Shown here in pieces: positions 1 to 64,000 of a stretch of 64,000 nucleotides of DNA. The stretch's first letter is position 1; the number at the start of each line of letters is the position of its first letter. The notes under the pieces were generated by a model, which made no database searches, had not been told where the DNA came from, and worked only from the letters and a program-made list of their open reading frames with translations. Source of the DNA: an uncultured Clostridia bacterium (GTDB lineage Bacteria; Bacillota; Clostridia; UBA1381); assembly GCA_944393255.1 (NCBI GenBank), contig CALXZP010000048.1:1-64000 (forward strand). The letters run 5' to 3'. The position numbers and the translations under genes were made by a program.

Positions 1-143
1 TCCATGTTTTCGGTGAAGTCGTTATAGCCCTGCGGATTTGTGTCTGATCCGGTCTGTGCGTTTTCATTATCCGGCTGCTCCTTGAATATTTTAAAAGACA
101 TGGTCTTATCCCATGCGGCTTTTTTCAGTTTATCAAGATCCAT
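1..143 (-). CDS. N-terminal fragment of an unidentified protein (runs off left edge)
   Basis: Only the first 47 codons are inside the window. The ATG at 141-143 has GAGG seven bases upstream. The protein starts MDLDKLKKAAWDKTMSFKIF and continues with a polar Gln/Asn/Asp-rich stretch. No signal peptide or membrane segment is visible in this part. It lies 13 bases downstream of the zinc-ribbon gene on the same strand, so the two are probably cotranscribed. The start (MD..DKLK..A) loosely resembles the start of that neighbour, which may mean they are related or simply share a helical beginning. No function can be assigned. Confidence 0.7.
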   Translation of the reverse strand, partial: MDLDKLKKAAWDKTMSFKIFKEQPDNENAQTGSDTNPQGYNDFTENM

Positions 144-156
144 TACATATCCTCAT

Positions 157-669
157 TCATTCAGGTTTTTTTGGATTGATGATAATGATCTCTTCGTCAT
201 CATCCTCATCATCATAGCTGTCCGCGCCATCCTCAGCTGCGTCGTCGTATTCGCCGTCCTCATCGTCGTTATCGTATGCCTCATCATTCGCAAGATGTGA
301 ACCGCATTTAATGCAGTAGTCGGCTTCGGTCGGATTGAAAGCGCCGCATTCCGGACATTTAAGCGAGTTTTTCAGCTCAGCGAGCTTTTCTGTAAGAACA
401 GCTACCTCGTCCATAAGCTTATCGACCTGCTCAAACGAGGAAAGAAAGCTCTCGTCGTATTCTGTACCGTCAAGATATTTTTCATACATAGTTTTGCCTA
501 TCTCGGTATAGATATCCTTCAGATTGTTCTGAGTTTCATTGAGTGAAAAATTAAGCTTTGTGTATGTTATCGCATTGGTCGTGCGCTTTGCTACTTCTTT
601 GGCAATACGCCCGGCGCCGTCCTTTGCTTTATAGGCTCCGCCTTTTAATTTGTCAAAAAATTCATCCAT
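157..669 (-). CDS. zinc-ribbon protein with helical N-terminus and acidic tail
   Basis: This 170-residue soluble protein has three parts. Residues 1-103 are helical, with heptad-like spacing at about 78-103. Residues 105-122 hold a zinc ribbon with CPECG and CIKCG (Cys105, Cys108, Cys119, Cys122). Residues 128-165 are almost all Asp/Glu with a few Tyr and Ala, ending in IIIINPKKPE. Small helical proteins ending in a zinc ribbon are common in Clostridia and usually annotated only as 'zinc ribbon domain protein'. The ATG at 669 follows an AAGGAGG site. It precedes the cut-off gene at the left edge. Role unknown; the strongly acidic tail suggests a protein- or cation-binding role, which is inference. 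Confidence 0.8.
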   Translation of the reverse strand: MDEFFDKLKGGAYKAKDGAGRIAKEVAKRTTNAITYTKLNFSLNETQNNLKDIYTEIGKTMYEKYLDGTEYDESFLSSFEQVDKLMDEVAVLTEKLAELKNSLKCPECGAFNPTEADYCIKCGSHLANDEAYDNDDEDGEYDDAAEDGADSYDDEDDDEEIIIINPKKPE

Positions 670-871
670 GATAAATACCTCCTTATAAGGGAATATGCGC
701 TGCCGTGACGCATCTAAATATGTGCCCAGGGCAGAGCTGTCTTAAATTCTATTAATAGTATACCACAGATTTGTGAATAACGCTACAGTTTTCAGTGAAT
801 TTGATCATGTTTCAGCAAGTTATACAAAAACAACTTGCAAAATTTGTGCAACTAAGTCGAAATACGCAGCA

Positions 872-914
872 TAAAAATCGGGGCTGAAAACAGCAAGCTG
901 CATACAGCCCCGAT
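872..914 (-). terminator. intrinsic terminator of serC-serA
   Basis: A perfect 10-bp stem (ATCGGGGCTG with CAGCCCCGAT) lies just after the serA stop, and read on the minus strand it is followed by a run of five T. Confidence 0.85.
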
Positions 915-925
915 AGCAAAACATG

Positions 926-2080
926 TTATCTTATAATTCTTACCGCAATTACCGAATCAAGCGATTCAAGCTGCTTTGCAGTCTCTTCCGAAACCGTATG
1001 GTCGGTGTTCATTATCGTGTAAGCATAGTCGCCCTTTGATTTATTGATCATATCTGCTATATTTACATCCTTGAGGATATCCGTAAATTTAGCTATAACA
1101 TTCGGTATGTTTTTATGGATGACCGTGATCCTTCCGAGCTTGTCGTCAGGCAGCGAGCAGTTCGGGAAGTTGACCGAATTGGTTATATTTCCGTTCTCAA
1201 GGAAATCCTTGATCTCGTCGGCTGCCATTTTCGCGCAGTTATCCTCAGATTCCTCAGTCGATGCGCCCAGATGGGGGATAGCTATTATACCCGGCTGGCC
1301 GATAGTTTCGGAGTCCGGAAAATCCACCACATACTTTTTCACCTTGCCGGAAGAGAGAGCTTCCTTGATATCATCGTTGTTAACAAGTCCGCCGCGTGCG
1401 AAATTAAGTATCACAACGCCGTCCTTCATTAACGCGATAGTGTCCTTGTTGATAGTATTTTTTGTGGACTCAAGCAGCGGTACGTGGATAGTGATGTAAT
1501 CGGATCCCTTGTATACATCGGCGGGATCGTTAACGCACTTAACGTGTCTGTTGAGCTGCAATGCGTTCCCAACGCTGAGATAAGGATCGTAGCCGATAAC
1601 GTCCATACCGAGCGACACTGCCGCATTTGCCACGAGAATACCGATAGCCCCGAGACCTATTATACCGAGAGTCTTTCCCTTGATCTCACAGCCTGCAAAA
1701 TTGGATTTTCCTTTTTCGACCTGCTTTGCCGTGTCGTCGCCCGTGAGAGTATTCGCCCATATGCTTCCGCCTATGATATCGCGCGACGCTATAAGCATAC
1801 CCGCGATGACAAGTTCTTTAACGGCGTTAGCGTTTGCGCCCGGAGTATTGAATACCACGATGCCATTTTCCGTACATTTGTCGATGGGGATATTGTTCGT
1901 TCCGGCTCCGGCGCGCGCTACAGCCTTAAGCGATGCGGGAAGCTCCATGTCATGCATTTTGTAGCTTCTTAGGATGATGCCGTCAACGTCTGACGATACA
2001 TCGTCCGTTACGGAATAATTATCGCCGAGACGTTCCAGGCCGCATGCCGCTATCTTATTTAAAGTTAAAATGTTATACAT
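926..2080 (-). CDS. serA: D-3-phosphoglycerate dehydrogenase
   Basis: Catalyses the first step of serine synthesis: 3-phosphoglycerate + NAD+ to 3-phosphohydroxypyruvate, in the cytoplasm. The 384-residue protein shows the D-isomer 2-hydroxyacid dehydrogenase layout. The NAD-binding Rossmann motif is GIIGLGAIG, the catalytic Arg lies in NFARGGLVN, and the catalytic His in IPHLGASTEESEDN. A C-terminal ACT domain (from about residue 315, GRITVIHKNIPNV) is the usual site of serine feedback inhibition. The length matches the short ACT-containing form. ATG at 2080 has AAAGGAG ten bases upstream. It sits 30 bases downstream of serC, so serC-serA form one operon. No serB-type phosphatase is in the window. 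Confidence 0.95.
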   Translation of the reverse strand: MYNILTLNKIAACGLERLGDNYSVTDDVSSDVDGIILRSYKMHDMELPASLKAVARAGAGTNNIPIDKCTENGIVVFNTPGANANAVKELVIAGMLIASRDIIGGSIWANTLTGDDTAKQVEKGKSNFAGCEIKGKTLGIIGLGAIGILVANAAVSLGMDVIGYDPYLSVGNALQLNRHVKCVNDPADVYKGSDYITIHVPLLESTKNTINKDTIALMKDGVVILNFARGGLVNNDDIKEALSSGKVKKYVVDFPDSETIGQPGIIAIPHLGASTEESEDNCAKMAADEIKDFLENGNITNSVNFPNCSLPDDKLGRITVIHKNIPNVIAKFTDILKDVNIADMINKSKGDYAYTIMNTDHTVSEETAKQLESLDSVIAVRIIR

Positions 2081-2110
2081 TATGATATTGCTCCTTTGTG
2101 ATCTATTTTC

Positions 2111-3196
2111 TCAGGCATTTTCCTGTTCAAACTTCTTCATGAATTCAATAAGAGCCTCAACGCCTTCAACGGGCATAGCATTGTATATAGAAGCTCTCAT
2201 GCCTCCTACGGTCCTGTGCCCCTTGAGGTTCACAAGTCCCGCTTCCTTTGCTTCTTTGACGAATTTTGCGTCGAGCTCGTCGCTGCCGGTCACGAACGGA
2301 ACGTTCATGAGCGAACGGTCTTCTTTTGCGACTGTTCCCTTAAAGAGCTTTGACGAATCAAGATAATCATAGAGGAGCTTTGCTTTCGCCTCGTTTATCT
2401 TCTGAAGCTCGGCTATGCCTCCCTTTGACTTGATCCATTCAAGAACGAGCTTGAATATATAAATGCCGTATGTAGGCGGAGTGTTGTAAAGCGACTCTGC
2501 GTCGGCATGTGTCTTGTAGGTGAGCATTGTGGGCGTACCCGGCTGCGGATCTCCCAGAAGATCCTCTCTCGCTATAACGAGCACAACTCCCGCGGGGCCC
2601 AAATTCTTCTGAGCGCCGGCAAACAGCAGACCGAATTTTGAAACGTCTATCACCTCGGACATAGCGCATGATGAAATATCGGCAACGAGCGTAGCCTCTG
2701 TTTTGGGAAGCTCCGTAAAGCGTGTGCCGTATATGGTGTTATTATAGCAGATATAGCAATAATCAACGTCATCCTTAGAGGAATACGCGCCCGCGTCAGG
2801 CTTCGGAATATAAGAGAAGGTCTTATCCGCCGAGGAAGCGACCTTGTTCACCTTTACATATTTTTCAGCCTCAGCCGCGGCTTTTTTAGCCCACTGACCG
2901 GTGATGAGATAGTCGGCAGCCTTGCACTTTATGCCGAGATTCATGGGAACCATGGCAAACTGGGTCGAGCCGCCGCCCTGAAGGAACATTACCTTATAAT
3001 TATCGGGAACGTTCATAAGCTCTCTTACAAGCTTTTCAGCGCTCTTGATGATATCGTCGAAATCCTTTGAACGATGGCTCATCTCCATAACGGACATACC
3101 GCTTGTACCGTACTCAAGCATTTCCTCCTGAGCCTTTTTTAGCACTTCTTCGGGCAGCATCGAAGGACCCGCCGAAAAATTGTATACTCTACTCAT
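2111..3196 (-). CDS. serC: phosphoserine aminotransferase
   Basis: Converts 3-phosphohydroxypyruvate and glutamate to O-phosphoserine and 2-oxoglutarate, the second step of serine synthesis; PLP-dependent class V aminotransferase fold. The 361-residue length is standard. Diagnostic segments are the start VYNFSAGPSMLPEEVL, the phosphate-binding FLQGGGSTQFA, and the PLP lysine in FAGAQKNLGPAGV. The C-terminal HRTVGGMRASIYNAM is also typical. ATG at 3196 follows GGAGG by about ten bases. First gene of the serC-serA operon, with a sigma-A-like promoter at 3282-3311. Confidence 0.95.
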   Translation of the reverse strand: MSRVYNFSAGPSMLPEEVLKKAQEEMLEYGTSGMSVMEMSHRSKDFDDIIKSAEKLVRELMNVPDNYKVMFLQGGGSTQFAMVPMNLGIKCKAADYLITGQWAKKAAAEAEKYVKVNKVASSADKTFSYIPKPDAGAYSSKDDVDYCYICYNNTIYGTRFTELPKTEATLVADISSCAMSEVIDVSKFGLLFAGAQKNLGPAGVVLVIAREDLLGDPQPGTPTMLTYKTHADAESLYNTPPTYGIYIFKLVLEWIKSKGGIAELQKINEAKAKLLYDYLDSSKLFKGTVAKEDRSLMNVPFVTGSDELDAKFVKEAKEAGLVNLKGHRTVGGMRASIYNAMPVEGVEALIEFMKKFEQENA

Positions 3197-3281
3197 ATTA
3201 TGATAACCTCCGTATTCTCAGCCGGGCAGCCGCAGAAGCTTTTGCTTTGCAGCCGTTCGGTTTGATTAGTTTATAAATTAT

Positions 3282-3311
3282 ATTATACACCTTTTAGTCC
3301 CCATAAGTCAA
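3282..3311 (-). promoter_or_regulatory. sigma-A-type promoter of serC-serA
   Basis: On the minus strand TTGACT (3306-3311) and TATAAT (3282-3287) are separated by 18 bases. The leader to the serC ATG is about 80 bases and shows no T-box or other recognised riboswitch. Confidence 0.75.
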
Positions 3312-3385
3312 TAGTTTCTGATGAAAAACCAGTATATTTTAGGATAAAAAACACAATATTTTGCGTTTTTTGCAGATACGGAGCA

Positions 3386-4114
3386 CTATTCAGCTTCACC
3401 GGAGGCGAGAGGGAGCAGTCCGTCCGCAACAGCGTCGGCTATTGCGTATGCTATCTTTGCCTGGTATTCGTCTGTATTAAGCAGTTTTTCTTCTGCGGGA
3501 TTGCTTATGAAGCCGCATTCGACAAGAACGGACGGCGGGATGGGATCCTTCATCAAAAACAGTGATTCCGACGCTGTTTTTACAGCGTGTGTTTTTGAAC
3601 CGGTAACGGCTGCGATCCTATCCTGTATCGCGGCTGCCGCCGCTTCCGCTTCCGGATGATTTCTTGAATAAAATACGTGCAGCCCGCTTGAGGAAGGATC
3701 GGAAAAGGAGTTCATGTGTATGGATATGAACAGATCCGCGCCGCTGTTGTTTATTATGTCGAGACGGTTATGCATATCCGAGACCTTTTTCTGACGTATG
3801 GTAGCGGACTCATCGTCATATATCCCGGAATCTCCTGTTCGGGTGAGCACGACCTCTGCTCCGCGGCCTTCAAGTATCTCCTGAAGCTTAAGAACTATGG
3901 CAAGATTTATGTCTTTCTCCAAGGTGCCCGAAACGCCGACGGCCCCGCCATCCGGAGCGCCGTGCCCGGCGTCAAGTGCAATTTTTACGTGCTTGCCGCT
4001 GGCTGAATTGCTGAACGACGGCGCCGCTCTGAGATTTGTCAGAAACAGCGCCGTCGTAACACCAAGTAAAATAATTAGGAGGAAAAACAATGAATCAGAT
4101 GCTTTCGGTTTCAT
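3386..4114 (-). CDS. cwlD: N-acetylmuramoyl-L-alanine amidase (CwlD/Amidase_3 type)
   Basis: Zinc-dependent amidase that cuts the bond between muramic acid and the stem peptide. The 242-residue protein starts with one membrane segment (SLFFLLIILLGVTTALFLT), so it faces outward. The Amidase_3 domain shows the first zinc His in IALDAGHGAPDGG, a Glu in LEKDINL, the second His in LFISIHMNSF and the catalytic Glu in VLVECGFISNP. Size and short N-terminal anchor match CwlD, which makes muramic-lactam in spore cortex; a vegetative or germination amidase of the same family is possible. ATG at 4114 follows AAAGGG. With yunB (30830) it hints at spore formation. Confidence 0.82.
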   Translation of the reverse strand: MKPKASDSLFFLLIILLGVTTALFLTNLRAAPSFSNSASGKHVKIALDAGHGAPDGGAVGVSGTLEKDINLAIVLKLQEILEGRGAEVVLTRTGDSGIYDDESATIRQKKVSDMHNRLDIINNSGADLFISIHMNSFSDPSSSGLHVFYSRNHPEAEAAAAAIQDRIAAVTGSKTHAVKTASESLFLMKDPIPPSVLVECGFISNPAEEKLLNTDEYQAKIAYAIADAVADGLLPLASGEAE

Positions 4115-4275
4115 ATCATATACCCTTTCATTAAAGATATATAAATATACTATGCAAATGCCGGATCGAAAATTTCATACAGCAAGGACAAATTTCTGTT
4201 TTAAAACAAGTAATATGCAGCCGCGCAGTATGTTATAGGTTGCAGAAATAAACAGACCGTCGTCCTTATATAATT

Positions 4276-4326
4276 GTGAAAAAAAAAAAAAAAAGTTAGT
4301 CACAGAAAAAAATAAAAAAAAAGCTC
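4276..4326 (+). promoter_or_regulatory. A-tract region upstream of the amt promoter
   Basis: Runs of A (16 from 4279, then two shorter runs) sit directly upstream of the -35 box at 4327 and could act as an UP element. The rest of the 4115-4275 stretch holds the 5' region of the divergent amidase gene and nothing else recognisable. Confidence 0.4.
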
Positions 4327-4355
4327 TTGACATCATTTTGTTCGGGTGCTATAAT
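4327..4355 (+). promoter_or_regulatory. consensus sigma-A promoter of amt-PII
   Basis: TTGACA (4327-4332), 17-base spacer, TATAAT (4350-4355): an exact consensus. Transcription should begin near 4361-4363, about 145 bases before the amt ATG. Confidence 0.9.
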
Positions 4356-4373
4356 AATCTCGTTGATTGGACA

Positions 4374-4417
4374 AGGGAGTTCATGATGTTTTGCATCGTG
4401 GACTCCTTATTTTTTTC
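4374..4417 (+). terminator. intrinsic terminator inside the amt leader (attenuator candidate)
   Basis: A 13-bp stem with two G-U pairs (GGAGTTCATGATG with CATCGTGGACTCC, loop TTTTG) is followed by TTATTTTTTT. It begins only about a dozen bases after the predicted transcription start, so most transcripts from the strong promoter could end after about 55 nt unless termination is prevented. Confidence 0.8.
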
Positions 4418-4457
4418 GCTGAAAGCAGTATTGCTTTGCAGCGCTGATAAGCTTATC
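4417..4457 (+). promoter_or_regulatory. two further hairpins in the amt leader
   Basis: Hairpin one pairs CGCTG+AAAGCA (4417-4427) with TGCTTT+CAGCG (4432-4443) around the loop GTAT with one bulged G. Next to it is a 12-base palindrome GATAAGCTTATC (4446-4457). Both lie between the leader terminator and the amt ribosome site. No match to a known riboswitch class was recognised. Confidence 0.5.
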
Positions 4458-4506
4458 GTCGCACGGCGGCTCAACAGATCCATATTTGTTTTAGGAGGAG
4501 TTTATT

Positions 4507-5754
4507 ATGATTGACACTGGCAATACAGGCTTTGTGCTGTTATGCGCAGCCTTTGTATTTTTCATGACGCCCGGACTTTCGCTGTTCTACGGAGGTCTCG
4601 TAAGGAGAAAGAATGTTGTAAACACTATGATGTCTTCGGTTTTCCTGATAGGAGTATCGATAGTGCTGTGGGTACTGTTCGGTTATTCGCTTTCCTTCAG
4701 CGGAAACATCGGCGGGATAATCGGAAACCTTGACTGGTTCGGCATGAACGGCGTTGGTATGGAACCGGGACCGTATGCCGATTCGATCCCTAATCTGGCG
4801 TTTGCATGCTTTCAGATGATGTTTGCTATCATCACGCCCGCGCTTATAACGGGTGCAACGGCAGGCAGGATGAAGTTCAAGGCGCAGTTCATCTTTATGA
4901 TCCTTTGGTCGTTTATCGTATATTATCCGATGGCGCATATGGTATGGGGTCAGGACGGATTTCTCGGAACAGGCTTCCTTCATTCGGTGGACTTTGCGGG
5001 CGGCAACGTTGTACATATAAGCTCAGGTGTGAGTGCGCTCGTGCTTTGTATCATACTCGGAAAGAGAGAGGGATATGAGAAGCAGTCATACAGGACGCAC
5101 AATATCCCTATGGTCGCATTCGGCGCAGCTGTGCTGCTTTTCGGCTGGTTCGGATTTAATGCAGGAAGCGCGCTGGCTGCGGACGGTCTTGCAGCTCACG
5201 CGTTCATGACTACCGCCGCTTCATGCGCAGCCGCTATAGTTACATGGATGCTTATGGACGTTATCATATCCGGCAAGCCGACGCTTATAGGAGCGGCTAC
5301 AGGTATGGTAGCGGGTCTTGTAGCCATAACTCCGGGTGCGGGCTTTGTTCCCGTATGGTCTGCGGTAATTATAGGAGCGTTAGTTTCGCCGCTGTGCTAT
5401 GTTATGATCTCGTTTGCAAAGAAAAAGTTTGGATATGACGACGCTCTTGACGCATTCGGATGTCACGGTATCGGAGGAATGTGGGGCGGTATCGCAACAG
5501 GCTTGTTCGGTCTCAGTTCGATAAACAGCGTAGCCGAGTGGGACGGTCTTGTGTTCGGCGACTGGCATTTGTTCGCCGCGCAGGTCTTGAGTATCGTGAT
5601 AACGATAGCCGTTGCGATCGTAGGAACTCTCATTTGCGTAGCGATAACAAGGCTCTTCACGCCGCTCAGAGTATCACAGAGAGAGGAGCGCGTCGGTCTT
5701 GATATATCGGAGCACAATGAGACCGCATACCCGTCGTTTAACGGTCTTGACTGA
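4507..5754 (+). CDS. amt: ammonium transporter (Amt/MEP family)
   Basis: Integral membrane channel for ammonium/ammonia uptake, normally a trimer. The 415-residue protein has about 11 hydrophobic segments and begins with the extracellular-facing N-terminus typical of Amt. Family marks include FYGGLVRRKNVVNTMM, the pore region WGQDGFLG and FAGGNVVHISSGVSALV with the first conserved pore His, FGWFGFNAGSA, and DDALDAFGCHGIGGMWGG with the second. ATG at 4507 follows TTAGGAGGAG. The PII gene begins 21 bases after the stop, the classical amt-glnK pairing in which PII plugs the channel when nitrogen is plentiful. Expression is probably limited by the leader terminator at 4374-4417. Confidence 0.95.
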   Translation: MIDTGNTGFVLLCAAFVFFMTPGLSLFYGGLVRRKNVVNTMMSSVFLIGVSIVLWVLFGYSLSFSGNIGGIIGNLDWFGMNGVGMEPGPYADSIPNLAFACFQMMFAIITPALITGATAGRMKFKAQFIFMILWSFIVYYPMAHMVWGQDGFLGTGFLHSVDFAGGNVVHISSGVSALVLCIILGKREGYEKQSYRTHNIPMVAFGAAVLLFGWFGFNAGSALAADGLAAHAFMTTAASCAAAIVTWMLMDVIISGKPTLIGAATGMVAGLVAITPGAGFVPVWSAVIIGALVSPLCYVMISFAKKKFGYDDALDAFGCHGIGGMWGGIATGLFGLSSINSVAEWDGLVFGDWHLFAAQVLSIVITIAVAIVGTLICVAITRLFTPLRVSQREERVGLDISEHNETAYPSFNGLD

Positions 5755-5775
5755 TCAGGAGGAGGTCGATTATAA

Positions 5776-6129
5776 ATGATAAAGATAGAAGCTATAGTAA
5801 GAGAAGACCGGTTTGAGGATGTCAAGCAGGCTCTTCAGGATATCAATGTTCACGGTATAACCGTATACCAAGTCATGGGCTGCGGTACGCAGAAGGGATA
5901 TACGGAATACGTCCGCGGTCAGAAGGTGGATATAACGATGCTGCCGAAGATCAAGTTTGAGATAGTTGTGTCCACGGACGCATGGGCGGAGAAAACAATG
6001 GACGCCATCCAAAAGGCGGCATATACCGGTATGCCGGGCGATGGAAAGATATTTGCATATAAGCTTGACAACGCTATGAGGATAAGAACGAGAGAGACCG
6101 GTCCGGAGGCTATCCAGCCGCGCGACTGA
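5776..6129 (+). CDS. glnK: PII-type nitrogen regulatory protein
   Basis: Small trimeric signal protein that senses 2-oxoglutarate and ATP/ADP and is expected to gate the Amt channel encoded just upstream. The 117 residues fit the family (usually 112-120), with start MIKIEAIVREDRFEDVKQAL, T-loop region from QKGYTEYVRG (39-48) to LPKIKFEIVV, and the C-terminal segment GMPGDGKIFAYKL..A. Using Escherichia coli numbering, which aligns without gaps through the T-loop, position 51 is Val, not Tyr, so regulation by uridylylation at Tyr51 is not possible. Located in an amt operon, so GlnK-like in role. GGAGGAGG precedes the ATG. Confidence 0.92.
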   Translation: MIKIEAIVREDRFEDVKQALQDINVHGITVYQVMGCGTQKGYTEYVRGQKVDITMLPKIKFEIVVSTDAWAEKTMDAIQKAAYTGMPGDGKIFAYKLDNAMRIRTRETGPEAIQPRD

Positions 6130-6141
6130 TCTTACGCATAA

Positions 6142-6182
6142 AACAAAGCCCGGGACTTCTAATGTGAAGCCCGGGCTTTGTT
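6142..6182. terminator. bidirectional intrinsic terminator between PII and the EamA gene
   Basis: A 13-bp perfect outer stem (AACAAAGCCCGGG with CCCGGGCTTTGTT) plus a 4-bp inner stem lies between two convergent genes. The T's of the last stem bases and the A's at the other end fit termination in both directions. It overlaps the stop of the minus-strand gene. Confidence 0.8.
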
Positions 6183-7077
6183 AATGTGTTCTTTTATTTT
6201 TCGTAAGTTCCGATATTATAAGACCCGCAAGCGTAAGAGCAGTACCCGATGCCAGTGCGGGAGTGAACGGTTCATTTAAAACCGCCCCTGAGGCTATTAC
6301 CGTTATAACAGGAACGGCATATATGTAAACGCTGGTCTTTACGGCTCCGAGCTTTGTTACGGCAGTATTCCATGTGACAAAGCACAGAGCTGAAGCTCCC
6401 GCTCCGAGATACAGTATATTTAAAATATTTTCGGGCTGCATGAATGCCTCGGCTGATAAGCTGCTGCCGGAGAAGAACAAGGCGGGAAGCATGAATATAA
6501 TGCCGTATAAGAAGGTACGGCGCGTAGTTAGGATCACAGGCTGCTCAAGCTCGCTTATCTTTTTTGTGAGAACGGAATACACCGCCCATACTGCGGCCGC
6601 CGCAAGCGCAAGGATATCGCCGAGTGGATTGAGTTCAGGGGCGGAAGCGCCGTCAAAGCTTATTATTGCGATGCCTGCGCCGGCGGCGGCAAACCCGATA
6701 AAAAATCCCGGTGAAAGAGCTTCATTTTTTGTTATGAAATGCGATATCAAGGCGGTAAACAGGGGCGCGGCCGATACGATAACGCCTACATTTGATGCGG
6801 TCGAATATACAAGTGCGATGTTTTCGAGCAGGTAATAAAGCGTTATACCGCAAAGTCCCGCGGCTGCGAACAGCAGCTCATGTTTGATATTATTTGTTTT
6901 GAGGCGTTTCGGACATACTGCCAGCAGGACTGTAAAGCCTATCAGAAATCTGATAAAAAGAATATCCACAGGAGTGAAGCTTCGGAGAAGCACCTTTGTA
7001 GATACAAAAGTGGTTCCCCATATAACTATAGTAACGGCGGCTGCCGAATGTCCTTTTATTTGTTCGTAGTTTTTCAT
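6181..7077 (-). CDS. EamA/DMT-family transporter
   Basis: Probable metabolite exporter or importer of the drug/metabolite transporter superfamily. From MKNYEQIKGHSAAAVTIVIW it is 298 residues with about ten membrane helices in two homologous EamA halves: residues about 8-140, with WGTTFVSTKVLL near the start, and about 150-293, with PLGDILALAAAAVWAVYSVL. This start (7077) lies downstream of the AraC stop. AAAGGAG is 15 bases upstream, long for a ribosome site; a CTG 12 bases earlier or the ATG at 7125 inside the AraC gene are alternatives. Cotranscribed with the AraC regulator at 7109-7915, which may control it. Substrate unknown. Confidence 0.85.
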   Translation of the reverse strand: MKNYEQIKGHSAAAVTIVIWGTTFVSTKVLLRSFTPVDILFIRFLIGFTVLLAVCPKRLKTNNIKHELLFAAAGLCGITLYYLLENIALVYSTASNVGVIVSAAPLFTALISHFITKNEALSPGFFIGFAAAGAGIAIISFDGASAPELNPLGDILALAAAAVWAVYSVLTKKISELEQPVILTTRRTFLYGIIFMLPALFFSGSSLSAEAFMQPENILNILYLGAGASALCFVTWNTAVTKLGAVKTSVYIYAVPVITVIASGAVLNEPFTPALASGTALTLAGLIISELTKNKRTH

Positions 7078-7108
7078 GATTTGCAGTGCTGTCTCCTTTC
7101 GGCGGCTG

Positions 7109-7915
7109 TCAGTCTTGCCGCTCATTGAATATTCGCCTGTATACCGAAGGCGTAAAGCCGGTATGAGCCTTGAAAGAGTGCGTGAAGTGGCTCTGGTCGG
7201 CAAACCCGGAAGCCGCTGCGGCGTCTGCGGGGGAGTATCCTTTCTCCAGCAGTCTCTGCGCATTGCAGAGCCGGATATTTTTTAAATATCGGCAGGGACT
7301 TATGCCCTTGACCGCGGCAAATTCCCTGATAAGCGACGCTCTGCTCATAAAAACAGCGCCGCATATCTGTTTAAGAGATATATTTTCGGAAAAATGTGCT
7401 TCTATATAACGGCAGGCAGCCTCCGCTGCCGTATCGTATGTCCGTGTGCCGTCAGTATCGCCTCGGCCGTATTCTGACAACAACGCCTCTGTCAGCCCTG
7501 AGAGAAGCTCTCGTTTATGTACTGCCGCAGTGTTTTGTATGACTGCGCGGCACAGCTGTCCGGCGGCATTATATATTGCTCTGCTATTTGTGATCGGTTC
7601 GGAAAAGCGTATAAGTCCGGCGGGAAAACACGGAGTTCTTTCGGGAGATATATTGAGTGCCATATAGCTCATCGGTCTGCTGCCGGTGCTGCCGGTACAG
7701 ATGCAGGAATGTATATCACCCGGCTCCAGGAGCATAACATCGCCGCTTTTTAAAGCGTATTCATGACCGCGGTGCATGAGGCGGCGTTCCCCGCATATCA
7801 TCAGACCTATTACGTAATAAGGGTGAAAATGAGGGGAGAACTCCTTGTCCGTTCCCGAGAATTCATATGCGTCTATGCCTGTGCACGTATCATGACAGAT
7901 CTGTGTGCTTATCAA
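7109..7915 (-). CDS. AraC-family transcription regulator with cupin sensor
   Basis: A 268-residue regulator. Residues about 15-90 form a cupin ligand-binding domain with HFHPYYVIGLMICGERR and LKSGDVMLLEPGDIHSC. Residues about 165-265 form the double helix-turn-helix: ISLKQICGAVFMSRASLIRE and YSPADAAAASGFADQSHFTH, followed by FKAHTGFTPSVYRR. The start is TTG at 7915, with GGAGG seven bases upstream. It is followed by the EamA transporter, which probably belongs to its regulon, as in similar cupin-AraC/exporter pairs. The ligand is unknown. Confidence 0.88.
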   Translation of the reverse strand: MISTQICHDTCTGIDAYEFSGTDKEFSPHFHPYYVIGLMICGERRLMHRGHEYALKSGDVMLLEPGDIHSCICTGSTGSRPMSYMALNISPERTPCFPAGLIRFSEPITNSRAIYNAAGQLCRAVIQNTAAVHKRELLSGLTEALLSEYGRGDTDGTRTYDTAAEAACRYIEAHFSENISLKQICGAVFMSRASLIREFAAVKGISPCRYLKNIRLCNAQRLLEKGYSPADAAAASGFADQSHFTHSFKAHTGFTPSVYRRIFNERQD

Positions 7916-7996
7916 ACCAATTCCTCCGATCCTATGATAAATGTTTTATATATTATAGACCAAAACCGAGCTGAAAATCTTGTAAAATATGCTCAA

Positions 7997-8031
7997 AATC
8001 AAAGATGCGCGGTTCAGAGCCGCGCACCTTT
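7997..8031 (-). terminator. intrinsic terminator of the fructose operon
   Basis: On the minus strand a stem of AAAGGTGCGCGG pairs with CCGCGCATCTTT (one G-T mismatch allowed), followed by GATTTT. It lies just after the HPr stop. The 7916-7996 gap also contains the short upstream region of the AraC gene. Confidence 0.65.
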
Positions 8032-8048
8032 GAAACAGATACGGATTA

Positions 8049-8306
8049 TTAAAGATTATTCTTGAGAAAATCTTCAAGAGTCGCAGCCGCAGCGTCCTCG
8101 TCAGCGCCCTCGGCAGCTACTTCGATAACGTGACCCTGCTTAGCGCCGAGCCCCATCACGCCGAATATCTTCTTTGCGTCAACCGTTTTGCCGTCTTTTG
8201 AGATCGTAATCTTTGACTCAAAAGCTTTAGCCGCTTTAACGAATTCGCCGGCGGGTCTTGCATGGATACCTTCCGGATCTGTTATTGTGTAGGAAAACTG
8301 TTTCAT
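8049..8306 (-). CDS. HPr-like phosphocarrier protein, Ser46 replaced by Lys
   Basis: An 85-residue phosphocarrier that takes phosphate from enzyme I on His15 and passes it to PTS EIIA domains. His15 is in GIHARPA, exactly at position 15. The second conserved segment reads VDAKKIFGVMGLG, where normal Firmicute HPr has a Ser at residue 46 (KSIMGVMSLG); here it is Lys46. It therefore cannot be phosphorylated by HPr kinase at that site and should not serve as a CcpA cofactor. It is the last gene of fruR-fruK-fruA-HPr, so a dedicated fructose phosphocarrier (FPr-like) is likely. ATG follows GAAAGGGG. An ordinary HPr probably exists elsewhere. Confidence 0.9.
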   Translation of the reverse strand: MKQFSYTITDPEGIHARPAGEFVKAAKAFESKITISKDGKTVDAKKIFGVMGLGAKQGHVIEVAAEGADEDAAAATLEDFLKNNL

Positions 8307-8367
8307 TTCTGAAAACCCCTTTCATTTAAAATATTTAATATAATTATTTAATTATAAACTTTATCCA

Positions 8368-10266
8368 TTATGCTTTCTTTTTCTTTATAAGCCCGAGAAT
8401 TACGGCTGAAAGCACAGTGCCTGCTGCCAGAGCTACCAGATAAAGAACCGGGTGCTCGACAACGGGGAATACGAATATACCGCCGTGCGGAGCCATGAGC
8501 GTACAGCCGAATACAGCCGAAAGCGCGCCGGCCAGAGCAGAGCCTACGATACATGAAGGGATAACTCTGAGCGGATCAGAGGCGGCGAATGGGATAGCTC
8601 CCTCTGTTATAAATCCAAGACCCATAACGAAGTTTGTGGGGCCTGATTTCCTCTCCTCGGCAGTATACTTGCTCTTGAAAAGTATCGTTGAAAGAGCTAT
8701 AGCGCACGGAGGCACCATACCGCCTATCATAACGGCAGCCATAATATAATAGTTTCCGGCAGCTATCGAAGCCGTGCCGAACACATATGCCGCCTTGTTT
8801 ATTGGGCCGCCCATATCAACCGCCATCATGCCTGCAACTATTATCCCCACTATAATCTTGCTTGACTCTCCGAGACCGTTGAGCGAGGTGTTCATCCATA
8901 CGTTCAGCAAGCCGACCGGAGGCTCAACAATATAGGTCATGAAAAGACCTATTATGAATACTCCGAATACAGGATAGAGCAGAACAGGCTTGATACCGTC
9001 GAGCGCCTTGGGAAGACCTGCAAAGACCTTTTTAAGGAGAACAACTATATAACCTGCGGCAAAACCGGCAACGAGCGCGCCCAAAAATCCTGAGGTACCG
9101 TTGGCTGCGATAAGTCCGCCTACAAATCCGGGAGCCAGACCCGGCCGATCCGCTATACTCATTGAAATATATCCTGCAAGTACGGGCAGCATAAGACTGA
9201 ACGCCAGATCGCCTATAGACTTGAACATTGCCGCAGCAGCAGTTATCGTACCGAAGTTGGCTCTTTCAGCTTCCGGAAGACTGTTCATATCGACGGACAA
9301 GCCGTCTATCAGGAATGCTATGGCTATGAGTATGCCGCCGCCTACAACGAACGGGAGCATATGCGAAACACCGTTCATCAGCTGAGTGTATACCTTATGC
9401 CAGAAGCTGCCTCCGCCGCTGCCGCCGCTTTCCTCGGCAGTGTCTCCGGAGCTGTGATAAACGGGAGCATCGCCGTCAATAGCGCGTTTCACGAGCATAT
9501 CGGCCTTGCTTATGCCGTCCGATACCTGGCATTCGATGACCTTCTTGCCGTTGAACCGGCTCATCGGTACTTTCGTATCCGCAGCTATGATAACGAGATC
9601 CGCCGCGGCGATCTCTTCATTCGTCAGTATATTTTTAGCCCCTCCCGAGCCGCGTGTTTCGACCTTTATAGAGCAGCCGTTTGCCTCAGCCGCCTTTTCA
9701 AGAGCTTCCGCGGCCATATAGGTATGCGCGATACCCGTGGGACAGCCTGTAACGGCAACGATATTGCATTTCGCATTTTCTGCCTCTGTTCCGTAGCTGT
9801 CAAGCGATGCGGTACTGTCTGCGGCGTCTATGATCTCCAGAAATTCATCAACCGATTTTGCGTTTCTCAGCTTATCGGCGAATGAATCGTCCATAAGCAG
9901 TACGGACAGCTTACTGAGCACGTCAAGATGGATATTGTTTTTTGTGTTCGGAGCCGCAATAAGAAACATCAGCGTTACTTTCTCATCATCGAGGGACTCA
10001 AAATCAACTCCGCCGCGTATTACCATGGCCGCAAGTCCGGGCGACTTTACAGCGCCGCATTTTCCGTGCGGTATGGCTATGCCTTCGCCGGTTCCGGTAG
10101 TCCCTTCTTTTTCGCGGGCGAATACCTTTTCCGCGTATGCCTGCCTGTCGGATATCCTGCCGCTTTTACACATAAGATCGATGATCTTGTTAAGGGCTTC
10201 CTCTTTGGAAGCAGCCGTTCCGTTGATGTCAATGGATCGGCGATCCAATAAATCGGTTATTCTCAT
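8368..10266 (-). CDS. fruA: fructose PTS transporter, fused EIIABC
   Basis: Takes up fructose while phosphorylating it to fructose 1-phosphate. The 632-residue polypeptide carries EIIA (residues about 1-150) with phosphorylated His67 in GIAIPHGKC. EIIB follows (about 166-265) with phospho-Cys175 in VTGCPTGIAHTYMAA. The EIIC membrane domain fills about 295-630 and includes LPFVVGGGILIA and AVDMGGPINKAAYVF. The A-B-C order is the common Firmicute FruA. ATG at 10266 follows AAAGGAGG. Placed between fruK and the HPr-like gene in one operon; the repressor is the DeoR-type FruR upstream. Confidence 0.95.
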   Translation of the reverse strand: MRITDLLDRRSIDINGTAASKEEALNKIIDLMCKSGRISDRQAYAEKVFAREKEGTTGTGEGIAIPHGKCGAVKSPGLAAMVIRGGVDFESLDDEKVTLMFLIAAPNTKNNIHLDVLSKLSVLLMDDSFADKLRNAKSVDEFLEIIDAADSTASLDSYGTEAENAKCNIVAVTGCPTGIAHTYMAAEALEKAAEANGCSIKVETRGSGGAKNILTNEEIAAADLVIIAADTKVPMSRFNGKKVIECQVSDGISKADMLVKRAIDGDAPVYHSSGDTAEESGGSGGGSFWHKVYTQLMNGVSHMLPFVVGGGILIAIAFLIDGLSVDMNSLPEAERANFGTITAAAAMFKSIGDLAFSLMLPVLAGYISMSIADRPGLAPGFVGGLIAANGTSGFLGALVAGFAAGYIVVLLKKVFAGLPKALDGIKPVLLYPVFGVFIIGLFMTYIVEPPVGLLNVWMNTSLNGLGESSKIIVGIIVAGMMAVDMGGPINKAAYVFGTASIAAGNYYIMAAVMIGGMVPPCAIALSTILFKSKYTAEERKSGPTNFVMGLGFITEGAIPFAASDPLRVIPSCIVGSALAGALSAVFGCTLMAPHGGIFVFPVVEHPVLYLVALAAGTVLSAVILGLIKKKKA

Positions 10267-10350
10267 GATTGACCTCCTTTGATTTTGGTAAGCTTAGTGT
10301 GAAAGATGTTTTCACAGCCGCTTGTGTCTTTAATATATGAGCTGAATTTT

Positions 10351-11256
10351 TTATCCGAGCTGTTTATATACCGCTTCGATCTCATTTCTTGTCGCCAGAT
10401 CCTCCGAGAACGCGCTTGCGCTTCCAGACGCTAAGCCCATTTTAAAAGCGTGCTCCGCGCTGCGGCTTTCATGCCATCCGGCAATAAAGCCTGCTACCAT
10501 CGAATCTCCTGCGCCGACCGAGTTTTTAACAGTCCCTTTGGGAGCGGGGCTTTTTATGACCTCGCCGTTTTCGGTAACAAGCACTGCGCCTTCGCCCGCC
10601 ATGGAAACAAGAACGTTTCGCGCGCCTTTTTCAACCAGCTTTTCGGCGTACGGAACGACCTCGTCGCGGGTCGTAAGAGTGACTCCGAATATCTCGCCAA
10701 GCTCATGATTATTCGGCTTGATCAGGAAAGGCCGGTATTGAAGAACGTTCATTAAAAGATCGCGTGTTGCGTCTACAACGCACATAACATCCTTTTCGGT
10801 CAGGCGTTTAAGAATATCGCTGTAAAGAGAATTTGGCAGGGAAGGGGGGATAGAGCCGGCAAGCACGAGCGTATCGCCGCTTTTCAGTTTTTCAAGCTTA
10901 TCCATAAGGATATCAAGAGATACCGGATCTATATCGGGGCCGGCCGCGTTTATCTCCGTTTCCTTATCAGCCTTGATCTTTACATTGATCCTTGAAAACC
11001 CTGTTTTTAGAGTTATAAAATCGCTTTTACAGCCTTTTTCCCTGAACATCCTTTCGATCTCTGCGCCGGTAAAGCCTGCAATAAACCCGAGCGCGGTGTT
11101 GTCGATGTTCAAATTGGTGAGAATTGCTGATACATTCAATCCCTTGCCGCCCGGAAGGAGCTGTTCAAAGTATGAACGGTTCGTCATACCCGGCTCAAGA
11201 TCTTTTACGCCGAGTGCATAATCCAGCGCGGGATTGAAGGTCACAGTATATATCAT
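10351..11256 (-). CDS. fruK: 1-phosphofructokinase
   Basis: Phosphorylates fructose 1-phosphate, the product of FruA, to fructose 1,6-bisphosphate. PfkB-family fold, 301 residues. Marks are MIYTVTFNPALDYAL at the start, the substrate-binding LLPGGKGLNVSAIL, VLAGSIPPSLP, and the C-terminal catalytic signature VKNSVGAGDSMVAGFIAGW, whose Asp is the general base. The chosen ATG at 11256 has AAGGAGG eight bases upstream; a longer frame exists (to 11310) but overlaps fruR and lacks a ribosome site. Second gene of the operon, 29 bases after fruR. Confidence 0.95.
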   Translation of the reverse strand: MIYTVTFNPALDYALGVKDLEPGMTNRSYFEQLLPGGKGLNVSAILTNLNIDNTALGFIAGFTGAEIERMFREKGCKSDFITLKTGFSRINVKIKADKETEINAAGPDIDPVSLDILMDKLEKLKSGDTLVLAGSIPPSLPNSLYSDILKRLTEKDVMCVVDATRDLLMNVLQYRPFLIKPNNHELGEIFGVTLTTRDEVVPYAEKLVEKGARNVLVSMAGEGAVLVTENGEVIKSPAPKGTVKNSVGAGDSMVAGFIAGWHESRSAEHAFKMGLASGSASAFSEDLATRNEIEAVYKQLG

Positions 11257-11285
11257 AAGGCATTCCTCCTTGATAGTTATTCGTT

Positions 11286-12020
11286 TCAGGCTATAATAAT
11301 ATTGCGGCAATCGGAATATCCTTCGTCCGCTCTGTCCGTTATCAGCGCTGCACTTTTGAAATCCGCAAAAGTGACCGGACTTATCGTGCCGAATTTTGAG
11401 CTGTCCGCCACAATGTATTTTTTCTTGCAGTGCGCCATTGATATCCTTTTTACCTCCGCTTCCTCGTGATCGGGGGTGGTGAAGCCTGTTTTTCTGTGTA
11501 TGCCGTTCGATCCCCAGAAGCCGACGGTAAAATTATATCTGCTTATAAAATCGACCGCCGTACTGCCTATGACCGCTTCGGTAACGCGCTTGAGCCTGCC
11601 GCCCACCATGTATACTTCAAATCCGCTGTGCGCGAGCTTTCGGGCGTGAGACACTGCGTTTGTAACGTATACAGCGTTCTTTTCCGAAAGCTGTTCCACT
11701 ATATATTCAGTGGTCGTTCCCGCGTCGATATAAACAAGATCACTGCTGTGCACGAGTGAAGCTGCGCAGCGTGCTATGCGTTTTTTTTCTTCCGGAAAAA
11801 GAATCTTGCGGTTTATTATCTCGTCGTCGTGCGCCTTAACGGTTATCGCCAGAGCGCCTCCGTGCACTTTTATCAAGTCTCCGCGCGTGTCAAGGGAAGA
11901 AAGGTCGCGGCGGATAGTGGATTCCGAGACAGAAAGAGCTTCCATCAAATCCTGTACCGTAACGCTTTTTCTTTTGTTGACAATGTTTATGATCTTCTCA
12001 AAGCGTTCTTCAACAAGCAT
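11286..12020 (-). CDS. fruR: DeoR-family repressor of the fructose operon
   Basis: A 244-residue transcription repressor. Residues about 1-60 form the DeoR helix-turn-helix (VQDLMEALSVSESTIRRDLS). The rest is the sugar-phosphate sensing domain with VYIDAGTTTEYIVEQL, YVTNAVSHARKLAHS and VADSSKFG. By family and position it should respond to fructose 1-phosphate and control its own operon, fruR-fruK-fruA-HPr. The ATG at 12020 has GGAGG six bases upstream; the ATG at 12026 touches that site and is less likely. The promoter is at 12099-12127. Confidence 0.92.
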   Translation of the reverse strand: MLVEERFEKIINIVNKRKSVTVQDLMEALSVSESTIRRDLSSLDTRGDLIKVHGGALAITVKAHDDEIINRKILFPEEKKRIARCAASLVHSSDLVYIDAGTTTEYIVEQLSEKNAVYVTNAVSHARKLAHSGFEVYMVGGRLKRVTEAVIGSTAVDFISRYNFTVGFWGSNGIHRKTGFTTPDHEEAEVKRISMAHCKKKYIVADSSKFGTISPVTFADFKSAALITDRADEGYSDCRNIIIA

Positions 12021-12098
12021 ACGCATCCTCCTCTCCGCAGTCGTGCACCGTAATGCATGCGTCAATGCCGTTTCATGACCGTTTAACTTTATGATAAT

Positions 12099-12127
12099 AT
12101 AATAGCACCAATATCGGTCAAAGTCAA
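12099..12127 (-). promoter_or_regulatory. sigma-A-type promoter of the fructose operon
   Basis: Minus-strand TTGACT (12122-12127), 17-base spacer, TATTAT (12099-12104), giving a leader of about 70 bases to fruR. In the remaining AT-rich 12128-12335 stretch, TGTGAAT (near 12134-12142) and ATTCACA (near 12181-12187) form a separated inverted repeat that could be part of an operator; this is weak. No gene was seen there. Confidence 0.7.
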
Positions 12128-12335
12128 TCATATTCATTCACAAATAAAAAATATTTTTTTGTATATTATGCACAATAATATGTGAATTTATTTATTTGTA
12201 TGCGATTATATATACATGTGACAATTATTTTGCGGCTGGTTATTGAAGTTTTTTGCCGAGAATATGAAAAATAAATCAAATAACGTCAAATACATGAATA
12301 AGCTCTGCAAATTTAAAGCGTATTTGTGATAGAAA

Positions 12336-12374
12336 ACAAAAAAACAAACGCAGGGAACGGTTTGTTTCCTGCGT
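12336..12374 (-). terminator. intrinsic terminator of groES-groEL
   Basis: Minus-strand stem ACGCAGG with CCTGCGT around a 13-base loop, then TTGTTTTTTTG; located 20 bases after the groEL stop. Confidence 0.75.
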
Positions 12375-12395
12375 CTGTGATATGAACTGTTACTA

Positions 12396-14075
<1,680 letters not shown>

Positions 14076-14078
14076 TTA

Positions 14079-14372
<294 letters not shown>

Positions 14373-14456
14373 TTACCTCCTGTTTACGGTTTTAAGCCGC
14401 GTTATCAATAGTGCCGAAGCACTGTGCATCTGATCTTATAAACTCAGCAAGTTTTG

Positions 14457-14483
14457 TTAGCACTCACATCTATCGAGTGCTAA
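14457..14483 (-). promoter_or_regulatory. CIRCE operator (HrcA site)
   Basis: TTAGCACTC - nine bases - GAGTGCTAA, an exact match to the CIRCE consensus. It lies just downstream of the groES promoter, so HrcA should repress the operon and heat or misfolding stress should release it. hrcA itself is not in the window. Confidence 0.97.
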
Positions 14484-14490
14484 CAATGAT

Positions 14491-14519
14491 AATATAGTCT
14501 TTTCAGCGTTTTTTTTCAA
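14491..14519 (-). promoter_or_regulatory. sigma-A-type promoter of groES-groEL
   Basis: Minus-strand TTGAAA (14514-14519), 17-base spacer, TATATT (14491-14496), with transcription starting at or near the CIRCE element. Nothing else is seen between here and 14670. Confidence 0.85.
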
Positions 14520-14670
14520 GCCTCAGAAATTAAATATAATTTGATTATTTCTTTGATTTTCATTTATTTTTTGAATAAATCGTTATCTTTTGCAACTTAG
14601 GGCATATCATGCAATATTAACAGTTAGTTCATAAAAAGTATTTCTTTTCTGCAAAAAGCGCCGCAGCGGA

Positions 14671-15078
14671 TCATGAAAGAAAATTTTCCATCATGCTCAG
14701 AGCTTCTTCGAGAGTATTAAAGAAAAGACCTTTTTTAAGAGTTTCAATGTCGCTTTTGGGAAACAGAGCTTCGCTTACCTGTTCGTTTGATACGAGCCTG
14801 CTTCCTCCGTTCTCATCAAGGTACATACGCAGCTCGCCGTCCTCCAATATAACTCTGTAGGAGGCGGACATTTCAGTCGGAGCGGGAGACGGCGTTGTTT
14901 CCGTCTCATCAGCGGAGGATGAGACGGATACGGGCGTGCTGAGCATGCCGTCTCCGTTTTCGAATCCTATCAAATAACCTGCTCCAAAAAAAAGAGCCGT
15001 TAAAAATACATATGACGCTGCGGTGAGAATATGCCTTGACGTTGGATCCTGCATTAGTTTTTTCATAAAGCGTTTCAT
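14671..15078 (-). CDS. small single-pass membrane protein, unknown function
   Basis: A 135-residue protein beginning MKRFMKKLMQDPTSRHILTA. One membrane helix is at about 18-42 (ILTAASYVFLTALFFGAGYL). A Ser/Thr/Pro/Glu-rich linker follows, then a small outer domain with YRVILEDGELRMYLDENGG, ending in an amphipathic helix. This fits a type II (positive-inside) protein with an extracytoplasmic C-terminal domain. The ATG at 15078 has GGAGG nine bases upstream; a longer frame reaches 15141 without a ribosome site. It is divergent from the PBP gene. The YRV.L.DGELR.YL pattern resembles small repeats in bypass-of-forespore-type Clostridial proteins, but I do not recognise the family. Confidence 0.7.
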   Translation of the reverse strand: MKRFMKKLMQDPTSRHILTAASYVFLTALFFGAGYLIGFENGDGMLSTPVSVSSSADETETTPSPAPTEMSASYRVILEDGELRMYLDENGGSRLVSNEQVSEALFPKSDIETLKKGLFFNTLEEALSMMENFLS

Positions 15079-15152
15079 TTTGCTTTTCCTCCTATAAAAT
15101 ATGGTATTTACATAAATTTTTACCGTTAATAAAAATTTCATACATAAAACTA

Positions 15153-15181
15153 TTGAAAAAATCCGCAGATTGTTATATAAT
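15153..15181 (+). promoter_or_regulatory. sigma-A-type promoter of the PBP gene
   Basis: TTGAAA (15153-15158), 17-base spacer, TATAAT (15176-15181). The leader to the GTG start is about 180 bases; no known RNA element was recognised in it. Confidence 0.85.
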
Positions 15182-15370
15182 AGCTACGAGTATACATTTG
15201 ATCGGGGTGATCGGGCGGCTGCCGTCCCGAATTCCCTGATAAAGATTTTAATAAAGAACATTAAAGGCAATAATATACATAAATGTTTGCGATCAGAAGG
15301 ATACGGCCGGCGCTGACGCGTCGGTAGATCGGATAATAAGTAAATGATCGATCATTGAGGAGGAATGGGA

Positions 15371-18112
15371 GTGTCGGATTATAACAGAAACAACGGACGT
15401 TCGTCCGGAGACGATTTTGACTGGGAGAGCTTTGACAGAAAGACCTCGGATCAGCAGCAGGGAGGAAGCGCACCTCTCAGAAGAAGAAGGAACGGCTCGC
15501 ATACGCGTCAGGCTAAATACACGCGTGAGGCTCAGACGAGACAGGCTCCGTCTTCAAGAAGCCAGGCTCAGCGCACTTCGGACAGACCGTCAAGAAAGAG
15601 AAAAAAGAAAAAACAGCTGACGGAGAAGCAGATACTTTTCAGAAAGCGGCTCAGGCTGACGATCTTTATCGCCGCAATGGTTTTCATTGTGGTATGCTCA
15701 GGGATGTTTGTGGGAATGTACGCGGCGGTATCGCGCGAGATAAAGGATATGAATATCAGAAATCTTGCGCTTAATTATTCATCGTTCATTTATTATACGG
15801 ACAGCAGCGGCAACGAACAGGAGCTTGATAAGCTGAATTCGGATTCAAACCGGATCTGGGTCGAATCGGATAAGATATCGCAGTATTTCAAGGACGCTAT
15901 AGTCTCTATCGAGGACGAGCGTTTTTACAGCCACCACGGAGTGGATGTGAAAAGAACTCTGGGCGCTACCGTAGGCTTTATAGGTTCAAAGCTCGGACTG
16001 GGACAATCCAGCTACGGAGGCTCTACTATAACGCAGCAGGTAATAAAGAATATTACAAACGAGGACGAGATAACGCCTACGCGTAAGATCAAGGAGATGA
16101 TGCGCGCCATTGCGCTTGAAAATCAGCTTTCCAAAGATGAGATACTCACAATGTATTGCAATATAGTCTATTTCGGAAACAACTGTAACGGTGTGGAGGC
16201 GGCTGCAAGAACATATTTCAATAAATCCGCAGCGGAGCTCAATCTGCAGGAGGCGGCGTCCATAGCCGGTATCACACAGTATCCTTCCGAATATGAACCG
16301 CTGGCTCATCCGGAAAACAATATAAAGAGAAGAAACGTTATACTTGCAAAAATGCAGGAGCTTGGGAAGATAAGCGATCAGGAATACACGGTAGCATCGG
16401 CGGCAAGCCTTGAGACCAGCAATGCGTATATCAAGGCGCAGTCGAAAGCCACGTCCTATTTCGTCGATCAGGTTGTCAACGACGTTATAAGCGATCTGAT
16501 AAAACAGAAGGGCTATTCCGAGGATTTTGCCACGCAGCAGTTATACAACGGCGGACTTAAGATATATGCTACAGTGGATATCAACGTCCAGTCCATAATT
16601 GAAGATGTTTTTGAAGATACCGACAATTTCCCAAGCGGCGAGGGACTGCAGGCCGCAATGGTAGTGCTCGATCCGTATACAGGTCAGGTAAAAGGGCTTG
16701 TAGGCGGGCTTGGCGAAAAAACGGATATACGAGGCTGGAACAGAGCAACTCAGGCGGTGCGTCAGCCGGGTTCGGCATTGAAGCCGCTTGCCGTATACGG
16801 TCCGGCTGTGGACATGGGCAAGATAACCGAGGTGGATATAGTTACTGATGAAGAGATAACTATAGGCAGCGATAACTGGAAGCCTAAGAACTCCTACAGC
16901 GGATTTAAAGGCGATATGACGATAAAAGAGGCTGTGGCCCGTTCATCAAACATTCCCGCCGTAAAGGTGCTTGATATGATAGGCCTCTCAAATTCATACG
17001 GATATTTGCAGAACAAGTTCCACCTGTCAACTTTAGTTGAAGAGGATAAGAACTATTCATCGCTTTCGCTGGGAGGCTTGACGCACGGCGCTACGGTCAA
17101 GGAAATAGCTGCGGCATACGGCGTGTTTGTCAACAGCGGCAAGTATATAACGCCGTATACCTACACGAAGGTGCTGGATTCCGAGGGCAATACGATACTT
17201 GAGAATTATATAAACGAAACTCAGGCGCTCAGCGAATCGGCAGCATTTATAACGGCGGATCTTCTGTCCGGACCGATCAATTCATCATACGGAACGGCAA
17301 CGCGGGCTAAGCTGAGCAGCGGGATGCCGGCGTACGGTAAAACAGGTACGACCGATAAGGACTTTGATAAGTGGTTCGTTGGCTTCACGCCGTATTATGT
17401 CGGCGCGGTATGGTTCGGCTTCAATAATCCTTCGTCTCTTTCCGAGGCGGGCATAAGCGGAAATCCGTGTGTAACGGCGTGGAAAATGGTCATGGATCAG
17501 ATAAGCGAGAGTCAGTCATACAAGGAGCTCACGCCGCCTTCGTCAGTTGTGGAACGTGACGTATGCTCAATAAGCGGAAAGCTCGCGAACAGCGGCTGCG
17601 ACAGCGTTGAGGCGTATTTCGTGGACGGTACAGAGCCGAAGAGCACCTGTACGAACCATTATGACAGACGGCAGTCCGACGGCTTCAAGACGGCGGAGCC
17701 GAGCAGAGGAACGTCAGCTTCGCAGGCGCCGTCGTCAGGCTCGTCGTCGGATGAGGACGAGACGTCCTCGGGCGGAGCTTCGTCCGGTACGGGCAGCGGC
17801 GGTAATTCCTCGTCATCTTCCGGAGGCGGGGCTTCGTCAGGCAGCGGTTCCTCGTCATCTTCCGGAGGTGAAAGCAGTTCATCTTCCGGAAGCGGCTCCT
17901 CCGGAAGCGGCAATTCGTCCGGAGGAGGTTCTGCATCATCGGGAGGCAGCTCTTCATCCTCGGGAGAGGGCTCGTCATCTCAGGGCGGTGAAGCTTCCGG
18001 CGGAGGAGCGTCGGGAGGAGGCGCGTCCTCAGGCGGAGGCGGAGAAAGCTCGGGCGGAGCTGCTTCGGACAGCTCGTCTTCCGGCTCGGATAATGTTCTT
18101 GATGTAGAATAA
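15371..18112 (+). CDS. class A penicillin-binding protein (transglycosylase/transpeptidase)
   Basis: Bifunctional peptidoglycan synthase, 913 residues, PBP1A-like. A polar, Arg/Lys-rich cytoplasmic tail (1-95) leads to one membrane helix (about 97-122). The GT51 domain (about 150-330) has the catalytic Glu in VSIEDERFYSHHG and GGSTITQQVIKN. The transpeptidase domain (about 420-720) has SxxK as GSALKPLA, SSN as the SxN motif, and KTG in AYGKTGTTDKDFD. A C-terminal tail (about 785-905) is nearly all Ser and Gly with Glu/Asp. The GTG at 15371 has GAGGAGGA seven bases upstream, better than the ATG at 15365. Monocistronic, ended by the terminator at 18141-18176. Confidence 0.95.
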   Translation: MSDYNRNNGRSSGDDFDWESFDRKTSDQQQGGSAPLRRRRNGSHTRQAKYTREAQTRQAPSSRSQAQRTSDRPSRKRKKKKQLTEKQILFRKRLRLTIFIAAMVFIVVCSGMFVGMYAAVSREIKDMNIRNLALNYSSFIYYTDSSGNEQELDKLNSDSNRIWVESDKISQYFKDAIVSIEDERFYSHHGVDVKRTLGATVGFIGSKLGLGQSSYGGSTITQQVIKNITNEDEITPTRKIKEMMRAIALENQLSKDEILTMYCNIVYFGNNCNGVEAAARTYFNKSAAELNLQEAASIAGITQYPSEYEPLAHPENNIKRRNVILAKMQELGKISDQEYTVASAASLETSNAYIKAQSKATSYFVDQVVNDVISDLIKQKGYSEDFATQQLYNGGLKIYATVDINVQSIIEDVFEDTDNFPSGEGLQAAMVVLDPYTGQVKGLVGGLGEKTDIRGWNRATQAVRQPGSALKPLAVYGPAVDMGKITEVDIVTDEEITIGSDNWKPKNSYSGFKGDMTIKEAVARSSNIPAVKVLDMIGLSNSYGYLQNKFHLSTLVEEDKNYSSLSLGGLTHGATVKEIAAAYGVFVNSGKYITPYTYTKVLDSEGNTILENYINETQALSESAAFITADLLSGPINSSYGTATRAKLSSGMPAYGKTGTTDKDFDKWFVGFTPYYVGAVWFGFNNPSSLSEAGISGNPCVTAWKMVMDQISESQSYKELTPPSSVVERDVCSISGKLANSGCDSVEAYFVDGTEPKSTCTNHYDRRQSDGFKTAEPSRGTSASQAPSSGSSSDEDETSSGGASSGTGSGGNSSSSSGGGASSGSGSSSSSGGESSSSSGSGSSGSGNSSGGGSASSGGSSSSSGEGSSSQGGEASGGGASGGGASSGGGGESSGGAASDSSSSGSDNVLDVE

Positions 18113-18140
18113 AGACTGATATTAAATCAAAAACATAAAG

Positions 18141-18176
18141 AAGGACCCGATCGAAAGCAAAAGGTCGGGTCTTTAC
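18141..18176 (+). terminator. intrinsic terminator of the PBP gene
   Basis: GACCCGA pairs with TCGGGTC around a 14-base loop, followed by TTTACTT. A second short hairpin (ACTCCG-GGA-CGGAGT, 18188-18202) follows ahead of thiE. Confidence 0.7.
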
Positions 18177-18245
18177 TTGTACATAATACTCCGGGACGGA
18201 GTGTATTTATGTATATCAAACTAACAACGATCGGTGAGTGAAACA

Positions 18246-18860
18246 ATGAAACTTTCAAAACTTTATGCTATAACAGACCGCAGCCTGATTAAGCAGTCGC
18301 TTGCGGAGGATATCGCCGCGGCAATACGCGGAGGCGCGGGCATGATACAGCTCAGAGAAAAAGATGTTACGGAGGAACAGTACAAGGCATACGCTGCCGA
18401 AGCGCTTGCGGTATGCCGCAGGCTCGGAGCTAAGCTCATCATAAATGATAATATTGCCGTTTGCGCCGCAGTCGGAGCCGACGGAGTTCATCTCGGTCAG
18501 GGCGACGAATCTCCGAAATATGCAAGACAGCTGCTGGGCAGCGGTGCCGTTATCGGAGTTACGGCAAAAACAACAGAGCAGGCAAAAAAAGCCGCGTCCG
18601 ATGGAGCTGACTATATAGGCTCCGGAGCAGTATTCGGAACATCGACCAAGGCTGACGCAGTAAAAATGGGGATAGAAGAGCTTAAGGCTATAACTGCCGT
18701 GTCCGAACTGCCCGTATACGCCATAGGAGGTATAAACATAGATAATATCGGCGAACTCAATGGCAGCGGCATATACGGAGCAGCTGTCGTTTCGGGAATT
18801 TTCAGGGGCGATATAGAAAAAAATGCGGCGGAGCTGAGGAAGGCGGTGGAGCTGCTGTGA
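18246..18860 (+). CDS. thiE: thiamine-phosphate synthase
   Basis: Joins hydroxymethylpyrimidine pyrophosphate and thiazole phosphate to thiamine monophosphate. TIM-barrel, 204 residues. Recognised by MIQLREKDVTEEQYKAYA, LIINDNIAVCAAVGADGVHL, LGQGDESPKYARQLLG, IGSGAVFGTSTKADA and VYAIGGINIDNI. The ATG at 18246 is preferred over a GTG at 18234 because the protein then starts at the conserved MKLSKLYAITDRS. The gene overlaps thiD by four bases (GTGA), so they are translationally coupled. No TPP riboswitch was seen upstream and no thiC, thiM or thiG is in the window, so these genes may serve salvage of pyrimidine. Confidence 0.95.
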   Translation: MKLSKLYAITDRSLIKQSLAEDIAAAIRGGAGMIQLREKDVTEEQYKAYAAEALAVCRRLGAKLIINDNIAVCAAVGADGVHLGQGDESPKYARQLLGSGAVIGVTAKTTEQAKKAASDGADYIGSGAVFGTSTKADAVKMGIEELKAITAVSELPVYAIGGINIDNIGELNGSGIYGAAVVSGIFRGDIEKNAAELRKAVELL

Positions 18861-19648
18861 AAACCTTTTTGACCATAGCAGGCTCCGATCCGAGCGGCGG
18901 GGCAGGCATACAGGCGGATATAAAGACCGCGGCCGCATTCGGGCTGTACGCGATGGGTGCGGTCACTGCGCTTACCGTCCAGAATACGCTCGGAGTGCGG
19001 AAGGTCGCCCCGATAGACGCAGGCATTGTTTACGACCAAGCGGCGGCGGTTTTTGACGATATATTTCCGGACTGTGTAAAGATAGGGATGTGCTGCGATG
19101 AATACATTGTTTCGGCTATAGCTGAGCTGCTTGAGCGGTACCGTCCGAAAAATGTGGTCGTTGATACGATATTGCTGTCCACGAGCGGGAGCAGTCTTTT
19201 GAGCGAAAACGGAGCGGAGCTTATGAAAAAACGTCTTTTTCCTCTTGCGGATATAATAACCCCCAACGTTCCGGAGGCTGAAAGGCTCACCGGTATACAT
19301 ATCAGATCGGAGGAGGATATGGAGCGCGCCGCAGAATTTCTGTTTGAGCAATACGGCTGCGGAGTATTTTTAAAGGGCGGCCATCTTAACGGCTGCGACA
19401 TATTCTATGACGGCAAGTTTTCAAGATACAGCCATAAGCTTATAGCAAGCCGAAACACGCACGGGACCGGCTGTACGCTTTCATCAGCGGCGGCCTGCCT
19501 TATGGCACAGGGGAAAACGGCGGCCGAAGCCGCACTTGGGGCAGCGGAATACGTAGTAGGCGCGATAAACAGCGGGATGGATCTGGGCGCGGGAAACGGT
19601 CCGCTTGACCATTTTTACAGTATCAGAGCAGGCACGGCGCGGCATTGA
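18857..19648 (+). CDS. thiD: hydroxymethylpyrimidine (phosphate) kinase
   Basis: Phosphorylates hydroxymethylpyrimidine and its monophosphate to supply ThiE. Ribokinase-like fold, 263 residues. Marks: TIAGSDPSGGAGIQADIKTA at the start, ALTVQNTLGV, ITPNVPEAERLTG, FLKGGHLNG and the catalytic HGTGCTLSSAAA. The normally conserved DPVM(V/L)STSG segment reads DTILLSTSG here, a modest departure. Starts with GTG overlapping the thiE stop. The terminal GNGPLDHFYSI motif is also typical. Confidence 0.95.
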   Translation: MKTFLTIAGSDPSGGAGIQADIKTAAAFGLYAMGAVTALTVQNTLGVRKVAPIDAGIVYDQAAAVFDDIFPDCVKIGMCCDEYIVSAIAELLERYRPKNVVVDTILLSTSGSSLLSENGAELMKKRLFPLADIITPNVPEAERLTGIHIRSEEDMERAAEFLFEQYGCGVFLKGGHLNGCDIFYDGKFSRYSHKLIASRNTHGTGCTLSSAAACLMAQGKTAAEAALGAAEYVVGAINSGMDLGAGNGPLDHFYSIRAGTARH

Positions 19649-19678
19649 AGTGATTTTTATTAAAAAATTCATTTTCTC

Positions 19679-19707
19679 TTGACAAATCGTCCATATAAGA
19701 TTATACT
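19679..19707 (+). promoter_or_regulatory. sigma-A promoter of ilvB
   Basis: TTGACA (19679-19684), 17-base spacer, TATACT (19702-19707). The leader to the chosen ilvB ATG is about 175 bases. No T-box sequence is present in it. Confidence 0.88.
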
Positions 19708-19889
19708 ATATTAATGAGTGTTTAGTATAATAAATCATGAAATACGAATGCCGAACTGTTACAAGAGATAAGCAAAAGCATATCCGAGATCACGCCGCAT
19801 CGTACCACGGCGCGGACGTTTTGTTTACACGGGAAGGATCCTTTACCTGTATCGGCAATGTAGAATATAAATGTAAAGGAGCAGCAATA

Positions 19890-21572
19890 ATGCAATTGAC
19901 AGGCGCACAGATCGTTATAGAGTGTATGAAGGAGCAGGGGGTAGATACCATCTTCGGCTATCCCGGCGGGGCAATATTGAATGTTTATGACGAGCTTTTT
20001 AAGCATTCGGATGAGATACGGCATATCCTCGTATCACATGAGCAGGGAGCGTCTCATGCCGCCGATGGATACGCGAGGGCTACGGGAAAGACGGGAGTTT
20101 GCTTTGCCACCTCAGGTCCGGGATCGACCAATCTCGTTACGGGGATCGCCACTGCCAATATAGACTCGATACCGGTTGTGGCAATAACGTGCAATGTGGG
20201 AACAGCGCTTTTGGGCAAGGACAGCTTTCAGGAAGTGGCGATATCCGAAGTGGTAAAGCCAATAACAAAGGCAAGCTATATAGTCATGGATGTAAAGGAG
20301 CTTGCGGATACCATAAGGGAGGCTTTCAGGATCGCGCAGAGCGGAAGGAAAGGGCCTGTCCTTATCGACATACCAAAGGATGTTACTGCAGATAAAGCCG
20401 AGTACGAGCCCAAAAATCCTGAAAAGCCGCAGCCTGTGACCGATACGATCGATAACTCTGCTATCGAAAGAGCGGCAAAGCTCATAGAAGGCTCAAAGAA
20501 ACCGTATGTTTTCTGCGGCGGAGGCGTTATTTCGGCAGACGCTTCGCAGGAGCTCAGGGAACTTGTAAAGAAGATAGACGCGCCGGTATGCGATACGCTT
20601 ATGGGCAAGGGCGCGTTCCCCGGAACAGACGATCACTACACCGGTATGCTCGGCATGCACGGTACAAAAGCATCTAATTTCGGCGTGAGCAGCTGCGATC
20701 TGCTGCTGGCGGTAGGCGTAAGGTTTTCGGACAGAGTGTATGGAAATGCAAAGAATTTTGCAAAGAATGCCAAAATAGTACATATTGAGATAGATAAAAA
20801 CGAAATAGACAAGAATATAAAAACGGACGAGCATATAGTAGGCGATGCGAAAGAGATACTCAAGCGCCTCAATGCAGCTGTAGGCACGTATGACCATACG
20901 GAGTGGAGAAACGAACTTAGGGAAAAGATGGACAGATTTCCGCTTCGGTACAGGAGCGACGTGCTTTCCGGAGGCGGAGCGATAACCGAGATATACCGCC
21001 AGACAAAGGGCGACGCCGTGATCACTACAGAAGTAGGTCAGCACCAGATGTGGGCTGCGCAGTTTTATTACTACAGCGAGCCGAGACGGTTCATAACCTC
21101 GGGCGGACTCGGCACCATGGGCTACGGTCTCGGCGCGGCGATAGGCGCAAAAACAGCGTTTCCGGACAAGACGGTCGTAAACATAGCCGGAGACGGCGGC
21201 TTCCGCATGAATATGAATGAAATTGCGACCGCTGTAAGAAACAATGTACCGGTGATAGAGGTAATAATAGATAACCGTGTACTCGGTATGGTACGCCAGT
21301 GGCAGACGCTGTTTTATGAGGGAAGGTATTCGCATACCGTGCTTGAGGATCAGGTCGATTACGTCAAGCTCGCGGAAGCCATGGGAGCGGTCGGCATAAA
21401 GGCCGAAACGCCTGAGGAATTCAGCAGAGCGTTTAAGACCGCGCTTTCCCTGAACAAGGTGGCAGTCATAGACTGCCGTATAGATAAGGACGAAAACGTG
21501 TATCCCATGGTCGCGCCCGGAAATTCCATTTCGCAGGCGTTTGACGAGGAGGATATGAAGAATAACGGTTGA
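19890..21572 (+). CDS. ilvB: acetolactate synthase, large subunit
   Basis: Thiamine-diphosphate enzyme making acetolactate or acetohydroxybutyrate, the first step of branched-chain amino acid synthesis. The 560-residue length and the start MQLTGAQIVIECMKEQGVDT are standard. The activating Glu lies in VSHEQGASHAADGYARATG. The ThDP/metal motif is IAGDGGFRMNMNEIATAV, with GGLGTMGYGLGAAIGA before it. ATG at 19890 has AAAGGAG eight bases upstream. The frame stays open back to an ATG at 19737, adding 51 unusual residues (see findings). No regulatory subunit ilvN follows. A strong terminator closes the unit. Confidence 0.94.
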   Translation: MQLTGAQIVIECMKEQGVDTIFGYPGGAILNVYDELFKHSDEIRHILVSHEQGASHAADGYARATGKTGVCFATSGPGSTNLVTGIATANIDSIPVVAITCNVGTALLGKDSFQEVAISEVVKPITKASYIVMDVKELADTIREAFRIAQSGRKGPVLIDIPKDVTADKAEYEPKNPEKPQPVTDTIDNSAIERAAKLIEGSKKPYVFCGGGVISADASQELRELVKKIDAPVCDTLMGKGAFPGTDDHYTGMLGMHGTKASNFGVSSCDLLLAVGVRFSDRVYGNAKNFAKNAKIVHIEIDKNEIDKNIKTDEHIVGDAKEILKRLNAAVGTYDHTEWRNELREKMDRFPLRYRSDVLSGGGAITEIYRQTKGDAVITTEVGQHQMWAAQFYYYSEPRRFITSGGLGTMGYGLGAAIGAKTAFPDKTVVNIAGDGGFRMNMNEIATAVRNNVPVIEVIIDNRVLGMVRQWQTLFYEGRYSHTVLEDQVDYVKLAEAMGAVGIKAETPEEFSRAFKTALSLNKVAVIDCRIDKDENVYPMVAPGNSISQAFDEEDMKNNG

Positions 21573-21575
21573 TCG

Positions 21576-21605
21576 AAAAGGGGAATGGCGGCATTCCCCT
21601 TTTTC
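21576..21605 (+). terminator. intrinsic terminator of ilvB
   Basis: A 12-bp perfect stem (AAAAGGGGAATG with CATTCCCCTTTT) with a 4-base loop, ending in five T; begins four bases after the ilvB stop. Confidence 0.92.
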
Positions 21606-21697
21606 GGCACCTTGGAATAATTATCGGCGGCAGCTTGGCTGATGCAGCCGTGATAGTTTACCGCTGATGATAGGCGGATAAAGAAAGGATGAAGCGG

Positions 21698-23275
21698 ATG
21701 ATCAGGATATCAAATATAAAATACCCTATCACAGCGCCTGAAGAAGATTTAAAGGGATATATATCGCGCAGATATAAGATAAACGGGATAACCGATCTAA
21801 GAATAGTAAAGCAGTCTATAGACGCGCGGAGAAAGAACGATATACATTATGTTTATACGGTGGACATAAGCGCACCGTCGGAAAGCGGTGTATTGAAATG
21901 CGTAAAACATGCGTCACGGACTGTTTCGTCAAAATACAGTTTCCCGGAGGGGACGGTACCCGATAGACCTGTAGTCATCGCCGGATTCGGTCCTGCCGGG
22001 ATGATGTGCGCATATGCGCTCGCAAAAAACGGGTGCAGGGTGATAGTCCTGGAGCGCGGAAAGCCTGTTGACGAGAGGATAAAGGATGTGGAGCTGATGC
22101 GCAAAAGCGGCGTGCTGGATCCGGAGTCGAACGTGCAGTTCGGAGAGGGCGGGGCCGGTACGTTTTCGGACGGCAAGCTCACGACCGGTATAAACGACGT
22201 GCGCATAGGGTATGTTCTTGAGGAATTCGCCGCGCACGGTGCGCCGGAGGATATACTTTATAAAGCGAAGCCGCATGTAGGAACGGACAGACTCGTAAAT
22301 ATGGTGAAAGCGTTCAGGGAGAGCATAACCGGTGCGGGCGGCGAGGTGAGATTTTCATCGAGACTTGATGATGTTATTATCAGAAACGGCCGGATAGCCG
22401 GAGTTAAGGTCAGCAGCGGCAGCGGTGAATATGTTATTGAGACCGATGCTTTGGTGCTTGCAACGGGACACAGTGCGCGTGATACTTTTGAGATGATACG
22501 AAGCGCCGGAGCAGATATGGAGCGTAAGGTGTTTGCCGTGGGCGCAAGGATAGAGCATAAGCAGGAATGGATCAGCCGCAGCCAGTACGGCGGAGCGTAC
22601 AAGCTGCTGCCGGCAGCGGATTATAAGCTCGCTGTCAGAACACCCGGCGGAAGGAGCGCTTATACCTTCTGCATGTGTCCGGGCGGAGAGGTCATAGCGT
22701 CCGCGTCCGAGGAGGGCGGGGTAGTGACAAACGGCATGAGCGAATATGCGCGAAGCGGCGATAATGCGAACAGCGCGCTTCTGGTAAACGTCATGCCGGA
22801 GGATATACCCGGCAGCGACGTACTCGGAGGCATATCGTTTCAGCGGGAGATAGAGCGCAGGGCTTTTGCAATCTGCGGCGGATATTTTGCTCCGGCTCAG
22901 ACGGCGGGCGATTTCCTTTATGGAAACGGCGCGGCACCGGAGCTTGAGCCGACATATAAACCGGGTATAAAATATTGCAGTCTTGATGAGGTTTTGCCTG
23001 ATTTTGTCACACAGACCATACGCGAGGCTCTGCCGCTGCTCGACAAAAAGCTCTGCGGATTTGCGCGGGACGGAGCTGTTCTGACCGCGCCCGAAACGAG
23101 GTCTTCATCACCGGTGCGCATAATAAGAGACGATACGACAAGGCAGTCGAATATCGCGGGACTTTACCCGTGCGGTGAGGGCGCCGGGTATGCCGGAGGC
23201 ATAATGACTGCGGCGGTAGACGGTATAAAAACAGCGGAAGCGGTAGTCGGCGCTCGCCGACATGGAGGCAGATGA
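21698..23275 (+). CDS. FAD-dependent oxidoreductase (COG2509-type)
   Basis: A 525-residue flavoprotein of the family usually annotated 'NAD(P)/FAD-dependent oxidoreductase'; its reaction is not known. Residues 1-85 form a small alpha/beta domain (MIRISNIKYPI...LKGYISRRYKI). The FAD-binding Rossmann motif follows at about 88-116 (VIAGFGPAGMMCAYALAKNG...VLERGK). Further family marks are FGEGGAGTFSDGKLTTG, LVLATGHSARDTFEM and the C-terminal FAD segment GLYPCGEGAGYAGGIMTAAV. The ATG at 21698 is nine bases from AAAGG; the ATG at 21689 touches it. Its stop overlaps the response-regulator start (ATGATG), so it is coupled to the downstream two-component genes. Confidence 0.87.
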   Translation: MIRISNIKYPITAPEEDLKGYISRRYKINGITDLRIVKQSIDARRKNDIHYVYTVDISAPSESGVLKCVKHASRTVSSKYSFPEGTVPDRPVVIAGFGPAGMMCAYALAKNGCRVIVLERGKPVDERIKDVELMRKSGVLDPESNVQFGEGGAGTFSDGKLTTGINDVRIGYVLEEFAAHGAPEDILYKAKPHVGTDRLVNMVKAFRESITGAGGEVRFSSRLDDVIIRNGRIAGVKVSSGSGEYVIETDALVLATGHSARDTFEMIRSAGADMERKVFAVGARIEHKQEWISRSQYGGAYKLLPAADYKLAVRTPGGRSAYTFCMCPGGEVIASASEEGGVVTNGMSEYARSGDNANSALLVNVMPEDIPGSDVLGGISFQREIERRAFAICGGYFAPAQTAGDFLYGNGAAPELEPTYKPGIKYCSLDEVLPDFVTQTIREALPLLDKKLCGFARDGAVLTAPETRSSSPVRIIRDDTTRQSNIAGLYPCGEGAGYAGGIMTAAVDGIKTAEAVVGARRHGGR

Positions 23276-23964
23276 TGTACGGAAATATACTGCTGGTAGA
23301 AGATGACGAAAGCCTTGCAAGGGCGATAAGCTTAAAGCTGACGCATGAACATTATCATGTTTATACAGCAGATACAGTAAGTAAGGCGAGAAAGCTCATA
23401 GGAGAGGCGGATATGGCTTTGGTCATATGCGATATAGATCTTCCCGACGGGAGCGGTCTGGAGCTCTGCGCGGAGATAAGGAAGAAAAGCAGCGTTATGT
23501 TTCTGTTCCTGACAGCGCTCGATAATGAGAGCGACATAATAAGCGGTTACGGAGCCGGCGCTGATGATTATATAACCAAACCGTTTTCGATGTCCGTTCT
23601 GATATCAAAGATCAACGCGGTCATGAAACGCTGCTCTAACGGGAGCAGGATGGTGGTTTCCGGAGATATTGTCTATCTGCCCGGCGAGAACCGAACGCGC
23701 AAGAACGGCAAATATCTTTCGCTTACCGCAAATGAACAAAAGCTGCTTGCGTATTTTATGCAGAACCCGAAGATGATACTGTCGAAGAACCGGCTGCTTG
23801 AGGCGCTGTGGGACGTTGACGGCTGTTTCGTGGATGCAAACACGCTTGCGGTAAATATCCGCCGTCTGCGCGAAAAGATAGAGGACGATCCGTCGGATCC
23901 GAAATACATAAAAAATGTGCGCGGGCTCGGTTATATCTGGGAAAGGAATTGTACAAGAACATGA
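23272..23964 (+). CDS. OmpR-family response regulator
   Basis: DNA-binding partner of the kinase encoded next. The 229-230-residue protein has a receiver domain (about 1-118), with acidic pair VEDDES, phosphoacceptor Asp53 in VICDIDLPDG, and the Lys in DYITKPFS. A winged-helix DNA-binding domain (about 130-228) carries LSLTANEQKLLAYFMQNP and VNIRRLREKIEDDPSDPKYI ending VRGLGYIWER. The start is ATG 23272 or 23275; both overlap the FAD gene stop. Its likely target is the four-fold TGTAAG repeat at 25171-25211 ahead of the ABC genes. Confidence 0.95.
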   Translation: MMYGNILLVEDDESLARAISLKLTHEHYHVYTADTVSKARKLIGEADMALVICDIDLPDGSGLELCAEIRKKSSVMFLFLTALDNESDIISGYGAGADDYITKPFSMSVLISKINAVMKRCSNGSRMVVSGDIVYLPGENRTRKNGKYLSLTANEQKLLAYFMQNPKMILSKNRLLEALWDVDGCFVDANTLAVNIRRLREKIEDDPSDPKYIKNVRGLGYIWERNCTRT

Positions 23965-25175
23965 AACGTGCGGTCATAATATTTTCGGCGGCGGTGCTGT
24001 GCCTTACCGCCGCTTTTAACGTATTGTTCGGGATCGCTGCCGAAAAGGCGTTCAGAAGCGAAACAGATACGGTGTACAGATTGTGCGGGGCGTTTGCGGA
24101 CGAGTACCCCGGAAGCGAAAAGAAGGCGGCTTCCGTTTTGGCGGGAGAAGATAACGGCTATACGGAAGCAGGCAGAGCCGCTTTGGCAAAGTACGGCTAT
24201 GACGCGGAAAGAACTGCGTTTTCGGAGCAGAGGTACAGAGAGATCATCGTATTTGAGATCATATGTTCAGCCGCGCTGTCGGGTCTGATATTGCTGTGCG
24301 GCGCTTTATATATTAGAGCGGTCAGACGTGAGAGACGCAGGCAGGAGGATCTGATCGTGTCTATGCTTGATAAATGCATATCGGGCGGAGAGGAGCAGAC
24401 TATGCTTGAAAACGCCGGTCTTATCGGAAACGATATGGTCTCCGACGAGCTTATTAAAGTATGCGGCGCGATGAAGCTGAAATCGGATACGCTCAGCGAG
24501 GAGCGCGACAACACAAAATCGCTGGTCACGGATATATCGCACCAGCTAAAAACGCCTCTGAGCGCATTAAAGAGCTGTTTTGCCGTATATAAGGAAGCAG
24601 ACAGCATAGAGGAGCGCACGGAGTTTGTAAACAGATGCGAAGCTCAGATAGACAAGCTTGAAGCGCTCACAGCCTCGCTTATAAATATATCCAGGCTTGA
24701 AACGGGCATCATAACTCTGGAAGAGACGGAAACATCGGTTACAGATATACTTATACAGAGTATAAATTCTGTATATTACAAGGCTGCGGATAAAAATATA
24801 AATATCGTTACCGAGGAATTTGAAGACGTGACCGTGAACGCCGATAAAAAATGGACGGCCGAGGCGATAGCAAATATAATTGATAATGCTGTAAAATACA
24901 GTCCCGCAGGAACGGATATAAAACTGAGGGTCATAAAAATGTTCAGCTTCGTCAGGATAGAGATAGAGGACAGCGGAACGGGTATCCCCCGAAGCGAAAG
25001 GAACAGGGTGTTTGAACGATTCTACAGAGGAAACAGTGCAGATGTAAAAAAACAGGACGGAACGGGCGTAGGACTGTATCTTACGCGCAGACTGATAGAA
25101 AATCAAGGCGGGACGGTATCTGTACGCCCGGCAGCGGGCGGTGGAAGCATATTCGTTGTTCAGCTTATGCTGTAA
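23961..25175 (+). CDS. sensor histidine kinase of the ABC-exporter two-component system
   Basis: A 404-residue membrane kinase. One helix at about 5-27, an outer loop of about 65 residues, a second helix at about 95-120, a short cytoplasmic linker, then HisKA with phospho-His194 in DISHQLKTPLSAL. The ATPase domain shows N box IIDNAVKYSP, G1 DSGTGIP, F box FERFYRG and G2 GTGVGLYL. The ATG at 23961 overlaps the regulator stop (ATGA). The outer loop is too large for the intramembrane BceS type and too small for a PAS/Cache sensor. The signal is probably an envelope or peptide stress linked to the ABC exporter that follows. Confidence 0.93.
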   Translation: MKRAVIIFSAAVLCLTAAFNVLFGIAAEKAFRSETDTVYRLCGAFADEYPGSEKKAASVLAGEDNGYTEAGRAALAKYGYDAERTAFSEQRYREIIVFEIICSAALSGLILLCGALYIRAVRRERRRQEDLIVSMLDKCISGGEEQTMLENAGLIGNDMVSDELIKVCGAMKLKSDTLSEERDNTKSLVTDISHQLKTPLSALKSCFAVYKEADSIEERTEFVNRCEAQIDKLEALTASLINISRLETGIITLEETETSVTDILIQSINSVYYKAADKNINIVTEEFEDVTVNADKKWTAEAIANIIDNAVKYSPAGTDIKLRVIKMFSFVRIEIEDSGTGIPRSERNRVFERFYRGNSADVKKQDGTGVGLYLTRRLIENQGGTVSVRPAAGGGSIFVVQLML

Positions 25176-25226
25176 GCCAAATGTAAGACTGTTTGTAAGC
25201 CAAATGTAAGAATAGAGCTGTATAAT
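25171..25226 (+). promoter_or_regulatory. response-regulator direct repeats and promoter of the ABC exporter
   Basis: The 18-base sequence TGTAAGCCAAATGTAAGA occurs twice, at 25171-25188 and 25194-25211. This gives four TGTAAG half-sites at 25171, 25182, 25194 and 25205, spaced 11, 12 and 11 bases, i.e. on one DNA face. A -10 box TATAAT lies at 25221-25226, while the -35 position is covered by the repeats and has no consensus. This is the layout of a promoter activated by an OmpR-family regulator, and the first half-site overlaps the kinase stop codon. Confidence 0.82.
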
Positions 25227-25262
25227 AAAAGTATAGAAACCGATAATGGAGGGATCAGGAAG

Positions 25263-25931
25263 ATGAAAGCAATTCTTGAAGCAAAAAAACTATGCAAATA
25301 TTACGGCTCGGGAGAAAATACGGTCAGAGCCGTGGACAATTTGGATCTTACGGTATACCATGGCGAATTTGTGGCTATAGTCGGTAAATCCGGCAGCGGA
25401 AAATCCACTCTGCTGCATCTGCTGGGAGGACTGGACGATCCGACCTCGGGCGATGTTATCATAGACGGGAAGAATATAGCCGGACTTTCGGACGAGCAGC
25501 TCGCTAAAATACGCAGAAGGAAGATAGGCTTTGTTTTTCAGTCGTATAACCTGGTGCCGTCGCTGAATGTGTGGGAAAATATAGTTCTTCCTCTCGGATT
25601 GGACGGACGCAAGCCGGATGAAAAATATGTTAAAGATATAATACGCACTCTCGGGCTTGAAAGCAAGGTGAAAAGCATGCCGAACACTCTTTCCGGCGGA
25701 CAGCAGCAGCGCACGGCGATAGCGCGGGCGGCAGCGGCAAAACCGTCGATAATTTTGGCTGACGAGCCGACCGGTAATCTCGATACGAAAACGGGCGACG
25801 AGGTAATGGCTATGCTAAGGCTTTCGGCTAAGAAGTACGGGCAGACGCTTGTAGTTATCACTCATAACGAGGACATAGCGCAGACGGCCGACCGTACCGT
25901 GGTTATAGAAGACGGCAGGATAGCCGGCTGA
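25263..25931 (+). CDS. ABC transporter ATP-binding protein (MacB/LolD type)
   Basis: A 222-residue ATPase for the permease that follows. Walker A is GKSGSGKST (about residue 41), the Q loop [17 protein letters not shown], the ABC signature [14 protein letters not shown], Walker [13 protein letters not shown] and the H loop VITHNED. The sequence class ([26 protein letters not shown]) is that of FtsX-partner ATPases that drive peptide or lipoprotein export or antimicrobial-peptide resistance. ATG follows GGAGGG. It is 13 bases upstream of the permease. Confidence 0.95.
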
Positions 25932-25944
25932 GGGGGTGAGGTCG

Positions 25945-28407
25945 ATGAAAATATTATCGCTGCTCGCCGCAGGACGTATAAAATATAACAAAAACAGAAC
26001 GCTGCTCACAATGCTTGCTATAATGCTGACAACGACCCTGCTCGCAGGTCTCGTCACGAGTGCAGCGGCATTGTGGGATCAGCAGAAGCAGCAGGCGGAA
26101 GCGGAAACGAACCGTCATGCGGTATTTAAAGATCTGACCCTTGAACAGGCGGAAATACTAAAAAACCATATAGACGTCGAATCTATACAGATATTTGAGC
26201 TGTTTGCTTCGGTAGAGCATGAACGGATGAACGGATTTCTTACGTTTTCGTCCGGGCTGAAGGGCAGTATAACGAGCGGCGTCGGCAATCTGGCTGAAGG
26301 CCGGTTTGCGCAGCAGGCCGGAGAGATATGCGGCCCTCCGGATTTTTTTGAACGGATGGGCGTTGAACCGGCAATAGGCAGCGCTGTAACTATAGCCTTT
26401 CGCCCGTACGGAGAGGGGAAAATAGTTTCGCGGGATTTTGTGATCTGCGGTCTTGTTACTCAAAACGACATATCAAAGCTCGGCGAGATAAACGACAGCA
26501 GGATAGCGTACGGAGCCTCCGTTTCGGAAGAGCTTGTAAAGCAGTTCATACCGGACGGAGACCGGCGGGTAAATGCAAGCATAAGAGTTAACGGCGAGGA
26601 TACATTGAATTATGACGAGATATGCGGACTTATAAACGATGTTGCCGCCGACATAGGCTGTCCTGAGACAGATGTTGATATAAACAAAGGCTATCTTATG
26701 ACCGTAACGGAGCCCGGCGCTGAGATGACAGCCATAGTTTCGGCCGCAGCGGCAATAATAGTGCTGTTTTCAGGGATAGTGATATACAGCATATACTATG
26801 TGGGTGTGATAACGGATGTACAGGAGATAGGAAAGCTAAAGGCATTGGGAGCCTCAAAGCGGCAGATAAAGGGTATGCTGCTGCGCGAGGGCGCGCTTGC
26901 CTGCCTTATATCCGTCCCGGCCGGTCTTGCGCTTGGTTATCTCATACCATATACAGCATTCCCGATCGTAATGGACAATGTTTCGGCTGGTCTGCCGCAA
27001 ATGTATGCAGCGTCTGTAGAGGAATACCATATGTTCTCGCTGCCTATGCTGCTTGCAGCCGCTGCGGTCGTTATGATAACCGTATACATATCGCTGCTCA
27101 AGCCCATGCGCATGGCGGCCGCAGTATCGCCCGTAGAGGCAATACGGTATACAGAGCCCGGAGAAAGAAGCAAGACAAGGCGAGGAAGAACGTGTATGAG
27201 CATATGGGGGCTTATTGCCGCAAATCTTGCAAGAAATAAAAAGAGAACCGCTGTAACGATGGTAACAATGGGATTGAGCTGTGTTTTGTTCATGTCGTTT
27301 GCGGGTATAATAAACAGTATGAGTCCCGAGGACATAGCAAGACGTGAAATAGACGAAGGCGAGTTCAGGATCGCAATAGATTATTCAAGCAATGATAAGG
27401 AATATCCTGAGAACAACCTGGATACCATACAGCAGAATAATCCTTTAAATAATGAATTGATCGATAGCATTCTCAGCATCGACGGCGTGAATGATGTTAA
27501 AACAAAACGCGGGGTGCTGATAAGCTCTGATTATGACTCGTCCGTATTCGAGGACGGGCGCCGTTCTGTGATGTCGTATTTTACAAAAGACGATGTTAAG
27601 CGTATTGAAAAGGAGCTGAAAGGGGGAGCTATAGATTATGAACGCATGGCGTCTGAAAACGGCGTGATATGTGCGAATGCGCAGTTTATGGATGAATACG
27701 GACTGGATATAGGAGATGTGATACCTCTTACTGTTCATGACGGTGAGGATGAGATAGGTTTGACTGTTACGATCGAGGCAAGCTATGAAAGCAGCGACGG
27801 ACTGTTTCTCGTTCCGGAAGAGGTGTATGACGGTCTCGGTCTCCGTTCAAATACCGCAACGGATCTGTATATACACACTGACGCTGATAAATATGACGAT
27901 ATAAAGAATGCCCTAAAGGATATCGAATTATCGAACGAACGCTTTGTTCTGTATTCGATGGACGAAGAAATGCGCCTCGGCAGCGCCAGCGTAAGCATTG
28001 TAAAATACCCCATGTATATCATACTGATAATGATCGCCGTTATAGGGTTTATGAACCTTATAAATACGATGATAACGAGCATCGTAACAAGGAAACGGGA
28101 GATAGGCGTCCTCCAGGCTATAGGACTTTCAAACCGTCAGCTTTACCATATGCTTACGGGAGAAGGACTGTTTTTCAGCGCAGGTACGCTGCTTCTGTCC
28201 GTGACATTGGGTAATATACTTGGGTATACAATGTTTCTTGCCGCTAAAAGCAGCCATTTTATGAGCCTTTCGGAATATCATTACCCGGCTGCGGAAACAG
28301 CGATACTTGCCGCGGTACTGGTCATAGGTCAGCTTGCAGTAAGCCTGATAGCAAACAGGAGCATTCGCAGAGAAAGCATGATAGACAGGATAAGAAACAC
28401 GTATTGA
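25945..28407 (+). CDS. FtsX-family ABC transporter permease
   Basis: An 820-residue membrane protein with two FtsX units in one chain. Helix 1 (about 20-40) is followed by an outer domain (about 60-250), three helices (about 260-400), a further helix near 430, a second outer domain (about 455-680) and three helices (about 685-815). Both FtsX blocks carry the expected motif: IGKLKALGASKRQIKGMLLR in the first, IGVLQAIGLSNRQLYHMLTG in the second. The architecture resembles MacB/LolE-type mechanotransmission exporters in Firmicutes. ATG at 25945 is six bases after GGGGGTG; a GTG at 25936 is possible. Regulated with the ATPase by the adjacent two-component system. Substrate unknown. Confidence 0.92.
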   Translation: MKILSLLAAGRIKYNKNRTLLTMLAIMLTTTLLAGLVTSAAALWDQQKQQAEAETNRHAVFKDLTLEQAEILKNHIDVESIQIFELFASVEHERMNGFLTFSSGLKGSITSGVGNLAEGRFAQQAGEICGPPDFFERMGVEPAIGSAVTIAFRPYGEGKIVSRDFVICGLVTQNDISKLGEINDSRIAYGASVSEELVKQFIPDGDRRVNASIRVNGEDTLNYDEICGLINDVAADIGCPETDVDINKGYLMTVTEPGAEMTAIVSAAAAIIVLFSGIVIYSIYYVGVITDVQEIGKLKALGASKRQIKGMLLREGALACLISVPAGLALGYLIPYTAFPIVMDNVSAGLPQMYAASVEEYHMFSLPMLLAAAAVVMITVYISLLKPMRMAAAVSPVEAIRYTEPGERSKTRRGRTCMSIWGLIAANLARNKKRTAVTMVTMGLSCVLFMSFAGIINSMSPEDIARREIDEGEFRIAIDYSSNDKEYPENNLDTIQQNNPLNNELIDSILSIDGVNDVKTKRGVLISSDYDSSVFEDGRRSVMSYFTKDDVKRIEKELKGGAIDYERMASENGVICANAQFMDEYGLDIGDVIPLTVHDGEDEIGLTVTIEASYESSDGLFLVPEEVYDGLGLRSNTATDLYIHTDADKYDDIKNALKDIELSNERFVLYSMDEEMRLGSASVSIVKYPMYIILIMIAVIGFMNLINTMITSIVTRKREIGVLQAIGLSNRQLYHMLTGEGLFFSAGTLLLSVTLGNILGYTMFLAAKSSHFMSLSEYHYPAAETAILAAVLVIGQLAVSLIANRSIRRESMIDRIRNTY

Positions 28408-28493
28408 ACGATCGCTGCCGCTTCGGTATTCCGTTCCGCTTACGTCGAGTTTGACGTAGCGCTGCTCAGGTTAAAATATTTATAAAATAATCC

Positions 28494-28522
28494 TTGACAA
28501 AACAATTCTGCGGTGGTATAAT
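28494..28522 (+). promoter_or_regulatory. sigma-A promoter of thrS
   Basis: TTGACA (28494-28499), 17-base spacer, TATAAT (28517-28522). Upstream, at 28441-28457, there is a 6-bp hairpin without a T run; nothing else is visible between the permease stop and here. Confidence 0.9.
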
Positions 28523-28528
28523 GATGAC

Positions 28529-28803
28529 AACAAAGCAGAGATGCTTTAAATGCGATGAGAAAGACAGTAGCCCGTGCGTAAGCTTTCAAAGAGAGGGGAT
28601 ATCGCGGCTGGAAGTGTTCCCGTAAGCGGCATGGGTGAAGACCACTTTTGAGCAGTGGCAGAAAGGACGAAAGTCTGAGTAGATCCACCGTGAATCTGCG
28701 TTAATGATGCTATTGAGTGACGGCGTTTGCCGTAATCAGGATGGAACCGTGTAGATAATGCACTCCTGAGCAGATACGTTGTATTTGCCCGGGAGTTTTT
28801 TTG
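28529..28803 (+). promoter_or_regulatory. T-box riboswitch controlling thrS (threonine specifier)
   Basis: A leader of about 275 bases upstream of thrS. The AGAGAG-type stem I feature is at about 28590. The specifier codon ACC (Thr) at 28641-28643 is followed by ACTTTTGAGC. The T-box core AGGATGGAACCGTG is at 28738-28751, with tRNA-end-binding TGGA (28742-28745), which predicts a U discriminator base. It ends in the terminator ACTCCTG...CGGGAGT plus seven T (28762-28803). Uncharged tRNA-Thr should stabilise the antiterminator and turn on thrS. Confidence 0.93.
28762..28803 (+). terminator. regulated terminator of the thrS T-box
   Basis: Stem ACTCCTG with CGGGAGT extended inward by GCA/TGC and ATAC/GTAT, followed by TTTTTTT. 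The 5' side competes with the antiterminator formed by the T-box core. Confidence 0.9.
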
Positions 28804-28870
28804 TTATCACCGGGGAAATACAGCAGGGAAGCATAAAAACACATTTCATTTATGAAAGGAAGAAATAACG

Positions 28871-30625
28871 ATGTCGGTAGAAATGAACGAACTTCAAACA
28901 CTGCGCCACAGCGCGGCGCATATTCTTGCTCAGGCGGTAAAACGTCTGTTCCCCGAGGCGAAGCTCACGATCGGTCCCCCGATAGACAGCGGATTTTATT
29001 ATGACTTTGACGTTGAAACTCCGTTTTCAAGGGAGGATCTTGACGCTATCGAGAAGGAAATGAAAAAGATAGTCAAGGAAAATCTTAAAATAGAGCGGTT
29101 TGAGCTGCCAAGGAACGAGGCGCTTGAACTTATGAAAGATGAGCCGTATAAGACAGAGCTTATAAACGAGCTGCCGGAGGGCGAGACTATCTCGTTCTAC
29201 AAGCAGGGCGACTTTACCGATCTCTGCGCGGGACCGCATGTGAGATATACTTCAAAGGTAAAAGCGTTCAAGCTCCTGTCGGCGACCGGCGCATATTGGC
29301 GCGGAGATGAGCATAATAAAATGCTCACCCGTGTTTACGGTACGGCGTTTTTTACAAAGGATGAGCTCAACGAGCACCTCGAACAGCTTGAGGAAGCAAA
29401 AAAGCGCGATCATAACAAGTTAGGACGCGAGCTGGAGCTGTTTACAACAAGCGATCTTATCGGCCAGGGACTGCCTATACTCCTTCCTAAAGGCGCGCGT
29501 ATTATCCAGATACTTCAGCGCTTTGTCGAGGATGAGGAGCAGAAGCGCGGCTGGCAGCTGACTAAGACGCCGCTCATGGCGAAAAGCGACCTTTACAAGC
29601 TGTCTGGGCATTGGGATCATTATAAGGATGGCATGTTCGTGCTCGGCGATGAGGAAAAGGACAAGGAAGTATTCGCACTGCGTCCGATGACATGCCCGTT
29701 CCAGTATCAGGCCTATCTGAACAGAGGCCGTTCGTACAGGGATCTCCCCATGCGCCTGAACGAGACTTCAACCCTGTTCAGAAACGAAGCGTCGGGCGAG
29801 ATGCACGGGCTTATACGCGTCCGTCAGTTCACGATCTCCGAGGGACATCTCATGTGTACGCCGGAACAGCTCGAAGACGAATTCAAGGGCTGTCTTGAGC
29901 TTGTGCAGTACATGCTCCGCACGCTCGGATTATATGAGGATGTATCGTTCAGATTTTCACAGTGGGATCCGAACGACCGTGAAAAATATATAGGTACGGA
30001 GGAGCAGTGGAACGAGGCTCAGGATACGATGAAGCGGATACTCGATCATCTCGGTCTTGAATATAAGGTAGGCGTAGGCGAAGCCGCATTTTACGGCCCT
30101 AAGCTCGATATACAGATCAAGAACGTTCACGGCAAGGAGGATACCCTTATAACCATTCAGATAGATCAGATGCTTGCCGAAAAATTCGGTATGGAATATG
30201 TTGACCGTGACGGAAAGAAGAAAAATCCGTATATCATCCACAGGACTTCGATCGGCTGCTATGAGAGAACGCTTGCTCTGCTTATTGAAAAATACGCCGG
30301 CGCGTTCCCGACGTGGCTCGCTCCGGTGCAGCTCAAGCTCCTGCCCATCGCTGACAGGCATCTCGATTATACCTATGAGGTCAAAAGGAAGCTCGAGGAA
30401 AACGGCATAATCAGGATAGAGATAGACGACAGAAGCGAGAAGCTCGGCTTCAAGCTCCGCGAAGCTCAGCTTGAAAAGGTTCCGTATATGATAGTGATCG
30501 GCGATAAGGATATAGAAAACGGCGCGGTTTCGGTACGCTCACGCAAGAAGGGCGATATGGGAAGCATGTCGGTGGACGAATTTGTAAAAATGATAAAGGA
30601 AGAAATAGATACGAAGCAGAGATAA
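28871..30625 (+). CDS. thrS: threonine--tRNA ligase lacking the TGS domain
   Basis: Charges tRNA-Thr. The 584-residue protein is about 60 shorter than standard bacterial ThrS and begins directly at the editing domain (TLRHSAAHILAQAVKRLFPE, FTDLCAGPHV), without the N-terminal TGS domain. An in-frame stop (TAA) just upstream of the ATG shows it is not a start-choice artefact. The class II core shows zinc Cys in LRPMTCPFQYQAYL, motif 2 FRNEASGEMHGLIRVRQFT and motif 3 HRTSIGCYERTLALLIEKY. The anticodon-binding domain follows (APVQLKLLPIADRHLDY). ATG follows GAAAGGAAG. Controlled by the T-box upstream. Confidence 0.96.
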   Translation: MSVEMNELQTLRHSAAHILAQAVKRLFPEAKLTIGPPIDSGFYYDFDVETPFSREDLDAIEKEMKKIVKENLKIERFELPRNEALELMKDEPYKTELINELPEGETISFYKQGDFTDLCAGPHVRYTSKVKAFKLLSATGAYWRGDEHNKMLTRVYGTAFFTKDELNEHLEQLEEAKKRDHNKLGRELELFTTSDLIGQGLPILLPKGARIIQILQRFVEDEEQKRGWQLTKTPLMAKSDLYKLSGHWDHYKDGMFVLGDEEKDKEVFALRPMTCPFQYQAYLNRGRSYRDLPMRLNETSTLFRNEASGEMHGLIRVRQFTISEGHLMCTPEQLEDEFKGCLELVQYMLRTLGLYEDVSFRFSQWDPNDREKYIGTEEQWNEAQDTMKRILDHLGLEYKVGVGEAAFYGPKLDIQIKNVHGKEDTLITIQIDQMLAEKFGMEYVDRDGKKKNPYIIHRTSIGCYERTLALLIEKYAGAFPTWLAPVQLKLLPIADRHLDYTYEVKRKLEENGIIRIEIDDRSEKLGFKLREAQLEKVPYMIVIGDKDIENGAVSVRSRKKGDMGSMSVDEFVKMIKEEIDTKQR

Positions 30626-30643
30626 TCGGATATGATCGCCCAG

Positions 30644-30685
30644 AGACCGGGAGGAACGAAAGACTCCCGGTCTTTATTTTTTTCA
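30644..30685 (+). terminator. intrinsic terminator of thrS
   Basis: A 10-bp stem (AGACCGGGAG with CTCCCGGTCT) and T-rich tail TTATTTTTTT, 19 bases after the thrS stop. Confidence 0.92.
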
Positions 30686-30709
30686 GAGTTGGGATAAACG
30701 CTCTTGCAA

Positions 30710-30737
30710 TTGTCATTTACGTATGGTAAAATATAAT
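30710..30737 (+). promoter_or_regulatory. possible promoter of yunB
   Basis: TTGTCA (30710-30715), 16-base spacer, TATAAT (30732-30737). In Bacillus subtilis yunB is read by the mother-cell sigma-E; a clear sigma-E promoter was not recognised here, only GTCATATT near 30787 without a matching -10. Confidence 0.5.
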
Positions 30738-30829
30738 GGTACGGAAAATAAACAGCAGCCTTTAACTGCACATCTTTGTGTTCCGCGTCATATTATACAC
30801 GGTAATATGCTGTTCGCGGAGGTGATACT

Positions 30830-31489
30830 ATGAGGCTGGGGATGAGAAGGAAACGGAAATTCAGGGCTGTAACGGCGGCGTTTGTGTGTATACCTGTCCT
30901 TATGGCAGGAACGCATGTGCTTTTTAAGCGCGCCGAGCCGGTATTCACAGCGAAAGCCTCCGCATACTCAAACAGTGCGTTTACCGAGCTTGTGAACAAA
31001 TGTATTGCTGATATGGCGGAGACCGAAGAGTTTTCCGAGTTTTTTGAGATAATCTCAAACGATGCGCAGAGGATAACTGCGATAGAGGCGAACACCGCAA
31101 AGATAAACTCGATCAAATCGAAGCTCCTGATGAACGTTCAGAACGCGCTCAGCAGCGCATATCCGGCATATGTGGATATTCCTCTCGGCAGCCTGAGCGG
31201 CTATTATCTTCTCGCATATGCGGGACCGTCGATCCCGGTCAAGGTGATGCCGGCAAGCATCGTGGACGGCAGCTTTGATGAGGAATTTGTTTCGGTAGGA
31301 ATAAATCAGGTAAAGCATAAAATATATCTTGATGTATCGGTGGATATGCGGTATACCGGATATTTGCTGCACGAATCAGAAACAATAACAGCGTCGGTGC
31401 CGATAGCAGAAACGGTAGTAGTTGGAGAGGTTCCGGCATACTACGGCTCGGGCTATGCATTCGGTGGGAGCATAAACGGCGGCGAATAG
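30830..31489 (+). CDS. yunB: sporulation protein YunB
   Basis: A 219-residue protein matching YunB, a sporulation protein of the mother cell whose exact role is not settled. A short basic start leads to one hydrophobic segment (about 13-32), so the rest is outside the membrane. Family marks are FTELVNKCIADMAE, the DIPLGSL-GYYLLAYAGPSIP region, and the FVSVGINQVKHKIYLDV segment. ATG has GGAGGTG five bases upstream. It stands alone between thrS and ligA. Together with the CwlD-type amidase it suggests the organism, or its recent ancestor, makes endospores. Confidence 0.88.
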   Translation: MRLGMRRKRKFRAVTAAFVCIPVLMAGTHVLFKRAEPVFTAKASAYSNSAFTELVNKCIADMAETEEFSEFFEIISNDAQRITAIEANTAKINSIKSKLLMNVQNALSSAYPAYVDIPLGSLSGYYLLAYAGPSIPVKVMPASIVDGSFDEEFVSVGINQVKHKIYLDVSVDMRYTGYLLHESETITASVPIAETVVVGEVPAYYGSGYAFGGSINGGE

Positions 31490-33554
<2,065 letters not shown>

Positions 33555-33568
33555 GTAAATGAAGAAAC

Positions 33569-34258
33569 ATGGCAAGGAAAGTTATTATTGATTACAGAAC
33601 GTCTGCTGAAGCTGTCAATGAACTGAATATTCTCGGATTTGAAGCTGTGCGGACAATACCTGTAAGGGCGTTATATGAAGAAGTAAGAGGACATGCCGAT
33701 ATGCAGATACATTTCACCGGAAGCAGGCTCATATGCGCTCCCGAGGTCTGCCGGTATTACAAAACGCAGCTGCATGATACAGAGATCATATCCGGCAGCA
33801 GAAGTATCGGTTCGGAATACCCGTACGATATAGCATACAATACATGCGCAATGGGGAAGTATGCGATATGCAGGCGGGAATACACGGCACCGGAGATACT
33901 TTCATCATATAAGGACAGAGAAATACTTGATACAAGGCAGGGCTATGCAAAATGCAGCATATGTATAGTGAACAGCGAAACTGCAATAACATCCGACAGC
34001 GGTTTATACAGTCTCATGGCGTCAAAAGGTTTGAATGTGCTGAAGATAAGTCCTTATGATATAGAGCTTTACGGCATGAGCGGATTTATAGGCGGAGCGT
34101 CGGGGCTTCTGTATGATAATTTATTGGCTTTTAACGGAGATCTCAGCACTCATAGGGATCATAAAAATATTGAAGACTTTTGCAGGAACGTTGGAGTGGA
34201 CACAGTAAGTCTTTCGCACGGAATACTAAAGGATATAGGCAGTATCATAAGTCTTTGA
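33569..34258 (+). CDS. conserved Clostridial protein, DUF6873-like (pentein-fold candidate)
   Basis: A 229-residue soluble protein. I recognise the pattern of the family annotated as DUF6873 ('GME fold'), found in Clostridia: IPVRALYEEVRGHADMQIHF, YPYDIAYNTCAMGKYAIC, QGYAKCSICIVNSETAITSD and GFIGGASGLL. The GME/pentein fold includes arginine-modifying enzymes, but the catalytic role of this family is not established. Cys residues in KCSICIV and the GGASG turn are candidates for function. ATG is preceded only by GAAGAAAC, a weak ribosome site. The GNAT gene follows by 21 bases. Confidence 0.68.
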   Translation: MARKVIIDYRTSAEAVNELNILGFEAVRTIPVRALYEEVRGHADMQIHFTGSRLICAPEVCRYYKTQLHDTEIISGSRSIGSEYPYDIAYNTCAMGKYAICRREYTAPEILSSYKDREILDTRQGYAKCSICIVNSETAITSDSGLYSLMASKGLNVLKISPYDIELYGMSGFIGGASGLLYDNLLAFNGDLSTHRDHKNIEDFCRNVGVDTVSLSHGILKDIGSIISL

Positions 34259-34279
34259 TACGTACGCAGGCAGGGAAGT

Positions 34280-34705
34280 ATGGCAATGACGAAGATCCGG
34301 TATGCCGAAAATGCAGACAAAGAGTTTTGGTTTAGTTTGGATAAACATCTGCCTCTAAAGGAGTTTGAGAGGAAAATAAAAGACAGACAGTGCTATATAG
34401 CGCTCAAAGACGGCAATGACGCAGGTCTGTTAAGGTATAACCTGTTCTGGGACAGTATACCGTTTTGCAATATGCTTTATATCGATCCGCAGTACCGCGA
34501 GATGGGATGCGGAAAACAGCTTATGGAGCATTGGGAGGAAGATATGCGGTCTCAGGGATCACACGCAGTTATGACATCCTCGCGTTCCGATGAGACAGCG
34601 CAGCATTTTTTTCGCAGACTGGGCTATAAGGACTGCGGGGCGCTTATCATCAATGATACGGTCTATAAGCAGCCTGCGGAGATAATGTTTATAAAAGCAG
34701 TATAA
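34280..34705 (+). CDS. GNAT-family N-acetyltransferase
   Basis: A 141-residue acetyltransferase. Acetyl-CoA-binding motif A is MLYIDPQYREMGCGKQLMEH (Q/R-x-x-G-x-G/A as REMGCGK), and the C-terminal part FFRRLGYKDCGALIIND is typical of GNAT motif B. The substrate cannot be told. Two starts are possible, ATG 34280 or 34286; the nearest purine run is AGGGAAG. Probably cotranscribed with the DUF6873-like gene and ended by a strong terminator. Confidence 0.85.
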   Translation: MAMTKIRYAENADKEFWFSLDKHLPLKEFERKIKDRQCYIALKDGNDAGLLRYNLFWDSIPFCNMLYIDPQYREMGCGKQLMEHWEEDMRSQGSHAVMTSSRSDETAQHFFRRLGYKDCGALIINDTVYKQPAEIMFIKAV

Positions 34706-34719
34706 TAATTGATTCGGCG

Positions 34720-34760
34720 GAGCCGAAAGGAGTGGCAAACATCTCCTTTCGGCTCTTTTT
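34720..34760 (+). terminator. intrinsic terminator before the carbohydrate locus
   Basis: A 13-bp perfect stem (GAGCCGAAAGGAG with CTCCTTTCGGCTC), 10-base loop, then TTTTTG. It separates the housekeeping stretch from the locus that follows. Confidence 0.93.
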
Positions 34761-34870
34761 GTATTTTTATAAGCGGTTTTAAGTGTATTAATTTTTGATT
34801 TATTATAATTTGAAACAGGTCGATATTTTATTTTGTCAGAATTGCGTTTGCTTTTAGTCAAGAAACTGTT

Positions 34871-34900
34871 TTACGGCCGTATAGACGGGGTGCTATAATT
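34871..34900 (+). promoter_or_regulatory. possible promoter of the GH36 gene
   Basis: TTTACG (34871-34876), 18-base spacer, TATAAT (34895-34900). The -35 is weak, which would fit activator dependence. The leader is about 75 bases. Confidence 0.55.
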
Positions 34901-34980
34901 AAGACCGTGATAAACGAGGTCTGTTTTGTCCGGAATAAAACAGAGTTGTTTGACGATATCAAAAAAGGAGGAGAGCTGAT

Positions 34981-36756
34981 TTGGAGCTTGAATTTTCTTG
35001 GGAAGAAAACGAATATATAAAAACGGTGCAAAAGGCGTCCTTTGCTGACGATATCCTGCTTGCCGATGTAAGGATAAAGTTCCTGACTAAATGTGTTCCC
35101 GAAAGAACAAGACTCAGCTTAGGGATCAACATGACCGATATATTCTCGACATGGAGCCCGCAGACGGGATATGACAGGGGGCTGCACAGCGATATGAATA
35201 AGCTGAGGCAGACCTCAAGAAGCGCGTCGTGGGCGCCGATAAAAACAATAATAAATGCTGAGGGGCAAAACAGGCTTACGGTCGCTGTCAGGGATTTTAA
35301 AACACCGATGGCTGTTCTCAGCGGCATAAGCGAGGAGGATGCAAAGCTCTGTATCGACATCGACTTTTTTACCGCGCCAACGGAAGCAAGGGAGGAATAC
35401 AGTACAGTAATACGGATCGACATGAGAAAAGTACCGTTTTACCGGTCTGTGAGCGATGTAAGAGAATGGTGGATGGACGGCAGAAAGATATATGTACCGG
35501 AAGCGGCGAAAGAACCGATATATTCGACCTGGTACGGCTTTCATCAAAACCTCGAGCCGCAGAAATTGCTTGAAGAATGCAGGATAGCATCGGAGCTGGG
35601 AATGAAAACGATAATAATAGACGATGGCTGGCATACCGCGAACGCCGACCGCGGTTATGCATTCTGCGGCGATTGGGAGCCGGAGGACGCCAAAGTCGGC
35701 AGTATGTCAGAGCTGACGAAAAAAATACATGATATGGGTATGAAGGTAATGCTGTGGTATTCGGTGCCGTTTGTCGGAAGGAACTCAGCAGTATGGGATA
35801 AATTCAAGGGTATGTATCTTGACAGCGAGGATAAGCAGTGGTGCAGATTAGATCCGCGTTTTCCGCAGGTCAGAGAATACCTCATAGACCTGTATAAAAG
35901 CGCTGTTATGGATTGGGGTATAGACGGACTTAAGCTCGATTTTATAGATTCGTTTGAATTGTTTGACGAATCAATCGAACCGCGTGAGGGACAGGACATC
36001 GTATCCTTGGAGGACGCGATAGAAAGACTTCTCGGCGACGCTTTGAATGAGCTGCGCAGTATTGATCCCGATATATGCATTGAATTTCGTCAGAGCTATA
36101 TAGGACCGCTCATGCAGACGTACGGAAATATGCTCAGGGTCTCGGACTGTCCGGGAGACGCCATGACAAACAGGCTGGGAAGCGTTGACCTTCGTCTTAC
36201 CTCAGGGGCATGCCCGGTACACTCCGATCCGCTTATGTGGCATAAAGAGGACAGCGCCGAAAGCGCGGCAAGACAGTTTTTAAATGTTATTTTTGCGGTG
36301 CCCCAGATATCCGTAAGGCTTGAAGACATGTCGGACGAGCAGCGCAGAATGCTCAGATTTTATCTGGATTTTTGGCGAAGGAACAGGGATATCCTGCTTG
36401 ACGGAGAGCTTGTGCCGGAGGGGCCTGAACAGAATTATTCTCTGGTATCCTCATGCAGGAACGGCGAAGGTATCGCCGTTATCTACGGGAATGCGGTTTA
36501 TGAATGTTCAAGACGGCTGCGGAAGCTTACGCTTATAAACTCCGGCAGCGGCAAAGCCGTATACGTGCATTTCGAACACGGCTGCGGAACGGGAAAGATC
36601 ACGGTTTACGGCTGTACCGGCAATATCATATCCAACGGAGAAGCAGAGGGAAAAGGAACGCTGAGAACAGATGTTCCGTTATGCGGTATGGCGGTGATAG
36701 AGTTCGTCAGGAGCGCAAAATCCACATGTCACGATGTTGATAAGTCTTATCAATAA
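34981..36756 (+). CDS. GH36-type alpha-galactosidase
   Basis: Removes terminal alpha-galactose (or alpha-GalNAc) from oligosaccharides by a retaining mechanism. The 591-residue protein has an N-terminal beta-rich domain (about 1-165), a TIM barrel (about 175-480) with WYGFHQNLEPQKLLEECRIA and IIIDDGWHT, and a C-terminal beta domain. The expected nucleophile is Asp320 in GLKLDFIDSF and the acid/base Asp389 in RVSDCPGD. There is no signal peptide, so it acts in the cytoplasm on imported sugar. It is shorter than classical GH36 (about 700-740). The start is TTG, seven bases after AAGGAGGAG. First gene of the locus. Confidence 0.88.
   Translation: MELEFSWEENEYIKTVQKASFADDILLADVRIKFLTKCVPERTRLSLGINMTDIFSTWSPQTGYDRGLHSDMNKLRQTSRSASWAPIKTIINAEGQNRLTVAVRDFKTPMAVLSGISEEDAKLCIDIDFFTAPTEAREEYSTVIRIDMRKVPFYRSVSDVREWWMDGRKIYVPEAAKEPIYSTWYGFHQNLEPQKLLEECRIASELGMKTIIIDDGWHTANADRGYAFCGDWEPEDAKVGSMSELTKKIHDMGMKVMLWYSVPFVGRNSAVWDKFKGMYLDSEDKQWCRLDPRFPQVREYLIDLYKSAVMDWGIDGLKLDFIDSFELFDESIEPREGQDIVSLEDAIERLLGDALNELRSIDPDICIEFRQSYIGPLMQTYGNMLRVSDCPGDAMTNRLGSVDLRLTSGACPVHSDPLMWHKEDSAESAARQFLNVIFAVPQISVRLEDMSDEQRRMLRFYLDFWRRNRDILLDGELVPEGPEQNYSLVSSCRNGEGIAVIYGNAVYECSRRLRKLTLINSGSGKAVYVHFEHGCGTGKITVYGCTGNIISNGEAEGKGTLRTDVPLCGMAVIEFVRSAKSTCHDVDKSYQ
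36737..36753. repeat. 17-bp palindrome ahead of the secreted glycosidase gene
   Basis: TTGATAAG-T-CTTATCAA is a perfect palindrome covering the last GH36 codons, five bases upstream of the -35 box at 36758. It may be an operator. Confidence 0.6.
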
Positions 36757-36757
36757 T

Positions 36758-36787
36758 TTGATAGAAAAAAGATATTTAGTCTATTAT
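36758..36787 (+). promoter_or_regulatory. possible promoter of the secreted glycosidase gene
   Basis: TTGATA (36758-36763), 18-base spacer, TATTAT (36782-36787), in an AT-rich gap; the palindrome at 36737-36753 adjoins it. Confidence 0.6.
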
Positions 36788-36828
36788 ACTAAAAAAGTGC
36801 AATAGACATTGAAAGGAGCTGTGGTAAG

Positions 36829-39800
36829 ATGACAAAAAAATTGATTACAGGCTTGTTTATGTGTCTCATGCTTACCGGCATATGGGCAGGCTCGGCAAAT
36901 GCCGAAAGCGTGGTAATGGAAGAATATAAAATAGAAAAGGATATAAAAGAGGTGACCTGCAGCTCATACCAGAACAGCGGATACGTTCCGGAACGCGGAG
37001 TGGATGACGATGACTCGACCATGTGGAACGCGAGAGGAGAGGGGCAATGGATCCGGGTAGAGCTTAACGAGATGGTGAAAATGGGAGCCGTGGGGATCGC
37101 GTTCGATAACGGCAACATGTATAAATATAATATTTCCGTTCAGGTCTCGCCCAACGGCACGGCGTGGAATACCGTTTACAGCGGTATGAGCTATTTGTCA
37201 AAGATATGCTATTACAGCTTCGAACAGACAGACGTAAAATACATAAAAGTCATTATGAACGGCAGCACGTTGAATTTGAACAACGGCATACGCAATATGA
37301 ATTTCTATTCGCAGGGGACTCCTCACTGCACAGTATCGGATTTTGGGTTTGACGATATCACAGCGCTTTATGATTACGATCCCGATGCACCGCCCGCGCC
37401 GAGGTGCAAATTCACGGTTGCGGGAGAAATGCTTGACGGGAGCGCCGTGAACGGAACGGCCGCAGTGCAGACAAAATATAAGGGACAGGAAACGATCTCA
37501 ACAAAGACTTATGATTTTCAGGTCTATGAGGGAAGGATGGACGATATATACTGCACTCTTGATCCCGTTACCGAGCCCGGCTGGTATTCCGTTACTATCG
37601 ACCTGTATATAGACGGACGCCTGATAAGCGAAAGCTCGTACGGCTTCGGCGTTATACGGGAGGCGCACGAGGGTCTGAAACCTGATTCGCCGTTCGGTCT
37701 CAACTTCCGTTCGGAAGGTGATTTTGAGGTCGGTCTTATGATAGGGCAGAAGATAGGCGTAAAGTGGACAAGAGGCATCCCGTCGGTAAATCCTACAAAT
37801 GTTAAACCGACAGAGGACAGTCCTTACTGGGATGAGCCGGGCAACGAGGAAGGACAGGCGTATATAGAAGAAGCTTATGAGACTATAGAACACCTCAACA
37901 GTATGGGGATGAGCATTCTCGGTTCCGTAGATTACAACATGCCCTGGAATATCACTCCTCTTGCTGACGGAACGATACCGGCGCTGCACCAGAACCGACC
38001 GCTGGATCTGGAGGAACAGGCAGAAATGGTATACCATATGATAAAGCCGTTTTACGGGATCATAAATAACTGGGAAATATGGAATGAACCATGGGTGCAC
38101 GGGTGGACATGGAGAACCGGCGACACGCAGGATTACCGCGACATGTCAAAGCTTATCTGGGATAAAGTCAAGCCGGAGATGCCGGACGTTATGCTTATAG
38201 CCGGAGGCTCGACGGCATACCAGCGCGACAGCCTCTACGCGGCCGGTTCAAAGGATACCGGTTATAACGACGGCTCTGTCAACCATGCGTATGCAACGCC
38301 AAGCATGTCGCTCGTCTCAGCCCTCAAGGAGCAGATGAATATGGATAAGCTGTATTCAAAGGGCGAAGGCAAAGGCGGAATGTGGCAGACGGAGGGCGGT
38401 ATATTGCCTACGGCTTTTGAGGGAACGCCTCTGGAGCAGCAGCTGATGGTATCGAGAGTTGTGGCGCCTTCATACCTTCAAAACCTGTTTGTGGCGAACG
38501 GCGAGGTTCCTATGAAATATTTCTGGTTTGCGCTTTCGTATGACAAAACCTATTCCGGCGGCGACAACAACATGTACGACGTATCAAGCAAAACACCGTA
38601 TCCGTGTGTTGTTGCATACTCGGCCATGACGCATTTTCTGGAGGATTCAAAATATAAATACGAGGCGTATCCGAACGCAAAATCGACCTGGGGGTTCGTT
38701 TTTGAGAGAGATGAGGATCACAAGGCTACAGCCGCAGTATATACGGCTACCGATCATGAAGGCTCATTCATCCTGGATAACGCTTTGGGAGTAAAGGCAT
38801 ACGATTATCTTGGCAGGGAAATAAGCGACGGCAGCGCCAAAACGCTTGTGATACCGATGAAATACTGGGAAACAGTATATTTGGTATCCGATAAAACTCC
38901 GGAACAGCTAAGGGATATGCTGGCGGACGCCGATATGCAGTATGATAATATACTTCAAATAGATCCTCAGAATTTTGTCCGTCCGGTAAATGAATCAAAT
39001 TCCATTGATATAAGAGTTGAAAATGTTACGAACAAACCGGTAACGGGTACGATCAAGCTAACAGCTCCGGAGGGGTGGAGCTTAAAGAATGATACGATCG
39101 AAATAAAGGAGCTTCCTTCATCGGAGGATATGATCGTATCGTTCCCGATAGATCACTTTGAGACCAACAGCATCAACAGATATCTTATAAGCTACGAATT
39201 CAAGGCGGACGGAAGCAGTTATACTCAGGAAAAGAGCCAGATCATACAAGCGGCGTTCGCACCTAAGCGGACGATAAAGGTGGACGGGAACCTGTCTGAC
39301 TGGAACGGCATAACTGCTGTAACTATGACTAATAACGGCACGATAGATATAGCCGCTGCTCAGCTCGATCCGTCTAAAGCGGAGGAGATACTTAGTCACG
39401 ATCCTTCAAAGGAAGATAAGGTAATGTACACATTAAAAACCGCATGGGACGATGAGAATTTTTATATGTGTGCGCAGATCCCCGATGTTCAGCAGACAAA
39501 AAAAGCGCCGTTTGAAGAGGATCCGTATCAGTTCCCATGGCAATACGACTGCATTCAGCTCGGCTTTAAGCCGCTGGAGATAAATCCCGACGATCCGTTT
39601 ATAGATGATCCGTATTATTATAAGGGATTGCATGCCGGTATCGACTACGAATTTGATCTCACGGCAACGAATGACGGCGGAGTGGAGCTTTACCGCGTTA
39701 TCGCGCCGGGTACGCATTTCCAAAACTATTATCCGACAAATGCGGAGCTTGATGTTCCCGTAGGGGCGATGGATGCGTCAGAAAGCGGCGGCAGTGACGG

Positions 39801-40092
39801 CGCTCTCGTTATAACCCGCGATGAGGAGAATATGATCACCACATATGAATGTGCGATATCATTGGATAATATCAGCGCGCTTAGGGACGTGCTTAAAGCT
39901 ACAAAAGCTAATGAAGCAGCGGTAAGCTGTTTTGCCTTCGGAGTTGTGGACACGGGAGACAGCAGTAAGGGCAGCAGCTATTGGCAGATAGAGATGGACT
40001 GTGTAGAGCTGCTTGCGGAGCGCGGACTTGCCCCGAACTGGAGCAATAAGTCCGGAAATGTAAATACCAGATGGGGCTTTTTGAATTACTAA
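36829..40092 (+). CDS. secreted clan GH-A-like glycoside hydrolase with F5/8C and CBM9-like domains
   Basis: A 1087-residue exported protein. Signal peptide 1-25 (cut after SANA). An F5/8 type C (CBM32-like) domain at about 33-165 (VPERGVDDDDSTMWNA). A beta domain at about 170-285. A TIM barrel at about 287-640 begins SPFGLNFRSEGDF and holds the likely acid/base Glu420 in WEIWNEPWVHG and nucleophile Glu522 in WQTEGGILP, the clan GH-A pattern. Beta domains fill about 640-810. A C-terminal CBM9-like module (about 815-1085) has VDGNLSDWNGI, AWDDENFYMCAQI and YDCIQLGF. Closest in look to GH39-like enzymes; family and substrate uncertain. No cell-wall anchor of its own. Confidence 0.75.
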   Translation: MTKKLITGLFMCLMLTGIWAGSANAESVVMEEYKIEKDIKEVTCSSYQNSGYVPERGVDDDDSTMWNARGEGQWIRVELNEMVKMGAVGIAFDNGNMYKYNISVQVSPNGTAWNTVYSGMSYLSKICYYSFEQTDVKYIKVIMNGSTLNLNNGIRNMNFYSQGTPHCTVSDFGFDDITALYDYDPDAPPAPRCKFTVAGEMLDGSAVNGTAAVQTKYKGQETISTKTYDFQVYEGRMDDIYCTLDPVTEPGWYSVTIDLYIDGRLISESSYGFGVIREAHEGLKPDSPFGLNFRSEGDFEVGLMIGQKIGVKWTRGIPSVNPTNVKPTEDSPYWDEPGNEEGQAYIEEAYETIEHLNSMGMSILGSVDYNMPWNITPLADGTIPALHQNRPLDLEEQAEMVYHMIKPFYGIINNWEIWNEPWVHGWTWRTGDTQDYRDMSKLIWDKVKPEMPDVMLIAGGSTAYQRDSLYAAGSKDTGYNDGSVNHAYATPSMSLVSALKEQMNMDKLYSKGEGKGGMWQTEGGILPTAFEGTPLEQQLMVSRVVAPSYLQNLFVANGEVPMKYFWFALSYDKTYSGGDNNMYDVSSKTPYPCVVAYSAMTHFLEDSKYKYEAYPNAKSTWGFVFERDEDHKATAAVYTATDHEGSFILDNALGVKAYDYLGREISDGSAKTLVIPMKYWETVYLVSDKTPEQLRDMLADADMQYDNILQIDPQNFVRPVNESNSIDIRVENVTNKPVTGTIKLTAPEGWSLKNDTIEIKELPSSEDMIVSFPIDHFETNSINRYLISYEFKADGSSYTQEKSQIIQAAFAPKRTIKVDGNLSDWNGITAVTMTNNGTIDIAAAQLDPSKAEEILSHDPSKEDKVMYTLKTAWDDENFYMCAQIPDVQQTKKAPFEEDPYQFPWQYDCIQLGFKPLEINPDDPFIDDPYYYKGLHAGIDYEFDLTATNDGGVELYRVIAPGTHFQNYYPTNAELDVPVGAMDASESGGSDGALVITRDEENMITTYECAISLDNISALRDVLKATKANEAAVSCFAFGVVDTGDSSKGSSYWQIEMDCVELLAERGLAPNWSNKSGNVNTRWGFLNY

Positions 40093-40109
40093 AACGGAAA
40101 GGATGAAGG

Positions 40110-41906
40110 ATGTTGAAAGGATCTAAATACATTTTGTGCGCCGCAGTCTGCACGGCAATGCTCACGGCTTGTATAAATACGGCGTTTGCGGAGCAGTCCG
40201 TCAGCGCGGTATTTGACGCCGGCAGCGGAAAGATAGAGGTAGCCGGGCAGGCGGAGCCTAAGGAAAGAGTGACGATAAAGGTAATAAACAGGGAGGATTG
40301 CCCCGGCGGAGACATTAACGGCGCGGAAGCTGAGGATATAGCTTATTTTGACCATATGTACACGGACGGGGAAGGCAATTTCAAGTTTGATTTTAGGATC
40401 GACGGGAGCAGAAAAAACGGAGGTTATTTAGTGTTCGTAAGCTCGGACGGAGTTTCGGTATCCGAATGCGAGTTCATTTTGATAGACAGTGCGCTTATAG
40501 ACGAAATGCTCTCCGAGCTGAATAAAGCTGCGGCTTCCGATGTAAGCAGTCTTGCGGAAAATGGTATTTTCACAGTCTTTGGTACAGACCAAAACAAAGT
40601 GGACAGATATTACGAAGCTGAGCAGTCGTACAGAGACGCCGCAAACGCTTCGTGGATCGCAGTCAGGCCCGAAAATGGGTATACAAGCGCGGCACAGGCG
40701 AACGACAGCTTTTATGCAGCTTGCAGCTTTGCGGAGCTTAAGGCTCTTGTGCCCGGTGAGGATAACCGTGCCGAAATTGAAAACGGTATAAAGAACGTAT
40801 TTGACGGATTGGGTGAAGGCGCTGTATGGGAAAAATACACCGGATCCAACGCCCAGAACATTTTAAATACGGAGGCAAAGGAAAAAATATATAAGGACGC
40901 GCTTGAATTTCTTAAGACTTCGGAAAATGCCGGGCAGTTCACTGAAAGCGTTACAAACGCCATGATATTGAATTCCATAAATTCATCTACCTCGTGGATA
41001 GGATATAAAAATCTGATAACCTTATCTGTAAGCAGCGGAGGCTTTTCCGAATACATATCCGGTGTAAACCTTTCGGGAATAGATGAAACTGTTATGACGT
41101 CGGCGTTTAAAAATGTATATAATTCAAAAACAACGGATTACGAAGATCTGAACGTCTTTATAAGAGATATAAATAATGCACTCAGCTCCGCATCCGGAAG
41201 CGCCCCGTCAGGCGGCGGCAGCAGCTCCGGAAACGGCGGCGGAGGCGGCGGGGGCGGAAGCAGCTCCGGCGGTGGCTACAGCAACAGCGGCGCGAATGTA
41301 CCGGGTGTATCTATTCCGGCAGATAAGCCGGTAACGCAGGATCAGACAAAAACGCCTGCTGAGAATAACGGGACATTCAACGATATGGATAACTATGGAT
41401 GGGCTGAAACGGCAGTAGAAGCCTTAGCGGCGAAGGGAATATTAAACGGAATGGGCGACGGCTCATTTGCTCCGGGTGCAAATGTGACGCGCGAGCAATT
41501 TGTAAAAATACTGGCGGAGGCGTTTGATATCGACATAAACGGCGGCGCAGAAGCGGATTTTGAGGATTGTGAGGTCTCTGACTGGAGCTATCCGTATATT
41601 GCCGCTGCCTACGAGCTTGGCTTCGTTAAAGGAGACAACGGAAAATTCGGAAAAATACAGAATATAAAAAGGGAAGACGCAGCGCTTATGCTTTATCGCT
41701 TTATGGGCATGGACTCCGGCAGCGGCGAAGGACCGGGATTTGCGGACATTGACGATATTTCCGATTACGCATTCGACGCTGTCTCGGCAATGGCAGCCGA
41801 GGACATAATAAACGGCAACGAAAAAAATGAATTTATGCCGAAAAGCTTTATGACGAGAGCGGAGGCGGCGCAGATAGTGTATAACGCCATTAAAGATGTT
41901 GATTAA
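40110..41906 (+). CDS. secreted SLH-domain protein with Ig-like head
   Basis: A 598-residue surface protein. The N-terminal signal sequence offers both a lipobox (LTAC at about 18-21) and a signal peptidase I site (AFA-EQ at about 28); since SLH domains already provide anchoring, simple secretion is more likely. Residues about 30-130 form an Ig-like beta domain; about 130-365 are helical with no recognised family. A Gly/Ser linker spans about 366-398. Three SLH domains follow: NYGWAETAVEALAAKGILNG, SDWSYPYIAAAYELGFVKG and SDYAFDAVSAMAAEDIINGN. SLH binds pyruvylated wall polymer. ATG is seven bases after AAAGG; 18 bases behind the glycosidase, so cotranscribed. Confidence 0.85.
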   Translation: MLKGSKYILCAAVCTAMLTACINTAFAEQSVSAVFDAGSGKIEVAGQAEPKERVTIKVINREDCPGGDINGAEAEDIAYFDHMYTDGEGNFKFDFRIDGSRKNGGYLVFVSSDGVSVSECEFILIDSALIDEMLSELNKAAASDVSSLAENGIFTVFGTDQNKVDRYYEAEQSYRDAANASWIAVRPENGYTSAAQANDSFYAACSFAELKALVPGEDNRAEIENGIKNVFDGLGEGAVWEKYTGSNAQNILNTEAKEKIYKDALEFLKTSENAGQFTESVTNAMILNSINSSTSWIGYKNLITLSVSSGGFSEYISGVNLSGIDETVMTSAFKNVYNSKTTDYEDLNVFIRDINNALSSASGSAPSGGGSSSGNGGGGGGGGSSSGGGYSNSGANVPGVSIPADKPVTQDQTKTPAENNGTFNDMDNYGWAETAVEALAAKGILNGMGDGSFAPGANVTREQFVKILAEAFDIDINGGAEADFEDCEVSDWSYPYIAAAYELGFVKGDNGKFGKIQNIKREDAALMLYRFMGMDSGSGEGPGFADIDDISDYAFDAVSAMAAEDIINGNEKNEFMPKSFMTRAEAAQIVYNAIKDVD

Positions 41907-41918
41907 GGAGATTGACCT

Positions 41919-44789
41919 ATGAAAAAGAAATTAAAGAGTATAGCATGTCTGCTTGTCTCGGCTGTAATGCTGCTGTCGTTTGCTCCGGCGTCATTCGCTG
42001 ACGGGGAAACGGGCGCCGCCGCTGAGACGGACAGCGAGATAGTTGAGATGTATGCCATAGGGGTACTGCCCGACGCTCCGGATAAGGATTTCAGACCGGA
42101 CGATATGATAACGCGCGGTGAATTTGCAGAATGGCTTGCCTGCGCGGGTATGCTGGAAGCGCATTCGTCCAAAGCAGCTTTTGCCGATGTTCCGGAGGAG
42201 TCGCCGTATGCAGCAAGCATTGCGGCTCTTGCAGAAAATGGCATAGTTGACGGTTCGGGCGGAGGCACATTCAGACCTGATTCCGACATTACTATAGCGG
42301 AGGCCGTAAAATGCGTTATAGGACTGCTTGATTTTAAGGAAGCCGCAGAGCGGTACGGCGGTTATCCGGACGGATATCTCAGACTGGCTTCGGACGCAAA
42401 GCTCTTAAAAGGAGTGGAGACTTCGGATGACGGTCATATAACCAGACGAAACGCCGCCGTGCTTATTTACAATATGATGTTTGAGAACGTATATAAAATG
42501 GAGGTGTCAGGGGGAAACGTCAAGTATACGGTAGATAAGGATACAACATTTTTATACAAGACCAGAAAGCTGGTCAAGATGACGGATGGTATCGTGACTG
42601 TAAATGCAGTTACCGATCTCAACGGCGGAAGCGGAGGTCAAAAGGGGTATGTGACGATCGGAGATACTGTTTTCGAGGATCCTTCGGGCAGTGCAAAGGA
42701 GCTGATAGGCAGGAAGGTAGATTACTACTATACAGACAGAGGAGCCGGCGACTGCGGCGAGCTTGCGTATATAGCCCGGTCGTCAAAGACGGAAACAGTC
42801 ACTGTTTCATCCGAGGATATTGACGCTTATGAAAATAATGTTCTTAAAATATTCAAAGGCTCAAAATCTTCAAAGCTGAACATTTCTCCCGAAGTTGACG
42901 TGATCGTTAACGGAAAGGTACTGGACTATTCAAAAAATGATATAGAATTCCGGGATGATGACGGGTCTGTTTCACGATACGGTACTATAGAGCTGGCCGA
43001 TAACGATAATGACGGAAAATACGACCTTATGGATGTACACTCGTATTACAACATTATCGTCAGCTATGTACGCGATCTCGACGAGGGCAGCGGTGCGGCG
43101 CAGCACGACTATGAGATAATCGATAAAAACGGAAAAACCGTAAAGATATCGGAAAACATAAGCTATAGCATAAAGGACAGATCCGGCGGCGATATACCGT
43201 TATCCTCGCTTAAGGAATTCGATGTTCTTGCCGTTGCGGAGAGCAGCGATCATGAGAATATAGAGATGGTATACTGCGACGAGGCAGTTACCGGAGAAGT
43301 TACCGGTATCGGTACGGATGATGAAAAATACATAGTGACCATCGACGGCGCCGAATATACGATACTCAGAAAAGCGGGCTTCTACAGTCCGTCGCAGTCG
43401 GAAGACTCGCTCGGACTCGAAGCTGGCGACAAGGCGTTTTTCACGCTGGATCTCGGCGGCAATATAGCTTTGGTAAAGGACAAATCCGTGAACACCGGAG
43501 ACAATTACGGTCTTATTATAGATTACTGCTATGACGACTCAAAAAGCGATATACTGATAAAGATATTGAGGAATGACGGAAACATCGTACTGATGACGGC
43601 AGCAAGAAGGATCACGGTCGATGAGCTCAGCTACAAAAGTGCAGACAAGCTTTTTGAACGGCTGACGGAAGTGAGCAGGGAGCTGAACGGCACAGACGCG
43701 GCAGGCAGACCGCTCAGAAAAGAATTTGTGGTAAAATACGCACTGAACAGCGAGGGCTATGTGAGGAATATAGATACACCGTATATAAACGAACCGGGCA
43801 GCGGCGAGGATGAGCAGTCGCTGCATATGATGAGCCTTCGGCGTGAATCGGACGAGCATACGGCAGCCGATCCGGTCAGCCTGATATACAGGGCAAACAC
43901 GTTCGGCGGACGGATCGTTGTAACAAGCGATACGCTGTTCTTCTATATGCCGCCCGCAAACGATATATCGGATGATAAATACGCAGTTCTTCCTTCATCA
44001 ATGCTAAAGATAGATTCCGACCACAATATCCAGGCGTATATCACCAATACGTCGTCGCAGATACCGGAAGCTGTTCTGATATGCGCATCCCCTGTATACA
44101 CAAAGAACGTACAGGAAATAGACAAGGGGACAGATATAAATATATATTTGAAGAAGATCGAAGCGGTGGATGAGGAAGGAGAGCCGAAAAATGCGGTCGT
44201 ATTGTTCCAGAACGGACGTGAGATAACAAAATGCGTAGAATCTGAGGATGTGGAAAACTTTAAAGAATTGACTCCCGGCGACGTTATACGTTTCGGTACA
44301 AATTCGAGCGCCAACATTGACAGGATAGACGTGGTTTATAAGCGTGACACGAATAAGCTGCCGAGACAGGGACTGGCAAACGATGCATCGCTCACCAATA
44401 ATAATATACTGTTTACAAACGGAGGGGCAAGAGCGGTATTCGGCGGCGTATACGGGAAAGAAGATAATATTATCGCAGTCGTGAACCAGATAAAGAAATA
44501 TCAGGAAAGCGATACGACCGGAACGGACGACGGCATTCTCGTAAACGATAATATGGCCGATCTATCCCTGGCCGCGAAGTCGAGCATTGAAAGATATGAT
44601 ATATCGTCGTATCAGATATACAGATTTAACGGCGGGGACAAGCCAAATGTTCAGACCGTTACCGTAAACGATGTTATGGCGTATCAGGAGACTTACGGCA
44701 ATTACGATTATGCGCTGGTATATACCATGGACTACAGACCGGGCATAATAATATTGTACAGCTCGAATGAAGTAGTGTGGGATTATTGA
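41919..44789 (+). CDS. secreted S-layer-like protein with N-terminal SLH domains
   Basis: A 956-residue exported protein. Signal peptide 1-28 (ends SFA-DG). Three SLH domains lie at the N-terminus (about 35-195): EIVEMYAIGVLPDAPDKDFR, SPYAASIAALAENGIVDGSG and GYLRLASDAKLLKG. The remaining 760 residues are beta-rich and repetitive in character, with many Asp/Gly turns, and match no family I recognise. Contrasts with the previous protein, which has C-terminal SLH. AAGGAG lies eight bases before the ATG, and the gap to the previous stop is 12 bases. Possible roles: S-layer component or scaffold presenting the locus enzymes. Confidence 0.83.
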   Translation: MKKKLKSIACLLVSAVMLLSFAPASFADGETGAAAETDSEIVEMYAIGVLPDAPDKDFRPDDMITRGEFAEWLACAGMLEAHSSKAAFADVPEESPYAASIAALAENGIVDGSGGGTFRPDSDITIAEAVKCVIGLLDFKEAAERYGGYPDGYLRLASDAKLLKGVETSDDGHITRRNAAVLIYNMMFENVYKMEVSGGNVKYTVDKDTTFLYKTRKLVKMTDGIVTVNAVTDLNGGSGGQKGYVTIGDTVFEDPSGSAKELIGRKVDYYYTDRGAGDCGELAYIARSSKTETVTVSSEDIDAYENNVLKIFKGSKSSKLNISPEVDVIVNGKVLDYSKNDIEFRDDDGSVSRYGTIELADNDNDGKYDLMDVHSYYNIIVSYVRDLDEGSGAAQHDYEIIDKNGKTVKISENISYSIKDRSGGDIPLSSLKEFDVLAVAESSDHENIEMVYCDEAVTGEVTGIGTDDEKYIVTIDGAEYTILRKAGFYSPSQSEDSLGLEAGDKAFFTLDLGGNIALVKDKSVNTGDNYGLIIDYCYDDSKSDILIKILRNDGNIVLMTAARRITVDELSYKSADKLFERLTEVSRELNGTDAAGRPLRKEFVVKYALNSEGYVRNIDTPYINEPGSGEDEQSLHMMSLRRESDEHTAADPVSLIYRANTFGGRIVVTSDTLFFYMPPANDISDDKYAVLPSSMLKIDSDHNIQAYITNTSSQIPEAVLICASPVYTKNVQEIDKGTDINIYLKKIEAVDEEGEPKNAVVLFQNGREITKCVESEDVENFKELTPGDVIRFGTNSSANIDRIDVVYKRDTNKLPRQGLANDASLTNNNILFTNGGARAVFGGVYGKEDNIIAVVNQIKKYQESDTTGTDDGILVNDNMADLSLAAKSSIERYDISSYQIYRFNGGDKPNVQTVTVNDVMAYQETYGNYDYALVYTMDYRPGIIILYSSNEVVWDY

Positions 44790-44802
44790 AAGGTGTGATA
44801 AT

Positions 44803-47541
44803 ATGCGAAGATTTAACAGGATAATAGGAGGGATCGCGGGCGCGGTCATGCTTCTTTCGCAAATACCCGTATTTGCAAACAGCGGGCCGGATTATCTGCA
44901 ATTCCCGTACTTTGATGATTTTGAAAGCTATGAGCCTTTTACCGCAACAGCGCAGGTCGGGAATGTTACGGAGGACGCAGCGCCCGTCATGACAGGTGAG
45001 CTGCCGGAGGCATATGATGGTACGACAATAACTCGCATGAACAATTCTTCAAGATGCGGAACGATAGAGCTTTATGACGACGGAGTCGAAAAAATGATAA
45101 AATCGACCAGGAATTACACCTCCAGTCTCAACCTGGATATAGGTGAATTTGAACCGGGGCTGCTTTCCGAAAAATTCACGATGGAGATGCGCGTAAAGCT
45201 TGAACATACGGTGCCGGGAGAAGGCTCGAATGTCCCGAGAATATATGGTCAGATAGCGAAGAGTGAAAGCAGCGGAACAACGGGAACAGACGTCAATGAC
45301 ACCATAAAGCTGTTCTTCCTTGTAAACGGCATAGTCCGCATACCAAATAATTCTTCCGCTACCGGCAGCTCGATACTGCAGGATCCCGAGACGGGCACGG
45401 ACTATGTCATGGATCCTAACAAGTGGTATACTCTGCGCTGCGAATACGATTTTTCATCCTCGTCAAACAATCTGACACTGACATTGATGGGAACGCGCGG
45501 CGACGGAAGGAAGATAGAAGCGTCAAGGACAACGACGCTGTATTTGGAAAATGAGTATGATCCCGAAGATCTTACACGGTTCAGGATATCACATTTCGGA
45601 TCGGATCCCTCGGCAAACACTCAGTCGGTAGCTTATTATAAGGATATAAGCTTTTATACGGACGTTGAAAGAACAATGACGCTGCCGTTTACAGACGACA
45701 TGGAAAGCTATGAGCCTTTCGAGGCTCAGGCTCAGCTCATGAATGCGGCAAGCAATACTGATTATCCGCCGGTCATGAATTTCGGAACCCTGCCCGGCAG
45801 CTACAGCAATTCATCGCTTACGCCGAGTCTTACTGACGCAAACAGGGGCTTTATAGAGCTTGCACAGGAGGATGACGGGAATAAATACCTAAGGATCCGG
45901 CGCGTGAACAGCTGGGGAAGAAACAATATAGATATCGGCCCGTTTGAAAAAGGCGTGCTGAGTGAAAATAAGATCTCGGCAAGATTTAGGGCTAAGTTCG
46001 GAGAGCCGGGAGAAACGGATTTTCCGGGTATAATGGTGATGCTCTCATCGACCGGGGCAGGTAACGACACGGACGACCTGAACAGTATACCGATGCTTTA
46101 TGTATATCCGGACAGAGTGATAACGTTCAAAGGCCCTATGAACAAGCTGACCGAATCGCTGGATAATCCCGACACCGTGTACATAAGAGACAGCTCGGAC
46201 AGGATCGTTATGGGATCATGGTATCAGTTCAGTATAGAGCTGGACTATGAAGCGCAGCAGATGACCGTAGCCATAACGGACGAGGACAGCGGCAGAACGT
46301 CGGAGGTAACGCTCGATTCGATCCCGTGTTGTCCGTCAGAAACCTTCAGCGCCGACGAGCTCACGACGTTTCGGATACGCGCGGACAGGCGCGGCAGCCG
46401 AGAATACGATCTTACGGCAGGATTTGACGATATAGCGGTCGAGATAGTTCCGAAATTCAAGATATCATCAGATATCAACGGTCAAACCGGCGTATCTCCC
46501 GCTGATACGCAGACGATAGATGTTTCATTCCCGCAGATACAAGCAGATCCGGAAAGTGTTGCGGCGGCTGAAATATATTCTTCACCATATATTGAAGGAC
46601 TGAATATCGGCGGCGTTTCATCCGAAGGCTTTACGATAGACCTGAGCGGCGCCGGCGTTCTTGAAGCAAATACACAGTATACGATAACAATCGACGGCAT
46701 AACCGATCTTGACGGAAATGCGCTTTCCGGAAACAAAATAGTCTTTACCACCGGTGAGGCCGAAAAGTATATAATATATAATGATACATTGTCGTTCAGC
46801 GGCAGCAGCGGTGAATTGTCCGCGCTCGTTCCCGGAGACGTGCGGTTTTCGCTGGAAGCCGGGAATTACAGTTTGGATCCCATCAGCTTTGCGATGGGGC
46901 TGTATAGAAGAGAGCAGGACGGATACGATACCATGATAGACTACACGGAGCAGATTTTGCCTGCCGGTTCAAGAGAGTGTATAGAAAGCAGCTTTACGGT
47001 GCCGTCCGGAGGAGAACACTATATCAAGGGATATTTCCTATCATCACCGCTTGCATCTATCGCCCAGGATCTTGTGTTTGACGGTACGGGCATGCATTTT
47101 ACGGATCGTTCGGAGTTTGTGTATGAAAAGATCGCATACGGCAGTGAGAACGTTGAGGCAAATACCGACCTTGATTCCGTCGGAAATATATGCGACGGCG
47201 ATTTCAGCACCTGCTGGGAAGCCGGCGCGGACGGATATATAACCGTTGATATGGGCGAAACGGCAGATATAGATTTCGTGCAGCTTGCAGTATATATGCC
47301 GGAGAACGCCGCGGCAAATTATCTGTATGATATTCAGGTATCGGAGGACGGAAGCAATTTCACAACGGTTGCTTCGGGAAACACGCTCAACAGAGAAAAC
47401 CTCAAATTTATACAGAAAAGGTTTGACAGAACTGCCGCGAGGTATGTCAGGATCGCCGCCGACCCTTCATCGCCGCAGCCGCTCAGACTAACATGGGTAG
47501 GACTGTACAAGGCGGCGGATAATCAATTCTGGAGCTTTTAG
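44803..47541 (+). CDS. secreted protein with duplicated lectin-like domain, Big_5-like and F5/8C domains
   Basis: A 912-residue exported protein with signal peptide 1-25 (ends VFA-NS). Residues about 30-285 and 288-550 are two copies of one concanavalin/LamG-like beta-sandwich, each opening with F-DD-ESYEPF and continuing with SLNLDIGEFEPGLLSE or RNNIDIGPFEKGVLSE. A Big_5-like Ig domain (about 552-650) has ANTQYTITIDGITDLDGNAL. A beta domain follows, and a C-terminal F5/8 type C domain (about 770-905) has ICDGDFSTCWEAGADGYITV and TAARYVRIAADPS. No catalytic signature; likely a polysaccharide-binding surface protein. No anchor was seen. Confidence 0.82.
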   Translation: MRRFNRIIGGIAGAVMLLSQIPVFANSGPDYLQFPYFDDFESYEPFTATAQVGNVTEDAAPVMTGELPEAYDGTTITRMNNSSRCGTIELYDDGVEKMIKSTRNYTSSLNLDIGEFEPGLLSEKFTMEMRVKLEHTVPGEGSNVPRIYGQIAKSESSGTTGTDVNDTIKLFFLVNGIVRIPNNSSATGSSILQDPETGTDYVMDPNKWYTLRCEYDFSSSSNNLTLTLMGTRGDGRKIEASRTTTLYLENEYDPEDLTRFRISHFGSDPSANTQSVAYYKDISFYTDVERTMTLPFTDDMESYEPFEAQAQLMNAASNTDYPPVMNFGTLPGSYSNSSLTPSLTDANRGFIELAQEDDGNKYLRIRRVNSWGRNNIDIGPFEKGVLSENKISARFRAKFGEPGETDFPGIMVMLSSTGAGNDTDDLNSIPMLYVYPDRVITFKGPMNKLTESLDNPDTVYIRDSSDRIVMGSWYQFSIELDYEAQQMTVAITDEDSGRTSEVTLDSIPCCPSETFSADELTTFRIRADRRGSREYDLTAGFDDIAVEIVPKFKISSDINGQTGVSPADTQTIDVSFPQIQADPESVAAAEIYSSPYIEGLNIGGVSSEGFTIDLSGAGVLEANTQYTITIDGITDLDGNALSGNKIVFTTGEAEKYIIYNDTLSFSGSSGELSALVPGDVRFSLEAGNYSLDPISFAMGLYRREQDGYDTMIDYTEQILPAGSRECIESSFTVPSGGEHYIKGYFLSSPLASIAQDLVFDGTGMHFTDRSEFVYEKIAYGSENVEANTDLDSVGNICDGDFSTCWEAGADGYITVDMGETADIDFVQLAVYMPENAAANYLYDIQVSEDGSNFTTVASGNTLNRENLKFIQKRFDRTAARYVRIAADPSSPQPLRLTWVGLYKAADNQFWSF

Positions 47542-47563
47542 AACATAAAAAAGGGATGATCGA

Positions 47564-48517
47564 ATGAAAAACACAGCTTTGAATGTCAGAAAAAAAGAAG
47601 GATTTATGAAAAAGATCCAAAGAGTAAATAAATATAAGGCTTTGCTGGTTATGATGCTCCCGATGGTTATCGTACAGATATTGAACGGATATCTTCCGCT
47701 TTTTGGTCTGACTATAGCCTTTAAGGATGTTGACTATTCAAAAGGGCTTCTCGGCAGCGACTGGATAGGTCTTAAGAACTTTGAATTTATGTTTGCAAGC
47801 AGCGATATATGGCATATAATCGCAAATACGATAGTGTACAATCTCATTTTTATAGTGCTTGGCATGGCAATGGCGGTGGCGCTGGCTATTATGCTGAACG
47901 AGATAAGGAACAGGTTTATGGCGAAAACATATCAGACCTTGCTGATACTGCCGTATTTCCTTTCTATGGTTGTTGTAAGCTATATAGTATACGCGTTCCT
48001 TTCACCGCAGTACGGGTTCATACCCGAACTGTTTGCGAAGCTCGGATTGCCCGAAATAGATTGGTACAGCGATCCGGATCTGTGGCGGCCTCTTTTGGTC
48101 GGTATAAAGATGTGGAGCAGTGTCGGATATAATTCGATAATCTATCTCGCAACGCTTGCCGGCATGGATACTTCGCTGTTCGAGGCGGCTATGATAGACG
48201 GCGCTTCAAAATGGCAGCAGATCAGGTATATCACCCTGCCTATGCTCAAGACAGTTATGACCGTGACCCTGATACTCTCGCTCGGAGGAATTATAAAGGG
48301 TGATTTCGGACTGTTCTATCAGGTGCCGATGAACTCGCCGCAGCTCTATCCCGCAACGGACGTTATCGATACATATGTATACCGATCCCTAACTCAGCTC
48401 GGGGATATAGGAATGTCCTCGGCCGTAGGATTTATGCAGTCGGTAGTTGGCTGTATACTGGTCATAGCGGCAAATAAGATCGTAAAATTTATTGACAGCG
48501 ATCAGGCTATTTTCTGA
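47564..48517 (+). CDS. sugar ABC transporter permease (LplB type)
   Basis: One of two permeases of a carbohydrate importer. 317 residues with six membrane helices; the start QRVNKYKALLVMMLPMVIVQ and FGLTIAFKDVDYSKGLLGS are typical of the LplB/YtcP group. The cytoplasmic EAA loop is EAAMIDGASKWQQIRYITLP. The ATG at 47564 is eight bases from AAAAGGG; an inner ATG at 47606 also has a fair ribosome site. Pairs with the next permease and the binding lipoprotein at 49488. No ATPase gene is in the locus, so it probably uses a shared MsmX-like ATPase encoded elsewhere. Confidence 0.92.
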   Translation: MKNTALNVRKKEGFMKKIQRVNKYKALLVMMLPMVIVQILNGYLPLFGLTIAFKDVDYSKGLLGSDWIGLKNFEFMFASSDIWHIIANTIVYNLIFIVLGMAMAVALAIMLNEIRNRFMAKTYQTLLILPYFLSMVVVSYIVYAFLSPQYGFIPELFAKLGLPEIDWYSDPDLWRPLLVGIKMWSSVGYNSIIYLATLAGMDTSLFEAAMIDGASKWQQIRYITLPMLKTVMTVTLILSLGGIIKGDFGLFYQVPMNSPQLYPATDVIDTYVYRSLTQLGDIGMSSAVGFMQSVVGCILVIAANKIVKFIDSDQAIF

Positions 48518-48535
48518 TCGGGGAGGCGTGCGTAA

Positions 48536-49444
48536 ATGAAAAAGAAAAGAGAAATAAACAGTGTGTCGGCAAGGACTTCGGTAGTTCTTCACATAATAGC
48601 GATAATAGGCTCGCTGCTCTGCGTTCTTCCGTTCTTATTGGTAATAGCGATATCGCTGACAGGCGAAGAATCCATTATGAAGAACGGATATCAGTTCATA
48701 CCCTCAACGTTCAGTCTTGAAGGCTATAAATATATATTCAAAAGCGGTGAAATGCTGTTTCGGGCGTATGCGAACACCATATTGGTAACAGTGGTCGGAA
48801 CGGTTGCCGGAACGCTTATCGTGGCGCTGTATGCGTATCCGCTGTCGAGACCGGACTTTCCGTATAAAAAGTTCTTCACAACGTTTATACTGATATTGAT
48901 GCTGTTCAACGGCGGATTTGTTGCTTCATACATACTAAACGTAAGGATACTTATGCTGAAAAATACCTTTTTCGCACTGGTTCTTCCGTCGCTCGGAGGA
49001 GGGTTCTATGTATTTGTTACAAGAACGTTTTTTCAGCAGTCTATACCGTATGAGATAATAGAGTCGGCTAAGATAGACGGCTGCTCGGAGAGCAGAATAT
49101 TCTTAAAAATGATAATCCCGCTGTCGCTTCCGGTGCTTGCGGTAAACGGACTGATAAACATTTACGGGTTCTGGAACAACTGGCAGAACTGCTTGTATTA
49201 TATCACTGATGATAAGCTGTTCACGCTCCAATATGTAATGCAGCAGGCGCTGAGGGATATGCAGCTTATGAAAAACCTTGCTGCCAGCGGCAGCGCGGAG
49301 CTTCAGCTTTCAAACATAACACTTCCGGCGGAATCGGCGAGAATGGCAATGGTTATAGTCGGTATAGGTCCGATAGTAGCCGTATACCCGTTCATACAGA
49401 AATACTTTGTAAAGGGTCTCACAGTGGGCGCTATAAAAGGTTAA
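48536..49444 (+). CDS. sugar ABC transporter permease (YtcP/LplC type)
   Basis: Second permease of the importer, 302 residues, six membrane helices. EAA loop: ESAKIDGCSESRIFLKMIIP. The ending FIQKYFVKGLTVGAIKG is the hallmark of the YtcP/LplC group. GGGGAGGC lies upstream of the ATG, 18 bases after the previous permease stop. Forms a heterodimer with the first permease. Confidence 0.93.
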   Translation: MKKKREINSVSARTSVVLHIIAIIGSLLCVLPFLLVIAISLTGEESIMKNGYQFIPSTFSLEGYKYIFKSGEMLFRAYANTILVTVVGTVAGTLIVALYAYPLSRPDFPYKKFFTTFILILMLFNGGFVASYILNVRILMLKNTFFALVLPSLGGGFYVFVTRTFFQQSIPYEIIESAKIDGCSESRIFLKMIIPLSLPVLAVNGLINIYGFWNNWQNCLYYITDDKLFTLQYVMQQALRDMQLMKNLAASGSAELQLSNITLPAESARMAMVIVGIGPIVAVYPFIQKYFVKGLTVGAIKG

Positions 49445-49454
49445 AAAATATATT

Positions 49455-49472
49455 GCATATTTTAAAATATGC
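49455..49472 (+). repeat. 18-bp palindrome upstream of the binding-protein gene
   Basis: GCATATTTTAAAATATGC is a perfect palindrome between permease two and the ribosome site of the lipoprotein gene. In RNA it would fold into a 7-bp stem with loop TTAA. It may protect or separate the lipoprotein mRNA. Confidence 0.7.
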
Positions 49473-49487
49473 GGAAAGGAAATGACA

Positions 49488-50996
49488 ATGAAGAAAAGAA
49501 TAATAGCAGGCGTGCTTGCCGGCGTATGCGGTATCATGAGCGCCGGCTGCTCATCAACAAAAACCGCAGAGGAAACTAAGACAACAGAGTACGGCGATCT
49601 ACCGTATGTCGAGCTTACAATGGTATATCCGATAAGCGCAAACACCACACAGGATCAGGATATGGTGACCGAAAAGATCAACGAGTATCTTAAGGAGAAG
49701 CTCAACTGTACGGTAAAGCTCGAAGCGCTCGATACTTCGACATTCTATGAAAAGTTCCCTGTAATGATATCGTCGAGTGAAGAATTCGATATCGGATGGG
49801 TAAACTCAAGCATGCTTCTGCAAAACGTTTCAAGAAACGCTTTTGTGGAGCTGGACGAGCTGCTTGACAAGTACGCGCCGGAAACAAAGGAGCTGCTGCC
49901 GGAGATAACACTGGAAGGCGTAAAAGTAAATAACAAGCTATACTCGCTTCCGGTATATAAAGAGTACGGCTACGGCAATTCATATTACTTCCGCAAGGAT
50001 ATCGTTGACAAATACGATTTCGATCTTTCGAGCCTGAAAACCATGAGGGATTTTGAGCCGATGCTCGAAACGATAAAGGCGAACGAGCCTGAGCTCACGC
50101 CGTATTTTGTTGAAAGCGGAGCTATGGAGCCGTATATTCCGGCGGAGGAGGGAGAAAAATATTATTTCGCAGTTGCGGGTCTTCCGGGCTCGATCTGCTT
50201 CGATCCCGAAACGGAAAAATTCTGTAACCGTGTGGAAACAGAGGAATACAAGAACAAGTACAGGATACTTAACGAATGGAACAAAAAAGGATATATAAAT
50301 AAGGACGCAATAACGGTAAGCGCAAGCTTTGACGAGATCATAAAAGGCAACAGAGGCTGGTTCGTGACAACTTCGTCAAAGCCGGGAGTAGAGGACAGCT
50401 TATCAACAAGCGTCGGTACGGAAATGATAAGAGGTTATGATGAAAAGAGCTATGTAATGACTACAAGTCTTATGGGCTCAATGAACGTGATATCGACTAC
50501 AAGCAAAAATCCCGAGCGCGCCATGATGCTGCTCAATCTGCTGTATACCGACAAGTATCTGATCAATCTTTTCAATTTCGGCATAGAAGGTACGCATTAT
50601 AAAAAGGTGGACGAAAACACGATAGCGCTCCCGGACGGGGTAACGTCACAGAACGATACAGGCTATGCTCCCGGTATAGACTGGCGTCTCGGAAATAACT
50701 ACAACCTCTATTTATGGGATTATGAAAAGCCCGACAAATGGGAGCAGTACCGTTCATTCAGCGAGAATTCCGAAGCGGAGCCGCTTCTCGGTTTCTACGT
50801 TGACACTGCGAATATAAAGAACAATATCGCGGCTATAAACAACCTGAGCACATCATATGACATGCCGCTTACAGCCGGCGTAGGCAATGCGGATGAATTT
50901 ATCAGCGAATACGATCAGAAGCTCAAGGAAGCCGGGATAGATACGATAATAGAAGAAACTCAGCGTCAGTATGACGAGTGGAAAAAGTCAAAATAA
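49488..50996 (+). CDS. sugar-binding lipoprotein (LplA/YtcQ-like, DUF3502 C-terminus)
   Basis: Solute-binding subunit of the importer, 502 residues, tethered to the membrane outer face. The lipobox is MSAGC (lipidated Cys about 21). The body has the family-1 substrate-binding fold (YGYGNSYYFRKDIVDKYDFD), and the C-terminus matches DUF3502 (EPLLGFYVDTANIKNNIAAI to QRQYDEWKKSK), typical of binding proteins working with LplB/YtcP permeases. The ATG at 49488 is seven bases after GGAAAGGA; an ATG six bases earlier is too close. The ligand should be an oligosaccharide of the locus substrate. Confidence 0.93.
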   Translation: MKKRIIAGVLAGVCGIMSAGCSSTKTAEETKTTEYGDLPYVELTMVYPISANTTQDQDMVTEKINEYLKEKLNCTVKLEALDTSTFYEKFPVMISSSEEFDIGWVNSSMLLQNVSRNAFVELDELLDKYAPETKELLPEITLEGVKVNNKLYSLPVYKEYGYGNSYYFRKDIVDKYDFDLSSLKTMRDFEPMLETIKANEPELTPYFVESGAMEPYIPAEEGEKYYFAVAGLPGSICFDPETEKFCNRVETEEYKNKYRILNEWNKKGYINKDAITVSASFDEIIKGNRGWFVTTSSKPGVEDSLSTSVGTEMIRGYDEKSYVMTTSLMGSMNVISTTSKNPERAMMLLNLLYTDKYLINLFNFGIEGTHYKKVDENTIALPDGVTSQNDTGYAPGIDWRLGNNYNLYLWDYEKPDKWEQYRSFSENSEAEPLLGFYVDTANIKNNIAAINNLSTSYDMPLTAGVGNADEFISEYDQKLKEAGIDTIIEETQRQYDEWKKSK

Positions 50997-51028
50997 GCAT
51001 AAAATAATGTAACGTGAGGGGAATGGAA

Positions 51029-53857
51029 ATGCTATCGGAATTTAATGAAATGGAGCGCTGCTTTGCGTACAGTGCAGACAATGAAGCTGCGTGGGAGGAG
51101 TATATAATATATGCCGCAGCGCACGAAAGCTTTTTTGTAAGATACAGCGCGGCAGCAGCGATCGAGATATACGGCAGCGGAAAGCATATACCGGTTTTAT
51201 TGAATATCCTTGAGCGTGAGGAATGCGATCCTGTCTACGGTCAGCCCGCAGGACTCAAGAATACTGACGCTGCGGCGGGCGATCCACACGTTGACGATAT
51301 AATATTCCCCGAAAAAACCACCTCACGTGAGAAGGCGGCATGGCAGAGGCGCGGAAAGCTCAAGCAGGCCGCATGCCTTGCCGTGCGGGCTGTATATAAA
51401 AGAGAAAGACCCGAAAAAAAGAACGAAAGGCTTTCGGAGCTTCTGCACAGGTACGCGGCAGACCAAAAAGAGGATTACAGCGTTCGTGCCGCAGCGGTGA
51501 GAGCACTTGGAGCAATGGGTCTTAAGGACAGTATCCCTGTTCTTCGTACAGCGGAAACAGATCCGGAATTTTGTACGTCGCTTGAATCAAAAAAGGCGAT
51601 AAAGGATATAGAGAGCGGTATACCGGCGGATGACGAGGTTTTTGCGCCTTTCGCCGAAAACAGCTCAGTGAACGAAAACCCGTTCTATATAGACGATATC
51701 GCAGAGCTTAGGAACAAGGTGCTCGGCAGTAAAAATGAGACTGTGAAAAGGATTTGGCGCAGGATCGATTCCGGAGTACGCAACGGAGGCTATCCGTGGT
51801 TCGAGCCATTCGGCGCACTGGTGACTCAAGACGAAAACTTTACAGAGCGCGCACGCAGTACTATAGAGGAATATGCGTCGTCGCTCGAAAATCTGAGATA
51901 TAATCCGGGAGTACATTTTCATTCCTGGTGTTTTGCCTTTCCTCATGCGAGGATGTGTCTGTATTTTCAGTGGCTTTACACGATGAATGCTTTCTCTGAT
52001 GAAGAAGCGCAGGAGCTTGCTGCGAAGTTCATATCGCACCAGTTTTTATATCATCACAGCTGCTACCGGGTAAAGCCGTATCCCGAAACGGTTGATAATC
52101 AAACGCTTTCGCTTGCGATAAGCGATGCGCTTATCGGCTACCTTTTCGGAAACAAGCCGTTTAACAGCAGGATAGCCAGACTCATGTTTGAAATGAGCAT
52201 CAGGCGCGTTGAGTTCGTACTGGAGGAGATGGGAAAGGAGGGTTACAGCGGCGAGGGAAGCACGTATATGAATCATGTTATCGCTTCCTGTATACCGCTG
52301 GGAACGGAGCTTACAGAGCGCATATATAAGAGAAACTGCTTTGACAAGTGCAGAAACGCCGCCGAAATGACGGCGCGTGAAATAATGCCCGACGGCTTTT
52401 CGCTTCCTTGGGATCACTACGGATATATACTCCCGACCCTACAGTGTCTTGCATATAATTCAAGGAGGATAGACCCTGCCAAGTATTCAAAGCTCATCGA
52501 AAAGCATACGGATTATGCAAATTCGGTCATAACGGGATGGGGCTTTGACGATCTCGTATGGACTCTTATATGGTACACTGAGGCCGATAATGACAATGCG
52601 AAAGAATTTGAGTCATGGTTCATGCCGAAAACGGCAGGCTGCTTGATATCGGAGGATACAAAGCTTGCACTGGTGCAGATGTTCGACGACGGAGAAAGGG
52701 AACGTATATCGCGGTACCACTGCAATCCTAATTCCCTGATACTGTCCGCTTACGGAGCGCCTCTGCTTACAGAAGGATGTCCTGCCGAGGGCTGCGGAAG
52801 GTTCAAATTTAAGGAAACGTCAAAGACCTTTGATCACATGTCCATAGAGGCAATTACCGTAAACGACGGCTATGGATGTGCCGGAGCACATTCTGTCATC
52901 ATCGTGGACGGCTATGAAGCCATGAGACCTAAGAACGGCTCCGATCAGCTCCGCTGCGCCTCATATGACAGTGAGAGCAACAGCATATATGCTGACGTAA
53001 CGCCTGTTTATAAGCAAAATTTCAGTGATACAGAGCTTGCAGCGCGCCGCAGCCGTCTGATGTACGACAAATTCTGGCTGATAGAGGACACGGTCAGCTT
53101 TGGGAAAGCGCATAGCTGCGCTATGCGGCTTATAGCCAGACCTGAGCTCATCTCCGACGGTGATGCATTATACATTAAAACCGTGGAGGGAGTTGAACTG
53201 AATATTATAGAGCTGGAGGGCGGAGGAAAGATATCTTCAGAGAACATAGACGGATATCCTAACACTTTGGAACAGCGGTCTGTTATAATTGACAACGTAA
53301 AATACGGAAAAAGCATCAAATGGCGTCATGTCCTGTTCCCGCGCGACTGCAAAAAGCTGATAGAGGATATAAGCATGGGCTGGAACGTCATTGCGGACAG
53401 CGGAGCCGCTCTGTCTTTTAAAGAAGCATACGGCAGGCTTTTGTCAAGCACTGTAAGAGCGCCTATAACGGCGCCGGTATGGTTCTTTGAAAAAATGAGC
53501 AAAGCAAAGAAATTATGGTACATGAAGAAGATAAAAAATCCCGGAGGCGGATATCTGCTGAGACTGCCCAGAGATCTGAATAAGGCATGCGTATGGCTGA
53601 ACGGACAGGCATATCATGCAGAGGAAAACGGACTGCTCGATACATATATACGCGCGGAAGCATCCGGGGAAGAATATATAGAGATAGTTTTATCGACTGA
53701 GGTAGGAACTTCTCAGTATAAGGACGAATATAACGGAGGCGGTTTTTTCGGAACAGCGGCTGTATATAAAGAACTGCCTCATGAAGATATAAAAGTGATA
53801 AAAACCGGTTCCGGCACGGTGATTTGCGCCGGAGATAAACGTTATTTTATAGACTGA
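51029..53857 (+). CDS. putative cytoplasmic polysaccharide lyase, HEAT repeats fused to heparinase II/III-like fold
   Basis: A 942-residue protein without signal peptide or membrane helix. HEAT-like repeats lie in the first 190 residues (FFVRYSAAAAIEIYGSGKHI, DYSVRAAAVRALGAMG). An alpha/alpha-toroid spans about 220-520 with FHSWCFAFPHARMCLYFQWL, VDNQTLSLAISDALIGYL and EGYSGEGSTYMNHVIA (conserved Glu/Tyr/Asn/His positions). A beta-sandwich from about 550 on carries CAGAHSVIIVDGYEAMRP and RRSRLMYDKFWLIEDTV, as in heparinase II/III-type lyases. The catalytic residues cannot be fixed by eye, so the lyase call is inference supported by the GH105 gene downstream. ATG at 51029 is seven bases after GAGGGG. 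Confidence 0.65.
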   Translation: MLSEFNEMERCFAYSADNEAAWEEYIIYAAAHESFFVRYSAAAAIEIYGSGKHIPVLLNILEREECDPVYGQPAGLKNTDAAAGDPHVDDIIFPEKTTSREKAAWQRRGKLKQAACLAVRAVYKRERPEKKNERLSELLHRYAADQKEDYSVRAAAVRALGAMGLKDSIPVLRTAETDPEFCTSLESKKAIKDIESGIPADDEVFAPFAENSSVNENPFYIDDIAELRNKVLGSKNETVKRIWRRIDSGVRNGGYPWFEPFGALVTQDENFTERARSTIEEYASSLENLRYNPGVHFHSWCFAFPHARMCLYFQWLYTMNAFSDEEAQELAAKFISHQFLYHHSCYRVKPYPETVDNQTLSLAISDALIGYLFGNKPFNSRIARLMFEMSIRRVEFVLEEMGKEGYSGEGSTYMNHVIASCIPLGTELTERIYKRNCFDKCRNAAEMTAREIMPDGFSLPWDHYGYILPTLQCLAYNSRRIDPAKYSKLIEKHTDYANSVITGWGFDDLVWTLIWYTEADNDNAKEFESWFMPKTAGCLISEDTKLALVQMFDDGERERISRYHCNPNSLILSAYGAPLLTEGCPAEGCGRFKFKETSKTFDHMSIEAITVNDGYGCAGAHSVIIVDGYEAMRPKNGSDQLRCASYDSESNSIYADVTPVYKQNFSDTELAARRSRLMYDKFWLIEDTVSFGKAHSCAMRLIARPELISDGDALYIKTVEGVELNIIELEGGGKISSENIDGYPNTLEQRSVIIDNVKYGKSIKWRHVLFPRDCKKLIEDISMGWNVIADSGAALSFKEAYGRLLSSTVRAPITAPVWFFEKMSKAKKLWYMKKIKNPGGGYLLRLPRDLNKACVWLNGQAYHAEENGLLDTYIRAEASGEEYIEIVLSTEVGTSQYKDEYNGGGFFGTAAVYKELPHEDIKVIKTGSGTVICAGDKRYFID

Positions 53858-53876
53858 CAGAATAGGAGCATGTTAT

Positions 53877-55526
53877 ATGAGCAGTAAAAAATCATTGATA
53901 GAAAGACTGAGATGGATATTCGGGATATTCCTGCTGCTTAACATAATATTTCTTATTGTGATAAATATGCTTTCCTTTAACGATCTGAAAACGCATGTTG
54001 TTGACATAAATAAACAGGCGCTCGAAAACGTAACGAACGACTGGAACAGCTCTATCAATAATGTCGGCTCGTATATTATGAATATCACATATCAGGAGCG
54101 CGAACCTCTTGATCATATCATGACGGGCACAGATAAAAACTCAATAGAATACATTCTTGCGTATAGCGAGCTTCGGAAAAGGTTTCAGAATGACCTCATG
54201 TATATACAAAATATGAGCGCGTATTTTGTATACACAGAACAGCTTGATGATATTATTTTTGTCAGCTCAAAAAATGATAATACTTTTATTGACAGCATTG
54301 AAAACATAAAGGATGTATGCGAAGCGAACGGAGCATGGCATCTGGTAAACTGCGAGAATAAAAGCTATCTTGCGAAGGCAATAAACATAGGCTACAGCAC
54401 ATATATGGGCGCGGTACTGGATCTTTCTGATGTTGTACAGCCCCTTAAGGAGCTGTATCCGGAGGAGGGGCTTAGCTTCCGTATCGCCGATAAAGACGGC
54501 AATACGCTATACAGTGACATTAACGATGAAGCAGAATCCGGCATAAGCATAGAAAGCGAGATAGGCTCGGTAGACGTCAGTATCCAGGAGGTAATTCCGG
54601 AGGGCTATATCTACAGCCGTATCCCGGGCGCACAGTTTCTGCTGCTTATATGTATATCGGCATGTATGATAATATTGCTGTTTATAATTTATATAGTGCA
54701 GTACAACGCTATACAGAAACCGATACAATCGCTTATCAAATCAGTAAAAAAGGTTGAAAACGGTATTATAGACGCGCACGTGGACGAGCAGGGCTCTTAT
54801 GAATTCGACTATCTTATCCGTTCCTATAACCATATGCTCGATCAGATATACGATCTGAAGCTAAATATAGCGGAAACGGAGCTGAACAAAAAATATATGG
54901 AGCTGAAACAGCTGCAGGCGCAGATAAACCCACACTTTTTTATGAACAGCCTTAATCTGATATCCAGCCTTTCGGCGCTGCAGGAGTATGATAATACGCT
55001 AAGGCTTGTAAAGCTGCTGTCCGATTATTTCCGGTTTGCGGTTAGGAATAATGATATATCTACATCAATAAGCAAGGAAGTGGAGCACATAAAAACCTGT
55101 CTGGAGATCCATAAAATACGGTTCCCGCAGAATTTGGACTATGAATGTATCGTTGACGGCGATGTAAAGGATGTAATGATCCCGCCTCTGACTATACAGC
55201 CGCTTACAGAGAACGCGATCATACACGGATTCAGGCATGAAAAAAATGTGATATTTAAAATTATAGTAAGAATAGAGAGGAAGGACGGCTTTCTCTGCAT
55301 AACTGTTTCGGACAACGGAAACGGTTTTACCGATAAGGCCATAAAATATATACGCGACGGGCTTGGCGACAGCAGAAAGACGGAGCATATAGGTATACAG
55401 AACGTGTATCTGCGGCTGAATATTTTTTTTGACGGCGCTGCTGATATGGATTTTAGAAACAATTCCGGCGGCGGAGCCGAGGTTGTGATCAGGATACCGG
55501 AAGACAAGCTTCGGGAGGAGAAATAA
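53877..55526 (+). CDS. YesM-type sensor histidine kinase
   Basis: A 549-residue membrane kinase of the YesM/LytS-like group. Helix 1 at about 14-36, an outer sensor domain (about 37-255, Cache-like), helix 2 at about 256-282, HAMP linker (KPIQSLIKSVKKVENGIIDA). The kinase core has phospho-His353 in QAQINPHFFMNSLNLISSL, N box TENAIIHGF and G box VSDNGNGF. Kinases of this class control nearby polysaccharide-utilisation genes. The gene ends one base before the regulator start, so the pair is cotranscribed. GGAG lies upstream of the ATG. Confidence 0.94.
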   Translation: MSSKKSLIERLRWIFGIFLLLNIIFLIVINMLSFNDLKTHVVDINKQALENVTNDWNSSINNVGSYIMNITYQEREPLDHIMTGTDKNSIEYILAYSELRKRFQNDLMYIQNMSAYFVYTEQLDDIIFVSSKNDNTFIDSIENIKDVCEANGAWHLVNCENKSYLAKAINIGYSTYMGAVLDLSDVVQPLKELYPEEGLSFRIADKDGNTLYSDINDEAESGISIESEIGSVDVSIQEVIPEGYIYSRIPGAQFLLLICISACMIILLFIIYIVQYNAIQKPIQSLIKSVKKVENGIIDAHVDEQGSYEFDYLIRSYNHMLDQIYDLKLNIAETELNKKYMELKQLQAQINPHFFMNSLNLISSLSALQEYDNTLRLVKLLSDYFRFAVRNNDISTSISKEVEHIKTCLEIHKIRFPQNLDYECIVDGDVKDVMIPPLTIQPLTENAIIHGFRHEKNVIFKIIVRIERKDGFLCITVSDNGNGFTDKAIKYIRDGLGDSRKTEHIGIQNVYLRLNIFFDGAADMDFRNNSGGGAEVVIRIPEDKLREEK

Positions 55527-55527
55527 A

Positions 55528-57108
55528 ATGTATAGTATTCTTATACTCGACGACGAGCTTTATGCTGTAAGAGCGCTTACAGAGACTATAGACTGGGAAT
55601 CGCTTGGGATAGACACGGTATACGGAACATGCTATCTGGACGAGGCAATACAGATACTTACGGAGAAAAAGATAGACATACTGCTTACGGATATAGTTAT
55701 GCCCGGCAAAACCGGCTTCGATATGGTGGAATTTATACATGAACGCCGTTTGAATACGAAGATAATCATGGCTACGGCTCATGAAAATTTTCAGTTCGCT
55801 CAAAAGGCGGTCAGCCTGGGCGTGATCGACTATCTGCTCAAGCCCATCAGCATGGACGCTTTGAAAAAGGCGCTGAACACCGCGTTCGCTCAGATTTCGG
55901 AGGAAAAAGAGCAGCAGCTGCACGATGAGGAATATAAAAAGAGCATCGAGCTTTGGAACAGCAATATACCGTTCATAATCGAGCGTTTCTGGCGAGATGC
56001 ATTATCCGGCCGCACCGTATGCGACACGGAACGGCTTATAAGATTTTTCCGCGGTATAGACGAACCGTTTGACGAAGCGCCGGAGCTGCTTGTGATCATC
56101 ATATCTATGGATGAATGGGAAAGCAGCGAATATGAATTTGAAGAGGATATCGCAAATTACGGCATAAGAAACCTTGCTCAGGAGATCATAGGAGATCCCG
56201 TTAACGGAAAGATACTCGAGGACGATGATGAAAATAATATCGGCATTATTTATATGACCAATGATGTGAGCATCGGAGATGTTGAAAACGCGTGCCGCAA
56301 GCTCATAGACTATTGCAGGGAACGCATGCAGATAAAGGTGAGCTGTTACCTCAGCAACGTGGTAAGACCCGAGGAGCTATTGAAGGAATACCGTGATATC
56401 GTCAATATATACTGGGAGCATTCAAGTTCTGAAAGCGATATCATAAGAAAAGACAAAGTCAGCCGCAGCCAATCGGCAGTGTCGGATGAAACATATTTCG
56501 CCGATATAGATACGCCTTTTGAAAAGCTCAAAAAAAATCAGCTTATAGGCGAGATAGAGGAGCTTTTCGAGCATTATGAATATATGTCAAATGATATGCT
56601 CATGGTCATCTATCACGGAGTTGCGCTGTGTGCGTATAATTACTGCTCCAAACGCGGCATAAATACCGGTATGCTCGACGAAAAAATAAATTCAAAATCT
56701 CTGATGACTTCAAAAAACAAGCTTAAAAAGTGGTGTATAGATATAATAAACGAGGTCGTTTCCGATGATACGAGCGACTTTGAGGATGAAAAGATAACGG
56801 CGGTCAAGGACTATATCAAGAAAAATTATATGAACCACATTACGCGCGAGACTATCTCTAACGAACTGTATTTTAACGCGTCTTATTTATCGAGACTGTT
56901 CAAGAAGGAGATAGGTATGAGCATATTCGAATATCTTGCAAGCGTGCGCATAGACGAGGCAAAACGTCAGCTTATCTATACCGATAAAAAGATAAGCACT
57001 ATCGCAATGGACGTCGGCTACAACCATTTTTCGCATTTTGCAAACATATTCCGTCGGCTGACCGGACTTACGCCAAAGGATTACAGGGATCAGAACAAAC
57101 GTGTGTAA
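55528..57108 (+). CDS. YesN-type response regulator (receiver plus AraC DNA-binding domain)
   Basis: Partner of the YesM-like kinase. 526 residues: receiver domain about 1-125 with phosphoacceptor Asp55 in LLTDIVMPGKTGFDMVEF and Lys in DYLLKPIS. A linker region of about 300 residues follows. The C-terminal AraC-type double helix-turn-helix (about 425-523) has ITRETISNELYFNASYLSRL and KISTIAMDVGYNHFSHFANI, then FRRLTGLTPKDYRDQ. It should activate the surrounding carbohydrate genes when the kinase detects an oligosaccharide outside the cell. Confidence 0.95.
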   Translation: MYSILILDDELYAVRALTETIDWESLGIDTVYGTCYLDEAIQILTEKKIDILLTDIVMPGKTGFDMVEFIHERRLNTKIIMATAHENFQFAQKAVSLGVIDYLLKPISMDALKKALNTAFAQISEEKEQQLHDEEYKKSIELWNSNIPFIIERFWRDALSGRTVCDTERLIRFFRGIDEPFDEAPELLVIIISMDEWESSEYEFEEDIANYGIRNLAQEIIGDPVNGKILEDDDENNIGIIYMTNDVSIGDVENACRKLIDYCRERMQIKVSCYLSNVVRPEELLKEYRDIVNIYWEHSSSESDIIRKDKVSRSQSAVSDETYFADIDTPFEKLKKNQLIGEIEELFEHYEYMSNDMLMVIYHGVALCAYNYCSKRGINTGMLDEKINSKSLMTSKNKLKKWCIDIINEVVSDDTSDFEDEKITAVKDYIKKNYMNHITRETISNELYFNASYLSRLFKKEIGMSIFEYLASVRIDEAKRQLIYTDKKISTIAMDVGYNHFSHFANIFRRLTGLTPKDYRDQNKRV

Positions 57109-57147
57109 AAAAAATTTCGAAAAAGTGTCAGAAGGAGGGATGGCGGT

Positions 57148-59751
57148 GTGAGAATATATAAGATAATGATACTTGCTCTTGTCATATCGCTGCTGCCTGT
57201 GATCCCTTCAAAAGCCTCGGGAGAAGGCGAAGCCGTATTTTCCTGGCTGGGCAATTCCTATTCCGGCGAGACGGGGATAAGCGGCAGCGGAAGCGAGATA
57301 AGCATGACCGTGCCGCACGATGTTGCGGCGATGTATGTTTCCCCGGACACAGGCAGGCTGTATACGAACGCTTTCTGGAACGAAAGCGGAAACAATTTCT
57401 CGGAGATAACCGACGGCGAGCTGACTAACGTGGGAATGCACAGTCACGGCTGGGGCTATGAAGGCGGATACGCCGTAACGGCAAATTCAAAATATGTATA
57501 CTTTGGTCAAAGCGCGTCGTATCAGAGCGCAAGAGACGGAAACGATAACTGGCCGGAGGAAGGATATGCATGGTTCGGAGTGACAAGACGTCTTGTAAGC
57601 GATATACAAAGCGGCGACCCGTTTAACGGCATGAAAACCGGAGGAGGCATATATTTTATGCCTATAGACAATATACCGGTATACACCCCGGATCAAAGCT
57701 CAGGCGAGCAGCAGCCGGAGGGAACTGTTTCGGGAAGCTCCGAATGTGTGATCTCAGGACTTGCGGCGACGGAAAGCGAACTGTTCGTAAGCGATACCTT
57801 TGAAGATAAAATAAAGGTGTACGATGCGGACTCCATGGTCAAAAAGCGAGAATGGGCCTGCCCCGGGCCGGGACAGCTTGCGTTGGATTCTAACGGGAAT
57901 TTATGGGTAGTGATGCCGGAGGACGATCAGATATTGTGCTTTGATACGTATGGCAATCCCCTGAGGGTGATATCCGTACGCGGCGGAGAGCTTTGGGCGA
58001 TCGCCGCTACCGGCGACGGACGCTTGCTTGCAGCAGACCGCGGCGAGGCTGAATGTATACGCGTTTATACAGGTCTTAATTCCAACAGTCCTAAGCTTGA
58101 AGGATACATAGGCGAGACCGGAGGGATATTCTCGGGAGACGGTACCGGCTGCGGAAAGATAGGAGACCGGAGGTTCTACGGGATCACCGGCGTGGGAGCT
58201 GACGCGGACAATAACATATATGTATGCAGCGGCGGAGCTTTCGACCCGTCCGACGATGAATCCTTCGGAACAACGTTTCTTGAAAGCTATACGGAAAGCG
58301 GGACGCTGCGGTGGCGGCTGTACGGACTTGAGTTTTTGGACAGCGCCGTTGCCGATCCGGACGATCCGACAAGCGTATATACAAAATTTGAGCGGTTTAA
58401 GATGGACTATTCACAGCCGCCGGGACAGGAATGGAGCTACGAGGGCTATACCTTAAACCCTCATAAATATCCGGATGATTTCAGGCTGAAGGATAATTCC
58501 ATTCATGTTATAGCCGTGCGGACGATAGGCGGAGTAAAAACTCTTTATGCAACAGGCATGTACGGGCATAATCTTTACGTATACCGGTTTGACCCGGAAA
58601 CAGACGGCGAAACAGCCATTCCGTGCATGGCGGTATACGACGATACGCAGGAGAGGAAGGTAACTCTCATGCAGGACACGACTGGCGACGGGAGCTTTGA
58701 CTCATTTACGCCGATATGTCCTTCCGATACTTTTCCCAAATACGATCATGTCTGGGTCGGCTGGGATATAGACGCCGATGGGACGATACGAAACAGCCGT
58801 GTGTCAAAGCAGATAATCGATGAATACAAATTCGAGGGTATAAATGAAAACGGCGTGCCGGTCTGGAGCTATACGCCGCTTGAAACCGGAGCAGGCATCG
58901 CCGCGCCCGCTCCGTTCAACGGAGAGACGGTCGGGGATATAAATGAAAACCAATATGCCGACCTGAGAATGTGCCGTTACGATGCAGCGAACGATGTGAT
59001 GTACCTGACAGGCGCATTCGACAGCTATACCTACGAGGCAGGACAGCCGGCACAGCAGATGACGGCGCAGTCGAAATCGCCGGGAGATACTATAGCACGG
59101 TTTGAAAACTGGAGCAAGGGCAACAGAGAGCCTGCTTATGTCAGAAAATTCGATTACAGCACGAAGCTGTATCAAAACAAGTATCTAAATCTTAACGCCG
59201 GCTTTGCCGTGAGCGGCGATTATATATTTGTATGCGAGTCAGCCTTTACGGAGCTGGGGGCGCTGCATATATACGAGGCCGAAACGGGCGAGAAGGTGCA
59301 GGATATAGAATATGACCAATGCTTCGGGGAGCTTGGGCTTCTTGACATTGTAATGCCTCTTTCAGCCGTACAGCTTCCGGACGGAAGATACATGATTCTT
59401 TTGGAGGAGGATCTGCACGGCAAGATACTTATCATATATTGGCAGCCGCCCGATGCATATACGTTTTCGGAAACGGATTTTTCGGAAATTGAGCAAAACG
59501 GCAGCGTATCTCTTTCAATGACAAGGATATCGCCTCAAAGCGGAGATATATATATCTACTTTGCCGTATATGAGAACGATAAGCTCATAGATATCCGGCA
59601 GGTCATAAAGACGGACGATGAAATGCCGGTCGGGGAGGAGATAACAGTTTCGGCGGTATTTGACGGACTCAAAGCCGGCTGTGAGATACGCATCATGGCA
59701 TGGACAAGCTCTCAGCGTCCGCTCAAGCCCGCTGAAAGCTACCGTATTTAA
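57148..59751 (+). CDS. secreted beta-propeller-like protein
   Basis: An 867-residue exported protein, signal peptide 1-24 (ends SKA-SG). The body has NHL/SMP-30-like blade motifs: DVAAMYVSPDTGRLYTNAFW, CVISGLAATESELFVSDTF, PGQLALDSNGNLWVVMPEDD, ELWAIAATGDGRLLAADRGE and GITGVGADADNNIYVCSGG, suggesting a multi-bladed propeller over about 30-780. The last 80 residues are a small beta domain (IYFAVYENDKLIDIRQVIK) seen at the C-terminus of secreted glycan proteins in related Clostridia. No catalytic residues are recognised; it could bind or, like some propeller lyases, cut polysaccharide. The start is GTG with GGAGGG upstream. 39 bases after yesN. Confidence 0.75.
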   Translation: MRIYKIMILALVISLLPVIPSKASGEGEAVFSWLGNSYSGETGISGSGSEISMTVPHDVAAMYVSPDTGRLYTNAFWNESGNNFSEITDGELTNVGMHSHGWGYEGGYAVTANSKYVYFGQSASYQSARDGNDNWPEEGYAWFGVTRRLVSDIQSGDPFNGMKTGGGIYFMPIDNIPVYTPDQSSGEQQPEGTVSGSSECVISGLAATESELFVSDTFEDKIKVYDADSMVKKREWACPGPGQLALDSNGNLWVVMPEDDQILCFDTYGNPLRVISVRGGELWAIAATGDGRLLAADRGEAECIRVYTGLNSNSPKLEGYIGETGGIFSGDGTGCGKIGDRRFYGITGVGADADNNIYVCSGGAFDPSDDESFGTTFLESYTESGTLRWRLYGLEFLDSAVADPDDPTSVYTKFERFKMDYSQPPGQEWSYEGYTLNPHKYPDDFRLKDNSIHVIAVRTIGGVKTLYATGMYGHNLYVYRFDPETDGETAIPCMAVYDDTQERKVTLMQDTTGDGSFDSFTPICPSDTFPKYDHVWVGWDIDADGTIRNSRVSKQIIDEYKFEGINENGVPVWSYTPLETGAGIAAPAPFNGETVGDINENQYADLRMCRYDAANDVMYLTGAFDSYTYEAGQPAQQMTAQSKSPGDTIARFENWSKGNREPAYVRKFDYSTKLYQNKYLNLNAGFAVSGDYIFVCESAFTELGALHIYEAETGEKVQDIEYDQCFGELGLLDIVMPLSAVQLPDGRYMILLEEDLHGKILIIYWQPPDAYTFSETDFSEIEQNGSVSLSMTRISPQSGDIYIYFAVYENDKLIDIRQVIKTDDEMPVGEEITVSAVFDGLKAGCEIRIMAWTSSQRPLKPAESYRI

Positions 59752-59805
59752 AAATGAGAGCTGCCGAAAACAGCGTAATAATACAGAATATCAGGAGGGG
59801 ATATC

Positions 59806-60819
59806 GTGGGATATATAACGGATATCGTAAACAGGGTTGTTTATGGAAAAGATACGTCATGGATGATGGACGCGGAGCGTTTCGACTGGAATCCGGGAGT
59901 TTTTCTTGCAGGTGCGGCGGCCGCCTATGATAAATACGGCGATGCGCAAATATTGAACTATCTCACCGGCTGGGCGGACAGACATATGGACGAGGCATAC
60001 GGGCAGCACACGGTAAATTCTACCGCGCCGCTTATCATGCTGCTTGAACTGTACCGCATTACCGGCGATGAAAAATACATATCCGTATGCGATGATATAG
60101 CGGAGCAGATAATAACAAAAGCTCCGTTAACTGCCGACGGCGGATTAGAGCACACCGTTACGGAGGATGCGGAGTTCAAAAACCAGATGTGGGCTGATAC
60201 GCTGTTTATGGCAGTGCTGTTTATTGCAAGGTACGGCAGGCTTACGGACAAGGATGAATATACGCGCTTTGCCGCAGAACAGCTCAGGCTGCATCATAGG
60301 TTTCTGCGCGACGATAAAAGCGGGCTGTTTTTCCACGGCTGGAACGGCGATACGCGCAGCCATATGTCGGGAGTCAGATGGGCAAGAGCCAACGCATGGG
60401 TCGTGCTTGCATCAGTCCTTATCTTAAACGAGCTGCCGGAGGATATTTACGGGCGCAGCGATGTAACGGCGTCGCTGAACGCCCTTATCAAGGCTCTTTC
60501 GGAATGCCAGGATGAAAACGGCGGTTTCCATACCGTTCTTGACAGAAGCGAGTCCTATATTGAGACTTCCGCCTCCGCAGGTATCGCAGCAGGTATATTC
60601 TGCGGCGTCAGCTCCGGCATTATCGATAAACAATATCTGCCGGCTGCAAAAAAGGCGGCGGAGTTTGTAAAAACACAAATAAAAGCAGACGGCAGCGTGG
60701 ATAACGTATCCGGGGGCACGCCTGTGCTCGAAAGTACCGAGGCATATTTTGAGGTAGCGCGCGGTTCGGCTTTGTACGGACAGGGACTTGCGCTGTTTAT
60801 GCTTGCTTTTGAAAAATAA
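59806..60819 (+). CDS. GH105-type unsaturated uronyl hydrolase
   Basis: A 337-residue alpha/alpha-barrel enzyme without signal peptide, so cytoplasmic. It matches the GH105/YteR-YesR group, which removes the 4,5-unsaturated uronic acid that lyases leave at oligosaccharide ends. Marks: FDWNPGVFLAGAAAAYDKYG, the catalytic Asp131 in NQMWADTLFMAVLFIARYG, LFFHGWNGDTRSHMSGV and WARANAWVVLAS (usually WARGNGW; two Gly-to-Ala changes). Its presence strongly implies that a polysaccharide lyase acts in this locus. Start GTG, with CAGGAGGGG upstream. Confidence 0.85.
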   Translation: MGYITDIVNRVVYGKDTSWMMDAERFDWNPGVFLAGAAAAYDKYGDAQILNYLTGWADRHMDEAYGQHTVNSTAPLIMLLELYRITGDEKYISVCDDIAEQIITKAPLTADGGLEHTVTEDAEFKNQMWADTLFMAVLFIARYGRLTDKDEYTRFAAEQLRLHHRFLRDDKSGLFFHGWNGDTRSHMSGVRWARANAWVVLASVLILNELPEDIYGRSDVTASLNALIKALSECQDENGGFHTVLDRSESYIETSASAGIAAGIFCGVSSGIIDKQYLPAAKKAAEFVKTQIKADGSVDNVSGGTPVLESTEAYFEVARGSALYGQGLALFMLAFEK

Positions 60820-60875
60820 AAACGGAATGAGCGTAAAGCTCATAAAAATTCAAAGAACAGAAAGGAGCAGTAGTA

Positions 60876-63800
60876 ATGAAGAAAAAGATGACGGCGCTTA
60901 TGCTGTGTACGGCAATGTTTGCGGGACTGACGCCCGGTATCGCGGCCGATGAAGTCACGCATATAAGCAGCGTGGAGCAGCTCGCGGGCATCAGCGCAGA
61001 CGGAGCTTCGCTGGACGGAAGCTATATCCTTGATAATAATATAGATCTTACGGGATACAGCTGGACGGCGATAGGTACTTCCTCTTTGCCGTTCACCGGC
61101 GAGTTTGACGGCAACGGGTATTCTGTTACAGGGCTCAGCGGCACGCAGGGGATGTTCGCCGTTGTAAACGGCGGAACCGTTAAGAACCTGAAAGTAGAGG
61201 GAAATGTTTCGGGAAGGGACAGTATAGCTCTTGTGGCAGGCTCACTGCTGGGAGCCGGACAGGTGCTCAACTGCTATGCAAGCGGCAGCGTATCGGGACG
61301 GAATTACGTAGGCGGTCTTGTAGGACAAACAAATAATTCATCAAATCTTATCACAAACAGCTGCTTCATCGGTGAAATATCCGGTTCTGCGCGCGGCCCG
61401 GGAGGTATAGTCAGCAGTCTGCCGGATCATGCGAATATAAACAATTGCTATGTTGCGGCAAGCTTTGACGTTCCGGAAACCGATACTGCGGCGGGAACGA
61501 TAACCGGCAGTATCGGAGGAAGCGATATAGTTTTACGTGCGTATGCGGACATATCCCTTTCGGGAGACCTGCCGCTTCCGGCAGATCCTGAGAAAACGGG
61601 CGTTGCATATGACGCATACGGACTCACGACAGCTCAAATGCGATCCGAGGACTTTGTACGTACGCTGAACTCAAATATCAGCGAGTACGGAACGGGCGAA
61701 TGGTCGTCATGGACGTATAATGAAGCAGGATATCCCATACAGCAGATATTCAATAAAACCGGCGAGGTAGTGACCCCGAAGCCGCAGGAGACTGTCTCGG
61801 CTTCTCCAAGCGCTTCGCCGCCGGCAACGCCGGAGGCTTCTCCGGGTGTTTCGGAGCCGCCTTCACCCTCGGCAACGGCGTCGCCTAAGCCGTCATCAAG
61901 CCCGACGGCCGATCCTATATTTACTATGTCTCCGGCAACGCCCGCGCCGACCGCAACTCCGGTCTCTGCGCCGAATCCGTCGGATCAGCGGAGCGCATAC
62001 GACGATATGAATTTCATTGATTATAATGAGTATTATAATATTACAAATAATCAGCCTGAAACTCTCAATATGAATTCGGGAGGCGTATTTACAAGAACGG
62101 ATGCAGAGGAATACTACATCCGTTTTGACAATGTGGATTTCGGCGATACAGGTACATACGCGGCGGAGCTTTATGTCAGGATGACGGCGTTTATAGACCA
62201 CCCCGAACAGCAAATAGAAATATACACGGACAGTCTTGACACTCCTGTAGGAACTCTCGATTACGGACAAGCCTACAAGCAAAACAGCGCGACTACCGCA
62301 CAGCGGTACGGAGTGGAGCTGACAGAAAAGATAACAGGGAAGCATACCGTTTATGTTAAGTGGCAGGGAAGCCTGATAGGCATACGGCTCAGATTTGCCG
62401 AAGGCATTATCAGTCTGTCAGAATACGAAAACGTACTGCCCGCTACGCTTGCTCAAATGCGCGTCAGTGAAAACGGGGAGATACAAAACGACAGCTACGG
62501 CGACGGCGGCCCGGCCGTACAGTGTATCGGAAAATACAGTATGCTGGACAGCATATCATTCCCGGCCGTAGACTTCGGAAGCGAGGGCGTTTCCAAGACA
62601 GTGACGCTGCGGCTTGCACGTTCCAGCGCGATGCAGGTAGAGCAGGAATTTGAGGAGGAAACAAAGCCAAAGGCAAGGATATTGCTCGGCGGACGCGGCG
62701 GTGAGGTAATAGCGGAGACCGAAATACCGGCAAGCTCGGCGGCGGAGCTGGGCAAGTGGTATACCTACACAATGGAGCTGCCCGAAAAAATAACCGGGAT
62801 ACATATGATAACGGTTCAAATAAACTACGAGACAAAGCTCAGATACATTGCATTTGACTATGACGTACCCGAACCTGCTCCGGAAGAGTATGAAGAGATA
62901 GACGGACATAAGGTCATGACTCCCGAACAGGCCGTAATGACGGGAACATTCACCGGTACTCGCGGCGAGTTCATGCCGAAATACGCGCTTATGTCGGGCG
63001 ATATGGTATTTAACAGCGTAAAGCTCGATAATGCGGAATATCTTACGGCATATGTTGCAACGAGCGGACAGACCGGCACAGTGGGCGTGTTTATGGACGA
63101 GGATACCGAGCCTATAGCCGAAATAACTGCGGACAGCGCCGACTTTTATTCCGTAACGGCGCAGCTGAAAGAGCCAGTGAGCGGCGTACATACATTCACG
63201 TTCAAAACAACAAGCGGCAGGGCTCTGAATATAGGATGGATGAAGTTTATGACCTCCGGCGAAAAGGACGTTTTTGACTCAAGAACAAGGATCGCCTTTA
63301 TAGGTGAATCCGAATTTTCAAGCTCGGGCAGACGGCAGTACACGACTCAGATAGCAAAAATGGCAGACAGCGAGCAATACCGCATGGAATGCTTTTTTAC
63401 GGCGGCTAAGCTGGGAGCGCTTGATACATCGGAAATTACGGCATACGCTCCCGGTATCGTCGTTATAATGTTCGGCAGACAGGAGATGCAGACGGCTTCC
63501 GGCAATTTTGAAGAAAACTATCAGAAGCTTATAGACGCTTTGAAAACGGCGGATCCGAATGTGAAAATATATATCCAAACTCCTGTTCCGTTAAATACGG
63601 ACGCCGCAAATTATGGCGCGGTTCGCGAAACACTGTACAGTCTTGCGGAACAAAACGGTGCGGAGGTCATAGATATTTACGATTACCTGCTCGGCTCCGG
63701 ATATCCGCGGGAATACCTGTTCGCCAATTCCGACAGAGGGCTTATAAGCTCCGCATGCCGTGAGATGATAGGCTATCATACATACAGGGCGATATTCGGC

Positions 63801-64000
63801 GGCGATACAGTCCGTGACGGCGTTTATGAATTTGCGCGCGACGCGGAGCTTATCGGTATAGGCTCCGGCGGCTCGTGCACGATAGGCGCGTTCAAGACCG
63901 GCGCCGGTCAGTATATAAAAACTTCAACGAGCGAAAACGTTTCGGATAAAGCGAAAACCTTTATCATGCTCAAGGACGTTGATCTTGAAGGCGTAAGATC
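60876..64000 (+). CDS. large secreted multimodular protein: GLUG, three CBM6-like repeats, degenerate SGNH-like domain (runs off right edge)
   Basis: Open frame from the ATG at 60876 to the window end, at least 1041 residues. Signal peptide 1-24 (ends IAA-DE). Residues about 28-300 contain GLUG-type repeats (FTGEFDGNGYSVTGLSGTQG, YVGGLVGQTNNSS). A Pro/Ser/Thr/Ala linker spans about 303-375. Three CBM6-like sandwiches at about 377-515, 516-662 and 680-798 each end with a K-ITGKHTV-like strand (LTEKITGKHTVYVKW, LPEKITGIHMITVQI, LKEPVSGVHTFTFKT). An SGNH-like domain (about 805-970) has block I IAFIGESEFS and GIVVIMFGRQEM, both altered from the usual GDS and GxND. More sequence follows. AAAGGAG is eight bases upstream. 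Function: glycan binding, enzyme activity doubtful. Confidence 0.8.
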   Translation, partial: MKKKMTALMLCTAMFAGLTPGIAADEVTHISSVEQLAGISADGASLDGSYILDNNIDLTGYSWTAIGTSSLPFTGEFDGNGYSVTGLSGTQGMFAVVNGGTVKNLKVEGNVSGRDSIALVAGSLLGAGQVLNCYASGSVSGRNYVGGLVGQTNNSSNLITNSCFIGEISGSARGPGGIVSSLPDHANINNCYVAASFDVPETDTAAGTITGSIGGSDIVLRAYADISLSGDLPLPADPEKTGVAYDAYGLTTAQMRSEDFVRTLNSNISEYGTGEWSSWTYNEAGYPIQQIFNKTGEVVTPKPQETVSASPSASPPATPEASPGVSEPPSPSATASPKPSSSPTADPIFTMSPATPAPTATPVSAPNPSDQRSAYDDMNFIDYNEYYNITNNQPETLNMNSGGVFTRTDAEEYYIRFDNVDFGDTGTYAAELYVRMTAFIDHPEQQIEIYTDSLDTPVGTLDYGQAYKQNSATTAQRYGVELTEKITGKHTVYVKWQGSLIGIRLRFAEGIISLSEYENVLPATLAQMRVSENGEIQNDSYGDGGPAVQCIGKYSMLDSISFPAVDFGSEGVSKTVTLRLARSSAMQVEQEFEEETKPKARILLGGRGGEVIAETEIPASSAAELGKWYTYTMELPEKITGIHMITVQINYETKLRYIAFDYDVPEPAPEEYEEIDGHKVMTPEQAVMTGTFTGTRGEFMPKYALMSGDMVFNSVKLDNAEYLTAYVATSGQTGTVGVFMDEDTEPIAEITADSADFYSVTAQLKEPVSGVHTFTFKTTSGRALNIGWMKFMTSGEKDVFDSRTRIAFIGESEFSSSGRRQYTTQIAKMADSEQYRMECFFTAAKLGALDTSEITAYAPGIVVIMFGRQEMQTASGNFEENYQKLIDALKTADPNVKIYIQTPVPLNTDAANYGAVRETLYSLAEQNGAEVIDIYDYLLGSGYPREYLFANSDRGLISSACREMIGYHTYRAIFGGDTVRDGVYEFARDAELIGIGSGGSCTIGAFKTGAGQYIKTSTSENVSDKAKTFIMLKDVDLEGVR

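Follow-up and report, generated by a model that had tools for sequence, protein, structure and literature searches.

A Gram-positive polysaccharide utilization locus (gpPUL) is defined as encoding a degrading enzyme together with its transport system and a transcriptional regulator (PMC5320581). The one described in silico in Roseburia hominis A2-183 comprises a PL12 gene, an unsaturated glycoside hydrolase, a two-component regulator and three ABC genes (PMC9067506, PMC5320581). In the xanthan system of Ruminococcaceae UCG13 (R.UCG13), as outlined in a review of Ostrowski et al. 2022 (PMC10881899), an endo-xanthanase produces oligosaccharides that are then acted upon by a xanthan lyase, followed by GH88 and GH38 enzymes.

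The locus analysed here occupies positions 34981-64000 of a 64,000-nucleotide window at the start of a 123,745-bp contig in a 2.6-Mb, 98% complete Clostridia genome (Table 1). It contains all three elements of the definition, with degradation represented by GH36-like, GH39-like, GH105 and SGNH proteins, transport by two permeases with a DUF3502 solute-binding protein, and regulation by a YesMN pair. Judged from its genes, the locus is a gpPUL of ordinary design that carries one unusual orphan enzyme, the HEAT-heparinase-like protein encoded at 51014.

With the Roseburia hominis gpPUL it shares the clustering of a lyase-superfamily gene, an unsaturated uronyl hydrolase, an ABC importer and a two-component regulator; however, it also encodes two SLH proteins, a GH36-like enzyme, SGNH esterases and a GH39-like glycosidase predicted to be exported, and its lyase-like gene has no family-level PF07940 match. 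Within what the review reports of R.UCG13, both loci combine an endo-hydrolase with a lyase acting on oligosaccharides, an unsaturated glucuronyl hydrolase, GH38, esterases and an ABC importer, so far as the present genes have the activities proposed below, whereas GH39-like and heparinase-fold proteins stand here in place of GH5 and PL8. The proposed oligosaccharide-lyase route would thus have a close precedent, by analogy, in R.UCG13 as reviewed. No PL8 lyase or GH5 xanthanase matched any protein of the window locus, and no GH94 occurs among the genes read; xanthan is not indicated as the substrate, because neither GH5 nor PL8 was recognised in the locus. In two Cohnella loci, which also carry GH42, the neighbours of a GH36-like gene likewise include an Lpl importer and a wall-anchored CBM9/SLH protein of giant size, the middle part of which is weakly GHA-like. 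Unlike the window locus, they fuse enzyme and SLH anchor in one protein, and no lyase-like or GH105 gene occurs in the flanks examined.

Among 80 loci of GH36-like relatives (flanks up to 10 kb, threshold E 1e-8), similar permeases were found at 21, and relatives of the GH105, lyase-like, GHA or NHL proteins at none. The exact gene combination therefore seems private to the species as far as sampled. An initial sequence-only reading had stated that the gene set matches no nameable locus, which holds for the exact combination (no GH105 or lyase-like gene at any of the 80 loci); the design, in contrast, is known as that of a gpPUL (PMC5320581, PMC9067506).

Table 1. Genes and active-site motifs of the locus, in window coordinates; export and function are as predicted.
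Feature	Positions	Strand	Basis
GH36-like (clan D) glycosidase, 591 aa, no signal peptide, distinct subfamily	34981..36756	+	Melibiase match
Exported glycosidase: signal segment, CBM32, clan GH-A (GH39/PslG-like) catalytic domain, CBM9-like C-terminus	36829..40092	+	F5/8C and profile matches
SLHa, exported, three C-terminal SLH repeats (wall anchor)	40110..41906	+	SLH 112 bits, 3 stretches
SLHb, exported, two N-terminal SLH repeats	41919..44789	+	SLH 52.6 bits
Exported Big_5 protein, C-terminal CBM32-like (F5/8C) domain	44803..47541	+	Pfam, hydrophobic N-terminus
ABC permease A, Lpl/YtcP-type importer	47564..48517	+	BPD_transp_1 54 bits
ABC permease B	48536..49444	+	BPD_transp_1 40.5 bits
Solute-binding lipoprotein, DUF3502/LplA type	49482..50996	+	DUF3502 76 bits, SBP_bac_1 37 bits
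HEAT N-terminal domain and divergent heparinase II/III-superfamily core, 947 aa, no signal peptide	51014..53857	+	HEAT_2 41 bits, HHalign
VDNQTL, Asn362 aligned to the family's invariant neutraliser Asn	52091..52108	+	HHalign alignment
GEGSTYMNH, Tyr418 aligned to the family's invariant catalytic Tyr	52250..52276	+	HHalign alignment
ISRYHCNPNSL, Arg567 in place of the catalytic His, invariant second His569 kept	52706..52738	+	HHalign alignment
YesM-type sensor histidine kinase	53877..55526	+	His_kinase 70 bits, HAMP, HATPase_c
YesN-type response regulator, AraC DNA-binding domain	55528..57108	+	Response_reg 78 bits, HTH_18 87 bits
Exported NHL/SGL-like beta-propeller protein	57148..59751	+	SGL 23 bits, below cut-off
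GH105-type (GH88 clan) unsaturated uronyl hydrolase candidate, 337 aa, no signal peptide	59806..60819	+	Glyco_hydro_88 278 bits
Exported CBM6 and SGNH/GDSL esterase protein, 1450 aa	60876..64000 (ends at contig position 65228)	+	CBM_6 x4, Lipase_GDSL_2 x2

Extent and organization of the locus

The open reading frames form an uninterrupted series of 14 genes on one strand, separated by intergenic gaps of only 2-73 nt, where at least 11 had been claimed. No plus-strand terminator-like site was detected in the gaps scanned (34200-54100), and neither Rfam elements nor tandem repeats were found in the locus. The 73-nt gap preceding 36829 contains a promoter-like match, and elsewhere in the genome the SLH pair, the importer with YesMN, and the enzyme genes reappear in other mixtures. 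Both observations would suit an arrangement of two or more adjoining loci with separate substrates (for example, GH36/GHA/SLH versus importer/regulator/GH105), but the tight spacing throughout and the lack of terminator-like sites in the scanned gaps argue for a single locus and make such a division improbable.

The operon runs past the window, its last gene stopping 1.2 kb outside, and same-strand carbohydrate genes continue to about 79.7 kb on the contig. First come genes for a copper-amine-oxidase-N-domain protein and two CBM6 proteins, the second of which is 1774 aa long and bears a pair of SGNH/GDSL esterase domains; these are followed by genes for a PfkB kinase, a lyxose-isomerase-like cupin, a class II ketose-bisphosphate aldolase, a GH38 alpha-mannosidase and a HAD phosphatase. 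Since the gaps at 65.2-68.5 kb widen to 142-386 nt, a single transcript extending over this part is uncertain. Between 80 and 100 kb of the contig, an opposite-strand carbohydrate cluster, read from sequence without profile search, comprises GH3-like, FGGY-kinase-like, transketolase-half, GH10-type xylanase and 2134-aa GH2-like genes.

Hydrophobic N-terminal segments, called by a hydrophobicity rule rather than SignalP, are present in both SLH proteins, in the proteins encoded at 36829, 44803, 57148 and 60876, and in the solute-binding protein, whose N-terminus (...SAGCSS) reads as a lipobox. By the same rule, none was found in the GH36-like, HEAT-heparinase-like or GH105 proteins, in line with the sequence-only reading, whose assignment of an Lpl-type importer and YesMN regulators was also borne out by the Pfam matches in Table 1. 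The permeases and binding protein are encoded without an accompanying ABC ATPase gene; a shared MsmX-type ATPase encoded elsewhere in the genome is expected.

The HEAT-heparinase-like protein and the GH105 candidate

Pfam, NCBIfam and PDB sequence searches with the protein encoded at 51014 returned nothing except HEAT. When its 751-residue core was aligned by HHalign to a reference profile of 19 PF07940 proteins from the class and the same genome, the match reached a probability of 96.4% (E 1.1e-9, score 80.7, 428 columns), taking in the toroid and continuing into the beta-sandwich. Scores were 14-18.5 for eight shuffles and the reversed sequence, with the shuffles at probabilities below 1%, 12-24 for 10 other locus proteins, and 31.7 for the GH105 protein, also an alpha toroid. 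Removal of the own-genome rows left the probability at 96.7%, and five random half-sets of the profile gave 27-96%, a spread indicating that the match is partly profile-dependent, yet far above the controls. By this sequence-profile comparison, the protein is assigned to the heparinase II/III superfamily. A single-sequence AlphaFold2 prediction was uninformative (mean pLDDT 34.5).

According to the structure paper on PL35, Tyr, His and Asn form the triad common to these lyase families (PMC12088678). The protein resembles the superfamily (PF07940; PL12, PL15, PL17, PL21, PL35, PL39) in its toroid-to-sandwich match and in retaining the Asn, the Tyr, the second His and the metal-site His, but differs in having no Pfam-level match, a HEAT N-terminus, no relatives found, and an Arg where the catalytic His stands in 18 of the 19 PF07940 members. 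Thus, in the ungapped alignment the Asn-Tyr-His triad is incomplete, and lyase activity is plausible but unproven because of this substitution; His569 lies two residues beyond Arg567, and a small shift in the alignment is possible. The claim of a HEAT-heparinase lyase accordingly stood as regards superfamily ancestry, with HHalign at 96% and low controls, and fell short at the triad His.

Translated searches for homologues covered the class (291 genomes), family (70), phylum (398), order (95) and 49 named genomes, along with plasmids and a genome-contig scan, and yielded only HEAT-region or chance matches in about 800 genomes. Tentatively, the protein may found a new lyase family, characterized by a heparinase II/III fold, a HEAT domain and the Arg-for-His replacement, whose intracellular substrates would be oligosaccharides imported from an acetylated acidic polymer.

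An intracellular lyase had been considered uncommon, a view that does not fit the PF07940 proteins of the class. By the hydrophobicity rule, all 17 with a readable start and a length of 552-730 aa have no signal segment, and among all those read, larger ones included, about 21 are without and 12 with one (about two thirds without), a count drawn from loci that were not randomly chosen and including some uncertain start codons. Among the three other PF07940 proteins of the same genome, two (contigs C25 and C26) have no signal peptide and one (C3) has a signal. Rarity may hold for intracellular lyases of other lyase families. On C25 (6056-14964), the signal-less protein (938 aa) adjoins a 2008-aa protein of no assigned class. 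On C26, as read from sequence, the 583-aa heparinase II/III protein lies near GH94-like and FAD-dependent proteins, in a locus that also encodes beta-helix-like proteins, one with SLH-like repeats.

The GH105 candidate combines the family profile with the conserved Asp131 of the WxDTLxM motif, and matches 3qwt/3pmm in the PDB at E about 1e-53, as well as YteR and ulvan hydrolase. Its nearest NCBIfam model is the beta-galactosidase BglB (262 bits, below the cut-off of 420), so its activity on unsaturated uronates is assigned by family only. Elsewhere in the genome, a KDPG aldolase gene adjoins a KDG-kinase-like gene, as unsaturated uronate use needs. KduI (PF04962) was not found in this 98% complete genome, and the last uronate steps would then need the DhuI/DhuD route, which takes the place of KduI in streptococci (PMC5430744).

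In a rather unlikely yet serious alternative, the locus is the same but the protein at 51014 has lost or changed its chemistry and is a binding protein or another enzyme rather than a lyase, with termini of other origin, or a non-uronic beta-glycoside, as the target of GH105. The Arg at the catalytic His position would suit it, as would the BglB model nearest the GH105 protein and the lack of an orthologue in any genome searched, which is consistent with relaxed constraint. Against it, the Asn, Tyr, second His and metal-site His are all retained, and the gene lies mid-operon with an intact frame.

The GH36-like enzyme, exported glycosidase and surface proteins

The GH36-like protein matches the Pfam Melibiase/GH36 profile at 39 bits (cut-off 27), and both catalytic aspartates, D320 and D389, are invariant in a 13-member alignment of its relatives. 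An AlphaFold2 model built from 20 sequences (pLDDT 88) has its best Foldseek matches among GH36 alpha-galactosidases/alpha-galactosaminidase (E 1e-24 to 1e-27, TM about 0.65). Its predicted fold and the two aspartates place it in GH36, within a subfamily of 580-600 aa that occurs in many Clostridia, Paenibacillus, Cohnella and some Bacteroidetes.

The protein encoded at 36829 carries an F5/8-type C (CBM32) domain (47.5 bits), and E420 (WNEP) and E522 (TEGG) are invariant across seven aligned proteins. The family profile matches 5jvk (1e-51), PslG (1e-24) and also GH39 beta-xylosidases, although most of the profile strength is supplied by relatives, the protein alone reaching 5jvk at E 0.03 only. 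These conserved features identify it as a predicted exported clan-A glycosidase, beyond a plain binder. Accordingly, the earlier description of two SLH proteins and four other exported glycan-associated proteins agrees with the export segments, but the one at 36829 is more than a binder, being a glycosidase, and the one at 60876 carries esterase domains. The beta-propeller protein at 57148 matches NHL propellers in the PDB weakly.

SLHb has 42 matches in its own genome, several of which are long paralogues, and PHROG matches of the SLH proteins are confined to the SLH repeats. Other polysaccharide loci of the genome, on contigs C13, C27, C3, C26 and C42, place such a paralogue next to an SLHa-type protein that ends in SLH repeats, and several of these loci also encode Lpl importers and response regulators. 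The neighbour on C13 and C27 is about 1,700 aa long and has SLH repeats of its own. The SLHa/SLHb pair looks like a recurrent wall-anchoring cassette whose cargo varies between loci. A literature search on Monoglobus with SLH found nothing.

The combination of a heparinase-superfamily protein with an unsaturated uronyl hydrolase is a hallmark of GAG gpPULs (PMC9067506), and the best-matching folds for the GH36-like protein include an alpha-galactosaminidase, both of which would accord with a host glycan of the glycosaminoglycan or mucin type, instead of a plant or microbial polysaccharide, as substrate. However, the genes read in the operon and in its extension include no sulfatase or hexosaminidase. 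An acetylated polymer that contains mannose is suggested instead by GH38 and the several SGNH esterases, and a host substrate appears the least probable of the alternatives.

A proposed route for an acidic heteropolysaccharide

We favour, with a probability of roughly 0.55, a substrate-specific gpPUL for an acetylated, uronic-acid-containing heteropolysaccharide that would be bound and cut outside the cell and finished inside. In this scheme, YesMN would sense the substrate, SLH-anchored and CBM proteins would keep the polymer at the wall, the GH39/PslG-like exported glycosidase would cleave it, and SGNH esterases would remove ester groups. After uptake of the oligosaccharides by the Lpl-type importer, the GH36-like enzyme may strip an alpha-linked side sugar in the cytoplasm, and the heparinase-fold protein could cut at the uronic acid by beta-elimination, leaving an unsaturated uronate for removal by GH105; mannose would be taken off by the GH38 enzyme encoded downstream. 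Gene content, family assignments and spacing are read directly from the sequence, whereas localisation, co-regulation, the sequence of steps, lyase activity and the substrate are predicted. The absence of conserved synteny for a GH36-lyase-GH105 partnership among the 80 GH36-like loci counts against this explanation, as do the Arg at the catalytic His position, the missing KduI and the BglB model nearest the GH105 protein. As a whole, the sequence-only reading of one polysaccharide locus with surface proteins, an importer, YesMN and three signal-less enzymes is retained, except for the supposed rarity of an intracellular lyase.

The locus offers a compact, testable enzyme set for acidic-glycan use in a gut lineage that has received little study, together with an orphan enzyme whose lyase active site seems rewired. 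If active, this protein would be the founder of a new lyase family; if inactive, it would be a caution against inferring lyase chemistry from fold alone.
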